Of a stretch of DNA of 64,000 bases, positions 1-64,000 are shown piece after piece. The notes beneath the pieces are model-generated. The model did no database searches, was not told where the DNA came from, and was given only the letters and a program-made list of their open reading frames with translations. The DNA comes from Variovorax paradoxus (lineage in GTDB: Bacteria; Pseudomonadota; Gammaproteobacteria; Burkholderiales; Burkholderiaceae_C), in assembly GCA_016806145.1 (NCBI GenBank), contig CP063166.1:4216001-4280000 (forward strand). Direction: 5' to 3'. Both the position numbers and the translations under genes were made by a program. How positions within the stretch are numbered: position 1 is the stretch's first letter; each line of letters starts with the position of its first letter.

Positions 1-1178
1 TCGAACACCTTCGCGACCTGCGCGGGCGACAGTCCGTACATGCGCTGGAACAACCCGCCGAGCACCGCGCGGTATTCGTTGAGCACCGGGTAGTCGCGGT
101 TCTGGAACAGCGTGGCGGCCGTCAGCGCCTGCTGCTCGCCGACCACGCGGCCGCCGGCCTGCGCCGAGAGGCCGCCGCCGAGCACCCAGTAGACCGTGCC
201 ATGGCCATGGTCGGTGCCCTTGTTGCCGTTCTCGCGGAAGGTGCGGCCGAACTCGCTGATGACCACCACCACGGTCTGGCGCCAGTTCTCGGGCTCCATC
301 TCCTGCGCGAAGGCCGCGAGGCCGCGGCCCAGTTCCTCGAAGCGGTTCGCGAGGTAACCGGTGGCCGCGCCCTGCCCCACGTGCGTGTCCCAGCCGCCGA
401 CGTCGACGAAGCCGAGGTCGTAGCGCTCGCGCATCAGCGCGGCCATGCGGCGCGCCACGAGTTCGAAGCCCCTGGAAGTCATGGCGTTGCGGCTGGCGGC
501 GTCCATCTCGGCCTGCATCGCGCGCCGCACCTCGTCGCGCACCTGGAAGCCCTCGGCCACGGTCTGCGCGAGCGGCGTGTCGCGGTACATCGAGGCGATG
601 AGCTGGCTCTGGCGCGCATCGAGCGTGGGGCGCGCATTGCCCGCGAGCGCCATGTTGGCGGCCCTCGCATCGCCGCGCAGCGAGATCGGCAACTGGTCCG
701 TGAAGGCCATCGGCGAGACATCGGTCAGCGGCCCCGCGCCGAGCACGCCCGCGAGGCGGTTGAGGAAGCCCGAGCGGTAGTCGCGCCGGCGGTCGAGCGC
801 CTGGCCCAGCTCGATGCCGTCCTGCGTCTCGAAGTGGCTGCGCGTGAGGTCGTCGGTGCCGGCGAAGGCGATGAACGCGGCCTGCTTCTGCTGGAACAGC
901 GGCATCACGCTCTGCGCCAGCGCGGGATGCAGGCCCCAGTCGGCATCGAGCGGCAAGGCGCCGCCGCTGGTGCCCGGCCGCGCGATCGCGATGCCGGGCC
1001 GCGAGGCGTAGTAGAAGTCGCTCGCGGTGGGCACCAGCAGGCTGGTGCTGTCGTAGGCACCGCGCAGGAACACGACCAGCAGCTTGGCGCCCTCGGCGGC
1101 CGGCGCGGCGATCAGGCGGGCGGCGGCGCCGGCCAGCGGCGCGGCGGCGGCGAAACGGAGCAGTTCTCGGCGTTGCAT
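1..1178 (-). CDS. DUF1501 family exported protein, C-terminus cut by window edge
   Basis: The reading frame opens at 1178 and runs off the left edge, giving about 392 residues without the C-terminus. The N-terminus MQRRELLRF followed by an alanine-rich stretch resembles a twin-arginine (Tat) signal peptide, which is common in DUF1501 proteins. Internal segments such as LLVVFLRGAYDSTSL, VDVGGWDTH, VVVISEFGRT and KGTDHGHGTVYWVLGGG match the family, which is related to the alkaline phosphatase/sulfatase fold; its exact reaction is unknown. It lies 26 bp downstream of a DUF1800 gene on the same strand. DUF1800-DUF1501 pairs are a recurrent two-gene operon in proteobacteria, so the two proteins probably work together outside the cytoplasm. 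The family call is firm; the function is unknown. Confidence 0.88.
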   Translation of the reverse strand, partial: MQRRELLRFAAAAPLAGAAARLIAAPAAEGAKLLVVFLRGAYDSTSLLVPTASDFYYASRPGIAIARPGTSGGALPLDADWGLHPALAQSVMPLFQQKQAAFIAFAGTDDLTRSHFETQDGIELGQALDRRRDYRSGFLNRLAGVLGAGPLTDVSPMAFTDQLPISLRGDARAANMALAGNARPTLDARQSQLIASMYRDTPLAQTVAEGFQVRDEVRRAMQAEMDAASRNAMTSRGFELVARRMAALMRERYDLGFVDVGGWDTHVGQGAATGYLANRFEELGRGLAAFAQEMEPENWRQTVVVVISEFGRTFRENGNKGTDHGHGTVYWVLGGGLSAQAGGRVVGEQQALTAATLFQNRDYPVLNEYRAVLGGLFQRMYGLSPAQVAKVF

Positions 1179-1204
1179 GAGCGTGGTCCTTGTGGGGGTG
1201 GGCG

Positions 1205-2788
1205 TCAGCGGCGCATCAGCTCGGGCGCGGCCAGCAGCAGCGTGTTCCATTCGGGCGGGTTCTTCGCCTGCGCGAGCACCTCGCGCGTGCCGGGGCCGAA
1301 GCCGGTCTGCAGCTCGCGCACGACGGGCGATTCGGCCAGTGGCGGGAAGGCCGGTTTCTCCATCGGCGCCTTGGTGTCGTTGAGAAACAGCACGGCACCG
1401 GTCGCACCCAGGACGCGCGCGATCTCGAAGCGCGTGTTCATCTGCCCGGCGCTGGCCCAGGCCGCCTCGTGCAGCGGATAGCCATCGGGCGTCTCGTGGC
1501 CGTAGAGCGGCTCGCCCATGCGGTCGATCCAGTTGAGCATCGGGCCCACGTTCGCCACCACGCGGCCGTCGTAGGCCAGCCGCACGCCGGCCACCACGTA
1601 GTGCACCGGGTCGCGGAACTTGCGGCCCAGCGATGCCGCGAATTCGGGCGACTCGAACAGCGTGCGCAAGGTGGCGGCGATATCGCCATCGCTGCGCGTG
1701 AAGCTCGCGGCCATGCGCTCGACCAGCGCGCTCTGCGGATCGTCGGCCACGAAATAGACGGCGAGCTTGCGCGAGACGAAGCGCGCGGTGGCCGGCGCGC
1801 GCGCGAGGCGGTCGAGCGCCTCGTCGACCTCGGCCAGGCCGCGACCGCGGATCGGCTCGCCCAGCAGCGTCTTGGGACCGTAGTCGTGGCGGTTGGGATT
1901 GAACTCGAACAGGCCCTGGCGCCGGTAGTCGGCGGCGATCGCGGCCTTGAGCTTCGGCGGCGGCGCATCGGCCGGCTGCAGGCTCACGCCGACACCGGTG
2001 AGCACGCGCGCGAGTTCCTGCACGTCGGCCTGCGAATAGCCGCTGCCCACGCCGAGCGTGTGCAGCTCCATCAGCTCGCGCGCGTAGTTCTCGTTGATGC
2101 GGTTGGCGGCGTTCTGCACGTTGTCGAGGTAGCGCAGCATCGCGGGATGGTGCAGCGTGGCACCGAGCAGGTCGCGAAACCGCCCCAGCGCCTGCGGGCG
2201 GATCGCGTTCTCCTCGTAGTCGCCGATCAGCGCGCGCATGTCGCCGCCCTTGCGCTGGCTGACGTTGAAGTGGTTCATCCAGAACCAGGTCATCTGCTCC
2301 TGCAGCTGGTTCGGCGAATAGAGCGCGCGCAGCACGAAGCGCTGCTGCGCCTCGCGCGCGAGCCGGTTCAGGTGCTGCTGGTAGGCCTGGCGCGCGGCCT
2401 TCTTCTGGTCCTCGTCGGCCAGCGCGTCGGCGGCCTTGCGCTCGGCATCGAGCGCGATCGCGAGCGTGTCCATGGGCGTGCGCGCGATCTCCATCGCGTC
2501 GATCTGCGCCTGGGCCTCGGGCGGCAGCGGCTGTGGCACGGGCTTGAGTTGCCGTCCCATCCACACCGCCAAGCCCTGCTTGGTGACCTCGGCCTGACCG
2601 CTGGCGTTCGCGCCCCAGCTCACGCGGTCGAGCCAGCGCAGCTGGGTCAGTGCATCGGGCGGTGCGCCGCGCAGCGCGATCGGTGTCGCATCGGGCCGCG
2701 TGCCGAGCGCGCAGCCCGCGAGCCACAGCGCCGCGGCCGCCAGCCATGCGCCCCTCGCGAGGCGCGACCGGATCGAAAAGATGTGCAT
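1205..2788 (-). CDS. DUF1800 family lipoprotein-like protein
   Basis: A 527-residue protein whose N-terminus (MHIFSIRSRLARG, a hydrophobic alanine/leucine stretch, then LAGC) reads as a lipoprotein signal with a lipobox Cys near residue 26, so membrane anchoring outside the cytoplasm is likely. The body carries DUF1800 signatures: MTWFWMNHFNVS, NYARELMELHTLGVGSGYS, DVQELARVLTGVG and HDYGPKTLLG. The biochemical role of DUF1800 is not established. It is cotranscribed with the downstream DUF1501 gene (26 bp gap), and partners of this kind are usually found together. The gene is separated from the dsbA-like gene upstream by 131 bp, enough for its own promoter, although none is obvious. Length is normal for the family. 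Confidence 0.9.
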   Translation of the reverse strand: MHIFSIRSRLARGAWLAAAALWLAGCALGTRPDATPIALRGAPPDALTQLRWLDRVSWGANASGQAEVTKQGLAVWMGRQLKPVPQPLPPEAQAQIDAMEIARTPMDTLAIALDAERKAADALADEDQKKAARQAYQQHLNRLAREAQQRFVLRALYSPNQLQEQMTWFWMNHFNVSQRKGGDMRALIGDYEENAIRPQALGRFRDLLGATLHHPAMLRYLDNVQNAANRINENYARELMELHTLGVGSGYSQADVQELARVLTGVGVSLQPADAPPPKLKAAIAADYRRQGLFEFNPNRHDYGPKTLLGEPIRGRGLAEVDEALDRLARAPATARFVSRKLAVYFVADDPQSALVERMAASFTRSDGDIAATLRTLFESPEFAASLGRKFRDPVHYVVAGVRLAYDGRVVANVGPMLNWIDRMGEPLYGHETPDGYPLHEAAWASAGQMNTRFEIARVLGATGAVLFLNDTKAPMEKPAFPPLAESPVVRELQTGFGPGTREVLAQAKNPPEWNTLLLAAPELMRR

Positions 2789-2859
2789 GGTGGGTTCAAC
2801 CCGCGCCCTCGGTGCGCGGTTGACCCCAGCATGCCAGCGCCGTGTAAAGCCGCGAGTCA

Positions 2860-2884
2860 GCTTCGTTTCAAGGCGAAACGCAGC
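2860..2884 (-). terminator. Hairpin between the DsbA-like gene and the DUF1800 gene
   Basis: Two 10-nt arms (GCTTCGTTTC and its complement with one mismatch) flank a 5-nt loop, 35 bp after the stop codon of the DsbA-like gene. No T-tract follows on the minus strand, so it is a weak candidate terminator or an mRNA 3'-end hairpin rather than a clear intrinsic terminator. The rest of 2789-2919 shows nothing else recognisable. Confidence 0.35.
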
Positions 2885-2919
2885 CGCGGCTCATGACGAC
2901 TAAGACGGCTTCAAGCGCC

Positions 2920-3606
2920 TCAGGCCGACGCCACCGCGCTGGGCTGCGCCCCCGCGATCTGCCGCAGCGCGCGCTCGAACACCTCCACCGGCTGGCCGCC
3001 AGAGATCAGGTGCTGGTCGTTGATGATGATCGCGGGCACCGAGTGGATGCCCGCGTCGGTGTACATGCGTTCGCGCGCGCGGGTCTCGGCCGCGTACTCG
3101 TCGCTCGCGAGGATCTCGCGTGCCCGCGCCGCATCGAGCCCCGCGGCGGCCGCGAGGCGCACCAGCACCTCGGGGTCGGAGGGATTCTCGGCATCGGTGA
3201 AGTAGGCCTTGAGCAGCGACTTCTTCAGCGCAACCTGCTTGGCCGCGTCCTCGAGCTCGGCCCAGTGCAGCAGCCGGTGCGCGTCGAAGGTGTTGTAGAT
3301 GCGCGGCCGGCCCTCGGGGTTGAACACGAAGCCGACGGCCTCGCCGCGCTGGCGGATAGCCTCGCGCATCTGGGCCTGCTGCTCGCGCGTGGAACCGTAT
3401 TTCTGGTTCAGGTGCTCGAAGGTGTCCTGGCCCTCGGGCGGCATCTGCGGGTTCAGCTCGAAGGGCTGGAAGTGCAGCTCGGCCGTCACCCCGGGCGCCA
3501 CGCGGGCGATCGCCGCCTCGAGCGAGCCCAGGCCGACGGCGCACCAGGGGCAGGAGACGTCCGAGACGAAATCGATCTTGAGGTGGGAGGAGGATGGGGT
3601 CGTCAT
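2920..3606 (-). CDS. DsbA-family oxidoreductase (FrnE-like)
   Basis: A 228-residue thioredoxin-fold protein of the DSBA/FrnE/2-hydroxychromene-2-carboxylate isomerase-like family. The redox motif CPWC lies at residues 19-22 (SDVSCPWCAVGL). The cis-proline region GIHSVPAIIINDQHLISGGQP near the C-terminus is also typical. No signal peptide is present, so it should act in the cytoplasm as a thiol oxidoreductase or isomerase. I chose the ATG at 3606 over the one at 3615 because GGAAGA sits 9 nt upstream of the former and only about 1 nt from the latter. It is the last gene of the minus-strand catabolic cluster, 79 bp after the MHS transporter, and may be an independent passenger rather than part of the pathway. 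Confidence 0.88.
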   Translation of the reverse strand: MTTPSSSHLKIDFVSDVSCPWCAVGLGSLEAAIARVAPGVTAELHFQPFELNPQMPPEGQDTFEHLNQKYGSTREQQAQMREAIRQRGEAVGFVFNPEGRPRIYNTFDAHRLLHWAELEDAAKQVALKKSLLKAYFTDAENPSDPEVLVRLAAAAGLDAARAREILASDEYAAETRARERMYTDAGIHSVPAIIINDQHLISGGQPVEVFERALRQIAGAQPSAVASA

Positions 3607-3625
3607 GGCCGCCATTCTTCCGCGC

Positions 3626-3662
3626 GGCGGCGGCCTTGTCAGGTGCAAGGTCTTCCGCCGCC
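3626..3662 (-). terminator. Imperfect GC-rich hairpin after the MHS transporter gene
   Basis: GGCGGCGG-CCTTG pairs with CAAGG-TCTT-CCGCCGCC, a 13-bp stem interrupted by a 4-nt bulge, located 24 bp past the transporter stop codon. There is no T-run, so it is a weak terminator or processing/stability structure that could reduce readthrough into the DsbA-like gene. Confidence 0.3.
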
Positions 3663-3685
3663 CCGCTCCCGCTCCTCTCGCGGCG

Positions 3686-5098
3686 TCAGGCCGTGGCGCG
3701 CGCCGCCACCGGGCTCGCGCCCAGGGTCTGGGCCCGCAGGCGGTCGTACTCGGCCTTGTCGACCGGCACGGCACCGGGGTCGCCGAGGTCGTTCATGTGC
3801 ACGCGGTAGGTCTCGCGCGCGCTGATCGCGGCCAGCGCGGCCAGCACGGTCACGGCGAAGGTGATGCTGCCCACGGTGAGCCAGATGTTGCTGGAACCGG
3901 GAGGCGCGACCGCGGCGAACAGCGCGGGCAGCAGCGCGGTGAAGGTGGTGCCGATGTTCTGCGAGATGGCCATCGCCGACACCCGGTTGCGGGTGCGGAA
4001 CAGCTCGGGATAGAAGCTCGGGAAGGTCGCGTTGTAGCCCTGGTAGACGATGCCCCACATCAAGAGCGACATGCAGATCGCGAGCGGCACGTTGCGCACG
4101 CTGATGGCATAGAGGTAGGCGAACGAGAGCAGGCCCGAGGCCAGCGCGCCGACGATGATCGGCGGCTTGCGGCCGATGCGGTCCGAGAGATTGCCCACGA
4201 ACGGGATCACCAGCACCGCGAGGATGTTGCCGAGCACCGGGATCCACAGGTAGACGTCCTTCTGGAAGCCGATGCCGTAGGCCGACTGCACCGCGTAGGC
4301 GGCACCGAAGATGGTGGCGACCACCGGGATCACGTTCATCAGCGCCATGCAGACCACGCGCAGCATGTCGGCCCAGCTGTCGGTGAAGGCCTGCACGATC
4401 GGCGAGCGCGGCACCTCGCCCTTCTTGTCGGCCTCGGCGAAGGCCGGGGTCTCGTCGACCTCGCGACGGATGATGTAGCCCGCGATGATGACGACGAAGC
4501 TCAGCAGGAAGGGAATGCGCCAGCCCCACGAGTTGAAGGCCTCTTCCGGCATGTAGTGCGCGAGCGGCAGGAACACGGCGGCTGCCATGATCTGGCCGGC
4601 CTGCACGCCCTGCAGCGTGAAGCTCGCGAAGAAGCCGCGCCGGCCGAAGGGCGCGTGCTCGAGGATCATCGAGCTCGCGCCCGAGATCTCGCCGGCCACC
4701 GCGAAGCCCTGGATCAGCCGCAGGATCACCAGCAGCGCGGGCGCCGCCAGGCCGATCTGGTCATAGGTGGGCAAGAGGCCCACGGCCACGGTCGAGAAGC
4801 CCATGAGGAACATGCACAGGATCAGCACCTGCTTGCGCCCGTGCGTGTCGCCCCAGTGGCCGAGCACGAAGGCGCCGATGGGCCGCGCGACATAGCCCAC
4901 GCCGTAGGTCGCGAGCGAGGCGATGATGGCCGTGGTCGGGTCGCCCTTGGGAAAGAAGATCTGCGGAAAGATCAGCGCCGCGGCGGTGGCGTAGATGAAG
5001 AAGTCGTAGTACTCGAGCGCCGAGCCGATCCAGCCGCTGGCGGCGGCCTTCTTCGACTGGTGCTTGCCTTGAGGCTCGTGAGCCGTGGTGTTCGCCAT
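3686..5098 (-). CDS. MFS transporter, metabolite:H+ symporter (MHS) family
   Basis: A 470-residue, 12-helix permease of the MHS branch (relatives ShiA, PcaT, KgtP, ProP). Family marks include SALEYYDFFIYATAAALIFP near residues 26-45, the loop 2-3 motif GHWGDTHGRKQVL, RLIQGFAVAGEISGASSM and the second-half loop SDRIGRKPP. MHS proteins take up organic acids with protons. Given quiC immediately upstream (60 bp) and the two shikimate-dehydrogenase relatives in the same cluster, the likely substrate is quinate, shikimate, 3-dehydroshikimate or a related aromatic acid. This is inferred from context, since the sequence alone does not set specificity. GGAGACAAACC precedes the ATG at 5098. Confidence 0.9.
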   Translation of the reverse strand: MANTTAHEPQGKHQSKKAAASGWIGSALEYYDFFIYATAAALIFPQIFFPKGDPTTAIIASLATYGVGYVARPIGAFVLGHWGDTHGRKQVLILCMFLMGFSTVAVGLLPTYDQIGLAAPALLVILRLIQGFAVAGEISGASSMILEHAPFGRRGFFASFTLQGVQAGQIMAAAVFLPLAHYMPEEAFNSWGWRIPFLLSFVVIIAGYIIRREVDETPAFAEADKKGEVPRSPIVQAFTDSWADMLRVVCMALMNVIPVVATIFGAAYAVQSAYGIGFQKDVYLWIPVLGNILAVLVIPFVGNLSDRIGRKPPIIVGALASGLLSFAYLYAISVRNVPLAICMSLLMWGIVYQGYNATFPSFYPELFRTRNRVSAMAISQNIGTTFTALLPALFAAVAPPGSSNIWLTVGSITFAVTVLAALAAISARETYRVHMNDLGDPGAVPVDKAEYDRLRAQTLGASPVAARATA

Positions 5099-5158
5099 GG
5101 TTTGTCTCCGGTGTGGACGAGGATGAGCGGGTGAATAATTGGGTGAACGAAAGGGAAA

Positions 5159-7075
5159 TCAGTCCTGGGCCTGCGAGGCCATGCGCGCCGGCGCGTTGAG
5201 CGCGCCGTAGGCGTCGTAGCCGCCGATGCGCTGCGCCACCTCGAAGAACAGGCCGTCTTCGAAGCTCTCGGTGTAGATGTGCAGGTAGTCGCCGGCCGGC
5301 GAGCGGTCGAACAGCACGCCCGCAGCGCGCATGCGTTCGAGCAGCGCGGCATCGAGATCGATGCGCGTGGCGAGGTCGTCGTAGTAGTTGTCCGAGATCG
5401 GCACGAAGCGCACGCCGTTGGCGCGCAGCCGCGCGACCGACGCGAAGATGTCGTCGCTGCGCAGCGCCACGTGGTGCACCGCGCCGCCGCCCTGCGCATG
5501 CACGGTGCGCGCGGTGCGCGTGCGCTGGCTCAGCGACACGTTGAGCACGAGCCGCAGGCTGCGCGCGGCGTCGGCCACGCCGCGGCTCTTGATCAGCCCG
5601 AAGGGATCGGCCAGCTCGAGGCTTTCGCCGACCTCGAGCCCGAGCACGGCGCGCGAGAACAGCACCCAGGTGTCGAGCTGGTCGAGCGCAAGGCCCAGCG
5701 CGACGTGGTCGATGGCGCGCAGGCCGGCGTCCTCGCCCTCCTCTTCGCCCGGCTCGAGGATGAAGTCGGCTTCGTAGAGCCCCGTGGCGCCGAGCGACGA
5801 CGGGATGAAATGCAGCAGGTTGCCGCCCGGCACCACGATCGCGGGCACGGCCTGCTCGCCGGGGCCGACCGGGCTGTCGTGCCGCTGCGAGCACAGCGCG
5901 GTGGCGCGCGCCACGGCCGCTTGCGGATCGTCGGTGCGCACGCCCAGTGCGCAGACCGAGGTGCCGTGCGCCTCGAAGCGCGTGCGCGCGAAGCTCTCGG
6001 GCTGCGCATTCACGACCATGTGGATGTCGCCCTGGCGGTAGAGCGTGACGGCCTTCGAGCGATGGCGGCCCGCGCGGCGAAAGCCCAGTTGCTGCAGCAG
6101 CGCACCGAGTGCGCCGGCCGAGGCCTCGTCGGCCGCGAACTCGATGAAGGACAGGCCGCGAAAGGCCGGCGCCTGCGGCGGATCGAACAGCAAGGGCCGT
6201 GCTGCCGGAACGCGCTCGCGCACCTGGCTCTCGAGGTACAGCAGCGAGCGCATCGCATCGACCGCGGTGCGGCGGTTCGGCGTCTCGCGGAACAGGTCGT
6301 TGAAGATCTCGAGCGACAGCGGCCCGGTGTAGCCGGCACGCAGCACCTGTGCATAGAAGCCCGTCACGTCGAAATCGCCCTGCCCCGGAAACACGCGGTG
6401 GTGGCGCGCCCACTGCAGCACGTCCATCGAGAGCTGCGGCGCATCGGCCATCTGCAGGAAGAAGATCTTCTCGCCCGGGATGTCGGCGATGCCGGCCGGA
6501 TCGTCGCGCAGCGACAGCGTGTGGAAGCTGTCGAGGATCAGGCCCAGCGCGGGATGGCCGGCGCGCCGCACGAGGTCCCAGGCCTGGCCATAGCGCGAGG
6601 TGAAGCGGCCCCAGGCCAGCGCCTCGAAGCCCACGCGCAGGCCGTGGGCCGCGGCGCGTTCGGCCAGCGCATGCAGCTGCGCGGCGGCGCGCGCGGGATC
6701 GTCGATGGCGAGCGGCGAGGTGTTCGAGCAGCACAGCATCAGCGGTACGCCCAGCGCGGCCATCAGCTCGAACTTGCGCTCGGCGCGCTCCAGGCCGCGG
6801 CGGAACTGCGGCTCGGGCATGCCTTCGAAATCGCGAAACGGCTGGTAGAGGTCGATCGCCAGGCCCAGGTCGGCCGCGAGGCCGCGCAGCTCGGCGGCCG
6901 TGCCCTTGAAGTTGACGAAGTCGCTCTCGAACAGCTCGATGCCGTCGAAGCCCGCTGCGGCGATCGCCTCGAGCTTCTGGCGCAAGGTGCCGCTGAGCGA
7001 GACGGTGGCGATCGAGCGGTGCATGCGCCGCGCGGCGCGCTGCGGAAGGTCGGCGGAGGGCTGGAGCGTGTTCAC
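5159..7075 (-). CDS. quiC: 3-dehydroshikimate dehydratase (QuiC1-type, TIM barrel fused to HPPD-like domain)
   Basis: A 638-residue two-domain protein. Residues about 20-280 form an AP-endonuclease-2-like TIM barrel (RSIATVSLSGTLRQKLEAIA, GFDGIELFESDF) with the expected metal ligands: E151 (VGFEALAW), D182 and H185 (LILDSFHTL), Q208 (FFLQMADAP) and E256 (LSLEIFNDLF). This domain dehydrates 3-dehydroshikimate to protocatechuate, the step linking quinate/shikimate breakdown to the beta-ketoadipate pathway. Residues from about 300 to the end are a VOC/4-hydroxyphenylpyruvate-dioxygenase-like domain (IDHVALGLALDQLDTWVLF, VHHVALRSDDIF, FFEVAQRIGGYDAYG), the fusion known from QuiC1 enzymes of Pseudomonas. 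Its His-His-Glu metal triad appears intact. It sits between pcaD and the MHS transporter, with its own 139-bp upstream region holding operator-like palindromes. Confidence 0.93.
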   Translation of the reverse strand: MNTLQPSADLPQRAARRMHRSIATVSLSGTLRQKLEAIAAAGFDGIELFESDFVNFKGTAAELRGLAADLGLAIDLYQPFRDFEGMPEPQFRRGLERAERKFELMAALGVPLMLCCSNTSPLAIDDPARAAAQLHALAERAAAHGLRVGFEALAWGRFTSRYGQAWDLVRRAGHPALGLILDSFHTLSLRDDPAGIADIPGEKIFFLQMADAPQLSMDVLQWARHHRVFPGQGDFDVTGFYAQVLRAGYTGPLSLEIFNDLFRETPNRRTAVDAMRSLLYLESQVRERVPAARPLLFDPPQAPAFRGLSFIEFAADEASAGALGALLQQLGFRRAGRHRSKAVTLYRQGDIHMVVNAQPESFARTRFEAHGTSVCALGVRTDDPQAAVARATALCSQRHDSPVGPGEQAVPAIVVPGGNLLHFIPSSLGATGLYEADFILEPGEEEGEDAGLRAIDHVALGLALDQLDTWVLFSRAVLGLEVGESLELADPFGLIKSRGVADAARSLRLVLNVSLSQRTRTARTVHAQGGGAVHHVALRSDDIFASVARLRANGVRFVPISDNYYDDLATRIDLDAALLERMRAAGVLFDRSPAGDYLHIYTESFEDGLFFEVAQRIGGYDAYGALNAPARMASQAQD

Positions 7076-7128
7076 GGAGCGACTTTAGAAACGCCGGCCC
7101 GTGCCCACAACCATTTAGCGTCGCCTTT

Positions 7129-7144
7129 GATCGATGATCGAACG
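7129..7144. promoter_or_regulatory. Operator-like 16-bp motif upstream of quiC, shared with the iclR-aroE intergenic region
   Basis: GATCGATGATCGAACG occurs here, 54-69 bp upstream of the quiC start, and its exact reverse complement occurs at 12886-12901 between the divergent iclR and shikimate-dehydrogenase-like genes. Its core TCGATGATCGA is an odd-centred palindrome. Both copies lie in promoter regions of one apparent regulon next to an IclR-type regulator, so it is a plausible binding site for that regulator. Two copies found by eye are suggestive, not proof. Confidence 0.5.
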
Positions 7145-7147
7145 CTA

Positions 7148-7166
7148 TCGTGCGAATTTCGCACGA
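7148..7166. promoter_or_regulatory. 19-bp perfect palindrome upstream of quiC
   Basis: TCGTGCGAATTTCGCACGA is a perfect inverted repeat of two 9-nt arms around one central base, 73-91 bp upstream of the quiC ATG and 4 bp from the shared 16-bp motif. Its symmetry and position fit an operator for a dimeric regulator. IclR-family proteins such as PcaU and PcaR bind palindromic sites upstream of aromatic catabolism genes, so the adjacent IclR gene is the first candidate. The remainder of 7076-7214 includes a CCTAGG hexamer near 7182 and nothing else recognisable. Confidence 0.55.
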
Positions 7167-7214
7167 ATCAGGGGTTACACCTAGGTCTGGTGGACCATCG
7201 ATGACCGCGACGAA

Positions 7215-7979
7215 TCAAAGACTGCGCCAGTAATCGATCAGCAGCTGCGCGAATTCGACCGGCCGCTCGACCGCGCTCACGTGCGCGGCATCGATGCTGG
7301 CAAGTCGCGCGTTGGGGACCGCCGCGGCGATGGCTTCCGACATCGCGAACGGCGTGGCCTCGTCCTGCAGGCCGCCGATCACCAGCGTGGGCACCGCGAT
7401 GCGGCGGTTGCTGTCGCGGAAATCGATCGCCGCCACCGCGTTGCAACTCTCGATGTAGGCCTGCGGATCGTTGGCCAGCAGCACCGCCTGCAGCTGCTCG
7501 GCGGCCACCTGGCCCTCGGGCGTGGCGGCGAAGGCTGGCGTGAGCCAGCGCGACACCGCACCCGGCGCGATCGCGGCCACGCCGCGCGCGGCCACGGTCT
7601 CGGCGCGCGCGCGCCAGGGCGCCTGGTCGGGATAGTGGGCCGAGGAGTTCGCGATGGTCACGGTGCGCAGCAGCTCGGGATGGCGCACGGCCAGCGCCTG
7701 CGCCGTCATGCCGCCCATCGACAGGCCGACGAAATGCACCGGCTCGCCGCCGGCCTCGCGCTGGATCAGCTCGGCCGCGTCCTGCGCCAGCGTCTCGATG
7801 CGCAAAGCGCCCGGCACGCGCTCGGAGGCGCCGTGGTTGCGGTGGTCGTAGCGCAGCACGGTGTGGGCGCGCGCGAGCTGCGCGGCCACGCCGTCCCACA
7901 TGCGGAGGTCGCAGCCGAGCGCATGGCTCAGCACGACGATCGGGCCATTGCCTTCGCGGACGAGGTTCAGACGGGTCAT
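7215..7979 (-). CDS. pcaD: 3-oxoadipate enol-lactonase (alpha/beta hydrolase)
   Basis: A 254-residue alpha/beta hydrolase. The nucleophile elbow GLSMGG places the catalytic Ser at 87. D206 (GGLQDEATPF) and H233 (IDAAHVSAVERP) complete the triad, and HALGCDLRMWDGV and YDHRNHGAS match PcaD. The enzyme hydrolyses beta-ketoadipate enol-lactone to beta-ketoadipate in the protocatechuate branch. Its ATG at 7979 overlaps the stop codon of the upstream MFS gene by 4 bp (ATGA), so translation is probably coupled. With pcaB and pcaC in the same operon the assignment is strong; without that context it would be a generic hydrolase. It is followed by a 139-bp gap before quiC. Confidence 0.9.
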   Translation of the reverse strand: MTRLNLVREGNGPIVVLSHALGCDLRMWDGVAAQLARAHTVLRYDHRNHGASERVPGALRIETLAQDAAELIQREAGGEPVHFVGLSMGGMTAQALAVRHPELLRTVTIANSSAHYPDQAPWRARAETVAARGVAAIAPGAVSRWLTPAFAATPEGQVAAEQLQAVLLANDPQAYIESCNAVAAIDFRDSNRRIAVPTLVIGGLQDEATPFAMSEAIAAAVPNARLASIDAAHVSAVERPVEFAQLLIDYWRSL

Positions 7980-9205
7980 GGTGCGGGTTCCTTCGAAAGG
8001 GGATGAAGACGGGGAAGCCAGAAGAAAGCGATGGCCAGCAGCGAGCAGGCGGCGGCGACCATGGGGATCACCATCGGCCACGCGCCGTTCGAATACTCGG
8101 CATCGACGAACAGCGCGGCGAACTGCCCGACGCAGAAGGCGACCATCATCATGCCGAAGCCCGACCACGAGACGGCGCGGCCCGCGAGTTGCGGCAGGTC
8201 GCCCACCGCGCCGGCCTGGCCGCAGGGCTGATGGATGCCGTGGCCCAGGCAATAGACCGCGTGTCCCGCGAGCAGCGGCACCGCGCTCAGCGGCGCGAGC
8301 CAGCAGCCCAGCGCCTGGATCGTGGCGCCCGCCATGCTCAGCGAGGCGCCCAGCTGCACCGTGCGCACCGGCCCGTGGCGGCGCAGTAGCCGCCGGCACA
8401 TGGTGGTGCTGAAGATGTAGACCAGCGAGCCGCCGGCCGGTATCCAGCCATACCAGGCCGGCGACCAGCCGAGGTAGCCGATGTAGACCATCGGCGACAG
8501 CAGCAGGAAGCAGAACAGACCGCCATAGGTCGAGGCCGCCACCGAGGCCCAGGCGCGGAAGGCGCGGCTCGCGAACACCACGCGCGTGCTGCCGCGCGGT
8601 GCCGAGGGCGTGTCGACGAAGCTCGGCCGGGTCTCGTCGAAGGAGCGCCAGCACAGCGCGAACAGCACCAGCGCATAGAGCGCCATCGCGCCCATCACCC
8701 AGCGCCAGCCCGCGCCCTGCACCAGCCAGGCGCCGAGCAGCGGCGCCACCAGCCCGACCACGCCCAGCCCCGTGAGTCCGCGCGCCATCACATGTGGGCC
8801 CTCGTGGGCCGGATAGAGATCGCGCACCGCGGCGCGCGCGCAGACCAGGATCGCCGCCATCGAGAAGCCCTGCAGGGTGCGCCAGCCGGCCAGCATGAAC
8901 ACGCTGCCCGCGAAGGCACCGCCGAGCGCGGCCAGCGCATAGCAGCCCAGGCCCGCCAGCAGCACCGGCCGGCGGCCGAAGCGGTCGGCCAGCGGTCCGC
9001 ACAGCAGCTGCGCGAAGCCGAAGGCCAGCACGAACAGCGTGAGGCTGGTGCTGGCCGAGCCGAGTTCCTTCGCGATCGCGGGCAGCGCCGGCAGGTAGCT
9101 GTCGGTGGCCACCGGCTGGGCCGCGAGCAGCAACGGCAGCAGCAGCGCGAAGCCGGCGTGCCAACGGCCCTTCAGGTTTGCTGGTGGTCCTTGCGGCGCG
9201 CTCAC
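7976..9205 (-). CDS. MFS transporter, Bcr/CflA-like (DHA1)
   Basis: A 409-residue, 12-helix major facilitator protein. PVATDSYLPALPAIAKELG in helix 1, GPLADRFGRRPVLLAGL in loop 2-3, RTLQGFSMAAILVCARAAVRDLY in helix 4 and GLGVVGLVAPLLGAWLVQ in helix 5 are typical of the drug:H+ antiporter-1 Bcr/CflA group. It starts with GTG at 9205, overlapping the pcaC stop by 4 bp (GTGA), and its own stop overlaps the pcaD start by 4 bp. It is therefore locked between two pca genes and must be made with them. It might export a toxic intermediate or excess aromatic acid, or act as an uptake porter; the sequence does not decide which. It belongs to a different MFS family from the MHS porter in the same cluster. 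Confidence 0.85.
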   Translation of the reverse strand: MSAPQGPPANLKGRWHAGFALLLPLLLAAQPVATDSYLPALPAIAKELGSASTSLTLFVLAFGFAQLLCGPLADRFGRRPVLLAGLGCYALAALGGAFAGSVFMLAGWRTLQGFSMAAILVCARAAVRDLYPAHEGPHVMARGLTGLGVVGLVAPLLGAWLVQGAGWRWVMGAMALYALVLFALCWRSFDETRPSFVDTPSAPRGSTRVVFASRAFRAWASVAASTYGGLFCFLLLSPMVYIGYLGWSPAWYGWIPAGGSLVYIFSTTMCRRLLRRHGPVRTVQLGASLSMAGATIQALGCWLAPLSAVPLLAGHAVYCLGHGIHQPCGQAGAVGDLPQLAGRAVSWSGFGMMMVAFCVGQFAALFVDAEYSNGAWPMVIPMVAAACSLLAIAFFWLPRLHPLSKEPAP

Positions 9206-9630
9206 TGCGCCGCCGCAGGCAGCAGGCCCTTCTCGCGCAGGATGCCGGTGGCGATGCCGAAGGCGTGGTTGGCGACCGGCACGCCGCAGTAGATGGCGGC
9301 CATCATGATCACTTCCTTGATGTCCTCGGGCGTGAGCCGCGACTCGGGCGGGCCGTCGAGCGCCGCGCGCACGTGCATCGCGAACTCCTCATAGGCGTGG
9401 ATGCCCAGCATCATCGACAGCACCATGTAGCGGCGCGTCTTGTCGCCCAGCGCGGGGCGGCCCCAGATGTCGTTCCACGCGTGGCGCGTGATCAGCTCCT
9501 GGAACTCGGCATTGAAGCCGTTGCGGTTGGCCAGCGAGCGGTCGACCCAGGCGTCGCCGAGCACGCGTCGACGGTTGAGCAGGCCCGATTCGTAGTCGTC
9601 GGCGGGGGAAGTGGGGCTGGTGTCAGTCAT
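9202..9630 (-). CDS. pcaC: 4-carboxymuconolactone decarboxylase
   Basis: A 142-residue protein of the carboxymuconolactone decarboxylase/AhpD-like family. Signature blocks are NDIWGRPALGDKTRRY, HVRAALDG, TPEDIKEVIMMAAIYCGVP and ANHAFGIATGIL. PcaC removes CO2 from gamma-carboxymuconolactone to form beta-ketoadipate enol-lactone, the substrate of PcaD two genes downstream. The start at 9630 is supported by AGAGGA 9 nt upstream; an in-frame upstream start would include part of the REP palindrome and is rejected. It is separated from pcaB by 160 bp containing that palindrome. Confidence 0.93.
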   Translation of the reverse strand: MTDTSPTSPADDYESGLLNRRRVLGDAWVDRSLANRNGFNAEFQELITRHAWNDIWGRPALGDKTRRYMVLSMMLGIHAYEEFAMHVRAALDGPPESRLTPEDIKEVIMMAAIYCGVPVANHAFGIATGILREKGLLPAAAQ

Positions 9631-9690
9631 TGGATGAAGTCCTCTGGGAAATCGAGTCCACGTCGATTCCTTCGACATGAAACCCCCCAC

Positions 9691-9750
9691 CCGTTCGGGC
9701 TGAGCTTGTCGAAGCCTCGCGCCGCGCTTCGACAAGCTCGGCGTGAACGG
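9691..9750. repeat. REP-like inverted repeat between pcaB and pcaC
   Basis: Two 25-nt arms (9691-9715 and 9726-9750) with three mismatches flank a 10-nt loop. The core GAGCTTGTCGAAGC is perfectly mirrored. The sequence (TTCGACAAGCTC plus GAACGG ends) resembles dispersed repetitive extragenic palindromes I associate with Comamonadaceae chromosomes. In pcaB-pcaC mRNA it would fold into a strong hairpin and could attenuate or stabilise the transcript. Only one copy was seen in this window, so dispersed occurrence is from knowledge, not from this sequence. Confidence 0.7.
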
Positions 9751-9790
9751 ACTCTGGTTGTTCGGAATATGCAGGCATGAAAAGCTTGCG

Positions 9791-10993
9791 TCATTGCGCC
9801 GATGCGAGCCGCGCGCGCAGCGCCTTCACCTCGGCCAGCGCGATCTCGCCGGCGCGCACGGCCAGCGCGGGATCGAACCATTCGTCGGCCGCGTCGCGCG
9901 GCAGCTCGGCGCGCAGCCGGTCGATGTTGGCGCGCATGCGCGCGGCATCCACCTGCAAGCCCGGCAGCGCCGCCGCCATGGCGCGCACGCTGCCGTGCGC
10001 CGACATCAGCAGCTGCGGCCATTCGCCGAGCTCGGCCTGCCAGGCACCAAGGGCGCGCTCGTGCTGCTGCGGCATGGCGCCGAGCAAGGCCGCCACGCGC
10101 TGCGGCGCGCGATGCGCGGCGGCGATCGCCACCATCGACGCCACCGGGTTGCGCTTGTGCGGCATGGCCGACGAGCCGCCGCGCCCGGGCTCGCTGGGCT
10201 CGGCCACCTCGGCCACCTCGTACTGGCCCAGCAGCGATACGTCGACCGCGACCTTGCCGAGGCTGCCGGTCATGAGGCCGAGCTCGCAGCCCAGCGCCAC
10301 CCATTCGTCGCGCTGCGTGTGCCAGGTCGCGCCGGGATCGGCCAGCCCCAGTTCCTTCGCCATGCGCGCGCGCACCGCGCCCGCCTGCGGCCCCATCTGC
10401 GCCAGCGTGCCGACTGCGCCACCGAGTTGCAGTTGCAGCGCATGGCGCGCGGCCTCGCGCAGCCGCAGCCGGCCGCGCACCAGCGGCGCGGCCCAGCCCG
10501 CGCACTTGAAGCCGAAGCTGGTGACCGAGGCCGGCTGCATCAGCGTGCGCGCGAGCATCGGCGTGGCGGCATGCTGTACCGCGAGCTGCAGCAGCGCCTC
10601 GGCCGCCTTCGCGAGGTCGGTCTCGATCAGCGCCACCGCCTCGCGCGTGACCAGCGACATCGCGCTGTCGATCACGTCCTGGCTGGTGCTGCCGAAATGC
10701 ACGAAGGGCGCGGCCTCGGCATTGAAGAGCCCGACCGCCTCGCGCAGCGCCTTCACCAGCGGGATCGCCACGCTGCCCGCGCGGCCGCTCTCGCGCACGA
10801 TCTTGGCGACGTCGAACAGCTCGACCTTGCAGCTGCCGACGATCGAGTGCGCCGCGCTCTCGGGGATCAGCCCCTCGGCCGCCTGCGCGCGCGCGAGCGC
10901 GGCCTCGAAGCGCAGCATCGCGTCGACGAAGGCACGGTCGCTGAACGCGCCCAGGGTTTCGGAAGTGGAGAGGAAGCCTTCGAAGATGCTCAT
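9791..10993 (-). CDS. pcaB: 3-carboxy-cis,cis-muconate cycloisomerase
   Basis: A 400-residue member of the fumarase/aspartase superfamily with PcaB features: FVHFGSTSQDVIDSA (98-111), ARTLMQPASVTSFGFK (148-163) and the signature GSSAMPHKRNP at 273-283. PcaB cycloisomerises 3-carboxy-cis,cis-muconate to gamma-carboxymuconolactone, the step after protocatechuate 3,4-dioxygenase. The next enzyme, PcaC, is the next gene. It starts 20 bp after the stop of the upstream shikimate-dehydrogenase-like gene, so these genes are one transcript. The pcaGH dioxygenase genes that make its substrate are not in the window. Confidence 0.93.
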   Translation of the reverse strand: MSIFEGFLSTSETLGAFSDRAFVDAMLRFEAALARAQAAEGLIPESAAHSIVGSCKVELFDVAKIVRESGRAGSVAIPLVKALREAVGLFNAEAAPFVHFGSTSQDVIDSAMSLVTREAVALIETDLAKAAEALLQLAVQHAATPMLARTLMQPASVTSFGFKCAGWAAPLVRGRLRLREAARHALQLQLGGAVGTLAQMGPQAGAVRARMAKELGLADPGATWHTQRDEWVALGCELGLMTGSLGKVAVDVSLLGQYEVAEVAEPSEPGRGGSSAMPHKRNPVASMVAIAAAHRAPQRVAALLGAMPQQHERALGAWQAELGEWPQLLMSAHGSVRAMAAALPGLQVDAARMRANIDRLRAELPRDAADEWFDPALAVRAGEIALAEVKALRARLASAQ

Positions 10994-11013
10994 GGTGTTC
11001 TTGTCGTGGGGTG

Positions 11014-11847
11014 TCAGTACTGGAGCTTCGCGCTGGCGCGCAGCTCGTCGGCCGTGGCGCTGCCGAAGCCGAAGAACTCGAGGTAGGCCGGGATCATCTC
11101 GAACAGCATGTCGGTGCCGACCTGTACCGCGCAGCCCTTCGCACGCGCCGCCTCGAGCAGCGGCGTGTACTCGGTCTTCATCACGACCTCGCCCACGAAG
11201 GTGCCGGCATCGATGCGGTCGATGTCGAAGGGCAGCGGATCGTCGGCCTTCATGCCCAGCGGCGTTGCATTGACGATCACGTCGAAGCCCGCCGGGTCCT
11301 TCGAGCCGGTGGCCACCTTCAGCTGCGGATAGTGCTCACGCAACCGCCCCGCGAGCGCATCGGCCGAGGCCGCATGCGCATCGAACAGCATCAGCTCGGC
11401 CGCGCCGGCCGCCGCGATCGACGCCGCGATGGCCGAGCCCACGCCGCCCGCGCCCGACACCAGCACGCGCGTGCCGCGGAAAGGCCGGCCCTTGCGCTCC
11501 ACGCCGCGCACGAAGCCCGCGCCGTCGAACTGGTCGCCCAGCAGCGTGCCGTCGGGCCGCTTGAGGATCGCGTTGCAGGCGCCCGCGATGCGCGCCGTGG
11601 GCGTGACCTCGTCGACCAGCGACATTGTCGTGACCTTGTGCGGCATCGTCACCAGCGCGCCGCGCAGGTTGCTGAAGCGAAAGATCTGCGCGAGCGAGGC
11701 CGCGTAGTCCTCGGGCTTCACGCCCATCGGCACCACCACCGCGTCGATGCCCTGCTTCTCGAACCAGGGGTTGTAGATCATCGGGGCCTTGAAGGCCTCG
11801 GTGGGATAGCCCAGGTGGGCGATGAGCGTGGTCTTGCCGGAAATCAT
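11014..11847 (-). CDS. aroE: Shikimate/quinate dehydrogenase family protein (first copy)
   Basis: A 277-residue AroE-fold oxidoreductase. The catalytic Lys is K71 (LVTMPHKVTT) and the Asp is D108 (GDQFDGAGF). The nucleotide-binding loop GAGGVG is at 132-137, and NATPLGM follows. The family oxidises quinate or shikimate to the 3-dehydro acid using NAD(P). Two departures stand out. The N-terminal substrate motif reads GYPTEAFKAPMIYN, lacking the Ser-x-Ser-Pro serines that hold the substrate carboxylate in E. coli AroE. The strand after the dinucleotide loop ends in LFDAH, where an Asp favours NAD over NADP. A catabolic, NAD-linked paralogue is therefore more likely than biosynthetic AroE. The ATG at 11847 gives normal family length; the ribosome binding site is weak. 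It lies 28 bp downstream of the second copy. Confidence 0.82.
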   Translation of the reverse strand: MISGKTTLIAHLGYPTEAFKAPMIYNPWFEKQGIDAVVVPMGVKPEDYAASLAQIFRFSNLRGALVTMPHKVTTMSLVDEVTPTARIAGACNAILKRPDGTLLGDQFDGAGFVRGVERKGRPFRGTRVLVSGAGGVGSAIAASIAAAGAAELMLFDAHAASADALAGRLREHYPQLKVATGSKDPAGFDVIVNATPLGMKADDPLPFDIDRIDAGTFVGEVVMKTEYTPLLEAARAKGCAVQVGTDMLFEMIPAYLEFFGFGSATADELRASAKLQY

Positions 11848-11875
11848 GCGCGTAGCCAAAGGAAAAGAAGAAGGT

Positions 11876-12790
11876 TCAAGCCGCGCCGTAACGCAACGGC
11901 GTGGCGATCTCGGCGCGCATCGCCTCGGGATAGACGATCTCGCGCAGGAAGTCGGAATCCGCGCGCAGCGCCGCGGCCGCATCGGCATGGCCGAAGTAGT
12001 CGAAGTAGTGCGGCACCTGCTGGATCAGCATCTCGAAGCCGGCCTGTGCGTTGAGGCCGCGCGCGCGTGCCGCGCGCACCAGCGGCGTGGGCTGGTTGCG
12101 CAGCAGGATGTCGAACAGGGCAGCGTGGCCGTCCATGCGCGCCACGTCGACCGGCGGCGCATCGTCCTCGGCCAGGCCCAGCGGCGTGGCGTTGACGACC
12201 AGGTCGTAGCCCTCTGGCGCGTTGCTGTCCACCGCCACCACGCGGGCGTCGAAGAAGGCATCGAGCTTGGCGGCCACGCCCGCGGCCTTGCCCGCGGAGC
12301 TGTCGTAGAACGCGATGTACTCGGCCCCATCGACCGTGCCGCCCTCGGCCAGCGCCACGCCGATGGCCGCGGCGCTCACGCCCGCGCCGAGGATCAGCAC
12401 GCGCTTGCCGCGAAACGGAATCGCGAAACGGTCGAGCGCGCCGATCAGGCCTTCGCCGTCGAACAGGTCGCCCTCGAGCTGGCCGGCCTCGGTGCGGCGC
12501 ACCACGTTGACCGAACCGGCCACGCGGCCGAACAGGCCCGCGCCCTCGAGCAGGTCGACCACCAGCGGCTTGTGCGGTGGCGCGATCACCATGCCGCGCA
12601 CATTGCGCGCCAGGAAGGCCGACTTGAAGAACACCGCGAAGTCGCGCACCGGCACCTGCATCGGCACCAGCACCGCGTCGATGCCGAAGCGCTCGAAGGC
12701 GGCATTGAACATGCGCGGCAGCCGCACGTTGCGCACCGGGTCGCCGGGAATCAGGTAGGCCTGCGTGCTGCCGCTGATGGGGAGGCTCAT
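11876..12790 (-). CDS. aroE: Shikimate/quinate dehydrogenase family protein (second copy, first gene of operon)
   Basis: A 304-residue AroE-fold protein, paralogous to but clearly diverged from its downstream neighbour. K74 (IAPPHKPLVV) and D111 (GDLFDGEGL) are the expected catalytic pair, the nucleotide loop is GAGVSA (135-140), and NATPLGL is present. As in the neighbour, the Ser-x-Ser substrate motif is replaced (GDPVRNVRLPRMFN) and an Asp (FYDSSAG, D163) follows the second strand, suggesting NAD use. Two different copies in tandem may divide quinate and shikimate, or one may act on another cyclitol acid; the sequence cannot say. The start at 12790 has GGAAAG upstream. It heads the catabolic operon, divergent from the IclR gene. 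Confidence 0.8.
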   Translation of the reverse strand: MSLPISGSTQAYLIPGDPVRNVRLPRMFNAAFERFGIDAVLVPMQVPVRDFAVFFKSAFLARNVRGMVIAPPHKPLVVDLLEGAGLFGRVAGSVNVVRRTEAGQLEGDLFDGEGLIGALDRFAIPFRGKRVLILGAGVSAAAIGVALAEGGTVDGAEYIAFYDSSAGKAAGVAAKLDAFFDARVVAVDSNAPEGYDLVVNATPLGLAEDDAPPVDVARMDGHAALFDILLRNQPTPLVRAARARGLNAQAGFEMLIQQVPHYFDYFGHADAAAALRADSDFLREIVYPEAMRAEIATPLRYGAA

Positions 12791-12885
12791 GGGCGTCTTT
12801 CCGTTCGTCAATCGCTCGTTTCGAGGCTGGATGCCCGGCTTTATAGTCCTTTCGCTTTGAACCTGCTGGCGCCAAACAGCCATTT

Positions 12886-12912
12886 CGTTCGATCATCGAT
12901 CTTTCGAGATCG
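12886..12912. promoter_or_regulatory. Operator-like sites in the divergent aroE-like/iclR intergenic region
   Basis: CGTTCGATCATCGATC (12886-12901) is the exact reverse complement of the motif upstream of quiC. It overlaps a second inverted repeat, CGATCT-TTCG-AGATCG (12897-12912). The block is about 95-120 bp upstream of the shikimate-dehydrogenase-like start and about 80-105 bp upstream of iclR. It is followed by the AT-rich CCTAGGGTTTTT (about 12927-12938). This arrangement fits a shared operator through which the IclR protein controls the catabolic operon and possibly itself. Confidence 0.55.
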
Positions 12913-12990
12913 TCAATCGTTCAAACCTAGGGTTTTTGCCCACCCATCGGGCGCTGCGGCCGGGCGGCGGCGCAGGCACACTCCCCGGTC

Positions 12991-13776
12991 ATGAGCAACG
13001 ACGACCCACCCGCACCGCCCGGCCTCGACAAGCGCGACTGGATCGCCGGCCTGGAGCGCGGCGTGAGCATCATCGAGGCCTTCGACGACGCCAACCCGCG
13101 CCTGACCGCGAGCCAGGCCGGCCAGCGCACCGGCATGACGCGCACGGCCGCGCGCCGCTACCTGCTGACCCTGCAGCACATGGGCTACGTGGCGAGCGAC
13201 GGCAAGCTGTTCTGGCTCACGCCGCGCGTGCTGCGGCTGGGCCAGTCCTACCTCGAATCGGCGCGGCTGCCGCGCGTGGTGCAGCCGTTTCTGCAGCGCG
13301 TGGCCGCCGGCACCAACGAGATCGCCTACCTCAGCGTGATGGACGGCGACGAGGTGGTCTACATCGCGCGCAACGGCCCCAACCGCAGCATGAGCACCGG
13401 CTACGTGCTCGGCGCGCGCGTGCCCGCGCAGGTCACGGCCTCGGGCATGCTGATGCTCGCGCTGCGCGGCGACACCGAACTCAACGAATGGCTCGCCACG
13501 CGCCAGCTCACTGTCTTCACCTCGCACACCATCGCCAGCATGGAGCGCATGAAGCTCGAGCTCGCGCGCATCCGCGCCCAGGGCTGGGCGCTGTCCGAGC
13601 AACAGCTCGACCTCAACTCGCGCGGCATCGCGGTGCCGCTGCGCGACCGCCACGGCACGCTGGTGGGCGCGCTCAACATCACGATGCCGATGGGGCACGA
13701 AAGCTCGGAGGATGCGGTGGCGCGGGTCTTGCCGGTGTTGAGGGAGACGGCGCAGGCGATGCGCAACCTGATCTGA
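12991..13776 (+). CDS. IclR-family transcriptional regulator (PcaR/PobR/PcaU-like)
   Basis: A 261-residue protein with an N-terminal winged helix-turn-helix (about residues 18-80; LTASQAGQRTGMTRTAARRY is the HTH). A C-terminal IclR effector domain contains AYLSVMDGDEVVYIARN, ARVPAQVTASGMLMLA, SEQQLDLNSRGIAVPL and ALNITMP. The subgroup controls protocatechuate, 4-hydroxybenzoate and related pathways and responds to pathway acids. It is transcribed away from the quinate/protocatechuate operon, with operator-like palindromes in the 200 bp between them and the same motif again at quiC. This makes it the probable regulator of that regulon. The effector is unknown; quinate, protocatechuate or beta-ketoadipate are candidates by analogy. 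Confidence 0.9.
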   Translation: MSNDDPPAPPGLDKRDWIAGLERGVSIIEAFDDANPRLTASQAGQRTGMTRTAARRYLLTLQHMGYVASDGKLFWLTPRVLRLGQSYLESARLPRVVQPFLQRVAAGTNEIAYLSVMDGDEVVYIARNGPNRSMSTGYVLGARVPAQVTASGMLMLALRGDTELNEWLATRQLTVFTSHTIASMERMKLELARIRAQGWALSEQQLDLNSRGIAVPLRDRHGTLVGALNITMPMGHESSEDAVARVLPVLRETAQAMRNLI

Positions 13777-14525
13777 GCACGGGACACACGCCTTCGTGCA
13801 AGATCGCCGGCACGACATCCACCCCCTCGAAACACAGGACGACCGCATGACCACTCCCGCCTCCCTCGCCGACTTCCCGATCACCCAGAAGTGGCCCGCC
13901 CAGCACCCCGAGCGGCTGCAGCTCTACTCGCTGCCCACGCCCAACGGCGTGAAGGTCTCGATCATGCTGGAGGAGATCGGCCTGCCCTACGAGCCGCACC
14001 TCGTGAGCTTCGGCAGCAACGACCAGATGTCGGAGGCCTTCCTCTCGCTGAATCCCAACAACAAGATCCCCGCGATCATCGATCCCGACGGCCCGGGCGG
14101 AAAGCCGCTGGCGCTGTTCGAGTCGGGCGCGATCCTGTTCTACCTGGCCGAGAAGACCGGCAAGCTCATGAGCGCCGACCCCGCGAAGCGCTACGAGACC
14201 CTGCAGTGGGTGATGTTCCAGATGGGCGGCATCGGCCCGATGTTCGGCCAGCTGGGCTTCTTCCACAAGTTCGCCGGCAAGGAGTTCGAGGACAAGCGCC
14301 CGCGCGACCGCTACGTGGCCGAATCGAAGCGCCTGCTCGGCGTGCTCGACAAGCACCTGGCCGGCCGCGAATGGATCATGGGCGACGACTACAGCATCGC
14401 CGACATCGCGAGCTTCCCGTGGATCCGCAACCTGATCGGCTTCTACGAGGCGCGCGAGCTGGTCGGCTTCGACAGCTTCCCGAACGTGGCGCGCGTGCTC
14501 GAGCGCTTCGTGGCGCGGCCCGCGG

Positions 14526-15959
<1,434 letters not shown>

Positions 15960-15963
15960 CGCG

Positions 15964-17328
15964 TCAGGCCCGCGCGGCATGGGCTTCGACGGGCGCCACG
16001 CCGTCGTCGAGGTCCTGGTCCGCGCGCGCGATCTCGGGGTAGCGCTCTGGGTAGAGGTGTCGCTCTGCCTGCTGCGCGTCGAAGGTGCCCGACCACTTGG
16101 CGACCACCACCGTGGCCACGCTGTTGCCGATCACGTTGCAGGTCGAGATGGCCATCGACAGGAAGCGGTAGACGCCGAAGATCACCGCCAGGCCCTCCAC
16201 CGGCAGCAACCCGGTCGAGGTGACGGTGGCCGCGAACACCACGAACGAACCGCCCGAGACCGTGGCCGCGCCCTTCGAGGTCAGCAGCATCAGCAGCAGG
16301 ATGCCGATCTGGTGGTCGAGCGTGAGCGGCACGCCGTAGGCATGCGCGATGAACATCACGCCCATGGCCATGAAGATCGAGGTGCCGTCGAGGTTGAAGG
16401 CATAGCCCGTGGGCAGCACCAGGCCCACGGTCTGCTTGGCGCAGCCCAGGCGCTCGAGCTTCACGAGCAGGCGCGGCAGCGCGCTCTCCGAGGAGGCGGT
16501 GCCCAGCACGATCAGGATCTCGTCCTTGATGTAGCGCAGGAAGCGCCACAGGCTGAAGCCCGCGAACTTCGCGACCAGCCCCAGCACCACCGCGATGAAC
16601 AGCACGATCACCGCGTAGAAGCTCAGCACCAGCTGCGCCAGCGCCACCAGCACCGCCGAGCCGTTGCTGCCCACCGAATAGGCCACCGCGCCGAAGGTGC
16701 CGATGGGCGCGAGCTTCATCACCAGGTTGATGAACGAGAACAGCACCTCCGAGATGATGTCCAGGCCGCCGTTGATCTTCTCGCGCCGGCTCTCGGGGAT
16801 CGCGAGGATGCCGATGCCCACCATCACCGCCAGCACCACCACCTGCAGCAGCTCGCCCTTGGCGAAGGCGCCGACGAAGTTGTCGGGCACGATGTGCGCC
16901 ATGAACTCCAGGAAGCCCTGCGGCGCGGCGGCCTTCACCGCCGGTGCCGCGGCCGCGCCGGCCACGGAGGCCATGCCCTTGCCGGTCTGCAGCAGGTTGC
17001 CCGCGAGCAGGCCGATGACCAGCGCGATGGTCGAGATCACCTCGAAGTACACCAGCGAGCGCCAGCCCACGCGCCCCGCGCTGCGCACGTCGCCGGCCGA
17101 GGCGATGCCGTGCACGATGGTGAGGAACACCAGCGGCGCCACGCCCGCCTTGATGAGCGACAGGAACATGTCGCCCAGCAGCTTGAGCTGCCCCGCGAAC
17201 TTCGGGAACAGGAAGCCGACCGCGATGCCCAGCAGCAGCGCGACCAGCACCTGCATGCCGAGCCGGCGGTACCAGGGCTGCTTCTTCGGCGACGCGATGG
17301 CCACCTGGGGATCGGAATGGGATTGCAT
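15964..17328 (-). CDS. dctA: C4-dicarboxylate:H+ symporter (DAACS family)
   Basis: A 454-residue membrane protein of the dicarboxylate/amino-acid:cation symporter family. It shows FLSLIKAGVAPLVFLTIVHGIA, the serine-rich hairpin GTASSESALPRLL, LPTGYAFNLDGTSIFMAMG (binding-site helix 7), and SKGAATVSGGSFVVFAA. DctA takes up succinate, fumarate and malate. The very good ribosome binding site AAGGAGA precedes the ATG at 17328. It is sandwiched between a fumarase-superfamily lyase and fumC, which suggests use for a particular C4 or substituted-C4 acid under the divergent GntR regulator, rather than general DctB/DctD control (no such genes here). Confidence 0.93.
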   Translation of the reverse strand: MQSHSDPQVAIASPKKQPWYRRLGMQVLVALLLGIAVGFLFPKFAGQLKLLGDMFLSLIKAGVAPLVFLTIVHGIASAGDVRSAGRVGWRSLVYFEVISTIALVIGLLAGNLLQTGKGMASVAGAAAAPAVKAAAPQGFLEFMAHIVPDNFVGAFAKGELLQVVVLAVMVGIGILAIPESRREKINGGLDIISEVLFSFINLVMKLAPIGTFGAVAYSVGSNGSAVLVALAQLVLSFYAVIVLFIAVVLGLVAKFAGFSLWRFLRYIKDEILIVLGTASSESALPRLLVKLERLGCAKQTVGLVLPTGYAFNLDGTSIFMAMGVMFIAHAYGVPLTLDHQIGILLLMLLTSKGAATVSGGSFVVFAATVTSTGLLPVEGLAVIFGVYRFLSMAISTCNVIGNSVATVVVAKWSGTFDAQQAERHLYPERYPEIARADQDLDDGVAPVEAHAARA

Positions 17329-17352
17329 CGTTGTCTCCTTGGGGGTCCGGGC

Positions 17353-18729
17353 TCAGCCCTGGACTTGGGCGGACAGCGCCAGCGCGCGGTCCACCATCCG
17401 CGGCGCGAGGCCCAGGTAGTTGGCGGGATCGGTCAGGCGATCGATGGCCGCGCGGTCGAAATGCGCCGTGACCTCGGGCAAGGCCACCAGCGCTTCGGCC
17501 AGCGTGCCGCCCTTCTCGTTGACGGTGCGGCAGGCGTCGTAGACCACATCGTGCGCCTGCTGGCGGCCGATGTATGGCGCCATGCCCATCATCACGGCCT
17601 CGGCCACGATCAGGCCGCGGCTGATGCCCAGGTTGTGCTTCATGCGCGCCTCGTCGACGATCAGCCCGCCGAGCGCGAACTTGGCCTGGTGCAGCGCGCC
17701 GGCCGTGAGGATGAAGCTCTCGGGGATCGCGATCCACTCGGCATGCCACGGGCCGGTGGCGCGTTCGAAGTCCTGCACCATCGCATCGACCATCAGGCCC
17801 GCATGCTGGCGCACCGCCTTCGAGGCCGCGAGCATCAGCTCGCTCGAGATCGGGTTGCGCTTCTGCGGCATGGTGCTGCTCGCGCCGCGTCCCTTGACGA
17901 AGGGCTCGTAGACCTCGGCGAACTCGGTCGAGGCCATGATCATGATGTCGAGCGCGATCTTGCCGAGCGAGCCGGTGACCAGCGCCAGCAGGTTCACCGC
18001 CTCGGCGAAGCCGTCGCGCGCCACGTGCCAGGTGGTCGCGGGCACGCCGAGCTTCAGTTCCTCGGCCATCGCCGCCTGCACCTCGAAGCCCTTGTCGCCC
18101 AGCGAGGCCAGCGTGCCGGCCGCGCCCGCGAACTCGACCACGGCCACGCGCGGGCGCAGCTCGGCCAGGCGCTGCTGGTGGCGGTCGAACATGGCGAGCC
18201 AGATCGCGACCTTGTAGCCGAAGGTCACGGGCAGCGCCTGCTGCAGGTGCGTGCGCCCGGCCATCGGCGTGTCGCGATGCTTGCGCGCGAGATCGGCCAG
18301 GATGCCGCGCAGCTCGCGGATCTCGGCGTCGACCAGGTCGAGCGCGTCGCGCACCTGCAGCGCGACGGCCGTGTCCATGATGTCCTGCGTGGTCGCGCCC
18401 CAGTGCACGTAGCGGCCCGCGTCGCCGCACATGGCGACCAGCTGGTGCACCAGCGGCAGGATCGGGTAGCCCACGATGTCGGTCTCGTGGCGCATGTGGT
18501 CGAAGTCGATGCGCTCGATGCGCGACTCGCGCGCGATGACCTCGGCCGCGTCGGCCGGGATCACGCCCACCTTGGCTTCGGCGCGCGCCAGCGCGATCTC
18601 GGCATCGATGTAGCGCTGGATCAGCGCGACGTCGGAGAACAGCGCGCGCATCAGCGCCGTGCCGAAGGCGTCGCGGAAAAGGATCGAATCGACGACGGTA
18701 CTGGCCATCGGGAGGGAGGCGAAGGACAT
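17353..18729 (-). CDS. Fumarase/aspartase-superfamily lyase (adenylosuccinate lyase/PcaB-like)
   Basis: A 458-residue lyase with superfamily blocks VHWGATTQDIMDTA (108-121), AGRTHLQQALPVTFGYK (157-173) and the signature GASSTMPQKRNP (282-293). Such enzymes usually eliminate fumarate from a substituted succinate, or cycloisomerise carboxymuconate as PcaB does. The neighbours are a C4-dicarboxylate porter and fumarase, not pca genes, so a fumarate-releasing lyase is favoured. Iminodisuccinate-type or other N-substituted aspartates are conceivable substrates. That is inference, and PcaB activity cannot be excluded. It is the first gene of an operon controlled from the divergent gntR promoter region; AAGG precedes the ATG at 18729, with a later in-frame ATG at 18708. 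Confidence 0.82.
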   Translation of the reverse strand: MSFASLPMASTVVDSILFRDAFGTALMRALFSDVALIQRYIDAEIALARAEAKVGVIPADAAEVIARESRIERIDFDHMRHETDIVGYPILPLVHQLVAMCGDAGRYVHWGATTQDIMDTAVALQVRDALDLVDAEIRELRGILADLARKHRDTPMAGRTHLQQALPVTFGYKVAIWLAMFDRHQQRLAELRPRVAVVEFAGAAGTLASLGDKGFEVQAAMAEELKLGVPATTWHVARDGFAEAVNLLALVTGSLGKIALDIMIMASTEFAEVYEPFVKGRGASSTMPQKRNPISSELMLAASKAVRQHAGLMVDAMVQDFERATGPWHAEWIAIPESFILTAGALHQAKFALGGLIVDEARMKHNLGISRGLIVAEAVMMGMAPYIGRQQAHDVVYDACRTVNEKGGTLAEALVALPEVTAHFDRAAIDRLTDPANYLGLAPRMVDRALALSAQVQG

Positions 18730-18741
18730 GGGCGGGCCTTG

Positions 18742-18781
18742 ATATGTTCGGACATATTTAATTTAATATGTCCGGACATAT
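18742..18781. promoter_or_regulatory. Double palindromic operator between the lyase operon and gntR
   Basis: ATATGTTCGGACATAT (18742-18757, one base off perfect symmetry) and ATATGTCCGGACATAT (18766-18781, perfect 16-bp palindrome) lie 24 bp apart centre to centre, about two helical turns. The AT-rich TTAATTTA between them may hold promoter elements. They sit 13-52 bp upstream of the lyase ATG and 42-81 bp upstream of gntR. This is the layout expected for autoregulation and operon repression by the adjacent GntR/HutC protein. A further short inverted repeat, AGGGT-TT-ACCCT, lies at 18790-18801. Confidence 0.78.
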
Positions 18782-18822
18782 GCATGAATAGGGTTTACCC
18801 TTAGGTCAAAATCGGGACCACC

Positions 18823-19554
18823 ATGAACAAGCCGCGCTTCACCGACATCGCCCAGGAACTGAAGGAAGGCATCGCCTCGGGACGCTTCCCGCTGGGCTCG
18901 CTGCTGCCGACCGAACTCGAGCTGCGCGACCACTACGGGATCAGCCGCCACACGGTGCGCATGGCGCTGCAGGAGCTGCAGGACGCGGGTCTGGTGTCGC
19001 GGCGCAAGAACGTGGGCACGCGCGTCGAGTCGACGGTGGCGCGCATGGGCTTCCAGCAGTCGCTGGCCTCGGTGGAGGACCTGATGCAGTACGGCGCCGC
19101 CCACCTGCGCCTGGCGCCCGAGATCGACACCATCGCGAGCAATGCCGCGCTGTCGCGCCTGCTCGGTTGCGAGGAAGGCACGCGCTGGCTGCGCATCTCG
19201 AGCCTGCGCATGGAGGAAGGCCCGCAGGGCCTGCCGCTGGGCTGGACCGACATCTACGTCGACACGCAGTACGCGGCGCTCGAGGCGCTGGTGCGCGCCG
19301 CGCCCGACACGCTGGTCAGCGCGCTGCTCGAGCAGCACTACGGCCTGCGTGTGGCCGAGATCGTGCAGCAGGTGCGCGCGGTCGACGCCTCGGCGGCGAT
19401 GGCGCGCAAGCTGCGCATCGAGCCCGGCAGCGCGACCTTGCAGATCCTGCGGCGCTATCTCGATGCAGAGGGCGAGGTGCTCGTGAACTCGGTCGCCACG
19501 CACCCGGGCGAGCGCTTCTTCATCACCACGCGCCTGCAACGCGCGAAGGGTTGA
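18823..19554 (+). CDS. GntR-family regulator, HutC subfamily
   Basis: A 243-residue protein with a GntR winged helix at residues 5-67 (FTDIAQELKEGIASGRFPLG, LPTELELRDHYGISRHTVRMAL, AGLVSRRKNVGTRV) and a UTRA ligand-binding domain from about 95 to the end (WLRISSLRMEEG, GWTDIYVDTQYAAL, ILRRYLDAEGEVLVNSVATHPGERF). UTRA domains bind small effectors that release the repressor. It is divergent from the lyase-dctA-fumC operon, and two matching palindromes fill the intergenic region. It is therefore the likely local repressor, with a C4 acid or lyase substrate as candidate effector (inferred). Confidence 0.92.
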   Translation: MNKPRFTDIAQELKEGIASGRFPLGSLLPTELELRDHYGISRHTVRMALQELQDAGLVSRRKNVGTRVESTVARMGFQQSLASVEDLMQYGAAHLRLAPEIDTIASNAALSRLLGCEEGTRWLRISSLRMEEGPQGLPLGWTDIYVDTQYAALEALVRAAPDTLVSALLEQHYGLRVAEIVQQVRAVDASAAMARKLRIEPGSATLQILRRYLDAEGEVLVNSVATHPGERFFITTRLQRAKG

Positions 19555-19572
19555 GCCCGCGTCGTCGTCGGC

Positions 19573-20349
19573 TCAGTGCGCGGCCAGCTCGGGTTCCGAG
19601 GCAGGCTCGCGCGGCACTTCGTAGAGATGGAACGGCGGCGCATCGGGCCGGCTGCGCTGCAGCAGCGGCTTGGCGACGTTGTAAACCGGCGTGCCGTTGA
19701 TGGTGCGGCCCTCGAGCGTGCCGCGGTGCGCATGGCCGTGGAACACGGCATCGATCGGGTAGCGCAGCAGCGGCTCCTCGAGCCGGCTGCTGCCGAGAAA
19801 GGCGAAGATCTCGCTCGGCTCGCCCTGCACCGTGCCCACGATCGGCGCGTAATGCAGCATCGCGATGCGGCGCCGGGTGCGCAGCTTGGCGAGCGCCGAC
19901 TCGAGCTTCATCGCCTCGTTGAGCGCCTCCTGCACGAACATCTTGATCGCGGGCTCGCCCCAGGCGCCGAGCGAGGCGCGGCCGAAACCGCCCGCGAAGC
20001 CCTTGACGCCCGCGATGCCCACGCCCTCGATCTCGCAGGCCGAGCCGTCGAGCATGCGCACGCCGATCCGCGTCAGCGCCTCGTTCACCACCTCGGGCGT
20101 GCCCGACTCGAAGTCGTGGTTGCCCAGCACGGCGACGATGGGAATCGAGAGGCCGCCGAGCTCCTCGGCCAGCACCCGCGCCTCTTCCGCCGTGCCGTAG
20201 TCGGTCAGGTCGCCGCACAGCAGCAGCGCGTCGGCCTCGTCGGCGGCCTGGGCAAAGAAATCGCGCAGCGAACCCGCGGAGTCCTTCTGCACATGGATGT
20301 CGCCGACGGCGGCGAAACGGACGTGGGTGGATGATTTGGGGGTAGGCAT
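19573..20349 (-). CDS. Calcineurin-like metallophosphoesterase
   Basis: A 258-residue protein with the ordered metal-binding motifs of the family: GDIH (D17, H19), GDLTD, GNHD, LHYAP and GHAH. These bind two metal ions for phosphoester hydrolysis. There is no signal peptide, so it should be cytoplasmic. The substrate is unknown. The start at 20349 is preferred over 20358 for spacing to GGTGGA. It converges with gntR (18 bp between stops) and diverges from a nucleotidyltransferase gene across 133 bp. Confidence 0.88.
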   Translation of the reverse strand: MPTPKSSTHVRFAAVGDIHVQKDSAGSLRDFFAQAADEADALLLCGDLTDYGTAEEARVLAEELGGLSIPIVAVLGNHDFESGTPEVVNEALTRIGVRMLDGSACEIEGVGIAGVKGFAGGFGRASLGAWGEPAIKMFVQEALNEAMKLESALAKLRTRRRIAMLHYAPIVGTVQGEPSEIFAFLGSSRLEEPLLRYPIDAVFHGHAHRGTLEGRTINGTPVYNVAKPLLQRSRPDAPPFHLYEVPREPASEPELAAH

Positions 20350-20450
20350 GCAATCCACCGTGCACCCCGCCGCCGCGCGCCGTCATCGGCCTCATCCCGC
20401 TGCGCTTGTAGGCGCCCGTCTGACATTCGATGGGGTCCTTTGCCCCTGCC

Positions 20451-20468
20451 CCGCCGCCGGCGCGGCGG
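20451..20468 (+). other. Hairpin in the 5' leader of the nucleotidyltransferase gene
   Basis: CCGCCGC-CGGC-GCGGCGG forms a 7-bp GC stem ending 14 nt before the ATG at 20483, where a ribosome binding site would be expected and none is seen. It could limit initiation. The rest of the 133-bp divergent region 20350-20482 shows no clear promoter or operator. Confidence 0.4.
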
Positions 20469-20482
20469 CATTCACTGCGTGC

Positions 20483-21334
20483 ATGACGCCCTCCACCATC
20501 CTCGCGCCCTCGCTCGAAGACGAAGTCGAACCGCGGGTGGCCGATTTCTACCGGCGCGCTCTGCGCGCGCTCGACGAGGCCGGCATTCCGTTCCTCGTCG
20601 GCGGCGCCTTCGCGCAGGCCTGCTACACCGGCATCCGCCGCTCGACCAAGGACCTCGACCTCTTCATCCGCCGCGAGGACTACGATCGCATCGCGCAGGT
20701 CGCGCTCGCGCATGGATGGCGCACCGAGATGACCTTTCCGCACTGGCTCGGCAAGGTCTACGACGGCCAGGAGTTCATCGACCTGATCTTCAATTCGGGC
20801 AACGGCCTCATGCCGGTGGACGCGCGCTGGTTCCACGACAACTGCCGCGCCGACGTGCTCGGCGTTCCCGTCTGCGTCGCCAACGTGGAGGACTGCCTGG
20901 TGTCGAAGGCCTTCATCATGGAACGCGAGCGTTACGACGGCGGCGACATTGCCCACCTGCTGCAGGTCAACGCGCAGCGGCTCGACTGGCCCGGGCTGCT
21001 GGAGCGCTTCGGCGCGCACTGGCGCGTGCTGCTCGCGCACCTGACGCTGTTCGGCTACATCTATCCCGCCGAGCGCGACCACGTGCCGAGCTGGGTGATG
21101 ACGTTGCTCATGAGCCGCCTCGCCGGCGAGCTGCTCGCAACGGCCGCCACGGGGGAGAACGTGTGCGCCGGCACCCTGCTCTCGCGCGAGCAGTTCCTGC
21201 ACGACATCGAGCGGCTCGGCTATGTCGACGGACGCCTCACGCCCGCGAGCACGATGACGCCCGAGGACATCGCGGTGTGGACCGAGGCGATTCCCGCCCG
21301 GGCCGAGGCCCAGGGCGGGAAGCCACCTGGCTGA
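20483..21334 (+). CDS. Nucleotidyltransferase-superfamily protein
   Basis: A 283-residue protein with a minimal pol-beta-like nucleotidyltransferase core: GG at residues 40-41 (FLVGGAFAQACYTGIRRSTKDLDLFI), the metal-binding DLD at 57-59, then YDRIAQVALAHGWRTEM and a third-strand FIDLIFNSG. The C-terminal half is helical and unassigned. Such proteins are often annotated as nucleotidyltransferase or AbiEii-like, but no antitoxin partner is adjacent. It is divergent from a metallophosphoesterase. The stop codon lies 4 bp from the stop of the giant convergent autotransporter gene, with no terminator visible between them. The start is uncertain because no Shine-Dalgarno sequence is seen. Confidence 0.75.
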   Translation: MTPSTILAPSLEDEVEPRVADFYRRALRALDEAGIPFLVGGAFAQACYTGIRRSTKDLDLFIRREDYDRIAQVALAHGWRTEMTFPHWLGKVYDGQEFIDLIFNSGNGLMPVDARWFHDNCRADVLGVPVCVANVEDCLVSKAFIMERERYDGGDIAHLLQVNAQRLDWPGLLERFGAHWRVLLAHLTLFGYIYPAERDHVPSWVMTLLMSRLAGELLATAATGENVCAGTLLSREQFLHDIERLGYVDGRLTPASTMTPEDIAVWTEAIPARAEAQGGKPPG

Positions 21335-21338
21335 AAGC

Positions 21339-24300
21339 TCACCACTTCACGCGAACGCCTACCCCCGCATTGACCGAGCTGCCCACGCGAGCGACGCCGC
21401 CCGAGGCCCACTGCTTGCCGAGCTCGCCATACAGGCTCGTGCGCTGGCTCAGTGCCAGCGTGAAGCCTGCTGCCAGTTCCGTGCTCGTGCCGCCGATCGG
21501 TGCGCCCACCGGCGTGATCGCCGCCGGGTTCACGAAGCGCGCGATGTCGTTGCCCTTCGAGCTGCGGTAGACGTTGAGGCGCGCATAGGGCTGCAGCGTG
21601 CCCGCGCTTGTCGCGAAGCTGCCCTTGATGCGCACACCAGCGCGTGCGGTCCAGCTGCTGTCGGCGTCCTGCTGCACCAGCGCACCGGGAATCGCCACGT
21701 CGTCCAGGCGCAGGCGCTGGTGGATCAGCTGCAGCTGCGGCTCCACCGACCAGCCGCCCGTGCCGAGCGCAAAGGCCTTGCCGACCTCGATCGAGGCCAG
21801 GAAGCTGTTGCCCTTGCCCGTGACACCGGCGCTCAGTTGCGGCTGCACCGTGTAGCGATGGCGGCCGGCCTGCAGCACCGTGTCGGCATAGAAGCCGTCA
21901 TCGCTCGTGAAGGTGCCGTACAGGCCCAGGTACTGGCTGCGCAGGTCGTTGCGGCCTGCAGCGCCGTTCAGGAGGCCGCTGCTGAAGCCACTGACACGCG
22001 TATCGCCTTCGAGCTGGCCGACATAGATGCCCGCGCGCCAGTTCGCATTGGCCCACAGGTCGGTACCTGCCTGCAGCCCGCTCACGCGGCCCTCGGCATG
22101 CGGCGAGACGGTGCCGCCCTGGCGGATGTCCATGTCGGTGGAGATCAGACGGCCCCAGGCTCGGCGGTTGCCGCCGTCCACGCTCGTGGTGCTTGCACCG
22201 CCGCTGCCGCGCACGTCGTCGTCGCCGATGCGCTGGCTCAGGCTGGCCAGCATGCCGAGGTTGCTTTGGCGCAGTTGGTTCGGCAGGGCTGCGAAGAGGG
22301 AGGCCTCAGCGCGGTACGTCGGCAGCGAGGCGCCCGGCTCCGCTTCGGTGCGCAGGTACCAGTTCTCGCCCTCGCCGCCCGCATCGCCCGCGTACAGGCG
22401 GTACTCGTAGGCACCGGCGTCAACGCGACCGCCCGAGAGCACGAAGGCGTCCTTGCTGGTTTGCGCGGTGGTGGTCGCGCCGTTCTTCGCGCTGATCAGC
22501 TCGATGCCTGCGCCGCTGGTGCGTGCGCCCAGGCCGCCGAGGTTGGTGACCTGCACCGTGGTCTTGCCGCTGGCGGATGCGGTGGCGCCGTCGAGCACCA
22601 GGCGGTCTGCGATGCCGGGGTTGTCGAGCTTCGCGCCGAGGCGAAGCACGCCGTTGTTGCCGACGTAGGGGCCAGTCAAGGTCAAGGTCGTGCCTGGGAC
22701 GGTGCCGAGCAAGGAGACCGTGCCCGCGTTGGTCAGGCCGGTCATCTTCTGGCTGAAGCCGCCGAGGTCGAGCGTGGCGCCGCTGGCGACCACAGCGCTC
22801 GATGCGGCGCTGAAGGCGTTGGTCGCGCCGGCCTTCAAGGTGCCTGCTGCGATGCGGGTCTCTCCGCTATAGCTGGACGTGCCCGACAGCGTGAGCGTGC
22901 CTGCGCCAACCTTGACGAGCGAGCCCGTCGTGCCGGTGATGGCGCCCGAGATCGTGTTGTCAGTGCCGAGAGCACCGGTGGTCAGCGTCTTGGTGCCGAG
23001 CACCACATCGCCTGCACCACCAAGCGAGCCGATGCTCGTGCCCGTGGTCGTCAAATCGATGCGCACTTGGCCACCCGCTGCATTGGTCACCGTGGCGCCT
23101 GCAGCGCTCGCGATGTCTTGCAGTCGCAAGGTGCCTGCATTGGCGATAGCGAGCTTGCCCGCGTCCGCCTTGCCACCAAACTGCAACGTGGCGCCCGATG
23201 CAACGCTTGCCGCGCCGCTGCCGAGTGCGCCTGTCACTTCGGTGGCGAGCGTACCCGCATCTACCAGCGTGCCACCGCTGTAGCTGTTGGCGCTGCTCAA
23301 GGTCAAGGTGCCCGTGCCGATCTTGCGCAGCTTGCCCGTGCCGCTCATCGTGCCCGCATAGGTGCCCGCCGTCTTGCCCTGGTCGAAGGCGACCTCCGCG
23401 TTGTTGACGATATTGCCTTGCAGGCTCGTCGCACTGCCCTGCAGCACGCCGCCCTTGACGGTGGTACCCCCGGTGTAGGTATTGGCACCGCCCAGGATCA
23501 GTCGGCCCGCATCCTCCTTCGAGATACCGCCCGTGCCGCTGAGCGCCACATTGAGGGTTGCGGTCATGGTCGCACCTGCAGCCGTGCCATCCCCCACGCG
23601 GATCACCGAGTTGGCGTTGTCCACCACGATGCCGTCACCCTGCACCACATAGCCATCGGTGGCGAACTGCGCACCGGCGATGCGCACCGCGCCGCCAGCC
23701 GCATCCACCGTCACGGTGCCGGCCTTGCCGCCGAACACCGCGAACTGGTTCTGCGCCCAGTTGGCGTTGAGCTTGCCGTCCATGTCGGACCAGGCATCCA
23801 TCGAGGGCTGCGGGTTGCCCACGCGCCAGGTGCCCGAGCCGCCGGCGATCTGACCGTCGTTGTACTTGGTGCTGTCGCCACCATCCCAGAAGTTCAGCGA
23901 CAGGCCCGCGCGGTTCACCAGGTTCACTTGGTTCGCCACCGAAGTCTGCACCTGCAGGTCCGCCACCTTGGCCGAGCCCGGCACTGTACCGATGTCCAGG
24001 CCGTTGTCGGTGAAGCTGCCGCCGTAGCTCATGAGCCTGTAGAGGCCAGGGCCGAAGCTGCCGCCCGCGGATTGCGCGATGTTCAGCGTGCCGTCTAGGT
24101 TCAGGTTGCCCGTCACGTTGATCAGGTCGTTGAGCGCGCCGCCAGGAACGCCGGCCTGGCCCAACTCGTAGTTGAGCGTGGAGCCGCCCGCGAGCGTGAG
24201 CGCACCGAGCGTCAGCGTGCCCGGGCTGTTGCCCGCAGCGAGGATGCCGCCCTTGTCGATGGTCACCGCGCCAGCGATGCTGCCGCTGCCCGCAAGGGTC

Positions 24301-27300
24301 GCGCCGCTCTGGACCAGCACCGCGCCCGTGCCCGTCGCACTGCCGCTCTTGTTGTTCACGCTCAGCGTGCCCGCGCCCACCGTGGTGCCACCGGTATAGG
24401 TGTTGGCACCGGTCAGCGTCAGCGTGCCAGTCCCCACCTTGACGAGCGCGCCACCCGTACCGCCGATCGTGCCCGACAGCGTGCTGTTGGCATTCAATCC
24501 GCCGAGCGTGAGCGCCTTCGCGCCCAGCGCGATGTCGCCCGCGCCACCGAGGGTGCCGATGCTCACGCCCGTCGTGGCCTGGTCGATGCGCACCTGCGCA
24601 CCGGACGCGTTGCTCACCGTGGCCTTGTCGGCCGTCGCGTCGTCCGCGAAGGCCAGCACGGCGCCCGAGGCATTGACGAGGCTGGCGCTGCCCGCGCTCG
24701 CGTTGCCTTGCAGGCGCACCGTGCCGCTGTTGGCGACCGACAGGCTTCCCAGGTCGGCCTTGCCGCCGAACTGCAGCGTGGCGCCCGAGGCCACGCTCGC
24801 CGCGCCGCTGCCGAGGGCTCCGGTCACGTCGGTGGCCAGCGTGCCCGCGTCGACGAAGGTGCCGCCTGCGTAGCTGTTCGCGCTGGTCAGGGTCAACGTG
24901 CCCGTGCCGATCTTGCGCAGCTTGCCCGTACCGCTCATCGCGCCGGCATAGCTGCCGGCCTTGGCTTGGTCGAACACGACCTCGGCGTCGTTGACGATGC
25001 CGCCTTGCAGGCTCGCCGTGTTGCCTTGCAGCACGCCGGCCTTCACGGTCGTGCCGCCGGTGTAGGTGTTGGTGCCGCCGAGGATCAGGCGACCCACGTC
25101 GTCCTTCACCAGGCCACCGGCGCCGGTCAGCGCGACGTTCACCGTAGCGCTGCGCGTGACATCGGTACCCGACCCATCGCCCACGCGCACCACCGACCCC
25201 GAAGCACCAAGCTCGATCGCATCGCCCTGCAGCACATACCCATCGGCCGCGAACTGCGCGCCGTTGATGCGCACCGTGCCGCCCGCATTGCTGACCGTGA
25301 CCGTGCCACCCGTGCCGCCGAACACCGCGAACTGATCCTGCGCCCAGGCCGCGTTGATCTTGCCGTCCGCACCGGTCCAACCGTCTCCGGGCACACCGAC
25401 ACGCCAGGTTCCATTGCCCCCGGCGACCTTGCCGTCGTTGTACTTCGTGTTGTCGCCACCATCCCAGAAGTTCAGCGACAGGCCCGCGCGGTTCACCAGA
25501 TTGACCTGCTGCGCCACCGAGGTCTGCACCTGCAGATCCTTGGCCGCGATCGGCGCGCTGCCGATGTCCAGGCCGTTGTCGGTCAGGCTGCCGGTGTAGT
25601 CGATCAGGCGATAGATGCCCGCGCCGAACACGCCGCCCTTCGATTGCGCCACGTTGAGCGTGCCGTCGAGCTGGAGGTTGCCATTGACCTGCACACGGTC
25701 ATTGAGCGCACCACCGACGGTGTTGGCCTGGCCCAGGTCGTAGTTGAGCACTGCGCCGTCAGCGAGATTCAGGCCGCCGAGCGTCAGCGTGCCGACGCCG
25801 CCATTGCCCGCCGACAGGATGCCGCCCTTGGCGATGCTGACCGCACCGCCCACGCTGCCGTTGCCCGCGAGCATGGCGCCGGACGCGACTTGCACGCCGC
25901 CGGTGCCCGTCGCACTGCCGCTCGCGTTGTTCACCGCGAGCGCGCCGCCCGCCACCGTCGTGCCACCGGTGTAGGTATTGGCGCCGATCAGGTCGAGCGT
26001 GCCGCTGCCCACCTTCACGACCGAGCCACCGTTGCCGCTGATCACGCCCGACACGGTCGTGCTCGTGTTCAGTCCACCCGTGGTCAGCGCCTTCGCGCCC
26101 AGCAGCACATCGCCCGCGCCGCCAAGAGCGCCAACATTCACACCAACGCTCGCCTGGTCGATGCGCACCTGCGCCCCGGCCTGGTTCAGCACCGTGGCCT
26201 TGTTCGCCGAAGCGTCGTCCGCGAAGGCCAGCACGCCGCCCGCGGCGTTGGTGAGGGTCGACGTGCCCGCGCTAGCCTTGTCCTGGAAGCGCACCGTGCC
26301 CTGGTTGCCGATGGCCGTGGTGCCGGCATCGAAACCGCCACCCAGTTGCAGCGTGGCCCCCGCGGCCACGCTGGCCGCGCCGCTGCCGAGCGCACCGGTC
26401 ACGTCAGTGGTCAAGGTGCCCGCGTCGACGAAGGTGCCGCCGGCATACGCATTGGCCGCGCCGAGCCGCAAGCTGCCCGCGCCGATCTTGCGCAGGCTGC
26501 CCGCGCCGCTCACGCTGCCGTTGAGCGCCAGCGTGCGGGCCGCGTCGACGTCGAAGCGGTTGCTGCCCGCCCCCAGGCTCACCGTACGCGCACTGGCGAT
26601 GTCGCCCGTCACGCGCAAGGTGGTGCCTTCGAGCGCGAGGCCGCCCGCCGCGGCGCCGAGGTTGGCGTCCGACGCGATCTGCAGGATGCCGCCCTTGATG
26701 GTCGTGCCGCCGCTGTAGCTGTTGCTGCCGTCCAGCACCAGCGTGCCGAGGTCGTCCTTGACCAGGCCGCCCGCGCCGGTCAGCGAAGACGCAATGGTCG
26801 CGGTCATGCCCGTGCCGGCGTTGGTGCCATCGCCCACGCGCACGGTGGTCGCTGCATTGCCGAGCTCGATCTCGTCGCCCTGCACGCGGTAGCCGTTGGT
26901 GGCGAACTGCGCACCGTTGATGCGCACCGTGCCGCCCGCGTTGCTGACCGTCACCGTGCCGGCGCTGCCGCCGAACACCGCGAACTGTCCCTGCGCCCAC
27001 GCCGCGTTGATCTTGCCGTCGGCACCGGTCCAGCCATCGCCCGGCACGCCCACGCGCCAGGTGCCGTTGCCGCCGGCCACCAGGCCGTCGTTGTACTTGC
27101 TCGCGTCGCTGCCGTCCCAGAAGTTCAGCGACAGGCCCGCGCGGTTGACCAGGTTGACCTGCTGCGCCACCGAGGTCTGCACCTGCAGGTCGGCCGCAGC
27201 ACCCGGTGCGGTGCCGATGTCGAGACCGTTGTCCGTCAGGCTGCCCGTGTAGCTGATGAGCCGGTAAAGGCCCGCGCCGAAGCTGCCGCCCGCGGACTGC

Positions 27301-30300
27301 GCCACGTTGAGCGTGCCGTCGAGCTGCAGGTTGCCGTTGACGTTGACGAGGTCGTTGAGCGGGCCACCCACGGTGTTGGCCTGGCCCAGGTCGTAGTTGA
27401 GCACCGCGCCATCGGCGAGGCTCAGGCTGCCGAGCGTCAGCGTGCCCACGCCCCCATTGCCGGCCGACAGCACACCGCCCTTGGCGATGTTCACGGCACC
27501 GGCGATGCTGCCATTGCCGGCCAGCGTCGCGCCGCCCTGGATCTGCACCGTGCCCGTGCCGGTCGCGCTGCCGCTCGCGTTGTTGGCCGCGAGCGTGCCG
27601 CCCGCCACCGTGGTGCCACCGGTGTAGGTATTGGCGCCACTCAGCGAGAGCGTGCCGCTGCCGACCTTCACGACCGAGCCGCCGCCGCCGCCGCCGCCGC
27701 CGCCGCTGATCGTGCCCGACACCGTCGTGCTCGTGTTCAAGCCGCCCGTGGTCAGCGCCTTGGCGCCGAGGAATACGTCACCTGCGCCTTCGAGCGAGCC
27801 GATGCCCACGCCCGCATTCGTGAGGCTGCCGATGCGCAGCTGCCCGCCCGCGTTGTTCACCACCGTCGCCTGGTCCGCGCTCGTGCGGTCCGCGAAGCTG
27901 ATCACACCGCCGTTCTCGTTGACCAGTCGTGCCTGGCCCGCGCTCGCGTCGTCGAGCAGGTCGATGCGACCGCCCGCGAAGTTCGTGATCCGAGCCTTGC
28001 CGCCCTCCGCGTTGAACCACAGCGTGGTCGAGCCACCGCGGTTCTCGATCACCGAGCTGCCCGCGCTCGCGCTGTCGCGGAACTCGACCGACGCGTCCTG
28101 GTTCGCCGTGATGGTCGCGTTGCCGGCCGAGCTGCTGTCGCGGAAAGCGACGAAGCCGCCGTTGTCGGTCGGTGCACTGCCGCGCTTGGCCAAGGTGATC
28201 GCGAGCTTGCCCGCGTCGGCCGTGTTGGTGAAGGCCAGCGAGGCATTTCCCGCCACCGACACCGCTCCCGTGCCCAGCGCATCCGTGACCAGGGCCTCGA
28301 CCGAGCCCGCGGCGACGTCCGTGCCGCCCACGTAGGCATTGGCCGAGCCGAGTTGCAGGGTGCCCGTGCCGGTCTTGCGCAGGCTGCCTGCGCCGCTGAC
28401 CATGCCGTTCAGCGCGACGGTCTTGTCGATGTCGAAGTTGTTGCTGCCAGCGCCCAGGCTCACCGCGCGCTTGCTCGCGGTGTCGCCGGTCACATGCAGC
28501 GTGGTGCCTTCGAGTGCGAGGCTACCTGCGGCCGCACCGAGGTTCGCATCCGATGCGATCTGCAGCACGCCGCCCTTGATGGTGGTACCGCCGCTGTAGC
28601 TGTTGCCGCCCTCGAGCACCAGCGTTCCCAGGTCTTCCTTGACCAGGCTGCCCGCGCCGGTCAGCGACGACGCGATGGTCGCGGTCATGCCGGCACCAGC
28701 CGCACTGCCGTCGCCCACGCGCACGGTGGTCGCCGCAGTGCCCAGTTCGATCGCATCGCCCTGCAAGCGGTAACCGTTGGTGGCGAACTGCGCACCGGTG
28801 ATGCGCACCGTGCCGTTGCCATCGTCCACGTCGACGGTGCCGGCGCTGCTGCCGAACACCGCGAACTGGTCTTGCACCCAGGCCGCATTGATCTTGCCGT
28901 CGGCACCGGTCCACCCATCGCCCGGCACGCCCACGCGCCAGGTGCCGCTACCGCCGGCCACCTGGCCATCGTTGTACTTGCTGCTGTCGCCACCGTCCCA
29001 GAAGTTCAACGACAAGCCTGCGCGATTGACCAGGTTGACCTGTTGGGCCACCGAAGTCTGGACCTGCAGATCGGTCTTGGCGCTCGGCGTGCTGCCGATG
29101 TCGAGACCGTTGTCGGTCAGACCACCGGTGTAGTTGATCAGCCGGTAGATGCCCGCACCGAACTTGCCGCCGGCCGTCTCTGCCACATTGAGCGTGCCGT
29201 CGAGTTGCAGGTTGCCATTGACGTTGACGAGGTCGTTGAGCGCACCGCCGGCAACACCGGCCTGGCCCAAGTCGTAGTTGAGCACTGCGCCATCGGCCAG
29301 GCTCAGACCGCCCAGCGTCAGCGTGCCCGCACCGCCATTGCCCGCGGAAAGCACGCCGCCCTTGGCGACGTTCACGGCACCCGCGATGCTGCCCGTACCC
29401 GCGAGCGTGGCACCCGACTGCACCAGCACCGCACCCGCGCCGGTCGCGCTGCCGCTGGCGTTGCTCGCGCTCAGTGTGCCGCCCGTCACCGTCGTGCCAC
29501 CGGTGTAGCTGTTGGCGCCGGTGAGCGTCAGCGTCCCGCTGCCCACCTTGACGACCGAACCGTCCGCACCGCCGATCGTTCCCGATACCGTCGTGCTGGT
29601 GTTCAGCCCACCGGTGGTCAGCGCCTTGGCGCCCAGCAGTACGTTGCCCGCGCCATCGAGTGCGCCGACGTTCACGCCCGTGGTCGCCTGGTCGATGCGC
29701 AGTTGCGCACCGGCCTGGTTGAGCACCTTGGCCTTGGTGGCCGATGCGTCGTCCGCGAAGGCCAGCACGCCGCCCGCGGCATTCGTGATGGTCGAGGTGC
29801 CCGCGCTTGCCTTGTCCTGGAAGCGCACGGTGCCCTGGTTGCCGATCGCTGTGCTGCCGGCGTCGAATGCGCCATCCAGTTGCAGCGTGGCACCAGATGC
29901 CACGCTCGCCGCGCCGCTGCCGAGCGCGCCAGCCACGCCGGTGGCCAGCGTTCCCACGTCGACGAAAGTACCGCCGGCGTGGTTGTTGGCCGCGCCGAGC
30001 CGCAAAGTGCCCGCGCCGATCTTGCGCAGGCTCCCCGCGCCACTTACCGCGCCGTTGAGCGCCAGCGTGCGAGCCGCGTCGATGTCGAAGCTGTTGCTGC
30101 CTGTACCCAGACTCACGGTGCGGGTGCCAGCGCTGTCGCCGGTCACGTGCAGAGTGGTGCCTTCGAGCGCGAGGCCGCCCGTGGCCGCGCCGAGGTTCGC
30201 ATCCGATGCGATCTGCAGGACCCCGCCCTTGATGGTGGTTCCGCCCGCATAGCTGCTGGTGCCGCCCAGCACCAGCGTGCCGAGGTCTTCCTTCACCAAT

Positions 30301-33300
30301 CCGCCCGCGCCAGTCAGCGAAGACGCGATGGTCGCGGTCATGCCAGCACCGGCGTTCGTGCCATCGCCCACGCGCACGGTGGTGGCCGCGCTGCCGAGCG
30401 TGATCGCATCGCCCTGCAGGCGGTAGCCGTTGGTCGCGAACTGCGCACCGGTGATGCGCACGGTGCCATTGGCATCGTCCACGTCGACAGTGCCAGCGAC
30501 ACCACCGAACACCGCGAACTGCCCCTGCGCCCAGGCCGCGTTGATCTTGCCGTCCGCACCGGTCCAGCCATCGCCCGGTATACCCACGCGCCAGGTGCCG
30601 CTGCCGCCGGCCACCAGGCCGTCGTTGTACCTGGTGCTGTCGCCGCCGTCCCAGAAGTTCAGCGACAGGCCCGCGCGATTGACCAGGTTGACCTGCTGGG
30701 CCACCGAGGTCTGCACCTGCAGGTCGGCCGCCGCGCCCGGCGCCGCGCCGATGTCGAGACCGTTGTCGGTCAACCCGCCCGTGTAGTTGATGAGCCGGTA
30801 GATGCCCGCGCCGAACTTGCCGCCGGCCGTCTCGGCCACATTGAGCGTGCCATCGAGCTGCAGGTTGCCGTTGACGTTGACGAGGTCGTTGAGCACGCCG
30901 CCCGCAACGCCCGCCTGTCCCAGGTCGTAGTTGAGCACCGCACCTTCGGCCAGGCTCAGGCCGCCCAGCGTCAGCGTGCCCGCGCCGCCATTGCCCGCGG
31001 ACAGCACGCCGCCCTTGGCAACGTTCACCGTCCCCGCGATGCTGCCGGTGCCCGCCAGCGTGGCACCCGACTGCACCTGCACGGCGCCCGTGCCGGTTGC
31101 GCTGCCGCTTGCATTGTTCGCGGCCAGCGTGCCGCCCGCCACGATGGTCGCGCCGGTGTAGGTGTTCGCGCCGCTCAGCTCGAGCGCGCCATTGCCCACC
31201 TTGATGACGGAGCCGCCGGCGCCGCCGATCGTGCCCGACACCGTGGTGCTGGCGTTCAGCCCACCGGTCGTCAGCGCCTTCGCGCCCAGCAGCACGTCGC
31301 CCGCGCCATCGAGTGCGCCGACGTTCACGCCCGCTGTCGACTGGTCGATGCGCAGTTGCGCGCCGGCCTGGTTGAGCACCGTGGCCTTGGTGGCCGATGC
31401 GTCGTCCGCGAAGGCCAGCACGCTGCCCTTGGCATTCGTGATGGTGGACGTGCCCGCGCTGGCCTTGTCCTGGAAGCGCACGGTGCCCTGGTTGCCGATG
31501 GCCGTGGTGCCGGCGTCGAATGCGCCATCCAGTTGCAAGGTGGCGCCCGAAGCCACGCTCGCTGCGCCGCTGCCAAGTGAACCGGTCACGTCGGTGGCCA
31601 GCGTGCCGACATCGACGAAGGTACCGCCCGCGTAGTTGTTGGCAGCGCCGAGCCGCAAGGTGCCCGCGCCGATCTTGCGCAGGCTGCCCGTGCCGCTGAC
31701 AGTGCCGTTCAGCGCGACGGTCTTGTCGATGTCGAAGTTGTTGCTGCCCGCGCCCAGGCTCACGGTGCGTGTGCCGACGGTGTCACCCGTCACATGCAGA
31801 GTGGTGCCCTCGAGCGCGAGCCCGCCGACGGCCGCGCCGAGATTTGCATCGGATGCGATCTGCAGCACGCCGCCCTTGATGGTGGTACCGCCGCTGTAGC
31901 TGTTGCTGCCATCGAGCACCAGCGTGCCCAGATCTTCCTTGACCAATCCGCCCGCGCCGGTCAGCGACGACGCGATGGTCGCGGTCATGCCGGCACCGGC
32001 CGCGCTGCCGTCACCGACGCGCACCGTGGTCGCTGCAGAGCCCAGCTCGATCGCATCGCCCTGCACGCGATAGCCGTTGGTCGCGAACTGCGCACCGGTG
32101 ATGCGCACGGTGCCGTTGTCGTCGTTGACGTCGACGGTGCCGGCGCTGCTGCCGAACACCGCGAACTGGCCCTGGGCCCAGGCCGCGTTGATCTTGCCGT
32201 CGGCGCCAGTCCAGCCGTCGCCTGGAACGCCCACACGCCAGGTGCCGTTGCCGCCAGCTACCTGGCCATCGTTGTACTTGCTTGCGTCGCCGCCGTCCCA
32301 GAAGTTCAATGACAGGCCCGCGCGATTGACCAGGTTGACTTGCTGGGCCACCGAAGTCTGGACCTGCAGGTCGGTCTTGGCGCTCGGCGTGCTGCCGATG
32401 TCGAGACCGTTGTCGGTCAAGCCACCGGTGTAGTTGATGAGTCTGTAGATACCCGCGCCAAACACCCCGCCCTTCGACTGCGCCACATTGAGCGTGCCGT
32501 CGAGCTGCAGGTTGCCGTTGACGTTGACGAGGTCGTTGAGCGCACCACCGGCAACACCGGCCTGGCCCAGGTCGTAGTTGAGCACCGCGCCATCGGACAA
32601 GTTCAAGCTGCCAACCGTCAGCGTGCCCGCACCGCCATTGCCCGCGGACAGCACACCGCCCTTCGCGATGTTCACCGCGCCCGCAATGCTGCCGGTGCCC
32701 GCGAGCGTGGCACCCGACTGCACTTGCACCGCCCCGCTACCGGTCGCGCTGCCGCCCGTGTTGTTCGCGGCCAGCGTGCCGCCCGTCACCGTCGTGCCGC
32801 CGGTGTAGGTGTTGGCACCGCTCAGCGAGAGCGTGCCGCTGCCCACCTTGATGACTGAGCCACCCGCGCCACTGACCGTGCCAGACAGCGTCGTGCTGGT
32901 GTTAAGCCCGCCCGTGGTCAGCACCTTCGCGCCCAGCAGCACGTTGCCCGCGCCGCTGACCGCACCGACGTTCACGCCGGTTGTCGCCTGGTCGATGCGC
33001 AGCTGCGCGCCCGATTGGTTGAGCACCGTGGCCTTGTTGGCCGATGCGTCGTCCGCGAAGGCCAGCACGCCACCCTTGGCATTGGTGATCGTCGAGGTGC
33101 CCGCGTTCGTCTTGTCCTGGAAGCGCACCGTGCCCTGATTGCCGATCGCCGTGGTTCCGGCATCGAAGCCGCCATCCAGTTGCAAGGTGGCGCCCGAAGC
33201 CACGCTCGCCGCGCCGCTGCCCAGAGCGCCCGTCACGCCAGTGGCCAATGTGCCCGCGTCGACGAAGGTGCCGCCCACGTAGCCATTGGCCGCACCGAGC

Positions 33301-36300
33301 CGCAAGGTGCCCGCGCCGATCTTGCGCAGGCTGCCCGCGCCGCTGATCGCGCCATTCAACGCGACGGTCTTGTCGATGTCGAAGTTGTTGCTGCCCGCAC
33401 CCAGGCTCACGGCGCGCGCACTGGCGGTGTCGCCCGTCACGTGCAACGTGGTCCCTTCGAGCGCGAGCCCTCCCGCGGCCGCACCGAGGTTCGCGTCCGA
33501 AGCGATCTGCAGCACGCCGCCCTTGATGGTCGTGCCTCCGCTGTAGCCGTTGCTGCCGTCCAGTACCAGCGTGCCCAGGTCTTCCTTGACCAGGCCGCCG
33601 GTGCCGGTCACCGAGGACGCGATGGTCGCCGTCATGCCCGCGCCGGCCGCGCTGCCATCGCCCACGCGCACGGTGGTGGCCGCGCCGCCGAGTTCGATCG
33701 CATCGCCCTGCAGGCGATAGCCGCCTGTAGCGAACTGCGCACCGGTGATACGCACCGTGCCATTGCCATCGTCGACATCGACGGTGCCCGCGACACCACC
33801 GAACACCGCGAACTGGTTCTGTGCCCAGGCCGCGTTGATCTTGCCGTCCACCCCGGTCCAGCTGTCGCCCGGCACGCCCACGCGCCAGGTACCCGAGCCG
33901 CCGGCGATCTGACCGTCGTTGTATTTGCTCGCGTCGCTGCCGTCCCAGAAGTTCAGCGACAGGCCCGAGCGGTTCACGAGATTGACCTGCTGGGCCACCG
34001 AGGTCTGTACTTGCAGGTCGGTCTTCGAACCCGGCGCCGTGCCGATATCCAGGCCGTTGTCTGTCAGCCCACCCGTGTAGTTGATGAGCCTGTAGATACC
34101 CGCGCCGAACACCCCGCCCTTCGACTGCGCCACATTGAGCGTGCCATCGAGCTGCAGGTTGCCGTTGACATTGACCAGGTCGTTGAGCGCCCCACCGGCC
34201 ACGCCCGCTTGTCCCAGGTCATAGTTGAGCACCGCGCCATTGGCGAGACTCAGGCTGCCGACCGTCAGCGTGCCCGCACCGCCATTACCAGCCGACAGCA
34301 CACCTCCCTTGGCGATATCGACGGCGCCCGAGATGCTGCCCGTGCCCGCGAGCGTCGCACCCGACTGCACCTGCACCGCACCCGCGCCGGTCGCGCTGCC
34401 GCTCGCGTTGTTCGCGGCCAGCGTGCCGCCCGCCACCGTCGTACCGCCGGTGTAGGTGTTGGCGCCGCTCAGCGAGAGCGTGCCGCTGCCCACCTTGACG
34501 ATCGAGCCACCAATGCCCGACCCGGGCTGCGCGAAGACGCTGCCCTTGTCGCTCACGACGCCCGAGATCGTGTCGCCCGCGTTCAGCCCACCGAGCGTGA
34601 GCTGCGTGGCACCGAGCACGACCCCGCCCGCGCCCGACAGCGAACCGAGCTCGACGCCGGTCTTCGAGGTCGAGCCCGAGACATCGACCACGCCGCCCGC
34701 GGCATTGGCCAGCGTCGACTTCGCGCCGCTGGCGCCATCGAGGAACGCCACCAGGCCACCGGAGGCGTTGGCGATCTTCGCGCCGCCGGCCGTGGCGCTC
34801 CCGGCGAAGGCCAGCAGGCCCTTGTCGCCGTTGGAGATCGTCGCCGTTCCCGCGCTGGAGGCGCCGACGAAACGAATCGCGCCGCCCGCGTTGGCGAGGG
34901 TCGCGCTGCCCGCGCTGGCGCTGGTGCCGAACCGCAGTTCGTTCGTCGTCGCCGACTGCCAGCCCTTGCCGTTGACCACGATGTTCGCGGCGGCGGCCGT
35001 CGCGGTCTGTCCGAACGCGAGCAGGTTGCCGTCGTCGCTCGAACCCGCCCGGCCGACCGCGTAGCCATTGCTGCCGCCGCTGGCCGATCCGAGCAGGGTC
35101 AACGTGGTGTCGTTGCCCTGCTGCAGCACCGCGCCGCTGCCGAGCGCGCCGCTGGCGGTGGTGGTGATGGCCGCGCCGTCGCGCAGCACCGTGCCGCCGC
35201 TGTAGCTGCCGGCCTGCGCCAAGCTCAGCGTGCCGCCCTTGCCGGTGACCGTGAGCGCGCCCTTGCCGCTGACCGCGCCGCCGATGCCGAAGCTGTTGCT
35301 GCCCAGGTCGACGGTGCCGCCGCCCGTGCCGAGCGCCACGGCGCGCGTGCTCACGAAAGGCGCGGCGCCCGCGCCGATGCGCAGGGTGCCGCCATCGAGG
35401 CCGAGGCCCGTTCCGGCCTTGCCGAGGTTGGCGTCGGCCGTGATCTGCAGCACGCCGCCCTTGACCGTGGTGCCGCCCGCATAGCTGTTGGCGCCGCCGA
35501 GCACCAGCGTGCCCAGGTCGTCCTTCACGAGGCCGCCGGTGCCCGTGAGGGCCGCGTCGATGGTCGCGCTCATGCCCGCGCCCGCGGCGGTGCCATCGCC
35601 GACGCGGATGACGGAGCCCGCCGTGTTCATCGTCAGCGCATCGCCGCCGATGGTGTAGCCGTCGACCGCGAACTGCGCGCCGCCGATGCGCACCGCGCCG
35701 GCCGCGCCGTTGTTGTCGACCGTGACGGTGCCGGCCTTGCCGGCGAACACCGCGAAGCCGTCCTGCAACCAGGTGCCGTTGGCCAGCCCGTTGGCATCGG
35801 TCCAGTAGTCGCCCGGGCCGCCCGCGCGCCAGGTGCCCGTGCCGCCGGCGATCTTGCCGTCGTTGACGCTGGCGGCGTTGCCGCCGTCCCAGAGGTTCAG
35901 CACCAGCCCGTTGGTGTTGAGCAGGTTGACCTGGTTGGCCACCGAGGTCTGCACGAACAGCTTGCCGGTGTCGCTCGGCGCGGTGCCGATGTCCAGGCCG
36001 TTGTTGGTCAGCGTGCCCGTGTAGTTGATCAGGCGGTAGAGACCCGCGCCGAACTTGCCGCCCGCGGTCTCCGCCACGTTGAGCGTGCCGTCGAGCCGCA
36101 GGTTGCCGTTGACGTTGATCAGGTCGTTGAGCGAGCCGCCGGCCACGCCGGCCTGGCCCAGCTGGTAGTTCAGCACCGAACCCGCATTGAGGGCCAGGCC
36201 GCCCACGGTCAGCGTGCCCGCGCCGTTGCCGGGGTTCACCGCGCCGCCGTTCGCCACCGTGACCGTGCCGGCGATGGTGCCCGTGCCGGCCAGCGTCGCG

Positions 36301-39300
36301 CCCGCCTGCACCTGCACCGCGCCCGTGCCGGTCGCGCTGCCGCTCTTGTTGGTCACGCTCAGCGTGCCCGCGGCCACCGTCGTGCCGCCGGTGTAGCTGT
36401 TGGCGCCGCTCAGCGTGAGCGTGCCGGCGCCGACCTTAACGATCGAGCCGCCGGTGCCCGAGCCCGGCTGCGCGAAGACGCTGCCCTTGTCGCTGACCAC
36501 GCCCGAGAGCGTGTCGCTGCCGCCGAAGCCGCCCACGGTGAGGCGCGTGGCACCGAGCACCACCGCGCCCGAGCCCGAGAGCGAACCGAGTTCGACGCCG
36601 GTCGGCGCGGTCGAGCCCGAGACATCGACCGTGCCCGTCGACTTGACGACGGTGCCCGTGGTGCCCGTCGCGGTGCCGGCGAACTGCAGCATGCCGCCCT
36701 GGTTGTCGATCGCCGCCTTGGCCGCCGAGGACGCACCGATGAAGGACAGCAGGCTGTTGGCGCCGTTGGCGATCGTCGCGCTGCCCGCGCTCGACTTCGC
36801 CGCGAAGACGACCGCCGCGCCCTTGTTGTTGATCGTGGCGCTGGCGCCGACGGCGCCGTCGAGGAACTGCAGCGAGTTCCGGTCGGGGTCCTGCCAGCCC
36901 GCGCCGAACAGCGCGATCTTCGCCGCGGCGGCCGTCGCATTCTGCGCGAAGGCCAGCGTGTTGCCGCCGGACACGCCGGCCGTGCCGACGATGTAGTTGT
37001 TGGAACCGGCGCCGCCGCCGGCGGAGAAGACGAGCGTGGTGTCGGTATCGACCTGCCGCACGTCGCCGCTGCCCAGCGCGCCGGCCGCAAAGGCCGTGAT
37101 GCCGGCGCCGCCGCGCAGCGAGGTACCGCCCGCGAAGCTGTTGGCCTTGGAGAGCAGCAGCGTGCCGCCCTTGCCGGTGACGTCGAGCGCGCCCTTGCCG
37201 CTGACCACGCCGTCGACCTCGTAGGCGTTGTTCGCCAGGTCCAGCGTGCCGCCGCCCGTGCCGAGCGCGATGTCGCGCGTGGTGCTCAGCGGGCCCGAGC
37301 CCGCGGCGATGGCCAGGGTGCCGCCGTCGAGCGCGAGGTCGCCGGTGGCGGCGCCGAGGTTGGCATCGGAGGAGATCCGCAGCACGCCGGCCTTCACCGT
37401 GGTGCCGCCGCCATAGCTGTTCTTGCCGCTCAGCACCAGCGTGCCGCCGTCGTCCTTCACCAGGCCGCCGGCACCGCCGATCGCGGCGGCGATGGTGGCG
37501 CTCATGCCCGTGCTCGCCGCGGTGCCGTCGCCCACGCGCACCACGGTGGCGGGCGCATCGATGGTGAGCGGGCTGCCGTTCACCGTGTAGCCGGTGACCG
37601 CGAACTGCGCGCCGCCCATGCGCACCGCGCCGCCGGGGCCGGTGTTGTCGACCGTGACGGTGCCGGCCTTGCCCGCGAAGATCGCGAAGCCGCCCTGCTG
37701 CCAGCTCGCGTTGAGCTTGCCGTCGATGCCGGTCCAGTTGGTCGACGGTCCGCCCGCGCGCCAGGTGCCGCTGCCGCCGCTGACCTTGCCGTCGTTGATG
37801 TTGGCGCTGCTCGCGCCGTCCCACAGGTTGAGCGTGAGGCCGTTGGCGTTCAGCAGGTTGACCTGGTTCGCGATCGAGGTCTGCACCTGCAGGTTGGCGA
37901 CGCTCGTGGGCGCGGTGCCGATGTCCAGGCCGTTGTCGGTCAGCGTGCCGGTGTAGTTGATGAGGCGGTACAGCCCCGCGCCGAACTTGCCGCCGGCCGT
38001 CTGCGCCACGTTGAGCGTGCCGTCGAGCTGCAGGTTGCCGTCGACGTTGATCAGGTCGTTGAGCGAGCCGCCGGCCACGCCGGCCTGGCCGAGGTCGTAG
38101 TCGAGCACCGCGCCGCTGGCCAGGCTCAGGCCGCCCAATGTCAGCGTACCGGCACCTCCATTGCCAGCCGACAGCACGCCGCCCTTGGCCACGCTCACCG
38201 TGCCCGCGATGCTGCCCGTGCCCGCGAGCGTCGCGCCCGACTGCACCTGGACCGCGCCCGTGCCCGTGGCGCTGCCGCTCGCGTTGTTGGCGGCCAGCGT
38301 GCCCGCCGCCACGGTGGTGCCGCCGGTATAGGTGTTGGCGCCCGTCAGCGCGAGCGTGCCCGTGGCGACCTTGACCACCGAGCCGCCCGTGCCCGCGCCC
38401 GGCTGCGCGAAGGCGCTGCCCTTGTCGCTGACGATGCCCGAGATCGTGCCGCTGGCGTTCAGGCCGCCCAGCGTGAGCCGCGTGGCGCCCAGCACCACGT
38501 TGCCCGCGCCCGAGAGCGCGCCGAGCGAGGTGCCCGTCTTGGCGGTCACGCCCGAGACGTCGACCACGCCGCCCGCGGCATTGGTCAGCGTCGCGTTCGC
38601 GCCCGTCGAACTCTCGGCGAAGTAGACCGTGCCGCCCTTCGCATTGGCGATCTTCGAGCTGCCTGCCGTCGCCGAGTCGGCGAAGCTCACGAGGCCGTTG
38701 GCGCCGTTCGAGATCGTCGCGCTGCCCGCGCTCGCGCTCTGCTGGAAGGAGACCGCGCCGCCCTGGTTGCCGATGGTGGACGTGCCGGCGCTGGAGGTGT
38801 CGCCGAACTGCACCGCATTCGCCGTGGCCGATTGGCCGCCGGCGCCGTTCACGTCGATGTCGGCGCTGCCGGCCGTCGAGTTCTGCGTGAAGACCAGGCG
38901 GTTGTCGCTGTCGGCGATGCCGGCGCGCCCCACGGTGTAGCTGTTGCCGCCCGCGCTGGCCGCGTTGAGGAAGCTCACGCGCGTGCCGCTGCCCTGCTGG
39001 CGCACCGCGCCGCTGCCGAGGGCGCCGCTCGCGCCGGCGGTCACGCCCGCGCCACCCTGGACCACGGTGCCGCCCTTGTAGCTGCTGGCCACCGCCAGGT
39101 TCAGCACCCCACCCTTGCCGGTGACGCTCAGCGCACCGTTGCCGCCGATGGCACCGCCGAAGCCCCAGGTCGAATTGCCCAGGTCGATGGTGCCACCGCC
39201 CGCGCCCAGCGCCAGCGCGCGCGCGCTGGCGAGCGACCCGCTGCCCGTTGCGATGCGCAGGGTGCCGCCGTCGAGCGCCAGGCCCTTGCCGGCCGCGCCG

Positions 39301-42017
39301 AGGTTGTTGTCGGCCGAGAACTGCAGGATGCCGTCCTTGACCGTGGTGCCGCCCGTGTAGCTGTTCTTGCCGCTGACGATCAGCACGCCGCCGTCGTCCT
39401 TGACCAGCCCGCCGGTGCCGCCGATCGCGGCCGCGATGGTCGCGGTCATGCCCGCGCTCGCGGCCGTGCCGTCGCCCACGCGCACCACGGTGTTCGCCGC
39501 GTTGATGGTGAGCGGGGCGCCGTTGATCGTGTAGCCGTCGACCGCGAACTGCGCGCCGCCGATGCGCACCGCGCCGCCCGCGCCGTCGTTGGCGACCGTG
39601 ACGGTGCCGGCCTTGCCGCTGAACACCGCGAAGCCGTCCTGCACCCAGGTGCCGTTGGCCAAGCCGTTGGCATCGGTCCAGTTGTCGCCGGGCGAGCCGG
39701 CGCGCCAGGTGCCGCTGCCGCCTTCGACCTGGCCGTTGTTGAAGGCCGCGGCGCTGCCGCCGTCCCACAGGTTGAGCGTGAGCCCGCCGGTATTGACCAG
39801 GTTGACCTGGTTGGCCGTGTTCGTCTGCAGCGTGAGGTAGCTCAGCGGGGTCGGCGCGCTGCCGATGCTCATCGCATTGGCGGTGAGCGTGCCCGTGTAG
39901 TTGATGAGCCGGTAGATGCCCGCGCTGAAGCTGCCGCCGGCCGACTGCGAGAGGTTGAGCGTGCCCGCCAGCGCGAGATTGCCGTTGACGGTCAGCAGGT
40001 CGTTGAACGCACCGCCGACCACGCCCGCCTTGCCGAGCTGCATCTCGAGCGTCGAGCCCGCGGCGAGCGTGAGCGCGCCGGTGCTCAGCGCGCCCACGCC
40101 GCCATTGCCGATCGACAGGCGCGCGCCCGCCGCCACGTTCACCGGGCCCGCGATTGCGCCGCTGCCCACGAGCGCCGCGCCCGCCTGCACCTGCACCGCG
40201 CCCGTGCCCGTGGCGCTGCCGCTCTTGTTGTTGATGCTCAGCGTGCCCGCGGCCACCGTGGTGCCGCCGGTGTAGGTGTTCGCGCCGCCCAACTGGAGCG
40301 TGCTGGTGCCCTGCTTCACGATGCCGCCGTCGCCCGAGATCGGGCCGTTGAGCGTCAGGGTCGGACCGGAGATGGCCAGCAGGTTTGCCTTGCCGATGAC
40401 GAAGGCATTGCCCAGCGTCAATGCCGCGTTGCCCGACAGCGCCGTGTCGCCCTCGATCGACACCGCGCCCGTGCCCAGCGCGGTGTTGCTGCCGAGCACG
40501 ACCGTGTTGTCTGCGAAGCGCGTGCCGCCCGCGTAGCCGTTGTTGCCGAGCAGCGAGACCTTGCCGCCGATGCCGCGCAGGTCGAGCGAACCCGCGCCCG
40601 AGACCGTGCCGTTGAAGCTCACCGCGCCCGGCGTCTGCACGCTGAGCACGCCGGTGCCGGCGCTGGTGTTCAGGCCGACCGCATTGAGCGCGAGCGCGCC
40701 CGGGCTGGTGAGCGTGACCGCGCCGCCGATGTCGAGCGCGGCAGCGCCGATCGCCTTGGTGCTCGCGGCCTGCAGCGTGCCGGCGTTGGCGGTGAAGCTG
40801 CCGCTGAAGCCGCTGTTGTTGCCGCTCAGCGTGAGCGTGCCGGTGCCGCTCTTGATCAGCGTGCCGTCGCCGCTGAAGTCGCTGGCAATCGTGGTGCTGG
40901 TGTTGTCGGCCATGCGCAGCGAGGAGCCGGCCGCGAGCGCGACCTTGCTGCCCGCCACGCCCGTGAGGTTGCCTACGACGGCATTGCCCGAATCGGTGTG
41001 CAGCAGCGTGCCCGCGGCCAGGCTGAGCGCGGTGCCGCCGCCGAAGCTGCCGCCCGTGGCGAAGCCCAGCGCGCCAGCGTTGACCGTCGCGGTGCGCGGC
41101 GCCATCGAGCGGTTGATCACCCAGTCGCCGCTGTCGTTCTTGATCAGGTCGCCGCCGAAGGTGGTGGTGCCCGTGGCCGCCTGCGAATAGAGCTGCGTGC
41201 CCGCGCCCGTCAGCGTCAGCGTCGACCCCGCCTGGGAACCGATGCTGAGGTCGCCCGAGATCTGGCTGCCCACACGCAAGGTGACCCGTTGCACCAGGCC
41301 GTTTTCGAGGAAGACGCTGCCTTGCAGCAGGCCGCCGTTGTCGAGGGTGATCGAGGTCGCCTGGCCGTAGATGCTGGCGGCGGCGCCCGAGATGGTGGAG
41401 CCCAGCGTGTTGGTGATGCTGGCGCTGCCGCCGCCGAAGCCCAGGCCGAGATAGCCGCCCGTGCTGCTGATGCGGCTGTTGCCGGTGTTGACGATCGTGC
41501 CGCCGCCGTAGATCAGGGCACCCGCGACGCCCTCGATGATGCCGCCGTTCGAATTGGTCAGCGTGACCGGCCCGCCCGTCACCTGGATCGCGCGGTCGGT
41601 GCTGCGGATGATGCCGCCGTCGTTGTTGATGACCGCGTTGCCGCCGATCACCACGCCCGACGTGCCGCTGATCGTGCCGGTGTTGTTGACCGTGATGTTG
41701 GCGCCCGTGTAGATGCCCCAGGTGCCGTCGCCGAGCTTGGCGATCTCGCCGCTGTTGTTGATCGTGCCGCCGTTCGAAACGCCGACCCAGCCCGGCGTGG
41801 TGCCCGTGCAGGTGAGCACGTTGCCCGCGAGCGTGCACACCGCCCAGGCGGTTCCACTCAGCAGGAAGAGCGGCACGCCCAGCAGCGGTGCTGCCAGGCT
41901 CGCGCCGGTCAGCGCACGCCGGCCACCGCTGCGCTTGCCGCGCGCGCGCGCCGTCTCGCAGACCGCCACCCAGGCTCCGAGCGCTGCGTTCCAGATGGTT
42001 TTGTAGACGACATTCAT
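21339..42017 (-). CDS. Giant autotransporter AT1 (type Va, PATR-repeat passenger, 6892 aa)
   Basis: Starts with an extended signal peptide region (MNVVYKTIWNAALGAWVAV, then CETARARGK), followed by a hydrophobic core and a probable cleavage after GTAWA. The start at 42017 rather than 42059 is set by this motif and GGAGA 7 nt upstream. The passenger has an N-terminal block (to about 40276) and then nine long units (24400-40275). Each unit has about three autotransporter-associated beta-strand (PATR) motifs such as SGANTYTGGTTV plus a Trp-rich LNFWDGGD...GTWRVG segment. The last 345 residues (about 21342-22375) form an autotransporter beta-domain, beginning YRAEASLFAALPNQLRQS and ending VGVRVKW. 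It is predicted to be displayed as a very long beta-helix on the surface, for adhesion or aggregation (inferred). Translation appears coupled to a leader ORF. It lies downstream of an HK/RR pair. Confidence 0.93.
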   Translation of the reverse strand: MNVVYKTIWNAALGAWVAVCETARARGKRSGGRRALTGASLAAPLLGVPLFLLSGTAWAVCTLAGNVLTCTGTTPGWVGVSNGGTINNSGEIAKLGDGTWGIYTGANITVNNTGTISGTSGVVIGGNAVINNDGGIIRSTDRAIQVTGGPVTLTNSNGGIIEGVAGALIYGGGTIVNTGNSRISSTGGYLGLGFGGGSASITNTLGSTISGAAASIYGQATSITLDNGGLLQGSVFLENGLVQRVTLRVGSQISGDLSIGSQAGSTLTLTGAGTQLYSQAATGTTTFGGDLIKNDSGDWVINRSMAPRTATVNAGALGFATGGSFGGGTALSLAAGTLLHTDSGNAVVGNLTGVAGSKVALAAGSSLRMADNTSTTIASDFSGDGTLIKSGTGTLTLSGNNSGFSGSFTANAGTLQAASTKAIGAAALDIGGAVTLTSPGALALNAVGLNTSAGTGVLSVQTPGAVSFNGTVSGAGSLDLRGIGGKVSLLGNNGYAGGTRFADNTVVLGSNTALGTGAVSIEGDTALSGNAALTLGNAFVIGKANLLAISGPTLTLNGPISGDGGIVKQGTSTLQLGGANTYTGGTTVAAGTLSINNKSGSATGTGAVQVQAGAALVGSGAIAGPVNVAAGARLSIGNGGVGALSTGALTLAAGSTLEMQLGKAGVVGGAFNDLLTVNGNLALAGTLNLSQSAGGSFSAGIYRLINYTGTLTANAMSIGSAPTPLSYLTLQTNTANQVNLVNTGGLTLNLWDGGSAAAFNNGQVEGGSGTWRAGSPGDNWTDANGLANGTWVQDGFAVFSGKAGTVTVANDGAGGAVRIGGAQFAVDGYTINGAPLTINAANTVVRVGDGTAASAGMTATIAAAIGGTGGLVKDDGGVLIVSGKNSYTGGTTVKDGILQFSADNNLGAAGKGLALDGGTLRIATGSGSLASARALALGAGGGTIDLGNSTWGFGGAIGGNGALSVTGKGGVLNLAVASSYKGGTVVQGGAGVTAGASGALGSGAVRQQGSGTRVSFLNAASAGGNSYTVGRAGIADSDNRLVFTQNSTAGSADIDVNGAGGQSATANAVQFGDTSSAGTSTIGNQGGAVSFQQSASAGSATISNGANGLVSFADSATAGSSKIANAKGGTVYFAESSTGANATLTNAAGGVVDVSGVTAKTGTSLGALSGAGNVVLGATRLTLGGLNASGTISGIVSDKGSAFAQPGAGTGGSVVKVATGTLALTGANTYTGGTTVAAGTLAANNASGSATGTGAVQVQSGATLAGTGSIAGTVSVAKGGVLSAGNGGAGTLTLGGLSLASGAVLDYDLGQAGVAGGSLNDLINVDGNLQLDGTLNVAQTAGGKFGAGLYRLINYTGTLTDNGLDIGTAPTSVANLQVQTSIANQVNLLNANGLTLNLWDGASSANINDGKVSGGSGTWRAGGPSTNWTGIDGKLNASWQQGGFAIFAGKAGTVTVDNTGPGGAVRMGGAQFAVTGYTVNGSPLTIDAPATVVRVGDGTAASTGMSATIAAAIGGAGGLVKDDGGTLVLSGKNSYGGGTTVKAGVLRISSDANLGAATGDLALDGGTLAIAAGSGPLSTTRDIALGTGGGTLDLANNAYEVDGVVSGKGALDVTGKGGTLLLSKANSFAGGTSLRGGAGITAFAAGALGSGDVRQVDTDTTLVFSAGGGAGSNNYIVGTAGVSGGNTLAFAQNATAAAAKIALFGAGWQDPDRNSLQFLDGAVGASATINNKGAAVVFAAKSSAGSATIANGANSLLSFIGASSAAKAAIDNQGGMLQFAGTATGTTGTVVKSTGTVDVSGSTAPTGVELGSLSGSGAVVLGATRLTVGGFGGSDTLSGVVSDKGSVFAQPGSGTGGSIVKVGAGTLTLSGANSYTGGTTVAAGTLSVTNKSGSATGTGAVQVQAGATLAGTGTIAGTVTVANGGAVNPGNGAGTLTVGGLALNAGSVLNYQLGQAGVAGGSLNDLINVNGNLRLDGTLNVAETAGGKFGAGLYRLINYTGTLTNNGLDIGTAPSDTGKLFVQTSVANQVNLLNTNGLVLNLWDGGNAASVNDGKIAGGTGTWRAGGPGDYWTDANGLANGTWLQDGFAVFAGKAGTVTVDNNGAAGAVRIGGAQFAVDGYTIGGDALTMNTAGSVIRVGDGTAAGAGMSATIDAALTGTGGLVKDDLGTLVLGGANSYAGGTTVKGGVLQITADANLGKAGTGLGLDGGTLRIGAGAAPFVSTRAVALGTGGGTVDLGSNSFGIGGAVSGKGALTVTGKGGTLSLAQAGSYSGGTVLRDGAAITTTASGALGSGAVLQQGNDTTLTLLGSASGGSNGYAVGRAGSSDDGNLLAFGQTATAAAANIVVNGKGWQSATTNELRFGTSASAGSATLANAGGAIRFVGASSAGTATISNGDKGLLAFAGSATAGGAKIANASGGLVAFLDGASGAKSTLANAAGGVVDVSGSTSKTGVELGSLSGAGGVVLGATQLTLGGLNAGDTISGVVSDKGSVFAQPGSGIGGSIVKVGSGTLSLSGANTYTGGTTVAGGTLAANNASGSATGAGAVQVQSGATLAGTGSISGAVDIAKGGVLSAGNGGAGTLTVGSLSLANGAVLNYDLGQAGVAGGALNDLVNVNGNLQLDGTLNVAQSKGGVFGAGIYRLINYTGGLTDNGLDIGTAPGSKTDLQVQTSVAQQVNLVNRSGLSLNFWDGSDASKYNDGQIAGGSGTWRVGVPGDSWTGVDGKINAAWAQNQFAVFGGVAGTVDVDDGNGTVRITGAQFATGGYRLQGDAIELGGAATTVRVGDGSAAGAGMTATIASSVTGTGGLVKEDLGTLVLDGSNGYSGGTTIKGGVLQIASDANLGAAAGGLALEGTTLHVTGDTASARAVSLGAGSNNFDIDKTVALNGAISGAGSLRKIGAGTLRLGAANGYVGGTFVDAGTLATGVTGALGSGAASVASGATLQLDGGFDAGTTAIGNQGTVRFQDKTNAGTSTITNAKGGVLAFADDASANKATVLNQSGAQLRIDQATTGVNVGAVSGAGNVLLGAKVLTTGGLNTSTTLSGTVSGAGGSVIKVGSGTLSLSGANTYTGGTTVTGGTLAANNTGGSATGSGAVQVQSGATLAGTGSIAGAVNIAKGGVLSAGNGGAGTLTVGSLNLSDGAVLNYDLGQAGVAGGALNDLVNVNGNLQLDGTLNVAQSKGGVFGAGIYRLINYTGGLTDNGLDIGSTPSAKTDLQVQTSVAQQVNLVNRAGLSLNFWDGGDASKYNDGQVAGGNGTWRVGVPGDGWTGADGKINAAWAQGQFAVFGSSAGTVDVNDDNGTVRITGAQFATNGYRVQGDAIELGSAATTVRVGDGSAAGAGMTATIASSLTGAGGLVKEDLGTLVLDGSNSYSGGTTIKGGVLQIASDANLGAAVGGLALEGTTLHVTGDTVGTRTVSLGAGSNNFDIDKTVALNGTVSGTGSLRKIGAGTLRLGAANNYAGGTFVDVGTLATDVTGSLGSGAASVASGATLQLDGAFDAGTTAIGNQGTVRFQDKASAGTSTITNAKGSVLAFADDASATKATVLNQAGAQLRIDQSTAGVNVGALDGAGDVLLGAKALTTGGLNASTTVSGTIGGAGGSVIKVGNGALELSGANTYTGATIVAGGTLAANNASGSATGTGAVQVQSGATLAGTGSIAGTVNVAKGGVLSAGNGGAGTLTLGGLSLAEGAVLNYDLGQAGVAGGVLNDLVNVNGNLQLDGTLNVAETAGGKFGAGIYRLINYTGGLTDNGLDIGAAPGAAADLQVQTSVAQQVNLVNRAGLSLNFWDGGDSTRYNDGLVAGGSGTWRVGIPGDGWTGADGKINAAWAQGQFAVFGGVAGTVDVDDANGTVRITGAQFATNGYRLQGDAITLGSAATTVRVGDGTNAGAGMTATIASSLTGAGGLVKEDLGTLVLGGTSSYAGGTTIKGGVLQIASDANLGAATGGLALEGTTLHVTGDSAGTRTVSLGTGSNSFDIDAARTLALNGAVSGAGSLRKIGAGTLRLGAANNHAGGTFVDVGTLATGVAGALGSGAASVASGATLQLDGAFDAGSTAIGNQGTVRFQDKASAGTSTITNAAGGVLAFADDASATKAKVLNQAGAQLRIDQATTGVNVGALDGAGNVLLGAKALTTGGLNTSTTVSGTIGGADGSVVKVGSGTLTLTGANSYTGGTTVTGGTLSASNASGSATGAGAVLVQSGATLAGTGSIAGAVNVAKGGVLSAGNGGAGTLTLGGLSLADGAVLNYDLGQAGVAGGALNDLVNVNGNLQLDGTLNVAETAGGKFGAGIYRLINYTGGLTDNGLDIGSTPSAKTDLQVQTSVAQQVNLVNRAGLSLNFWDGGDSSKYNDGQVAGGSGTWRVGVPGDGWTGADGKINAAWVQDQFAVFGSSAGTVDVDDGNGTVRITGAQFATNGYRLQGDAIELGTAATTVRVGDGSAAGAGMTATIASSLTGAGSLVKEDLGTLVLEGGNSYSGGTTIKGGVLQIASDANLGAAAGSLALEGTTLHVTGDTASKRAVSLGAGSNNFDIDKTVALNGMVSGAGSLRKTGTGTLQLGSANAYVGGTDVAAGSVEALVTDALGTGAVSVAGNASLAFTNTADAGKLAITLAKRGSAPTDNGGFVAFRDSSSAGNATITANQDASVEFRDSASAGSSVIENRGGSTTLWFNAEGGKARITNFAGGRIDLLDDASAGQARLVNENGGVISFADRTSADQATVVNNAGGQLRIGSLTNAGVGIGSLEGAGDVFLGAKALTTGGLNTSTTVSGTISGGGGGGGGGSVVKVGSGTLSLSGANTYTGGTTVAGGTLAANNASGSATGTGTVQIQGGATLAGNGSIAGAVNIAKGGVLSAGNGGVGTLTLGSLSLADGAVLNYDLGQANTVGGPLNDLVNVNGNLQLDGTLNVAQSAGGSFGAGLYRLISYTGSLTDNGLDIGTAPGAAADLQVQTSVAQQVNLVNRAGLSLNFWDGSDASKYNDGLVAGGNGTWRVGVPGDGWTGADGKINAAWAQGQFAVFGGSAGTVTVSNAGGTVRINGAQFATNGYRVQGDEIELGNAATTVRVGDGTNAGTGMTATIASSLTGAGGLVKDDLGTLVLDGSNSYSGGTTIKGGILQIASDANLGAAAGGLALEGTTLRVTGDIASARTVSLGAGSNRFDVDAARTLALNGSVSGAGSLRKIGAGSLRLGAANAYAGGTFVDAGTLTTDVTGALGSGAASVAAGATLQLGGGFDAGTTAIGNQGTVRFQDKASAGTSTLTNAAGGVLAFADDASANKATVLNQAGAQVRIDQASVGVNVGALGGAGDVLLGAKALTTGGLNTSTTVSGVISGNGGSVVKVGSGTLDLIGANTYTGGTTVAGGALAVNNASGSATGTGGVQVASGAMLAGNGSVGGAVSIAKGGILSAGNGGVGTLTLGGLNLADGAVLNYDLGQANTVGGALNDRVQVNGNLQLDGTLNVAQSKGGVFGAGIYRLIDYTGSLTDNGLDIGSAPIAAKDLQVQTSVAQQVNLVNRAGLSLNFWDGGDNTKYNDGKVAGGNGTWRVGVPGDGWTGADGKINAAWAQDQFAVFGGTGGTVTVSNAGGTVRINGAQFAADGYVLQGDAIELGASGSVVRVGDGSGTDVTRSATVNVALTGAGGLVKDDVGRLILGGTNTYTGGTTVKAGVLQGNTASLQGGIVNDAEVVFDQAKAGSYAGAMSGTGKLRKIGTGTLTLTSANSYAGGTFVDAGTLATDVTGALGSGAASVASGATLQFGGKADLGSLSVANSGTVRLQGNASAGSASLVNASGAVLAFADDATADKATVSNASGAQVRIDQATTGVSIGTLGGAGDIALGAKALTLGGLNANSTLSGTIGGTGGALVKVGTGTLTLTGANTYTGGTTVGAGTLSVNNKSGSATGTGAVLVQSGATLAGSGSIAGAVTIDKGGILAAGNSPGTLTLGALTLAGGSTLNYELGQAGVPGGALNDLINVTGNLNLDGTLNIAQSAGGSFGPGLYRLMSYGGSFTDNGLDIGTVPGSAKVADLQVQTSVANQVNLVNRAGLSLNFWDGGDSTKYNDGQIAGGSGTWRVGNPQPSMDAWSDMDGKLNANWAQNQFAVFGGKAGTVTVDAAGGAVRIAGAQFATDGYVVQGDGIVVDNANSVIRVGDGTAAGATMTATLNVALSGTGGISKEDAGRLILGGANTYTGGTTVKGGVLQGSATSLQGNIVNNAEVAFDQGKTAGTYAGTMSGTGKLRKIGTGTLTLSSANSYSGGTLVDAGTLATEVTGALGSGAASVASGATLQFGGKADAGKLAIANAGTLRLQDIASAAGATVTNAAGGQVRIDLTTTGTSIGSLGGAGDVVLGTKTLTTGALGTDNTISGAITGTTGSLVKVGAGTLTLSGTSSYSGETRIAAGTLKAGATNAFSAASSAVVASGATLDLGGFSQKMTGLTNAGTVSLLGTVPGTTLTLTGPYVGNNGVLRLGAKLDNPGIADRLVLDGATASASGKTTVQVTNLGGLGARTSGAGIELISAKNGATTTAQTSKDAFVLSGGRVDAGAYEYRLYAGDAGGEGENWYLRTEAEPGASLPTYRAEASLFAALPNQLRQSNLGMLASLSQRIGDDDVRGSGGASTTSVDGGNRRAWGRLISTDMDIRQGGTVSPHAEGRVSGLQAGTDLWANANWRAGIYVGQLEGDTRVSGFSSGLLNGAAGRNDLRSQYLGLYGTFTSDDGFYADTVLQAGRHRYTVQPQLSAGVTGKGNSFLASIEVGKAFALGTGGWSVEPQLQLIHQRLRLDDVAIPGALVQQDADSSWTARAGVRIKGSFATSAGTLQPYARLNVYRSSKGNDIARFVNPAAITPVGAPIGGTSTELAAGFTLALSQRTSLYGELGKQWASGGVARVGSSVNAGVGVRVKW
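23056..23273 (-). repeat. 218-bp tract identical in AT1 and AT2
   Basis: The bases 23056-23273 are identical to 47204-47421 in AT2, encoding part of the last passenger segment before the C-terminal block. The same place in AT3 (about 62491-62708) differs at many positions. Perfect identity confined to a tract within otherwise diverged paralogues points to recent gene conversion or unequal crossover. Confidence 0.7.
24400..40275 (-). repeat. Nine-unit passenger repeat array of AT1
   Basis: Unit borders, placed at the recurring GANTYTGG motif, are 24400, 25975, 27628, 29509, 31162, 32809, 34456, 36397, 38332 and 40276. The unit sizes are 1575, 1653, 1881, 1653, 1647, 1647, 1941, 1935 and 1944 bp, all multiples of three. 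From the N-terminus they are three C-type units (about 647 aa, with a VFAQPG linker and asymmetrical extra strands), three A-type (about 550 aa), one B-type (627 aa, with added strands such as ITNFAGGR), one A-type and one D-type (525 aa, shortened in the middle). The array accounts for most of the protein length. Confidence 0.85.
27678..27704 (-). repeat. In-frame GGC microsatellite encoding a glycine run in AT1
   Basis: Nine consecutive GCC triplets on the plus strand (GGC on the coding strand) give about ten glycines at the start of the B-type unit (between TISG and SVVKVG), where the other units carry two or three glycines. It is an isolated expansion; the equivalent place in the AT2 B unit reads ISGADGSVVKVG. 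Confidence 0.85.
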
Positions 42018-42214
42018 CAACGGTTCTCCGTGGGCCGTGCGCGCAAGGTGCCTCGGCAAAGATCAGATCGGGAGCGGCAGGCGGGAGGCGCGGTCATTCC
42101 CATGCGTGGCGCACGGGCGCCAGGCGTGATGCCGCGCCGGGAATGGATGAAGAAGCCGGGCACGGCCCATGCAGCCGACGACCGCGGGTCGATGGCTGGC
42201 GTGCTGCTTTTCAT
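42017..42214 (-). CDS. Leader ORF upstream of AT1 (65 codons), coupled to the autotransporter start
   Basis: A short ORF starting MKSSTPAIDPRSSAAW and ending LRARPTENR. AGGAGGAG lies 5 nt before its ATG, a better ribosome binding site than that of the autotransporter. Its TGA overlaps the ATG of AT1 (TGATG). AT2 is preceded by a homologue of 52 codons with the same ends; the length difference is exactly 39 nt, keeping frame. No hydrophobic segment or known domain is seen. Most substitutions between the copies change amino acids, so the peptide itself may matter less than the act of translating it. It is either a small protein or a coupling leader. Confidence 0.6.
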   Translation of the reverse strand: MKSSTPAIDPRSSAAWAVPGFFIHSRRGITPGARAPRMGMTAPPACRSRSDLCRGTLRARPTENR

Positions 42215-42310
42215 GGAATCTCCTCCTGCCATGCAAGCGCGAAGGCGCATGGCGCGTGCGGCATCACTGCGTTGCCGCTTGGGGAGAAATTCTCAAAGGG
42301 CGCTACCTGC

Positions 42311-42330
42311 TTTGCACCTTACTTTTTCTT
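42311..42330 (-). promoter_or_regulatory. Conserved 20-bp box upstream of leader-AT1
   Basis: On the minus strand the box reads AAGAAAAAGTAAGGTGCAAA, 97-116 bp upstream of the leader ATG. It is identical to the box before AT2 and matches the boxes before both kinase genes at 17 of 20 (kinase 1) and 17 of 20 (kinase 2) positions. Including the base pair before it, it contains the direct repeat GCAAG-N5-GTAAG with a 10-bp period, the spacing bound by OmpR/PhoB-type regulators such as those encoded next door. About 95 nt downstream of it are also well conserved between AT1 and AT2. Confidence 0.7.
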
Positions 42331-42393
42331 GCAACGGACGGCGAAAACACTCCCGAAAACCGTGGGCTCGCCGCAAGAAAAGGCATCGAACGA

Positions 42394-42421
42394 TGCAGCG
42401 CGCACGGCCGTGCGCGCTGCA
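42394..42421 (-). terminator. 28-bp perfect palindrome directly after response regulator 1
   Basis: A perfect 28-bp palindrome (TGCAGCGCGCAC-GGCC and its mirror) begins 1 nt past the regulator stop codon. On the minus strand it is followed by the small inverted repeat ATCG-TT-CGAT and then GCCTTTTCTT. The strong hairpin plus the T-rich tract about 12 nt later fits a terminator isolating the kinase-regulator transcript from AT1. The corresponding place after regulator 2 has only a weaker 5-bp stem. Confidence 0.6.
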
Positions 42422-42422
42422 C

Positions 42423-43169
42423 TCACGGCTCGATGCGCGCGTCGGCCTGGAAGCTGTAGCCCTCGCCGCGCACCGCGACGATCGGCAGCTTCTCGCCGCA
42501 GGCTTGCTCGGCCTTGCGGCGCAGCCGCGAGACCGTGACGTCGAGGTTGCGCTCGTAGGCCTCGAGCCCGGGGCGGCCCATCGCCGCGAGCAGCGTGGCA
42601 CGGTCCACCACCTCGCGCGGCTGCTCGATCAGGCACTGCAGCAGGCGCGCTTCCGCACTCGACAACTGCACGCGTTCGCCGGCCGGCGACAGCAGCAGCC
42701 AGGTGGTGTAGTGATAGCGCCATGGCGCATGCTCGGCGATGTCGCCGGCCTCCGTCGCCGTGGTCGACTGTGGGTCGCGCGCGCCCTGCACCTGCGTTTC
42801 CTGGCTGCGCTGCAGCAGGTTGTTGAGCACCATCTCGAGCTCGCGCAGGTTCACCGGCTTGACCAGGTAGTAATCGGCGCCAAGCCCGAGTCCATGCAGG
42901 CGATCGTTGAGCATGCCGCGCGCGGTCAGCATCACGATGCGCATCGCACTGCGCGAGCGCAGGCGCGCCAACACGCTGAAGCCATCCTCACCGGGCAGGT
43001 TGACGTCGCACACCACGGCATCGAAGTCCTGCCGCTCGAGCTCCGCATCGAGCATCTCGGCGCTCTCGAGTCCGTGCGCGAGCATGCCGACACCGCGCAG
43101 GTAGCGCAGCACCGTGTCGCGCAGGTCGTCATCGTCCTCGATGACCAGCACGCGGGTCGCGGCATTCAT
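42423..43169 (-). CDS. OmpR/PhoB-type response regulator 1
   Basis: A 248-residue two-domain regulator. The receiver domain (1-120) has the acidic pocket EDDDD (11-15), phosphoacceptor D55 (VVCDVNLPGEDGF), T82 (VMLTARG) and K104 (YYLVKPVN). The C-terminal winged helix (about 145-245) reads VQLSSAEARLLQCLIEQP, LLAAMGRPGLEAYERNLDV, TVSRLRRKAEQACG and VRGEGYSF, an OmpR/PhoB DNA-binding domain. The ATG overlaps the kinase stop by 4 bp. Its probable targets are the 20-bp boxes upstream of kinase and autotransporter genes. Its DNA-binding domain is almost identical to that of regulator 2, while the linker (about 113-145) differs. Confidence 0.93.
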   Translation of the reverse strand: MNAATRVLVIEDDDDLRDTVLRYLRGVGMLAHGLESAEMLDAELERQDFDAVVCDVNLPGEDGFSVLARLRSRSAMRIVMLTARGMLNDRLHGLGLGADYYLVKPVNLRELEMVLNNLLQRSQETQVQGARDPQSTTATEAGDIAEHAPWRYHYTTWLLLSPAGERVQLSSAEARLLQCLIEQPREVVDRATLLAAMGRPGLEAYERNLDVTVSRLRRKAEQACGEKLPIVAVRGEGYSFQADARIEP

Positions 43170-45328
43170 CGGCGGCCTCCGCGCTCGGGCAGCGGCAGGC
43201 CGATCGCGCCCGGGGTTTGCGACGGGTCGGCGCCGTCCAGCAGCGGCAACGTCAGGGTCAGCACCGCGCCTTCGCTGGGGCCGTTGGAGGCGACCACGCC
43301 GCCGCCATGGACCGTGGCGATGCGATGCACCATGTGCAGGCCCAGCCCGATGCCCGGGATGCGCCGCACGCCGGCCGCGCGGTAGAAGCGCTCGAACACA
43401 TGCGTGAGGTCCTGCGGCATGAAGCCCGGGCCTTCGTCGCACACCTCGATGCGGACCTCCGGTTCATCGGCGGGACCACGCCGGATGCCGGCGCGCACGC
43501 GCACCGGCGAATGCGGCGGCGCGTACTTGATGGCGTTGGTCAGCAGGTTGTCCAGCGCGATGTGCATCAGCGTCTCGTCCGCGAGCACCGGCAACTCGCG
43601 CGCATCGAGCTGCAGCGAGATGCGCCCGCCCGCCGCGCCTTCGTTGTGCTCCTCGATCTTCTCGCGCAGGAACACCGCGAGCTCGAGCGGCGCCAGGTGC
43701 AGGTTGTTGCTCGAGGCATCGAGCCATTCGTCGGCCAGCAGGGTATCGACCAGGTCGCGCATGCGGAAGACCGTGCGACTGATCTTCTCGGCTTCCTTCC
43801 TGACCTCCTCGCGCGCCAGCGCGAGCCGGTCGTCCGAGAGGATCTGCGCCGAACCGCCGATCGTGCCCAGCGGGGTGCGGAACTCGTGCGACACCATGGC
43901 CAGCAGGCCGCGCTGCTCGCGCAGCGCCAGCGCCAGCTGGTCGTGCGTGCGGTGGTGCTGCGCGATCTCCTGGCGCAGGTCGCGCGTGCGCTGGTGCACG
44001 CGCTGCGCGAGACGCGCGCGATGCCGCAGCGACAGCGTGAGCGCGCGCCGCTCGCGATGGCGCACGCGCCAGCCCAGCGCGAAGAAGAAGGCCATGATGT
44101 GCAGGATGCTGCCGATCGCATAGCTGTACTGCGTGACCATCGTGTAGGGCAGCCACTGCAGGTTCTTCGCGAAGTGCACCGCGCCCGTCATCAGGTACAG
44201 CGCATAGCCGACCAGTCCGGGCCAGGCCTGGATGTTCCGGCGCATCGCCAGCGCGCACATCGGCACGATGCAGGCCGCGAACACCACCCACAGCAGGTTC
44301 AGAGGCCGTGCCACGCGCCCGTACCAGCCGGCGATGGCCAACGCGCAGGCCGCGAAGCAGAGCAGCGTCACCACCTGGAACACGCGGTTCATGCGCGGGA
44401 ACTGCCGCTCCATGTCGAGCAGCACCCGGGCGAATCCGAATGCGGCGGCCGTGTGCAGGCAGACCGAGAAGTTGTGCAATCGAACCGCGGCCACGGGGCT
44501 GTCCTGCAGCCACAGGGAGGCCGGCATGCCTTCCGAACTCGCGAACAGCAATCCGAGCGTGACGAGATAGCCCGCGTAGGCGATGAAGCGGCGGTCCGGC
44601 AGCGCGATGCCCATCATCAGGCTCACCACGGCCATCAGAAGGGCCATGCCGACGACGCCCGCATCGGCGAAATTGAGTTCCTGCTGCACCGTGGCCATCT
44701 CGCGCAGCGGCGACACGCCCCCCGCGAGGCTCAGCGACCGGTCACCCGCGAGCCGCACCCAGACCCAGCGCGGCTGCGTATCGCGCAGATCGGGCAGGCG
44801 CGTCGCCGGGATCGACCAGGGCAGCTCGCGCTTCGAACCCGCGCGCATGCCGCCGAGCGCGCGATGCGTGAAGCCGCCGCTCGCGCCGGCCTCGGCGTCG
44901 GGCCACCAGACGTCGAGGTAGTCGACATAGGGCGCATTGAGCCGCAGCCACCAGCCTTCCTCGAGCGGCCGCGCGACCTGCTCGGGCGAGGCCTCGATCT
45001 GGAAGCGCACCCACCACGCGCCGCGGGCGTAGCCGCCATTGAAGGCGCCCGGCAGCGTCTCGAATCGCTGCGCGTGGTCGGGCGACGCCACCTGCTCGCG
45101 CGTGAGCAGGCCGGTCCGGTCGTGATAGGCCTGCAGGTGCCCGTCGAAGTTGCGTTCGCGCATGCTCGACGCGGCGTCGAGCCTCAGCGGCTCCACCTGT
45201 GCCGGCACCTGTGTCTGCGCATGGCCCGGCAGCGCCAGGCAGGCGAGCAGGCACATGGCGAGCCATGCCACCAGACACGTGAAGCGTGGCGCAATGATCA
45301 AAGTTGCCGTCCGAGTCCTCGAATTCAT
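43166..45328 (-). CDS. 7TMR-DISM sensor histidine kinase 1
   Basis: A 720-residue membrane kinase. A signal peptide (about 1-38, ending LALPGHAQ) precedes a periplasmic domain of the 7TMR-DISMED2 type (about 45-210; YARGAWWVRFQI, WWLRLNAPYVDYLDVWWPD). Seven transmembrane helices lie at about 222-420, then a coiled region (RQRTRDLRQEI-like). The HisKA domain has H481 (MVSHEFRTPLGTI) and the ATPase domain has the N box DNLLTNAIKYA, DEGPGF and GIGLGLHM. It would sense an extracytoplasmic, perhaps carbohydrate-like, ligand and phosphorylate regulator 1, whose gene overlaps it by 4 bp. The start at 45328 is chosen because MNSRTRTAT is conserved in kinase 2; an upstream in-frame ATG (45376, MRNGDG) is not in frame there. 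The ribosome binding site is weak. Confidence 0.92.
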   Translation of the reverse strand: MNSRTRTATLIIAPRFTCLVAWLAMCLLACLALPGHAQTQVPAQVEPLRLDAASSMRERNFDGHLQAYHDRTGLLTREQVASPDHAQRFETLPGAFNGGYARGAWWVRFQIEASPEQVARPLEEGWWLRLNAPYVDYLDVWWPDAEAGASGGFTHRALGGMRAGSKRELPWSIPATRLPDLRDTQPRWVWVRLAGDRSLSLAGGVSPLREMATVQQELNFADAGVVGMALLMAVVSLMMGIALPDRRFIAYAGYLVTLGLLFASSEGMPASLWLQDSPVAAVRLHNFSVCLHTAAAFGFARVLLDMERQFPRMNRVFQVVTLLCFAACALAIAGWYGRVARPLNLLWVVFAACIVPMCALAMRRNIQAWPGLVGYALYLMTGAVHFAKNLQWLPYTMVTQYSYAIGSILHIMAFFFALGWRVRHRERRALTLSLRHRARLAQRVHQRTRDLRQEIAQHHRTHDQLALALREQRGLLAMVSHEFRTPLGTIGGSAQILSDDRLALAREEVRKEAEKISRTVFRMRDLVDTLLADEWLDASSNNLHLAPLELAVFLREKIEEHNEGAAGGRISLQLDARELPVLADETLMHIALDNLLTNAIKYAPPHSPVRVRAGIRRGPADEPEVRIEVCDEGPGFMPQDLTHVFERFYRAAGVRRIPGIGLGLHMVHRIATVHGGGVVASNGPSEGAVLTLTLPLLDGADPSQTPGAIGLPLPERGGRR

Positions 45329-45401
45329 GCGGGTCTTCGCGGGAAGGGATGTGCCGGTTCCATCGCCGTTTCGCATCGGATTCCGGGGCGCGGCCGCGCA
45401 G

Positions 45402-45421
45402 ATTACACCTTGCTTTTTCTT
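45402..45421 (-). promoter_or_regulatory. Conserved 20-bp box upstream of kinase 1
   Basis: The minus strand reads AAGAAAAAGCAAGGTGTAAT, 74-93 bp before the kinase 1 ATG, within the 161-bp gap after AT2. With the preceding base it gives the repeat GAAAG-N5-GCAAG. About 45 nt downstream of the box are conserved with the kinase 2 leader (CGCGGCCGCGCCCC then GAATCCGATGCG). TGTAAT at the end of the box also resembles a -10 element, so the box may overlap the promoter itself. The gap has GC-rich repeats near 45450-45480 but no clear terminator. Confidence 0.65.
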
Positions 45422-45489
45422 TCGACCGCAAGGTGGCGCCAAGCGTCATGCATCGGGCCGCGGGCGCGAACCGCCGGCCCCGCACGCCG

Positions 45490-48400
45490 TCACCACTTCA
45501 CGCGAACGCCCAGCCCCGCATTGACCGAGCTGCCCACGCGCGCGACGCCACCCGAAGCCCACTGCTTGCCGAGTTCGCCATACAGGCTCGTGCGCTGGCT
45601 CAGTGCCAGCGTGAAGCCTGCTGCCAGCTCGGTGGTCGTGCCACCGATCGATGCGCCCACCGGCGTGATCGCCGCCGGGTTCACGAAGCGCGCGATGTCG
45701 TTGCCCTTCGAGCTGCGGTAGACGTTCAGGCGCGCATACGGCTGCAGCGTGCCCGCTCCCGTCGCGAAGCTGCCCTTGATGCGAACGCCCGCGCGTGCGG
45801 TCCAGCTGCTGTCGGCATCCTGCTGCACCAGCGCACCGGGGATCGCCACGTCGTCCAGGCGCAGGCGCTGGTGGATCAGTTGCAGCTGCGGCTCCACCGA
45901 CCAGCCGCCCGTGCCCAGCGCGAAGGCCTTGCCCACCTCGATCGAGGCCAGGAAGCTGTTGCCCTTGCCCGTGACACCGGCGCTCAGCTGCGGTTGCGCC
46001 GTGTAGCGGTGACGGCCGGCTTGAAGCACCGTGTCGGCATAGAAGCCGTCGTCGCTCGTGAATGTGCCGTACAGGCCCAGGTACTGGCTGCGCAGGTCGT
46101 TGCGGCCTGCAGCGCCGTTCAGGAGCCCGCTGCTGAAGCCGCTGACACGCGTGTCGCCCTCGAGCTGGCCCACGTAGATGCCTGCGCGCCAGTTCGCATT
46201 GGCCCACAGGTCGGTACCGGCCTGCAGCCCGCTCACGCGGCCTTCGGCATGCGGAGAGACAGTGCCTCCCTGGCGGATGTCCATGTCGGTGGAGATCAGA
46301 CGGCCCCAGGCGCGACGGTTGCCGCCGTCGATGCTCGAGCTCGTACCACCGCTGCCGCGCACGTCGTCGTCGCCTATGCGCTGGCTCAGGCTGGCGAGCA
46401 TGCCGAGGTTGCTCTGGCGAAGCTGGTTCGGAAGCGCTGCGAAGAGGGAAGCTTCGGCGCGGTAGGTCGGCAGCGAGGCTCCGGGCTCTGCTTCTGTGCG
46501 CAGGTACCAGTTCTCGCCTTCACCGCCTGCGTCGCCTGCATAGAGACGGTACTCGTAGGCACCGGCGTCGACGCGGCCGCCCGAGAGCACGAAGGCGTCC
46601 TTGCTGGTCTGCGCGGTGGTGGTCGCGCCGTTCTTCGCGCTGATCAGCTCGATGCCCGCGCCGCTGGTGCGGGCGCCCAGGCCGCCGAGGTTGGTGACCT
46701 GCACGGTCGTCTTGCCGCTCGCACTGGCCGATGCGCCGTCGAGCACCAGGCGGTCTGCGATGCCAGGGTTGTCGAGCTTGGCGCCGAGGCGCAGCACGCC
46801 GTTGTTGCCGACGTAGGGGCCGGTCAAGGTCAAGGTCGTGCCTGGGACCGTGCCCAGCAGGGAGACAGTGCCGGCGTTGGTCAGACCGGCCATCTTCTGG
46901 CTGAAGCCGCCGAGGTCCAACGTGGCGCCGCTGGCGACTACAGCGCTCGATGCGGCGCTGAAGGCGTTGGTGGCGCCTGCCTTCAAGGTGCCGCTGGTGA
47001 CGCGGGTCTCGCCTGCGTACGTTGCAGAGCCTGCGAGTGTGAGCGTGCCTGCGCCGACCTTGACGAGCGAGCCCGTGGTGCCGGTGATGGCGCCCGAGAT
47101 CGTGTTGTCGCCTCCGATGGCGCCGGTGGTCAGCGTCTTGGCGCCGAGCACCACATCGCCTGCACCACCAAGCGAGCCGATGCTCGTGCCCGTGGTCGTC
47201 AGGTCGATGCGCACTTGGCCACCCGCTGCATTGGTCACCGTGGCGCCTGCAGCGCTCGCGATGTCTTGCAGTCGCAAGGTGCCTGCATTGGCGATAGCGA
47301 GCTTGCCCGCGTCCGCCTTGCCACCAAACTGCAACGTGGCGCCCGATGCAACGCTTGCCGCGCCGCTGCCGAGTGCGCCTGTCACTTCGGTGGCGAGCGT
47401 ACCCGCATCTACCAGCGTGCCGCCGCTGTAGCTGTTGGCGCTGCTCAAGGTCAGCGTGCCCGTGCCGATCTTGCGCAGCTTGCCCGTGCCGCTCATCGTG
47501 CCCGCATAGGTGCCGGCAGTCTTGCCCTGATCGAAGGCGACTTCGGCGTTGTTGACGATATTGCCCTGCAGGCTCGTCGCGCTGCCCTGTAGTACGCCGC
47601 CCTTGACGGTGGTACCACCGGTGTAGGTGTTCGTGCCACCGAGGATCAACCGGCCGGCATCCTCCTTCGAGATTCCGCCCGTGCCGCTGAGCGCCACATT
47701 GAGGGTCGCGGTCATGGTCGCACCTGCGGCCGTGCCATCGCCCACGCGGATCACCGAGTTGGCGCTATCCACCACGATGCCGTCACCCTGCACCACATAG
47801 CCATCGGTGGCGAACTGCGCACCCGCGATACGCACCGCGCCACCGGCGGAATCTACCGTCACGGTTCCGGCCTTGCCGCCGAACACCGCGAACTGGTTCT
47901 GCGCCCAGTTGCCGTTGAGCTTGCCGTCCATGTCGGCCCAGGCGTCCATCGAGGGCTGCGGGTTGCCCACGCGCCAGGTGCCCGAACCGCCAGCGATCTG
48001 TCCGTCGTTGTACTTGGTGCTGTCGCCACCGTCCCAGAAGTTCAGCGACAGGCCCGCGCGGTTCACCAGGTTGACCTGGTTCGCCACCGAGGTCTGAACC
48101 TGCAGGTCCGCCGCCTTGGTCGAGCCAGGCACCGTGCCGATGTCCAGACCGTTGTCGGTGAAGCTGCCGCCATAGCTCATGAGCCTGTAGAGGCCGGGTC
48201 CGAAGCTGCCGCCCGCCGACTGCGCGACGTTCAGCGTGCCGTCGAGGTTCAGGTTGCCGGTCACGTTGGTCAGGTCGTTGAGCGCGCCGCCAGGAACGCC
48301 GGCTTGACCGAGTTCGTAGTTGAGCGTGGAGCCACCCGCGAGCGTGAGCGCACCGAGCGTCAGCGTGCCAGGGCTGTTGCCCGCCGCGAGGATGCCGCCC

Positions 48401-51400
48401 TTGTCGATGGTCACCGCGCCCGCAATGCTGCCGCTGCCCGCGAGCGTCGCGCCGCTCTGGACCTGCACCGCACCCGTACCCGTCGCACTGCCGCTCTTGT
48501 TGTTCACGCTCAGCGTGCCCGCGCCCACGGTGGTGCCACCGGTGTAGGTGTTCGCGCCCGTGAGCGTCAGCGTGCCAGTCCCCACCTTGACGAGCGAGCC
48601 ACCCGTGCCGCCGATCGTGCCCGACAGCGTGCTGTTGGCATTCAATCCGCCGAGCGTGAGCGCCTTTGCGCCCAGCGCGATGTCGCCCGCGCCACCGAGG
48701 GTGCCGATGCTCACGCCCGTCGTGGCCTGGTCGATGCGCACCTGCGCACCGGCCGCGTTGCTCACCGTCGCCTTGTCGGCCGTCGCGTCGTCCGCGAACG
48801 CCAGCACGGCGCCCGAGGCATTGACGAGGTTGGCGCTGCCCGCGCTCGCGTTGCCTTGCAGGCGCACCGTGCCGCTGTTGGCGACCGACAGGCTTCCCAG
48901 GTCGGCCTTTCCGCCGAACTGCAGCGTGGCGCCCGAAGCCACGCTCGCCGCGCCGCTGCCGAGGGCTCCGGTCACGTCGGTGGCCAGCGTGCCGGCGTCG
49001 ACGAAGGTGCCGCCTGCGTAGCTGTTCGCGCTGGTCAGCGTCAACGTGCCCGTGCCGATCTTGCGCAGCTTGCCCGTGCCGCTCATCGTGCCCGCATAGC
49101 TGCCGGTCTTGGCCTGGTCGAACACGACTTCCGCATCGTTGACGATGCCGCCTTGCAGGCTCGCGGTGTTGCCTTGCAGCACGCCGGCCTTCACGGTCGT
49201 GCCGCCGGTGTAGGTGTTGGTGCCGCCGAGGATCAGGCGACCCACGTCGTCCTTCACCAGGCCGCCCGTGCCGGTCAGCGCGACGTTGACCGTCGCCGTG
49301 CGATCGACGTCCGTGCCCGAACCATCGCCCACGCGCACCACCGTGCCGGAGGCACCCAATTCGATTGCATCGCCCTGCAGCACATAGCCGTCGGCCGCGA
49401 ACTGCGCGCCGTTGATGCGCACCGTGCCGCCCGCGTTGCTGACCGTGACCGTGCCGCCCGTGCCGCTGAACACCGCGAACTGGTCCTGCGCCCAGGCCGC
49501 ATTGATCTTGCCGTCCGCACCGGTCCAGCCGTCTCCGGGGACGCCCACGCGCCACGTGCCCGCACCGCCCGCGATCTTGCCGTCGTTGTACTTCGTGTTG
49601 TCGCCACCATCCCAGAAGTTCAGCGACAGGCCCGTGCGGTTCACGAGATTGACCTGCTGCGCCACCGAGGTCTGCACCTGCAGGTCCTTCGCCGCGATCG
49701 GCGCACTGCCGATGTCCAGGCCGTTGTCGGTCAGGCTGCCGGTGTAGTCGATCAGGCGATAGATGCCCGCGCCGAACAAGCCGCCCTTCGATTGCGCCAC
49801 GTTGAGCGTGCCGTCGAGCTGCAGGTTGCCGTTGACCTGCACGCGGTCGTTGAGCGCCCCACCGACGGTGTTGGCCTGGCCCAGGTCGTAGTTGAGCACC
49901 GCGCCTTCGGCGAGGTTCAGGCCGCCCAGCGTCAGCGTGCCGACGCCGCCATTGCCCGCCGACAGGATGCCGCCCTTGGCGATGCTGACCGCACCCGCCA
50001 CGCTGCCGTTGCCAGCAAGCGTCCCGCCGCCCTGCACCTGCACAGCCCCCGTCCCCGTCGCACTGCCGCTCGCATTGTTCACGGCGAGCGTGCCCGCGGC
50101 GATGGTGGTGCCACCGGTATAGCTGTTGGCAGCACTCAGGTCGAGCGTACCGCTGCCGACCTTGACGAGCGAACCGCCGGCACCACTGAGCGTGCCCGAC
50201 ACGGCGGTGCTGGTGTTCAACCCGCCCGTGGTCAGCACCTTTGCGCCCAGCAGCACATCGCCCGCGCCGCCCAGGGCACCGATGTCGACGCCCGTGGTCG
50301 CCTGGTCGATGCGCAGTTGCGCGCCGGCCTGGTTCAGCACCGTGGCCGTGCCGGCCGAAGCGTCGTCCGCGAAGGCCAGCGCGCCGCCCGCGGCGTTGGT
50401 GATCGTCGACGTTCCCGCGCTGGCCTTGCCCTGGAAGCGCACCGCCCCCTGGTTGCCGATGGCAATGCCGCCCGCATCGAAGACGCCACCCAGTTGCAGC
50501 GCGGCCCCCGCGGCCACGCTCGCCGCGCCGCTGCCGAGCGCGCCCGCGACGTCGGACGCGAGGGTGCCCGCGTCCACGAAGGTGCCACCCGCGTAGTTGT
50601 TGGCGCTGCCCAGGGTCAGCGTGCCGCCGCCGACCTTGCGCAAGCCGCCGGCGCCGCTCACCGTGCCGTTCAGTGCCAGCGTGCGGGTCGCGTCGATGTC
50701 GAAGGCACTGGCGCCCGCTCCCAGGCTCACGGCGCGTTGGCTCGTGGCGTCGCCCGTGAGATGCAGCGTCGCGCCTTCGAGCGCGAGGCCGCCCGAGGCC
50801 GCGCCGAGGTTGGCGTCCGACGCGATCTGCAGGATGCCGCCCTTGATGGTCGTGCCGCCGCTGTAGCTGTTGCTTCCCTCGAGCACCAAGGTGCCCAGGT
50901 CGTCCTTCACCAGGCCGCCCGCACCGCCGAGAACCGACGCGATCGTGGCCGTCATGCCCGCGCCGGCCGCGGTGCCGTCGCCCACGCGCACCGTGGTCGC
51001 CGCGTCGCCGAGCTCGATCTCGTCGCCCTGCACGCGGTAGCCGTTGGTGGCGAACTGCGCGCCGTTGATGCGCACCGTGCTGCCCGCGTTGCTGACCGTC
51101 ACGGTACCGGCGCTGCCGCCGAACACCGCGAACTGTCCCTGCGCCCAGGCCGCGTTGATCTTGCCGTCCGCGCCGGTCCAGCCATCGCCCGGCACGCCCA
51201 CGCGCCAGGTGCCGTTGCCGCCGGCCACCAGGCCGTCGTTGTACTTGCTCGCGTCGCTGCCGTCCCAGAAGTTCAGCGACAGGCCCGCGCGATTGATCAG
51301 ATTCACCTGTTGCGCCACAGAGGTCTGCACCTGCAGGTCGGTGGCGACACCCGGTGCCGTGCCGATGTCCAGGCCGTTGTCGGTCAGGCTGCCCGTGTAG

Positions 51401-54400
51401 CTGATGAGCCGGTACAGGCCCGCGCCGAAGCTGCCGCCCGCGGACTGCGCCACGTTGAGCGTGCCGTCGAGCTGCAGGTTGCCGTTGACGTTGACGAGGT
51501 CGTTGAGCGGGCCGCCCACGGTGTTGGCCTGGCCCAGGTCGTAGTTGAGCACCGCGCCATCGGCCAGGCTCAGGCTGCCGAGCGTCAGCGTGCCCACGCC
51601 CCCATTGCCGGCCGACAGCACGCCGCCCTTGGCGATGTTCACGGCACCGGCGATGCTGCCATTGCCGGCCAAGGTCGCGCCGCCCTGGATCTGCACCGTG
51701 CCCGTGCCGGTCGCGCTGCCGCTCGCGTTGTTGGCCGCGAGCGTGCCGCCCGCCACCGTGGTGCCGCCGGTGTAGGTATTGGCGCCACTCAGCGAGAGCG
51801 TGCCGGCACCGACCTTGACGATCGAGCCACCGGTGCCCGAGCCGGGCTGCGCGAAGACACTGCCCGTGTCGCTGACGGTGCCCGAGATCGTGTCGCCCGC
51901 GTTCAGACCGCCGAGCGTGAGCTGCGTGGCACCGAGGACGACCCCGCCCGCGCCCGACAGCGAGCCGAGCTCGAGGCCGGTCTTCGAGGTCGACCCCGAG
52001 ACATCGACCACGCCGCCCGCCGCGTTGGCGATCGACGCGCCGGCGCCCGCGCTGTCGTCGGCGAAATAGACCGTGCCGCCCTTCGCGTTGTCGATCTTCG
52101 CGCTGCCCGCCGTGGCCGCGCCAAGGAAGTTCAGGAGGCTGTCGGCGCCGTTGGTGATGCTCGCGCCGCCCGCGCTCGCGTTCTGCTGGAAGTAGACCGC
52201 GCCGCCCTGGTTGGTGATGGTGGCCGTGCCCGCGCTGGTCGTGTCTGCGAACTGCACCGCGTTCGCCGTCGGCGACTGCCAGCCCGTGCCGTTGACCGTG
52301 ATGTTCGCGTTGCCGCCCGTTGCGTTCTGCGCGAAAGACAGCCGGTTGTCGCTGTCGGCCGAGCCCGCGCGACCGATGACATAGGCATTGCTCGCGGCAC
52401 TGGCGGCGCCGAACAGGGTCACGCGCGTGCCGCTGCCCTGCTGCTGCACCGCGCCGCTGCCGAAGGCACCGCTGGCGCTCGTGACCACGCTCGCGCCGCC
52501 CTGCACCACGGTGCCGCCCTTGTAGCTGCCGGTCGCCCCCAGGCCCAGGCTGCCGCCCGCGCCGGTGACGGTCAACGCGCCGTCGCCGCTGATGGAACTG
52601 CCCAGGCCCCAGCTCGCATTGGCGAGCTCGACGGTGCCGCCGCCCGCGCCCAGCACGAGCGCGCGCGTGCTGGAGAACGGCGCGGACCCCGCGGCGATGC
52701 GCAAGGTACCGCCATCGAGCGCGAGGCCCGTGCCGCCCGCGCCGAGGTTGCCGTCGTTCGAGATCTGCAGGATGCCGCCCTTGACCGTGGTGCCGCCGGC
52801 GTAGGAGTTCGCGGCGCCGAGCACCAGCGTGCCGCCGTCGTCCTTCACCAGGCCGCCCGTGCCGCCGATGGCGGCGTTGATGGTCGCTGTCATGCCCGCG
52901 CTCGCGGCCGTGCCGTCGCCCACGCGCACCAGCGTGGCCGGCGCGTTGATCGTCAAGGCGTCGCCATTGATGGTGTAGCCGTCGACCGCGAACTGCGCGC
53001 CGCCGATGCGCACCGCGCCGCCCGCGCCCTTGTTGTCGACCGTGACGGTGCCGGCCTGCCCGGTGAAGATCGCGAAGCCGTCCTGCGCCCAGGTGCCGTT
53101 CACGAGGCCGTTGGCATCGGCCCAGCTGTCGCCGGGCGCGCCCGCGCGCCAGGTGCCCGATCCGCCGGCGATCTTGCCGTCGTTGAAGTTCGCGCTGTCG
53201 GTGCCGTCCCAGACATTGAGCGACAGGCCGTCGAGGTTCACCAGGTTGACCTGGTTGGCGACGGCGGTCTGCACCGCGAGCTTGCTCGCATCGGTGGGCG
53301 CGGTGCCGATCTCCAGGCCGTTGTCGGTCAGCGTGCCGGTGTAGTTGATGAGGCGATAGAGGCCCGCGCCGAACTTGCCGCCGGCCGTCTGCGCCACGTT
53401 GAGCGTGCCGTCGAGCTGCAGGTTGCCGTTGACGTTGACGAGGTCGTTGAGGGCCCCGCCGGCCACGCCGGCCTGACCCAGGTCGTAGTTGAGCACCGCG
53501 CCATCGGCCAAATTCAAGCCGCCAACGGTCAGCGTGCCCGCACCGCCATTGCCGGCCGACAGCACGCCGCCCTTCGCGACGTTCACCGCGCCCGCGATGC
53601 TGCCCGTGCCCGCGAGCGTCGCCCCCGACTGCACCTGCACCGCACCCGTGCCGGTCGCGCTGCCGCTCGCGTTGTTCGCGGCCAGCGTGCCGCCCGCCAC
53701 CGTGGTGCCGCCGGTGTAGGTGTTGGCGCCGGTGAGCGCCAGCGTGCCGCTGCCCACCTTGACCACCGACCCATCCGCGCCGCTGATCGTGCCAGACAGG
53801 GTGGTGCTCGCGTTCAGCCCGCCCGTGGTCAGCGCCTTCGCGCCCAGCAGCACATCGCCCGCGCCTTCGAGCGAGCCGATGCCCACGCCCGCATTGGCCA
53901 GGCCGTCGATGCGCAGTTGCCCGCCCGCGTTGTTCACCACCGTCGCCTGGTCCGCGCTCGCGCGCTCCAGGAAGTCGATCGTTCCGCCGCTTTCGTTGAC
54001 CAGCCGCGCCTGACCCGCGCTCGCATCGCCGCGCAGTTCGGTGCGACCGCCCGCGAAGTTGGTGATCTGCGCCTGGCCCGCGCTGGCGGTGAAGCCGAAG
54101 GTGCTCAGGCCGCCGCGGTTCTCGATCACGGCCTTGCCCGCGCTCGCGCTGTCGCGGAATTCGACCGCGGCGCCCTGGTTCGCCGTGATGGTCGCTTCGC
54201 CGGCCGAGCTGCCGTTGCCGAACTGCACGAAGCCGCCCTTGTCGGCCGGCGCGCCGCCGCTCGCGGCGGCCGTGATCGCGAGCTTGCCCGCATCGGCCGT
54301 GTTGGCGAAGGCCAGCGTCGCATTGCCCGCCACCGACACCGGCCCGCTGCCGAGCGCGCCCGTCACCGTCGCATCGAGCCCACCCTCCGCGATCTCGGTG

Positions 54401-57345
54401 CCGCCCGTGTAGTCGTTGGCCGCGCCGAGCTGCAGCAGACCCGCGCCGGTCTTGCGCAGGCGGCCCGCGCCGCTGACCTTGCCGCCGAGGCTCAGGGTCT
54501 CGACCGGCACGACCTCGAAGGTGGCCGCACCCGCGCCCAGGCTCACGGCACGCGTGCTGGAAACGCCGGCGGCCACGCGCAGCGTGGCGCCATCCTCGAG
54601 CGCCAGACCGCCCGTCGCCGCGCCGAGGTTGCCGTCGGATGCGATCTGCAGCACGCCGCCCTTGATGGTGGTGCCGCCGCCGTAGCTGTTGAGGCCGTCG
54701 AGCACCAGCGTGCCGAGGTCGTCCTTGACGAGGCCGCCGGTGCCGATCAGCGCGGACGCGATGGTCGCGGTCATGCCCGCGCCCGCGTTCGTGCCGTCGC
54801 CCACGCGCACCACCGTGGCCGGCGCATTGATCGTCAAGGCGTCGCCATTGATGGCGTAGCCATCGACCGCGAACTGCGCCCCCCCGATGCGCACCGCGCC
54901 GTCGGTGCCGGTGTTGTCGACGGTGACGGCGCCGGCCGTGCCCGCGAAGACCGCGAAGCCGTCCTGGATCCAGCCCGCGTTCGCCACGCCATTGACGTCG
55001 GTCCAGTTGTCGCCCGGGCTGCCCGCGCGCCAGCTGCCCGCACCGCCCGCGATCTTGCCGTCGTTGAAGTTCGCGGGATTGCCGCCGTCCCACATGTTGA
55101 GCGCGAGGCCGCCGGTGTTGACCAGGTTGATCTGGTTGGCCAGGCCGGTCTGCAGCGCGAGATAGCCCGGCGGCGTCGGCGTGCTGCCGATGGTCATCGC
55201 GTTGGCGGTGAGCGTGCCCGTGTAGTTGATGAGCCGGTAGATGCCCGCGCCGAAATTGCCGCCGGCCGACTGGCCGACATTGAGCGTGCCGCGCAGCGAG
55301 AGGTCGCCGTTGACGTTGAGCAGGTCGTTGAGCGCGCCGCCGACGACGCCGGCCTGGCCCAGTTCCATGTCGAGCGCCGAACCCGCGGCGAGCGTGAGCG
55401 AGCCGGTGGTCAGCGTGCCCACGCCGCCATTGCCGATCGACAGCCGCGCGCCCGCCGCCACGTCCACCGGACCCGCGATTGCGCCGCTGCCCACGAGCGC
55501 CGCGCCCGCCTGCACCTGCACCGCGCCCGTGCCGGTGGCGCTGCCGCTCGCGTTGTTGATGCTCAGCGTGCCGGCTGTCACCGTGGTGCCGCCGGCATAG
55601 GTGTTCGCGCCGCCCAGCGTGAGCGTGTCGGTGCCCTGCTTCACGATGCCGCCGGCGCCCGAGATCGGGCCGTTGAGCGTCAAGGCCGGCCCGGAAATGG
55701 CCAGCAGGTTTGCCTTGCCGATGACGAAGGCATTGCCCAGCGTCAATGCCGCGTTGCCCGACAGCGCCGTGTTGCCCTCGATCGTCGCCACGCCCGTGCC
55801 CAGCGCGGTGTTGCTGCCCAGCACGACCGTGTTGTCGGCGAAGCGCGTGCCGCCCGCGTAGCTGTTGTTGCCGAGCAGCGAGACCTTGCCGCCGACGCCG
55901 CGCAGGTCGAGCGAGCCCGCGCCCGACACGGCGCCGTTGAAGCTCACCGCGCCCGGCGTCTGCACGCTGAGCACGCCGACGCCGGCGCTGGTGTTCAGGC
56001 CGACCGCGTTGAGCGCGAGCGCGCCAGGGCTCGTGAGCGTCACCGCGCCGCCGATGCCGAGCGCGGCGCCGCCGATCGCATTCGCGCTCGCGGCCTGCAG
56101 CGTGCCGGCATTGGCCGTGAAGCTGCCGCCGAAGCCGCTGTTGTCGCCGCTCAGCGTGAGCGTGCCGGTGCCGCTCTTGATCAGCGTGCCGCCGCCGCTG
56201 AAGTCGCTGGCAATCGTGGTGCTGCTGTTGTCCGCCATGCGCAGCGAGGAGCCGGCCGCGAGCGCGACCTTGCTGCCCGCCACGCCGGTGAGGTTGCCCA
56301 CGACGGCGTTGCCCGAATCGGTATGCAGCGTGGTGCCCGCCGCGGCCAGGCTCAGCGCGGTGTTGCCACCGAAGCTGCCGCCGGCCGCGAAGCCCAGCGC
56401 GCCCGCGTTGACGGTCGCGGTGCGCGGTGCCATCGAGCGATCGATCACCCAGTCGCCGCTGTCGTTCTTGATCAGGTCGCCGCCGAAGGTGGTGGTGCCC
56501 GTGGCCGCCTGCGAATAGAGCTGCGTGCCCGCGCCCAACAGCGTCAGCGTCGACCCGGTCTGGGCGCCGATGCTGAGGTCGCCGGCGATCTGGCTGCCCA
56601 CGCGCAAGGTGACCCGTTGCACCAGGCCGTTTTCGAGGAAGACGCTGCCTTGCAGCAGGCCGCCGTTGTCGATGGTGAGCGAAGTCGCCTGGCCGTAGAT
56701 GCTGGCGGCGGCGCCCGAGATGGTGGAGCCCAGCGTGTTGGTGATGCTGGCGCTGCCGCCGCCGAAGCCCAGGCCGAGATAGCCGCCCGTGCTGCTGATG
56801 CGGCTGTTGCCGGTGTTGACGATCGTGCCGCCGCCGTAGATCAGCGCGCCCGCGACGCCCTCGATGATGCCGCCGTTCGAATTGGTCAGCGTGACCGGCC
56901 CGCCCGTCACCTGGATCGCGCGGTCGGTGCCGCGGATGACGCCGCCGTTGTTGTTGATCACCGCGTTGCCGCCGATCACCACGCCGGACGTGCCGGTGAT
57001 GGTGCCGGTGTTGTTGACCGTGATGTTGGCGCCCGTGTAGATGCCCCAGGTGCCGTCGCCGAGCTTGGCGATGGTGCCGCTGTTGTTGATCGTGCCGCCG
57101 TCCGCCACGCCGACCCAGCCGGGCGTGGTGCCGGTGCAGTCGAGCGTGTTGCCCGCGAGCGTGCACACCGCCGAGGCCGTCCCGCTCAGCAGGAAGAGCG
57201 GCACGCCCAGCAGTGGCGCCACCAGGCTCGCGCCGGTCAGCGCGCGCCGGCCGCTGCCGCGCTTGCCGCGTGCGCGTGCCGTTTCGCAGACCGCCACCCA
57301 GGCTCCGAGTGCTGCGTTCCAGATGGTTTTGTAGACGACATTCAT
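45490..57345 (-). CDS. Giant autotransporter AT2 (type Va, PATR-repeat passenger, 3951 aa)
   Basis: A paralogue of AT1 with the same ESPR start (MNVVYKTIWNAALGAWVAV), signal peptide ending GTASA, N-terminal block (55601-57345), passenger units (48548-55600) and C-terminal block with beta-barrel (45490-48547). Only four passenger units are present, against nine in AT1, and their order differs (B, C, A, D from the N-terminus). The C-terminal blocks of AT1, AT2 and AT3 are nearly the same length (3058-3061 bp) and very similar, including the final VKW. Coupled to a 52-codon leader ORF by TGATG and preceded by regulator 2, it is likely a surface-anchored beta-helical protein. The ligand or partner is unknown. 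Confidence 0.93.
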   Translation of the reverse strand: MNVVYKTIWNAALGAWVAVCETARARGKRGSGRRALTGASLVAPLLGVPLFLLSGTASAVCTLAGNTLDCTGTTPGWVGVADGGTINNSGTIAKLGDGTWGIYTGANITVNNTGTITGTSGVVIGGNAVINNNGGVIRGTDRAIQVTGGPVTLTNSNGGIIEGVAGALIYGGGTIVNTGNSRISSTGGYLGLGFGGGSASITNTLGSTISGAAASIYGQATSLTIDNGGLLQGSVFLENGLVQRVTLRVGSQIAGDLSIGAQTGSTLTLLGAGTQLYSQAATGTTTFGGDLIKNDSGDWVIDRSMAPRTATVNAGALGFAAGGSFGGNTALSLAAAGTTLHTDSGNAVVGNLTGVAGSKVALAAGSSLRMADNSSTTIASDFSGGGTLIKSGTGTLTLSGDNSGFGGSFTANAGTLQAASANAIGGAALGIGGAVTLTSPGALALNAVGLNTSAGVGVLSVQTPGAVSFNGAVSGAGSLDLRGVGGKVSLLGNNSYAGGTRFADNTVVLGSNTALGTGVATIEGNTALSGNAALTLGNAFVIGKANLLAISGPALTLNGPISGAGGIVKQGTDTLTLGGANTYAGGTTVTAGTLSINNASGSATGTGAVQVQAGAALVGSGAIAGPVDVAAGARLSIGNGGVGTLTTGSLTLAAGSALDMELGQAGVVGGALNDLLNVNGDLSLRGTLNVGQSAGGNFGAGIYRLINYTGTLTANAMTIGSTPTPPGYLALQTGLANQINLVNTGGLALNMWDGGNPANFNDGKIAGGAGSWRAGSPGDNWTDVNGVANAGWIQDGFAVFAGTAGAVTVDNTGTDGAVRIGGAQFAVDGYAINGDALTINAPATVVRVGDGTNAGAGMTATIASALIGTGGLVKDDLGTLVLDGLNSYGGGTTIKGGVLQIASDGNLGAATGGLALEDGATLRVAAGVSSTRAVSLGAGAATFEVVPVETLSLGGKVSGAGRLRKTGAGLLQLGAANDYTGGTEIAEGGLDATVTGALGSGPVSVAGNATLAFANTADAGKLAITAAASGGAPADKGGFVQFGNGSSAGEATITANQGAAVEFRDSASAGKAVIENRGGLSTFGFTASAGQAQITNFAGGRTELRGDASAGQARLVNESGGTIDFLERASADQATVVNNAGGQLRIDGLANAGVGIGSLEGAGDVLLGAKALTTGGLNASTTLSGTISGADGSVVKVGSGTLALTGANTYTGGTTVAGGTLAANNASGSATGTGAVQVQSGATLAGTGSIAGAVNVAKGGVLSAGNGGAGTLTVGGLNLADGAVLNYDLGQAGVAGGALNDLVNVNGNLQLDGTLNVAQTAGGKFGAGLYRLINYTGTLTDNGLEIGTAPTDASKLAVQTAVANQVNLVNLDGLSLNVWDGTDSANFNDGKIAGGSGTWRAGAPGDSWADANGLVNGTWAQDGFAIFTGQAGTVTVDNKGAGGAVRIGGAQFAVDGYTINGDALTINAPATLVRVGDGTAASAGMTATINAAIGGTGGLVKDDGGTLVLGAANSYAGGTTVKGGILQISNDGNLGAGGTGLALDGGTLRIAAGSAPFSSTRALVLGAGGGTVELANASWGLGSSISGDGALTVTGAGGSLGLGATGSYKGGTVVQGGASVVTSASGAFGSGAVQQQGSGTRVTLFGAASAASNAYVIGRAGSADSDNRLSFAQNATGGNANITVNGTGWQSPTANAVQFADTTSAGTATITNQGGAVYFQQNASAGGASITNGADSLLNFLGAATAGSAKIDNAKGGTVYFADDSAGAGASIANAAGGVVDVSGSTSKTGLELGSLSGAGGVVLGATQLTLGGLNAGDTISGTVSDTGSVFAQPGSGTGGSIVKVGAGTLSLSGANTYTGGTTVAGGTLAANNASGSATGTGTVQIQGGATLAGNGSIAGAVNIAKGGVLSAGNGGVGTLTLGSLSLADGAVLNYDLGQANTVGGPLNDLVNVNGNLQLDGTLNVAQSAGGSFGAGLYRLISYTGSLTDNGLDIGTAPGVATDLQVQTSVAQQVNLINRAGLSLNFWDGSDASKYNDGLVAGGNGTWRVGVPGDGWTGADGKINAAWAQGQFAVFGGSAGTVTVSNAGSTVRINGAQFATNGYRVQGDEIELGDAATTVRVGDGTAAGAGMTATIASVLGGAGGLVKDDLGTLVLEGSNSYSGGTTIKGGILQIASDANLGAASGGLALEGATLHLTGDATSQRAVSLGAGASAFDIDATRTLALNGTVSGAGGLRKVGGGTLTLGSANNYAGGTFVDAGTLASDVAGALGSGAASVAAGAALQLGGVFDAGGIAIGNQGAVRFQGKASAGTSTITNAAGGALAFADDASAGTATVLNQAGAQLRIDQATTGVDIGALGGAGDVLLGAKVLTTGGLNTSTAVSGTLSGAGGSLVKVGSGTLDLSAANSYTGGTTIAAGTLAVNNASGSATGTGAVQVQGGGTLAGNGSVAGAVSIAKGGILSAGNGGVGTLTLGGLNLAEGAVLNYDLGQANTVGGALNDRVQVNGNLQLDGTLNVAQSKGGLFGAGIYRLIDYTGSLTDNGLDIGSAPIAAKDLQVQTSVAQQVNLVNRTGLSLNFWDGGDNTKYNDGKIAGGAGTWRVGVPGDGWTGADGKINAAWAQDQFAVFSGTGGTVTVSNAGGTVRINGAQFAADGYVLQGDAIELGASGTVVRVGDGSGTDVDRTATVNVALTGTGGLVKDDVGRLILGGTNTYTGGTTVKAGVLQGNTASLQGGIVNDAEVVFDQAKTGSYAGTMSGTGKLRKIGTGTLTLTSANSYAGGTFVDAGTLATDVTGALGSGAASVASGATLQFGGKADLGSLSVANSGTVRLQGNASAGSANLVNASGAVLAFADDATADKATVSNAAGAQVRIDQATTGVSIGTLGGAGDIALGAKALTLGGLNANSTLSGTIGGTGGSLVKVGTGTLTLTGANTYTGGTTVGAGTLSVNNKSGSATGTGAVQVQSGATLAGSGSIAGAVTIDKGGILAAGNSPGTLTLGALTLAGGSTLNYELGQAGVPGGALNDLTNVTGNLNLDGTLNVAQSAGGSFGPGLYRLMSYGGSFTDNGLDIGTVPGSTKAADLQVQTSVANQVNLVNRAGLSLNFWDGGDSTKYNDGQIAGGSGTWRVGNPQPSMDAWADMDGKLNGNWAQNQFAVFGGKAGTVTVDSAGGAVRIAGAQFATDGYVVQGDGIVVDSANSVIRVGDGTAAGATMTATLNVALSGTGGISKEDAGRLILGGTNTYTGGTTVKGGVLQGSATSLQGNIVNNAEVAFDQGKTAGTYAGTMSGTGKLRKIGTGTLTLSSANSYSGGTLVDAGTLATEVTGALGSGAASVASGATLQFGGKADAGKLAIANAGTLRLQDIASAAGATVTNAAGGQVRIDLTTTGTSIGSLGGAGDVVLGAKTLTTGAIGGDNTISGAITGTTGSLVKVGAGTLTLAGSATYAGETRVTSGTLKAGATNAFSAASSAVVASGATLDLGGFSQKMAGLTNAGTVSLLGTVPGTTLTLTGPYVGNNGVLRLGAKLDNPGIADRLVLDGASASASGKTTVQVTNLGGLGARTSGAGIELISAKNGATTTAQTSKDAFVLSGGRVDAGAYEYRLYAGDAGGEGENWYLRTEAEPGASLPTYRAEASLFAALPNQLRQSNLGMLASLSQRIGDDDVRGSGGTSSSIDGGNRRAWGRLISTDMDIRQGGTVSPHAEGRVSGLQAGTDLWANANWRAGIYVGQLEGDTRVSGFSSGLLNGAAGRNDLRSQYLGLYGTFTSDDGFYADTVLQAGRHRYTAQPQLSAGVTGKGNSFLASIEVGKAFALGTGGWSVEPQLQLIHQRLRLDDVAIPGALVQQDADSSWTARAGVRIKGSFATGAGTLQPYARLNVYRSSKGNDIARFVNPAAITPVGASIGGTTTELAAGFTLALSQRTSLYGELGKQWASGGVARVGSSVNAGLGVRVKW
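47204..47421 (-). repeat. 218-bp tract identical to AT1
   Basis: Partner of 23056-23273. It encodes the last passenger strands before the C-terminal block. The identity ends sharply on both sides (CAAA/CAGG at one edge, an A/G difference at the other), as expected for a conversion tract. Confidence 0.7.
48548..55600 (-). repeat. Four-unit passenger repeat array of AT2
   Basis: Unit borders are 48548, 50123, 51776, 53720 and 55601; sizes are 1575, 1653, 1944 and 1881 bp. By content and size they are, from the N-terminus, B (627 aa), C (648 aa), A (551 aa) and D (525 aa). The last two units before the C-terminal block are the same types and sizes as in AT1 (A then D), while the upstream units differ in number and order. 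The length difference between AT1 and AT2 arrays is 8823 bp, the full difference in gene length apart from single-codon changes. Confidence 0.85.
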
Positions 57346-57503
57346 CAACGGTTCTCCGTGGGCCGGGCGCGCAAGGCGCCGTGGCAAGAAATCAGATCGA
57401 GAGCGCCGGCAAGGGATCTGCCGGGCCGGGAATCAATGAGGAAGCCGGGCACGGCCAATGCAGCCGACGACCGCAGGTCGATGGCTGGCGTGCTTGTCTT
57501 CAT
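57345..57503 (-). CDS. Leader ORF upstream of AT2 (52 codons), coupled to the autotransporter start
   Basis: A homologue of the AT1 leader ORF. It starts MKTSTPAIDLRSSAAL, ends LRARPTENR, and its TGA overlaps the AT2 ATG (TGATG). AGGAGGAG precedes its ATG with 5-6 nt spacing. It is 13 codons shorter than the AT1 copy, the gap lying in the middle. No signal peptide or domain is recognisable. Its conservation of start signal, ends and stop overlap argues that ribosomes reach the autotransporter start through it. Confidence 0.6.
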   Translation of the reverse strand: MKTSTPAIDLRSSAALAVPGFLIDSRPGRSLAGALDLISCHGALRARPTENR

Positions 57504-57600
57504 GGGGTCTCCTCCTGCCATGCAGGCGCGAAAGGCCGATGGCGCGTGCGGCATCACTGCGCTGCCGCTTGGGAGGAAATTCTCAAAGGGCGCTACCCGA

Positions 57601-57620
57601 TTTGCACCTTACTTTTTCTT
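57601..57620 (-). promoter_or_regulatory. Conserved 20-bp box upstream of leader-AT2
   Basis: The minus strand reads AAGAAAAAGTAAGGTGCAAA, identical to the AT1 box, 98-117 bp before the leader ATG. It is flanked by TTGCA and TGCAA, which form an extra inverted pair present at both autotransporters but not at the kinase genes. Between this box and the regulator 2 stop (57621-57711) a small CACGG-TTTT-CCGTG hairpin is the only other structure seen. Confidence 0.7.
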
Positions 57621-57711
57621 GCAATGAACGATGCAACGCTCACGGAAAACCGTGGCTTCGACGGCAAAGGAATGCATTGGTTCTCGTATCGCGCGGCCGT
57701 GCGCGCCGCGC

Positions 57712-58449
57712 TCACGGCTCGATGCGCGCGTCGGCCTGGAAGCTGTAGCCCTCGCCGCGCACCGCGACGATCGGCAGCTTCTCGCCGCAGGCCTGCTCGG
57801 CCTTGCGGCGCAGTCGCGAGACGGTGACATCGAGGTTGCGCTCGTAGGCTTCGAGCCCGGGGCGGCCCATCGCCGCGAGCAGCGCGGCGCGGCCCACCAC
57901 TTCGCGCGGCAGTTCGAGCAGGCACAGCAGCAGCCGCGCTTCCGCGCTCGACAACTGCACGCGGGCGCCGGCCGGCGACAGCAGCAGCCAGGTGGTGGCG
58001 TGATAGCGCCAGGGCGCGAGTACGGCGCTTTCAGGCACTGCATCGGGACCGGGTTCGCGCGTGTCCTGCCCCTGTGCTTCCTGGCTGCGCTGCAGCAGGT
58101 TGTTGAGCACCATCTCGAGCTCGCGCAGGTTCACCGGCTTGACCAGGTAGTAGTCGGCGCCAAGCCCGAGTCCATGCAGGCGATCGTCGAGCATGCCGCG
58201 CGCGGTCAGCATCACGATGCGCATGGCGCTGCGCGAGCGCAGGCGCGCCAGCACGCTGAAGCCATCCTCGCCCGGCAGGTTGACGTCGCACACCACGGCA
58301 TCGAAGTCCTGCCGCTCGAGTTCCGCATCGAGCATCTCGGCGCTCTCGAGTCCGCGCGCGAGCATGCCGACGCCGCGCAGGTAGCGCAGCACCGTGTCAC
58401 GCAGGTCGTCGTCGTCCTCGATCACCAGCACCCGCGTTGCGACGCTCAT
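57712..58449 (-). CDS. OmpR/PhoB-type response regulator 2
   Basis: A 245-residue paralogue of regulator 1. The receiver domain has D55 (VVCDVNLPGEDGF), T82 and K104 at the same positions. The winged helix contains the identical block YERNLDVTVSRLRRKAEQAC and VRGEGYSF, so both regulators should recognise the same DNA. The linker after residue 113 (RSQEAQGQDTREPGPDAV) differs and is three residues shorter. The ATG overlaps the kinase 2 stop by 4 bp. It is the gene immediately upstream of leader-AT2. Confidence 0.93.
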   Translation of the reverse strand: MSVATRVLVIEDDDDLRDTVLRYLRGVGMLARGLESAEMLDAELERQDFDAVVCDVNLPGEDGFSVLARLRSRSAMRIVMLTARGMLDDRLHGLGLGADYYLVKPVNLRELEMVLNNLLQRSQEAQGQDTREPGPDAVPESAVLAPWRYHATTWLLLSPAGARVQLSSAEARLLLCLLELPREVVGRAALLAAMGRPGLEAYERNLDVTVSRLRRKAEQACGEKLPIVAVRGEGYSFQADARIEP

Positions 58450-60638
58450 CCACAGCCCTCCGGGGCTGGCGTTGCCACGCGCCTTCCGCCTCGGCCCTCC
58501 GCCGGCTCGGCGCTGCCGAGCAGCGGCAGGGTGAGGGTCAGCACCGCGCCCTCGCGGGCGCCGTTCGAGGCGACCACGCTGCCGCCATGGACCGTGGCGA
58601 TGCGGTGCACCATGTGCAGGCCCAGCCCGATGCCCGGGATGCGCCGCACGCCGGCCGCGCGGTAGAAGCGCTCGAACACATGCGTGAGGTCCTGCGGCAT
58701 GAAGCCCGGGCCCTCGTCGCACACCTGGATGCAGACGCCCGGTATCGCGTCGCCTTCCGGAAAGTCGTCGGAACGGCAGCGCCGGATGCCGGCGCGCACG
58801 CGCACCGGCGAATGGGCCGGCGCGTACTTGATGGCGTTGGTCAACAGGTTGTCCATCGCGATGTGCATCAGCGTCTCGTCCGCGAGCACCGGCAGCGCGT
58901 GCGCGTCGAGCTGCAGCGAGATGCGGCCGCCCGCCGCGCCTTCGTTGTGCTCCGCGATCTTCTCGCGCAGGAAGACGGCGAGCTCGAGCGGCGCCAGGTG
59001 CAGGTTGTTGCTCGAGGCATCGAGCCATTCGTCGGCCAGCAGGGTGTCGACCAGATCGCGCATGCGATAGACCGTGCGGCTGATCTTCTCGGCCTCCTTC
59101 CTGACCTCCTCGCGCGCCAGGCCGAGCCGGTCGTCCGAGAGGATCTGCGCGGCGCCGCCGATCGTTCCCAGCGGGGTGCGGAACTCGTGCGACACCATGG
59201 CCAGCAGGCCGCGCTGCTCGCGCAGCGCCAGCGCCAGCTGGTCGTGCGTGCGATGGTGCTCCGTGATCTCCTGGCGCAGGTCGCGCGTGCGCTCGTTCAC
59301 GCGCTGCGCGAGGCGTGCGCGATGCCGCAGCGACAGCGTGAGCGCGCGCCGCTCGCGCTGCCGCACGCGCCAGCCCAGCGCGAAGAAGAAGGCCATGATG
59401 TGCAGGATGCTGGCGATCGCGTAGCTGTACTGGGTGGCGCGGTTGTAGGGCAGCCATTGCAGGTTCTTCGCGAAGTGCACCGCGCCCATCATGAAATAGA
59501 TCGCATAGCCGACCATCCCGGGCCAGGCCTGGACGTTCCGGCGCAGCACGAGGGCGCACATCGGCACGATGCAGGCCGCGAAGACCACCCACAGCATGTT
59601 CAGTGGCCGCGCGATGAACCCGTACCCACCGGCGATGGCGATCCCGCAACCCGCGAGGCACAGAAAAGCCATCAGCTGGAACACGCGGCTCATGCGCGGG
59701 AACTGCCGGTCCATGTCGAGCAGCACCCGCGCGAACGCGAAGGCGGCCGCCGTGTGCAGGCAGACCGAGAAGTTGTGCAGGCGGACGGCGGCCAATGGAT
59801 GGTCGTGCAGCCACAGGGTCGCGGGCATGCCCTCCGAACTCGCGAACAGCAATCCGAGCGTGACGAGGTAGCCCGCGTAGGCAACGAAGCGGCGATCGGG
59901 CAGCGCGATGCCCATCATCAGGCTCACCACCGCGATCAGCAGGGCCATGCCGACGATGGCCGCGTCCGCGAAGTTGAACTCCTGTTGCACCCCGGCCAAC
60001 TCGCGCAGTGGCGACACGCCACCCGCGAGGCTCAGCGAACGGTCACCCGCGAGCCGTACCCAGACCCAGCGCGGCTCGGTGTCGTGCAGCTCGGGCAGCC
60101 GCGTCGCCGGGATCGACCAGGGCATCTCGCGCCTGGAACCCGCGCGCATGCCCCCGAGCTCCCGGTGGGTGAAGCCACCTTCGGCATCGGGCCACCACAC
60201 GTCGAGGTAGTCGACATAGGGCGCATTGAGCCGCAGCCACCAGCCGCTCTCGACCGGTCGTTCGACCTGCTCGGGCGAGGCCTCGATCCGGAAGCGCACC
60301 CACCACGCGCCCCGCGCATAGCCGCCATTGAAGGCGCCCGGCAGCGTCTCGAATCGCGACTGGTAGTCGGGCGATGCCACCTGCGCGTGCGTCAGCAGGC
60401 CGGCCTTGTCGTGATAGGCCTGCAGGCGTCCGACGAAGTTTCGCTCGAGGATGCCCAACGAGGCATCGAGCTTCAGCGGCTCCACTTGCGCGTGGCTCGG
60501 AAACGCCAGGCACGCCAGCAGCAACGCTGCGAGCCCGATGAGCCCACGGATTTCCGTGACACGCATGGCGAGCCACGACCCGAGGCGCGTCACGCATGAC
60601 GCGATGAAGATAGTGGCCGTCCGAGTCCTCGAATTCAT
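58446..60638 (-). CDS. 7TMR-DISM sensor histidine kinase 2
   Basis: A 730-residue paralogue of kinase 1 with the same order: signal peptide (longer here, ending AFPSHAQ), 7TMR-DISMED2 periplasmic domain (YARGAWWVRFRIEASPEQV, WWLRLNAPYVDYLDVWWPD), seven helices, HisKA (MVSHEFRTPLGTI) and HATPase (DNLLTNAIKYAP, DEGPGFM, GIGLGLHM). Differences from kinase 1 gather in the signal region, the middle transmembrane helices and an insertion in the ATPase lid region (RRCRSDDFPEGDAIPG), while catalytic blocks are the same. Its gene overlaps regulator 2 by 4 bp. The start at 60638 is MNSRTRTAT; an upstream ATG at 60650 (MKPRMNSR) is possible. Confidence 0.92.
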   Translation of the reverse strand: MNSRTRTATIFIASCVTRLGSWLAMRVTEIRGLIGLAALLLACLAFPSHAQVEPLKLDASLGILERNFVGRLQAYHDKAGLLTHAQVASPDYQSRFETLPGAFNGGYARGAWWVRFRIEASPEQVERPVESGWWLRLNAPYVDYLDVWWPDAEGGFTHRELGGMRAGSRREMPWSIPATRLPELHDTEPRWVWVRLAGDRSLSLAGGVSPLRELAGVQQEFNFADAAIVGMALLIAVVSLMMGIALPDRRFVAYAGYLVTLGLLFASSEGMPATLWLHDHPLAAVRLHNFSVCLHTAAAFAFARVLLDMDRQFPRMSRVFQLMAFLCLAGCGIAIAGGYGFIARPLNMLWVVFAACIVPMCALVLRRNVQAWPGMVGYAIYFMMGAVHFAKNLQWLPYNRATQYSYAIASILHIMAFFFALGWRVRQRERRALTLSLRHRARLAQRVNERTRDLRQEITEHHRTHDQLALALREQRGLLAMVSHEFRTPLGTIGGAAQILSDDRLGLAREEVRKEAEKISRTVYRMRDLVDTLLADEWLDASSNNLHLAPLELAVFLREKIAEHNEGAAGGRISLQLDAHALPVLADETLMHIAMDNLLTNAIKYAPAHSPVRVRAGIRRCRSDDFPEGDAIPGVCIQVCDEGPGFMPQDLTHVFERFYRAAGVRRIPGIGLGLHMVHRIATVHGGSVVASNGAREGAVLTLTLPLLGSAEPAEGRGGRRVATPAPEGCG

Positions 60639-60710
60639 GCGGGGCTTCACGCGAGTGGGTCAACGGCTCCTTCGCCGTTGCGCATCGGATTCTGGGGCGC
60701 GGCCGCGGAG

Positions 60711-60730
60711 ATTGCATCTTGCTTTTTCTT
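60711..60730 (-). promoter_or_regulatory. Conserved 20-bp box upstream of kinase 2
   Basis: The minus strand reads AAGAAAAAGCAAGATGCAAT, 73-92 bp before the kinase 2 ATG, in the 138-bp gap after AT3. It differs from the kinase 1 box at two positions (G/A and T/C). The GAAAG-N5-GCAAG repeat and the conserved downstream CGCGGCCGCGCCCC are present. Confidence 0.65.
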
Positions 60731-60731
60731 T

Positions 60732-60753
60732 CATCCGCGAGCTTGCGCGGATG
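60732..60753 (-). other. Hairpin between AT3 stop and the kinase 2 box
   Basis: CATCCGCG-CAAGCT-CGCGGATG forms a perfect 8-bp stem with a 6-nt loop, 24 bp past the AT3 stop and immediately upstream of the box. On the minus strand it is followed by an A-rich tract, not T-rich, so it is not a standard intrinsic terminator; it may still end or process the AT3 mRNA. Confidence 0.4.
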
Positions 60754-60776
60754 CGAGCGGCCGGCCCTTTGCATCG

Positions 60777-63700
60777 TCACCACTTCACGCGCACACCCAC
60801 CCCTGCATTGACCGAGCTGCCCACGCGAGCGACGCCGCCCGAGGCCCACTGCTTGCCGAGCTCGCCATACAGGCTCGTGCGCTGGCTCAGCGCCAGCGTG
60901 AAGCCTGCTGCCAGCTCGGTGCTCGTGCCACCGATCGGCGCGCCCACCGGCGTGATCGCCGCCGGGTTGACGAAGCGCGCGATGTCGTTGCCCTTCGAGC
61001 TGCGATAGACGTTCAGGCGCGCATACGGCTGCAGCGTGCCCGCGCTTGTCGCGAAGCTGCCCTTGATGCGAACGCCCGCGCGTGCGGTCCAGCTGCTGTC
61101 GGCGTCCTGCTGCACCAGCGCACCCGGGATCGCCACGTCGTCCAGGCGCAGGCGCTGGTGGATCAGCTGCAGCTGCGGCTCCACCGACCAGCCGCCCGTG
61201 CCCAGCGCGAAGGCCTTGCCGACCTCGATCGAGGCCAGGAAGCTGTTGCCCTTGCCCGTGACGCCGGCGCTCAGTTGCGGCTGCACCGTGTAGCGATGGC
61301 GGCCGGCCTGCAGCACCGTGTCGGCATAGAAGCCGTCGTCGCTCGTGAAGGTGCCGTACAGGCCCAGGTACTGGCTGCGCAGGTCGTTGCGGCCTGCAGC
61401 GCCGTTCAGGAGGCCGCTGCTGAAGCCACTGACACGCGTATCGCCTTCGAGCTGGCCGACATAGATGCCCGCGCGCCAGTTCGCATTGGCCCACAGGTCG
61501 GTACCTGCCTGCAGCCCGCTCACGCGGCCCTCGGCATGCGGCGAGACGGTGCCTCCCTGGCGGATGTCCATGTCGGTGGAGATCAGACGGCCCCAGGCGC
61601 GGCGGTTGCCGCCGTCGATGCTCGAGCTCGCACCGCCGCTGCCGCGTACGTCGTCGTCGCCGATGCGCTGGCTCAGGCTTGCGAGCATGCCGAGGTTGCT
61701 TTGGCGCAGTTGGTTCGGCAGAGCTGCGAAGAGCGAGGCTTCGGCGCGGTAGGTCGGCAGCGAGGCACCGGGTTCTGCTTCGGTGCGCAGGTACCAGTTC
61801 TCGCCCTCGCCGCCCGCATCGCCCGCGTACAGGCGGTACTCGTAGGCACCGGCGTCGACGCGGCCGCCCGAGAGCACGAAGGCGTCCTTGCTGGTTTGCG
61901 CGGTGGTGGTGGCGCCGTTCTTCGCGCTGATCAGTTCGATGCCCGCGCCGCTGGTGCGGGCGCCCAGGCCGCCTAGGTTGGTGACCTGCACTGTCGTCTT
62001 GCCGCTGGCGGATGCGGTGGCGCCGTCGAGCACCAGGCGGTCTGCGATGCCGGGGTTGTCGAGCTTCGCACCGAGGCGCAGCACGCCGTTGTTGCCGACG
62101 TAGGGGCCGGTCAAGGTAAGCGTGGTGCCTGGGACCGTGCCGAGCAGGGCGACCGTGCCGGCGTTGGTCAGGCCGGCCATCTTCTGGCTGAAGCCGCCGA
62201 GGTCGAGCGTGGCGCCGCTGGCGACCACAGCGCTCGATGCGGCGCTGAAGGCGTTGGTCGCGCCAGCCTTCAAGGTGCCTGCGGTCACGCGGGTCTCGCC
62301 TGCGTAGTTCGCCGTACCTGAGAGCGTGAGCGTGCCTGCGCCAACCTTGACGAGCGAGCCCGTCGTGCCGGTGATGGCGCCGGAGATCGTGTTGTCAGTG
62401 CCGAGCGCACCGGTGGTCAGCGCCTTGGTGCCAAGCACCACGTCGCCCGCTCCGCTCAGGGCACCGATGCTCGTGCCCGTGGTCGTCAGATCGATGCGCA
62501 CCTGGCCACCCGCTGCATTGGTCACCGTGGCGCCTGCAGCGCTCGCGGTGTCTTGCAGACGCAAGGTGCCTGCATTGGCGATCGCGAGCTTGCCCGCATC
62601 GGCCTTGCCGCCGAACTGCAGTGCTGCCCCCGAAGCAATGCTGACCGCGCCTGTTCCCAGTGCGCCCGTGGTGTCGGTCGTCAACGTGCCTGCATCCACC
62701 AACGTGCCGCCGCTGTAGCTGTTGGCGCTGCTCAAGGTCAAGGTGCCCGTGCCGATCTTGCGCAGCTTGCCCGTGCCGCTCATCACGCCTGCATAGGTAC
62801 CGGCCGTCTTGCCTTGGTCGAAGGCCACCTCCGCGTTGTTGACGATATTGCCCTGCAGACTCGTCGCGCTGCCCTGCAGCACACCGCCCTTGACGGTGGT
62901 ACCCCCGGTGTAGGTATTGGCACCGCCCAGGATCAGTCGGCCGGCATCCTCCTTCGAGATACCGCCCGTGCCGCTGAGCGCAACATTGAGCGTGGCCGTC
63001 ATGGTCGCACCGGCAGCCGTGCCGTCGCCCACGCGGATCACCGAGTTGGCGCTATCCACCACGATGCCGTCACCCTGCACCACATAGCCATCGGTGGCGA
63101 ACTGCGCACCCGCGATGCGCACCGCACCACCAGCCGCATCCACCGTCACGGTGCCAGCCTTGCCGCCGAACACCGCGAACTGGTTCTGCGCCCAGTTGCC
63201 GTTGAGCTTGCCGTCCATGTCGGCCCAGGCATCCATCGAGGGCTGCGGATTGCCCACGCGCCAGGTACCCGAGCCGCCGGCGATCTGGCCGTCGTTGTAC
63301 TTCGTGCTGTCGCCACCGTCCCAGAAGTTCAGCGACAGGCCCGCGCGGTTCACCAGATTGACCTGGTTCGCCACCGAGGTCTGCACCTGCAGGTCGGCCA
63401 CCTTCGCAGAGCCGGGCACCGTGCCGATGTCCAGGCCGTTGTCGGTGAAGCTGCCGCCGTAGCTCATGAGCCTGTAGAGGCCAGGGCCGAAGCTGCCGCC
63501 CGCCGACTGCGCGACGTTCAAGGTGCCATCGAGTTGCAGGTTGCCGGTGACGTTGATCAGGTCGTTGAGCGCGCCGCCTGGAACACCGGCCTGGCCGAGT
63601 TCGTAGTTCAGCGTGGAGCCGCCGGCCAGGGTCAGTGCGCCCAGGGTCAGCGTGCCAGGGCTGTTACCCGCAGCGAGGATGCCGCCCTTGTCGATGGTCA

Positions 63701-64000
63701 CCGCGCCCGCGATGCTGCCGCTGCCCGCAAGGGTCGCGCCGCTCTGGACCAGCACCGCGCCCGTACCTGTCGCGCTGCCGCTCTTGTTGTTCACGCTCAG
63801 CGTGCCCGCGCCCACGGTGGTGCCGCCGGTGTAGGTGTTGGCGCCCGTGAGCGTCAGCGTGCCAGCGCCCACCTTGACGACCGATCCGCCATTGCCGCTG
63901 ATCGTGCCCGACAGCGTGGTGCTGTCGCCGCTCGCGCCCAGCGTGAGCGCCTTGGCGCCGAGCACGAACTCGCCCGCGCCGCTCAGCGAGCCGAAGCTCA
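60777..64000 (-). CDS. Giant autotransporter AT3, C-terminal part (N-terminus beyond the window)
   Basis: An open frame enters from the right edge and ends at 60777. The visible 1074 residues comprise the last passenger segments (GANTYTGGTTV, LNFWDGGDSTKYNDGQIAGG, GTWRVGNPQPS) and a complete autotransporter beta-domain (YRAEASLFAALPNQLRQS to VGVRVKW). It parallels the C-terminal blocks of AT1 and AT2 (3058 bp from the border at 63835). The residues just inside the right edge (KALTLGASGDSTTLSG) differ from the equivalent D unit in AT1 and AT2, so its passenger composition is its own. It lies directly upstream of kinase 2 and is the third copy in the tandem series. Its own leader and regulators are expected to the right. 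Confidence 0.92.
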   Translation of the reverse strand, partial: SFGSLSGAGEFVLGAKALTLGASGDSTTLSGTISGNGGSVVKVGAGTLTLTGANTYTGGTTVGAGTLSVNNKSGSATGTGAVLVQSGATLAGSGSIAGAVTIDKGGILAAGNSPGTLTLGALTLAGGSTLNYELGQAGVPGGALNDLINVTGNLQLDGTLNVAQSAGGSFGPGLYRLMSYGGSFTDNGLDIGTVPGSAKVADLQVQTSVANQVNLVNRAGLSLNFWDGGDSTKYNDGQIAGGSGTWRVGNPQPSMDAWADMDGKLNGNWAQNQFAVFGGKAGTVTVDAAGGAVRIAGAQFATDGYVVQGDGIVVDSANSVIRVGDGTAAGATMTATLNVALSGTGGISKEDAGRLILGGANTYTGGTTVKGGVLQGSATSLQGNIVNNAEVAFDQGKTAGTYAGVMSGTGKLRKIGTGTLTLSSANSYSGGTLVDAGTLTTDTTGALGTGAVSIASGAALQFGGKADAGKLAIANAGTLRLQDTASAAGATVTNAAGGQVRIDLTTTGTSIGALSGAGDVVLGTKALTTGALGTDNTISGAITGTTGSLVKVGAGTLTLSGTANYAGETRVTAGTLKAGATNAFSAASSAVVASGATLDLGGFSQKMAGLTNAGTVALLGTVPGTTLTLTGPYVGNNGVLRLGAKLDNPGIADRLVLDGATASASGKTTVQVTNLGGLGARTSGAGIELISAKNGATTTAQTSKDAFVLSGGRVDAGAYEYRLYAGDAGGEGENWYLRTEAEPGASLPTYRAEASLFAALPNQLRQSNLGMLASLSQRIGDDDVRGSGGASSSIDGGNRRAWGRLISTDMDIRQGGTVSPHAEGRVSGLQAGTDLWANANWRAGIYVGQLEGDTRVSGFSSGLLNGAAGRNDLRSQYLGLYGTFTSDDGFYADTVLQAGRHRYTVQPQLSAGVTGKGNSFLASIEVGKAFALGTGGWSVEPQLQLIHQRLRLDDVAIPGALVQQDADSSWTARAGVRIKGSFATSAGTLQPYARLNVYRSSKGNDIARFVNPAAITPVGAPIGGTSTELAAGFTLALSQRTSLYGELGKQWASGGVARVGSSVNAGVGVRVKW

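Follow-up and report, generated by a model that had tools for sequence, protein, structure and literature searches.

A tandem sensor kinase, response regulator and giant autotransporter array in Variovorax paradoxus and a predicted promoter box common to its two modules

Along one strand of a 64,000-nucleotide stretch of the Variovorax paradoxus genome (hereafter the window), giant autotransporter genes alternate with genes for 7TMR-DISM sensor kinases and OmpR-type response regulators. This raises the question of how such an array was built, and whether each kinase-regulator pair selects its own giant protein, as the initial annotation had proposed, or both pairs serve a common set of targets.

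Organization of the array

Open reading frames and Pfam domains bore out the previously described order of the seven large genes, all of which lie on the minus strand, namely AT3, K2, RR2, AT2, K1, RR1, and AT1 (AT, autotransporter; K, kinase; RR, regulator). The features are as follows, with refined gene starts for K1, RR1, AT1, K2, RR2, and AT2:

60777..64000, minus strand: C-terminal part of AT3 (gene start at genome position C1:4291659; whole protein 4960 aa)
60712..60732, minus strand: predicted promoter box GAAAGAAAAAGCAAGATGCAA 5' of K2, with a -10-like CAGAAT at 60694-60689
58446..60638, minus strand: K2, 7TMR-DISM sensor histidine kinase, 730 aa
57712..58449, minus strand: RR2, OmpR/PhoB-type response regulator, 245 aa, start overlapping the K2 stop
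57602..57622, minus strand: predicted promoter box GCAAGAAAAAGTAAGGTGCAA 5' of AT2, with a -10-like GAGAAT at 57584-57579
57345..57503, minus strand: leader ORF 2, 52 aa, with a good ribosome site and a stop overlapping the AT2 start (TGATG)
45490..57345, minus strand: AT2, ESPR-PATR autotransporter, 3951 aa, five passenger units of ~520-650 aa
45403..45423, minus strand: predicted promoter box GAAAGAAAAAGCAAGGTGTAA 5' of K1, with a -10-like CGGAAT at 45385-45380
43166..45328, minus strand: K1, 7TMR-DISM sensor histidine kinase, 720 aa
42423..43169, minus strand: RR1, OmpR/PhoB-type response regulator, 248 aa, start overlapping the K1 stop
42312..42332, minus strand: predicted promoter box GCAAGAAAAAGTAAGGTGCAA 5' of AT1, with a -10-like GAGAAT at 42294-42289
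42017..42214, minus strand: leader ORF 1, 65 aa, stop overlapping the AT1 start (TGATG)
21339..42017, minus strand: AT1, ESPR-PATR autotransporter, 6892 aa, ten passenger units of ~520-650 aa
13777..21338, no strand: 7.5 kb stretch present here
12991..13776, plus strand: IclR-type regulator gene, which in five relatives is the next gene downstream of the AT

Both K1 and K2 contained 7TMR-DISMED2, 7TMR-DISM_7TM, HisKA, and HATPase domains over the Pfam cut-offs, identifying them as 7TMR-DISM sensor histidine kinases, and among the best 50 matches listed, a fold search with the sensor returned only kinase structures and nothing on the sensor. RR1 and RR2 both combined Response_reg with Trans_reg_C, as regulators of the OmpR/PhoB type, and both had Asp55 and Lys104, which we take to be functional residues of the receiver, including the phospho-acceptor Asp. 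The kinase and regulator genes overlapped as ATGA in both modules, and the regulator gene directly followed the kinase gene in nine mapped relatives.

The autotransporters AT1 to AT3 were of the classical type (type Va) with a PATR passenger. Searching the genome with the PF03797 barrel family located a barrel in all three; a Pfam scan of the whole AT2 protein listed ESPR, PATR, and AC_1 without the barrel, AT3 had a barrel, AC_1, PATR, and its own ESPR, and the signal region and repeats of AT1 were judged by eye. Units within one AT were 47-89% alike. Leader ORFs 1 and 2 each shared a single base with the start codon of their AT, and a leader stop overlapping the AT start was found in four relatives as well as in both copies here. 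As a general feature, the leader ORF was contradicted by four genomes: it lay in another frame in G023 and ended earlier in G002, and a scan from the AT box found none in G025 or G080 (G090 offered no AT box as a scan start). The idea that AT leaders form a conserved 5' hairpin was only a lead, given that folding of six short stretches, from five AT leaders and a single K leader, yielded z scores of 1.03 to -1.63 in five cases and -2.15 in G025.

Distribution and origin of the modules

The kinase was present in 11 of 101 Variovorax genomes, with two copies only in this genome. Family-wide and class-wide searches recovered it in 2/399 and 1/369 genomes, respectively, all from Variovorax; Panacagrimonas kinases (46%) had no match in these searches, so those genomes probably lie outside the sample. 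The full module has so far been found only in Variovorax. Five relatives harbored a single K-RR-AT module at the same site, adjoining a Bug gene, and both flanks of the locus matched these relatives; on this comparison, the IclR-type gene is the apparent ancestral left edge of the locus. Compared with the 40-kb module regions of the five relatives, the 7.5 kb stretch had no match in four and matched over ~560 bp at 65% identity in the fifth.

A further module had been expected to the right of AT3, and inspection of the sequence past the window and a whole-genome kinase search did not find it. AT3 is complete just beyond the window, and to its right, on the opposite strand, are genes for a Bug-type receptor and for a regulator with only 32% identity to RR1. 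No kinase-regulator pair of the K1/RR1 kind was detected upstream of AT3, and the whole-genome search recovered K1 and K2 only, with no third full-length K1 homologue. AT3 separates the Bug gene from the K-RR promoter and, judged from the relatives, was inserted at that point.

Kinase, regulator, leader, and AT of the two modules were paralogous, in agreement with the initial annotation, and the tandem duplication of one block is supported by a single alignment and similar dS values. K1, RR1, and the 5' part of AT1 aligned with K2, RR2, and the 5' part of AT2 without a break over 10.4 kb (81% DNA identity), the 3' ends of AT1 and AT2 matched over 6.5 kb at 91%, and the synonymous divergence of K, RR, and the AT1/AT2 parts was of one order of size (0.14-0.32). 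Both kinases fell into one clade, arguing against unrelated sources of the two kinase-regulator pairs; this clade excludes the long outgroup branches flagged by the tree builder (P0027, P0029, P0030, and P0034). One source names P0030, a K1 relative, LadS.

An ancestral single K-RR-AT module between the Bug and IclR genes would thus have gained AT3 upstream in this lineage, after which [K-RR-AT] would have duplicated in tandem; the simplest route would be an unequal crossover at the similar 3' ends of the ATs. Such a crossover predicts that the AT2 3' end is nearest that of AT3, and the barrel dS (AT1-AT3, 0.122; AT2-AT3, 0.189) counts against it. The AT3-K2 and AT2-K1 spacers resembled each other (1/2000 shuffles, 3.5 sd), a likeness weakened by the unrelated AT5 spacer, which reached the same raw score at 2.0 sd over its own shuffles. 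Gene conversion is not claimed as a proven cause of the like barrels, because barrel dS (0.12-0.25) was similar to the values for K, RR, and the AT1/AT2 N-terminus (0.14-0.32), so that a burst of copying followed by purifying selection could account for them.

It is possible, though we doubt it, that the array is a recombination by-product in which duplication is driven by the giant repeats and similar 3' ends, and the additional copies are redundant and neutral, with no regulatory meaning. The occurrence of two modules in only 1/101 genomes, the widely differing AT sizes and unit numbers, and the single barrel type common to five ATs of this genome (97-100% identity) would fit such an origin, but the module genes are still open at dS ~0.14-0.32 with dN/dS well below 1, and kinases closely related to K2 occur in other sources, implying that K2 has persisted.

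A predicted promoter box and its candidate targets

The K-RR operon and the AT were each preceded by the predicted promoter box GMAAG-N5-GYAAG-RTGCAA, from which a -10-like element is spaced by 17 bp. This common box appears to be the new element here and, to our knowledge, no such box sequence is known. Promoters of the PhoB/OmpR class II activator type have direct repeats one helical turn apart that overlap the -35 region, and the present box resembles them in both its direct repeats and its -35 overlap. Across 26 sites, whose conservation is inflated by their collection with a pattern, both half-sites were fixed save the second base of each, and NNNAAT followed at a spacing of precisely 17 nt in 22 sites and of 16 nt in 2.

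Boxes with at most one mismatch were found in 11/11 kinase-bearing and 0/90 kinase-less Variovorax genomes (Fisher p 6e-15, ignoring relatedness of the genomes); the kinase-bearing genomes are related, and the co-occurrence does not amount to 11 independent events. The reversed pattern gave no match in 101 genomes; for a looser pattern allowing three mismatches, the reversed control had one match in this genome. Allowing up to two mismatches, 25 boxes were located in the 11 kinase genomes: before K (11), the module AT (11), a patatin-lectin gene (2, in two genomes), and a solo autotransporter (1, in a third). The AT of G090 lacked its own box and started ~120 bp after RR, and no box was found before AT3 or before two unlinked ATs of this barrel type. 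Box-like sites at two mismatches occurred in three of the 90 kinase-less genomes; that of G028 lay inside a 486-aa open frame, that of G018 had an altered half-site, and that of G097 retained both half-sites despite the missing kinase.

The boxes might instead be bound by a different regulator, or simply be strong promoters, with K-RR controlling something else and the co-occurrence reflecting descent of whole modules. The evidence is all comparative, the carriers are related, and the module passes on or moves as one block. We nevertheless consider this unlikely, since boxes also lie far from the module, boxes with at most one mismatch are confined to kinase-bearing genomes, and the patatin box was seen only in the two genomes with a 79% orthologue, among 23 with a homologue. 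A 10-bp direct repeat also fits an OmpR-type regulator.

Probable shared control of the giant autotransporters

We consider it probable that the locus encodes an autoregulated LadS-like two-component system activating its own autotransporter and a small secreted regulon, with the history proposed above. The LadS-like 7TMR-DISM sensor, fused to HisKA/HATPase, would respond to a presumed signal by phosphorylating the co-translated OmpR/PhoB-type regulator, which would bind the direct repeat GMAAG-N5-GYAAG abutting the -35-like RTGCAA, 17 bp from the -10-like element. Its predicted targets are its own K-RR operon, the separate promoter of the short leader ORF and giant autotransporter and, in some strains, the patatin-lectin or solo autotransporter gene. 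Two near-identical systems would then feed one common regulon.

The proposal that alternative giant proteins are chosen by signals, each kinase using its own signal and regulator to turn on only its own giant AT, fared poorly and appears very unlikely. Two full sensor-regulator pairs do each adjoin one AT, and between K1 and K2 (84% identity overall) the sensor part diverges more (82%) than the kinase core (91%). However, the AT1 and AT2 boxes were identical (21/21 bases), RR1 and RR2 (90% identity) shared their final 56 residues exactly and differed at 4 positions in the first 120 residues, kinase residues 472-545 around the phospho-acceptor His showed 3 differences, and dN/dS was only slightly higher in the sensor (0.100/0.316) than in the core (0.041/0.165). 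The identical boxes and matching regulator ends favor shared control over alternative choice, and both K-RR pairs should, from these sequences, act on both AT promoters. A surface-coat role of the giant autotransporters is plausible. More tentatively, and with somewhat unfavorable odds, the locus may be a self-amplifying surface-coat cassette, in which an autoregulated, lineage-specific sensor-regulator drives giant ATs and the patatin-lectin via one exclusive box, the like AT 3' halves act as handles for recombination, adding copies of K-RR-AT and setting different N-terminal passengers on one barrel, and the duplicated sensors provide a second input to a shared regulon.

Such shared control would define a compact regulon in an environmental bacterium, with predicted regulator, binding site, and targets. 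The locus would also record a giant surface-protein system in stages (a single module in relatives, an inserted AT, then tandem duplication), as a case of bacterial surface coat enlargement and rewiring. In Bordetella, the BvgAS genes likewise lie beside fhaB, encoding a large type V surface protein under their control, but the sensor, regulator class, and secretion subtype differ from those here, and BvgAS is not a tandem array. LadS and RetS of Pseudomonas have the same DISMED2 and 7TM sensor joined to a histidine kinase, but are described as orphan kinases working via GacS (PMC7695008), whereas the regulator gene here is adjacent to and overlaps the kinase gene. In the LadS/RetS subgroup, DISMED2 is characterized by binding of calcium or glycans. 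The BigE/BrkA group of giant autotransporters of Betaproteobacteria, for which a BigE relative is listed in Variovorax paradoxus S110, is similar by description in comprising very long classical autotransporters enlarged by passenger-unit replication; the term "two-component" is absent from the main text of that paper (PMC3419190). Periscope proteins are surface proteins whose length varies with repeat number, including the PATR autotransporter ShdA with 4-6 repeats, and are described as having highly identical repeats, in contrast to the units in this array, with their ~520-650 aa and 47-89% likeness within one AT (PMC9704523). No paper pairing 7TMR-DISM with an autotransporter was found in the open-access collection searched. 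According to a 2026 study, the functions for which Variovorax of the Populus deltoides endosphere is enriched include both autotransporters and patatin-like phospholipases (PMC12911387), the same two target classes as those of the box, a match at the level of class.

Duplication of the kinase, regulator and autotransporter block

The window (C1:4216001-4280000) belongs to a host genome of 9.44 Mb in three contigs. Along the direction of transcription, from right to left, its array reads AT3, K2, RR2, leader 2, AT2, K1, RR1, leader 1 and AT1, where K denotes 7TMR-DISM sensor kinases, RR OmpR/PhoB-type regulators and AT giant ESPR-PATR autotransporters. The class of each gene was backed by Pfam; for the barrels of AT1 and AT2, the genome scan was the source. 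Each component class (giant PATR autotransporter, 7TMR-DISM kinase, OmpR regulator) has been described before; to our knowledge, the tandem array, its promoter box and its regulon are undescribed, and none of the open-access papers searched joined 7TMR-DISM with an autotransporter.

K1 and K2 shared 84% identity and RR1 and RR2 90%, with the regulator start overlapping the kinase stop in both pairs. K1-RR1 together with the first 6.9 kb of AT1 matched K2-RR2 and AT2 in one 10.4-kb alignment (81% DNA identity), and the 3' ends of AT1 and AT2 were 91% identical over 6.5 kb. These matches and the similar synonymous divergences between copies (kinase 0.27, regulator 0.22, autotransporter N-terminus 0.14, barrel 0.23) bear out the tandem duplication proposed in the initial annotation. 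The synonymous divergence of K1/K2 from the kinases of relatives was 0.405-0.465 (the Bug-locus Variovorax genomes G063, G023, and G009) and 0.46-0.54 (G002). Phylogenetic analysis of 41 kinases grouped K1, K2, and four proteins from other sources into a six-member clade (97/97), in which K2 paired with P0013 and then P0006 (support 100/99) and K1 stood beside P0004 in a weak placement (82/41). Based on these divergences and the grouping of K2, the duplication appears to postdate the divergence of the relatives carrying one module beside a Bug gene but to predate that of the source organisms of P0013 and P0006. Outside Variovorax, named relatives included the Panacagrimonas kinases P0032 and P0037 (~46% to K1).

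The passengers consist of units of ~520-650 aa, ten in AT1, five in AT2, and four in AT3. Units 4 to 8 of AT1 were 78-89% alike, suggesting that AT1 probably enlarged through unit gain; BigE is a reported giant autotransporter with known unit replication (PMC3419190). Near the expected transcript start, the autotransporter leaders (window 42250-42290 and 57545-57580) carry an inverted repeat, GCGGCA-N9-TGCCGC, which several relatives kept, and G025 has a different hairpin at that place; folding scores of these stretches were mostly not significant.

AT3, the Bug locus and the barrels

A further module had been predicted to the right of AT3; there is none. AT3 (4960 aa at full length, with its own ESPR) is completed just beyond the window, and upstream of it on the opposite strand lie what we take to be a Bug-type receptor gene and then a 'TctD-like' regulator, 32% identical to RR1. 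No third full-length K1 homologue occurred in the host genome, the other 63 matches spanning later parts only, mostly the kinase core; the 7TM domain family matched six places, including K1 and K2, five of them above the cut-off.

Among 101 Variovorax genomes (the host and 100 others), the kinase was present in 11, ten of them with a single copy; module surroundings were inspected in nine of these ten, the kinase of the tenth (G099) being broken across two short contigs. A lone module adjoins the same Bug gene in G008, G062, G009, G063, and G023, and the sequence following the autotransporter in these five corresponds to the window from 13776 leftwards, IclR gene first. The Bug upstream sequence leads directly into the direct-repeat box of the kinase promoter in four of the five, with ~2.8 kb between them in G063. 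In the host, the same upstream sequence, compared by eye, ends before the expected box position and is followed by AT3, the box appearing only after AT3; judged from these junctions, AT3 is an insertion between the Bug gene and the module. In addition, the AT3-K2 and AT2-K1 spacers were alike (1/2000 shuffles), which suggests that AT3 may have been inserted first and that a crossover in autotransporter 3' ends then duplicated K-RR-AT. Two observations run counter to the crossover: the sequence downstream of the unlinked autotransporter AT5 reached the same raw score as the spacer pair (2.0 sd over its own shuffles), and barrel synonymous divergence does not make AT2 closest to AT3. Between AT1 and the ancestral IclR neighbour lie 7.5 kb (window 13777-21338) encoding a dicarboxylate symporter, two lyases, a GntR regulator, a phosphoesterase, and a nucleotidyltransferase; in four of the five relatives with the Bug locus, nothing in the module region matched this stretch.

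Across the last 300 residues, five host autotransporters (AT1-3, one at C2:2153683, and AT5 at C1:1889491) were 97-100% identical, the two unlinked ones being without a box; AT1-3 were 83-87% identical to the module autotransporters of the five Bug-locus relatives, and two further host barrels were only 69% and about 54% similar. In the ten other kinase-bearing genomes, the barrel family scan returned 58 stretches, 30 of which were obtained as loci and compared; the remaining 28 were mostly lower-scoring, and like copies could hide among them. Eight of the 30 were module barrels, whose best match was always in another genome and never in their own (a module barrel for seven, and for G002 an unplaced G099 barrel on contig C606). 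With 30 of these 58 stretches covered by the comparison, the host genome shows one 3' half spread over several passengers. AT3 matched the unlinked autotransporter on C2 at 92% over 10.4 kb. Among the compared autotransporters of other genomes, the AT3 N-terminus was closest to that of G023 (68%) and those of AT1/AT2 to G002 (79-81%); from these likenesses, the history of the passengers is different from that of the barrels.

The promoter box and the predicted regulon

The four module promoters of the window contain AAGAAAAAGYAAGRTGYAA, with no other match in the window at ≤3 mismatches, and a longer form matched five sites in the whole host genome at ≤3 mismatches (reversed control, one). At ≤2 mismatches, GMAAGAAAAAGYAAGRTGCAA matched 14 of the 101 genomes, namely the 11 that carry the kinase and, with two mismatches each, 3 of the 90 that do not, and its reversed control had no match in these genomes. 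The 25 carrier sites lay before the kinase (11), the module autotransporters (11), a patatin-lectin gene (2, host and G023), and a solo ESPR autotransporter (1, G063). A looser pattern brought in the kinase site of G080, with a different spacer and both half-sites intact. Across the resulting 26 sites, the half-sites were invariant save the second base of each; the first two A of the spacer were invariant and its last three bases differed in 1 to 4 sites, and TG at positions 17-18 was invariant. To the left, the sole common base was the adjoining T (24/26). A NNNAAT hexamer followed the box 17 nt away in 22 of 26 sites and 16 nt away in 2, both patatin sites having GAAACT. This layout resembles that of class II promoters activated by regulators such as PhoB and OmpR.

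The kinase would detect an outside signal, and the regulator would then boost expression from the K-RR operon and from the promoter of the autotransporter; the reported signals are calcium for LadS and mucin glycans for RetS (PMC7695008). The initial annotation envisaged alternative coats chosen by signals, a reading disfavoured by the high likeness between copies of the boxes, regulator C-termini, receivers, and phospho-acceptor regions, from which cross-talk and a shared regulon would be expected rather than a choice between coats. AT3, being without a box, should lie outside the control of the K-RR systems. A separate direct repeat with 10-bp spacing, GTTAAC-N4-GTTAAC, lies in its upstream region (locus L028, 15081-15097) and may be bound by a different regulator.

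The patatin-lectin gene (Patatin and RicinB_lectin_2 matches) is a candidate unlinked regulon member. Homologues occurred in 23 of 101 genomes, with a 79% orthologue only in the host and G023, and the box precedes these orthologous genes at C2:2390915-2390935 (L056) and at ~3995 of the extracted locus L116. Autotransporters and patatin-like phospholipases were named together among the enriched Variovorax functions reported in a Populus study (PMC12911387), a possible parallel to the present genes. The solo autotransporter of G063 (L117 ~3905), distant from the module, has the box with one mismatch, together with a short ORF preceded by a good ribosome site, and the kinase-less G097 (L120 ~4058) has a two-mismatch site keeping both half-sites, GCAAG-N5-GCAAG.
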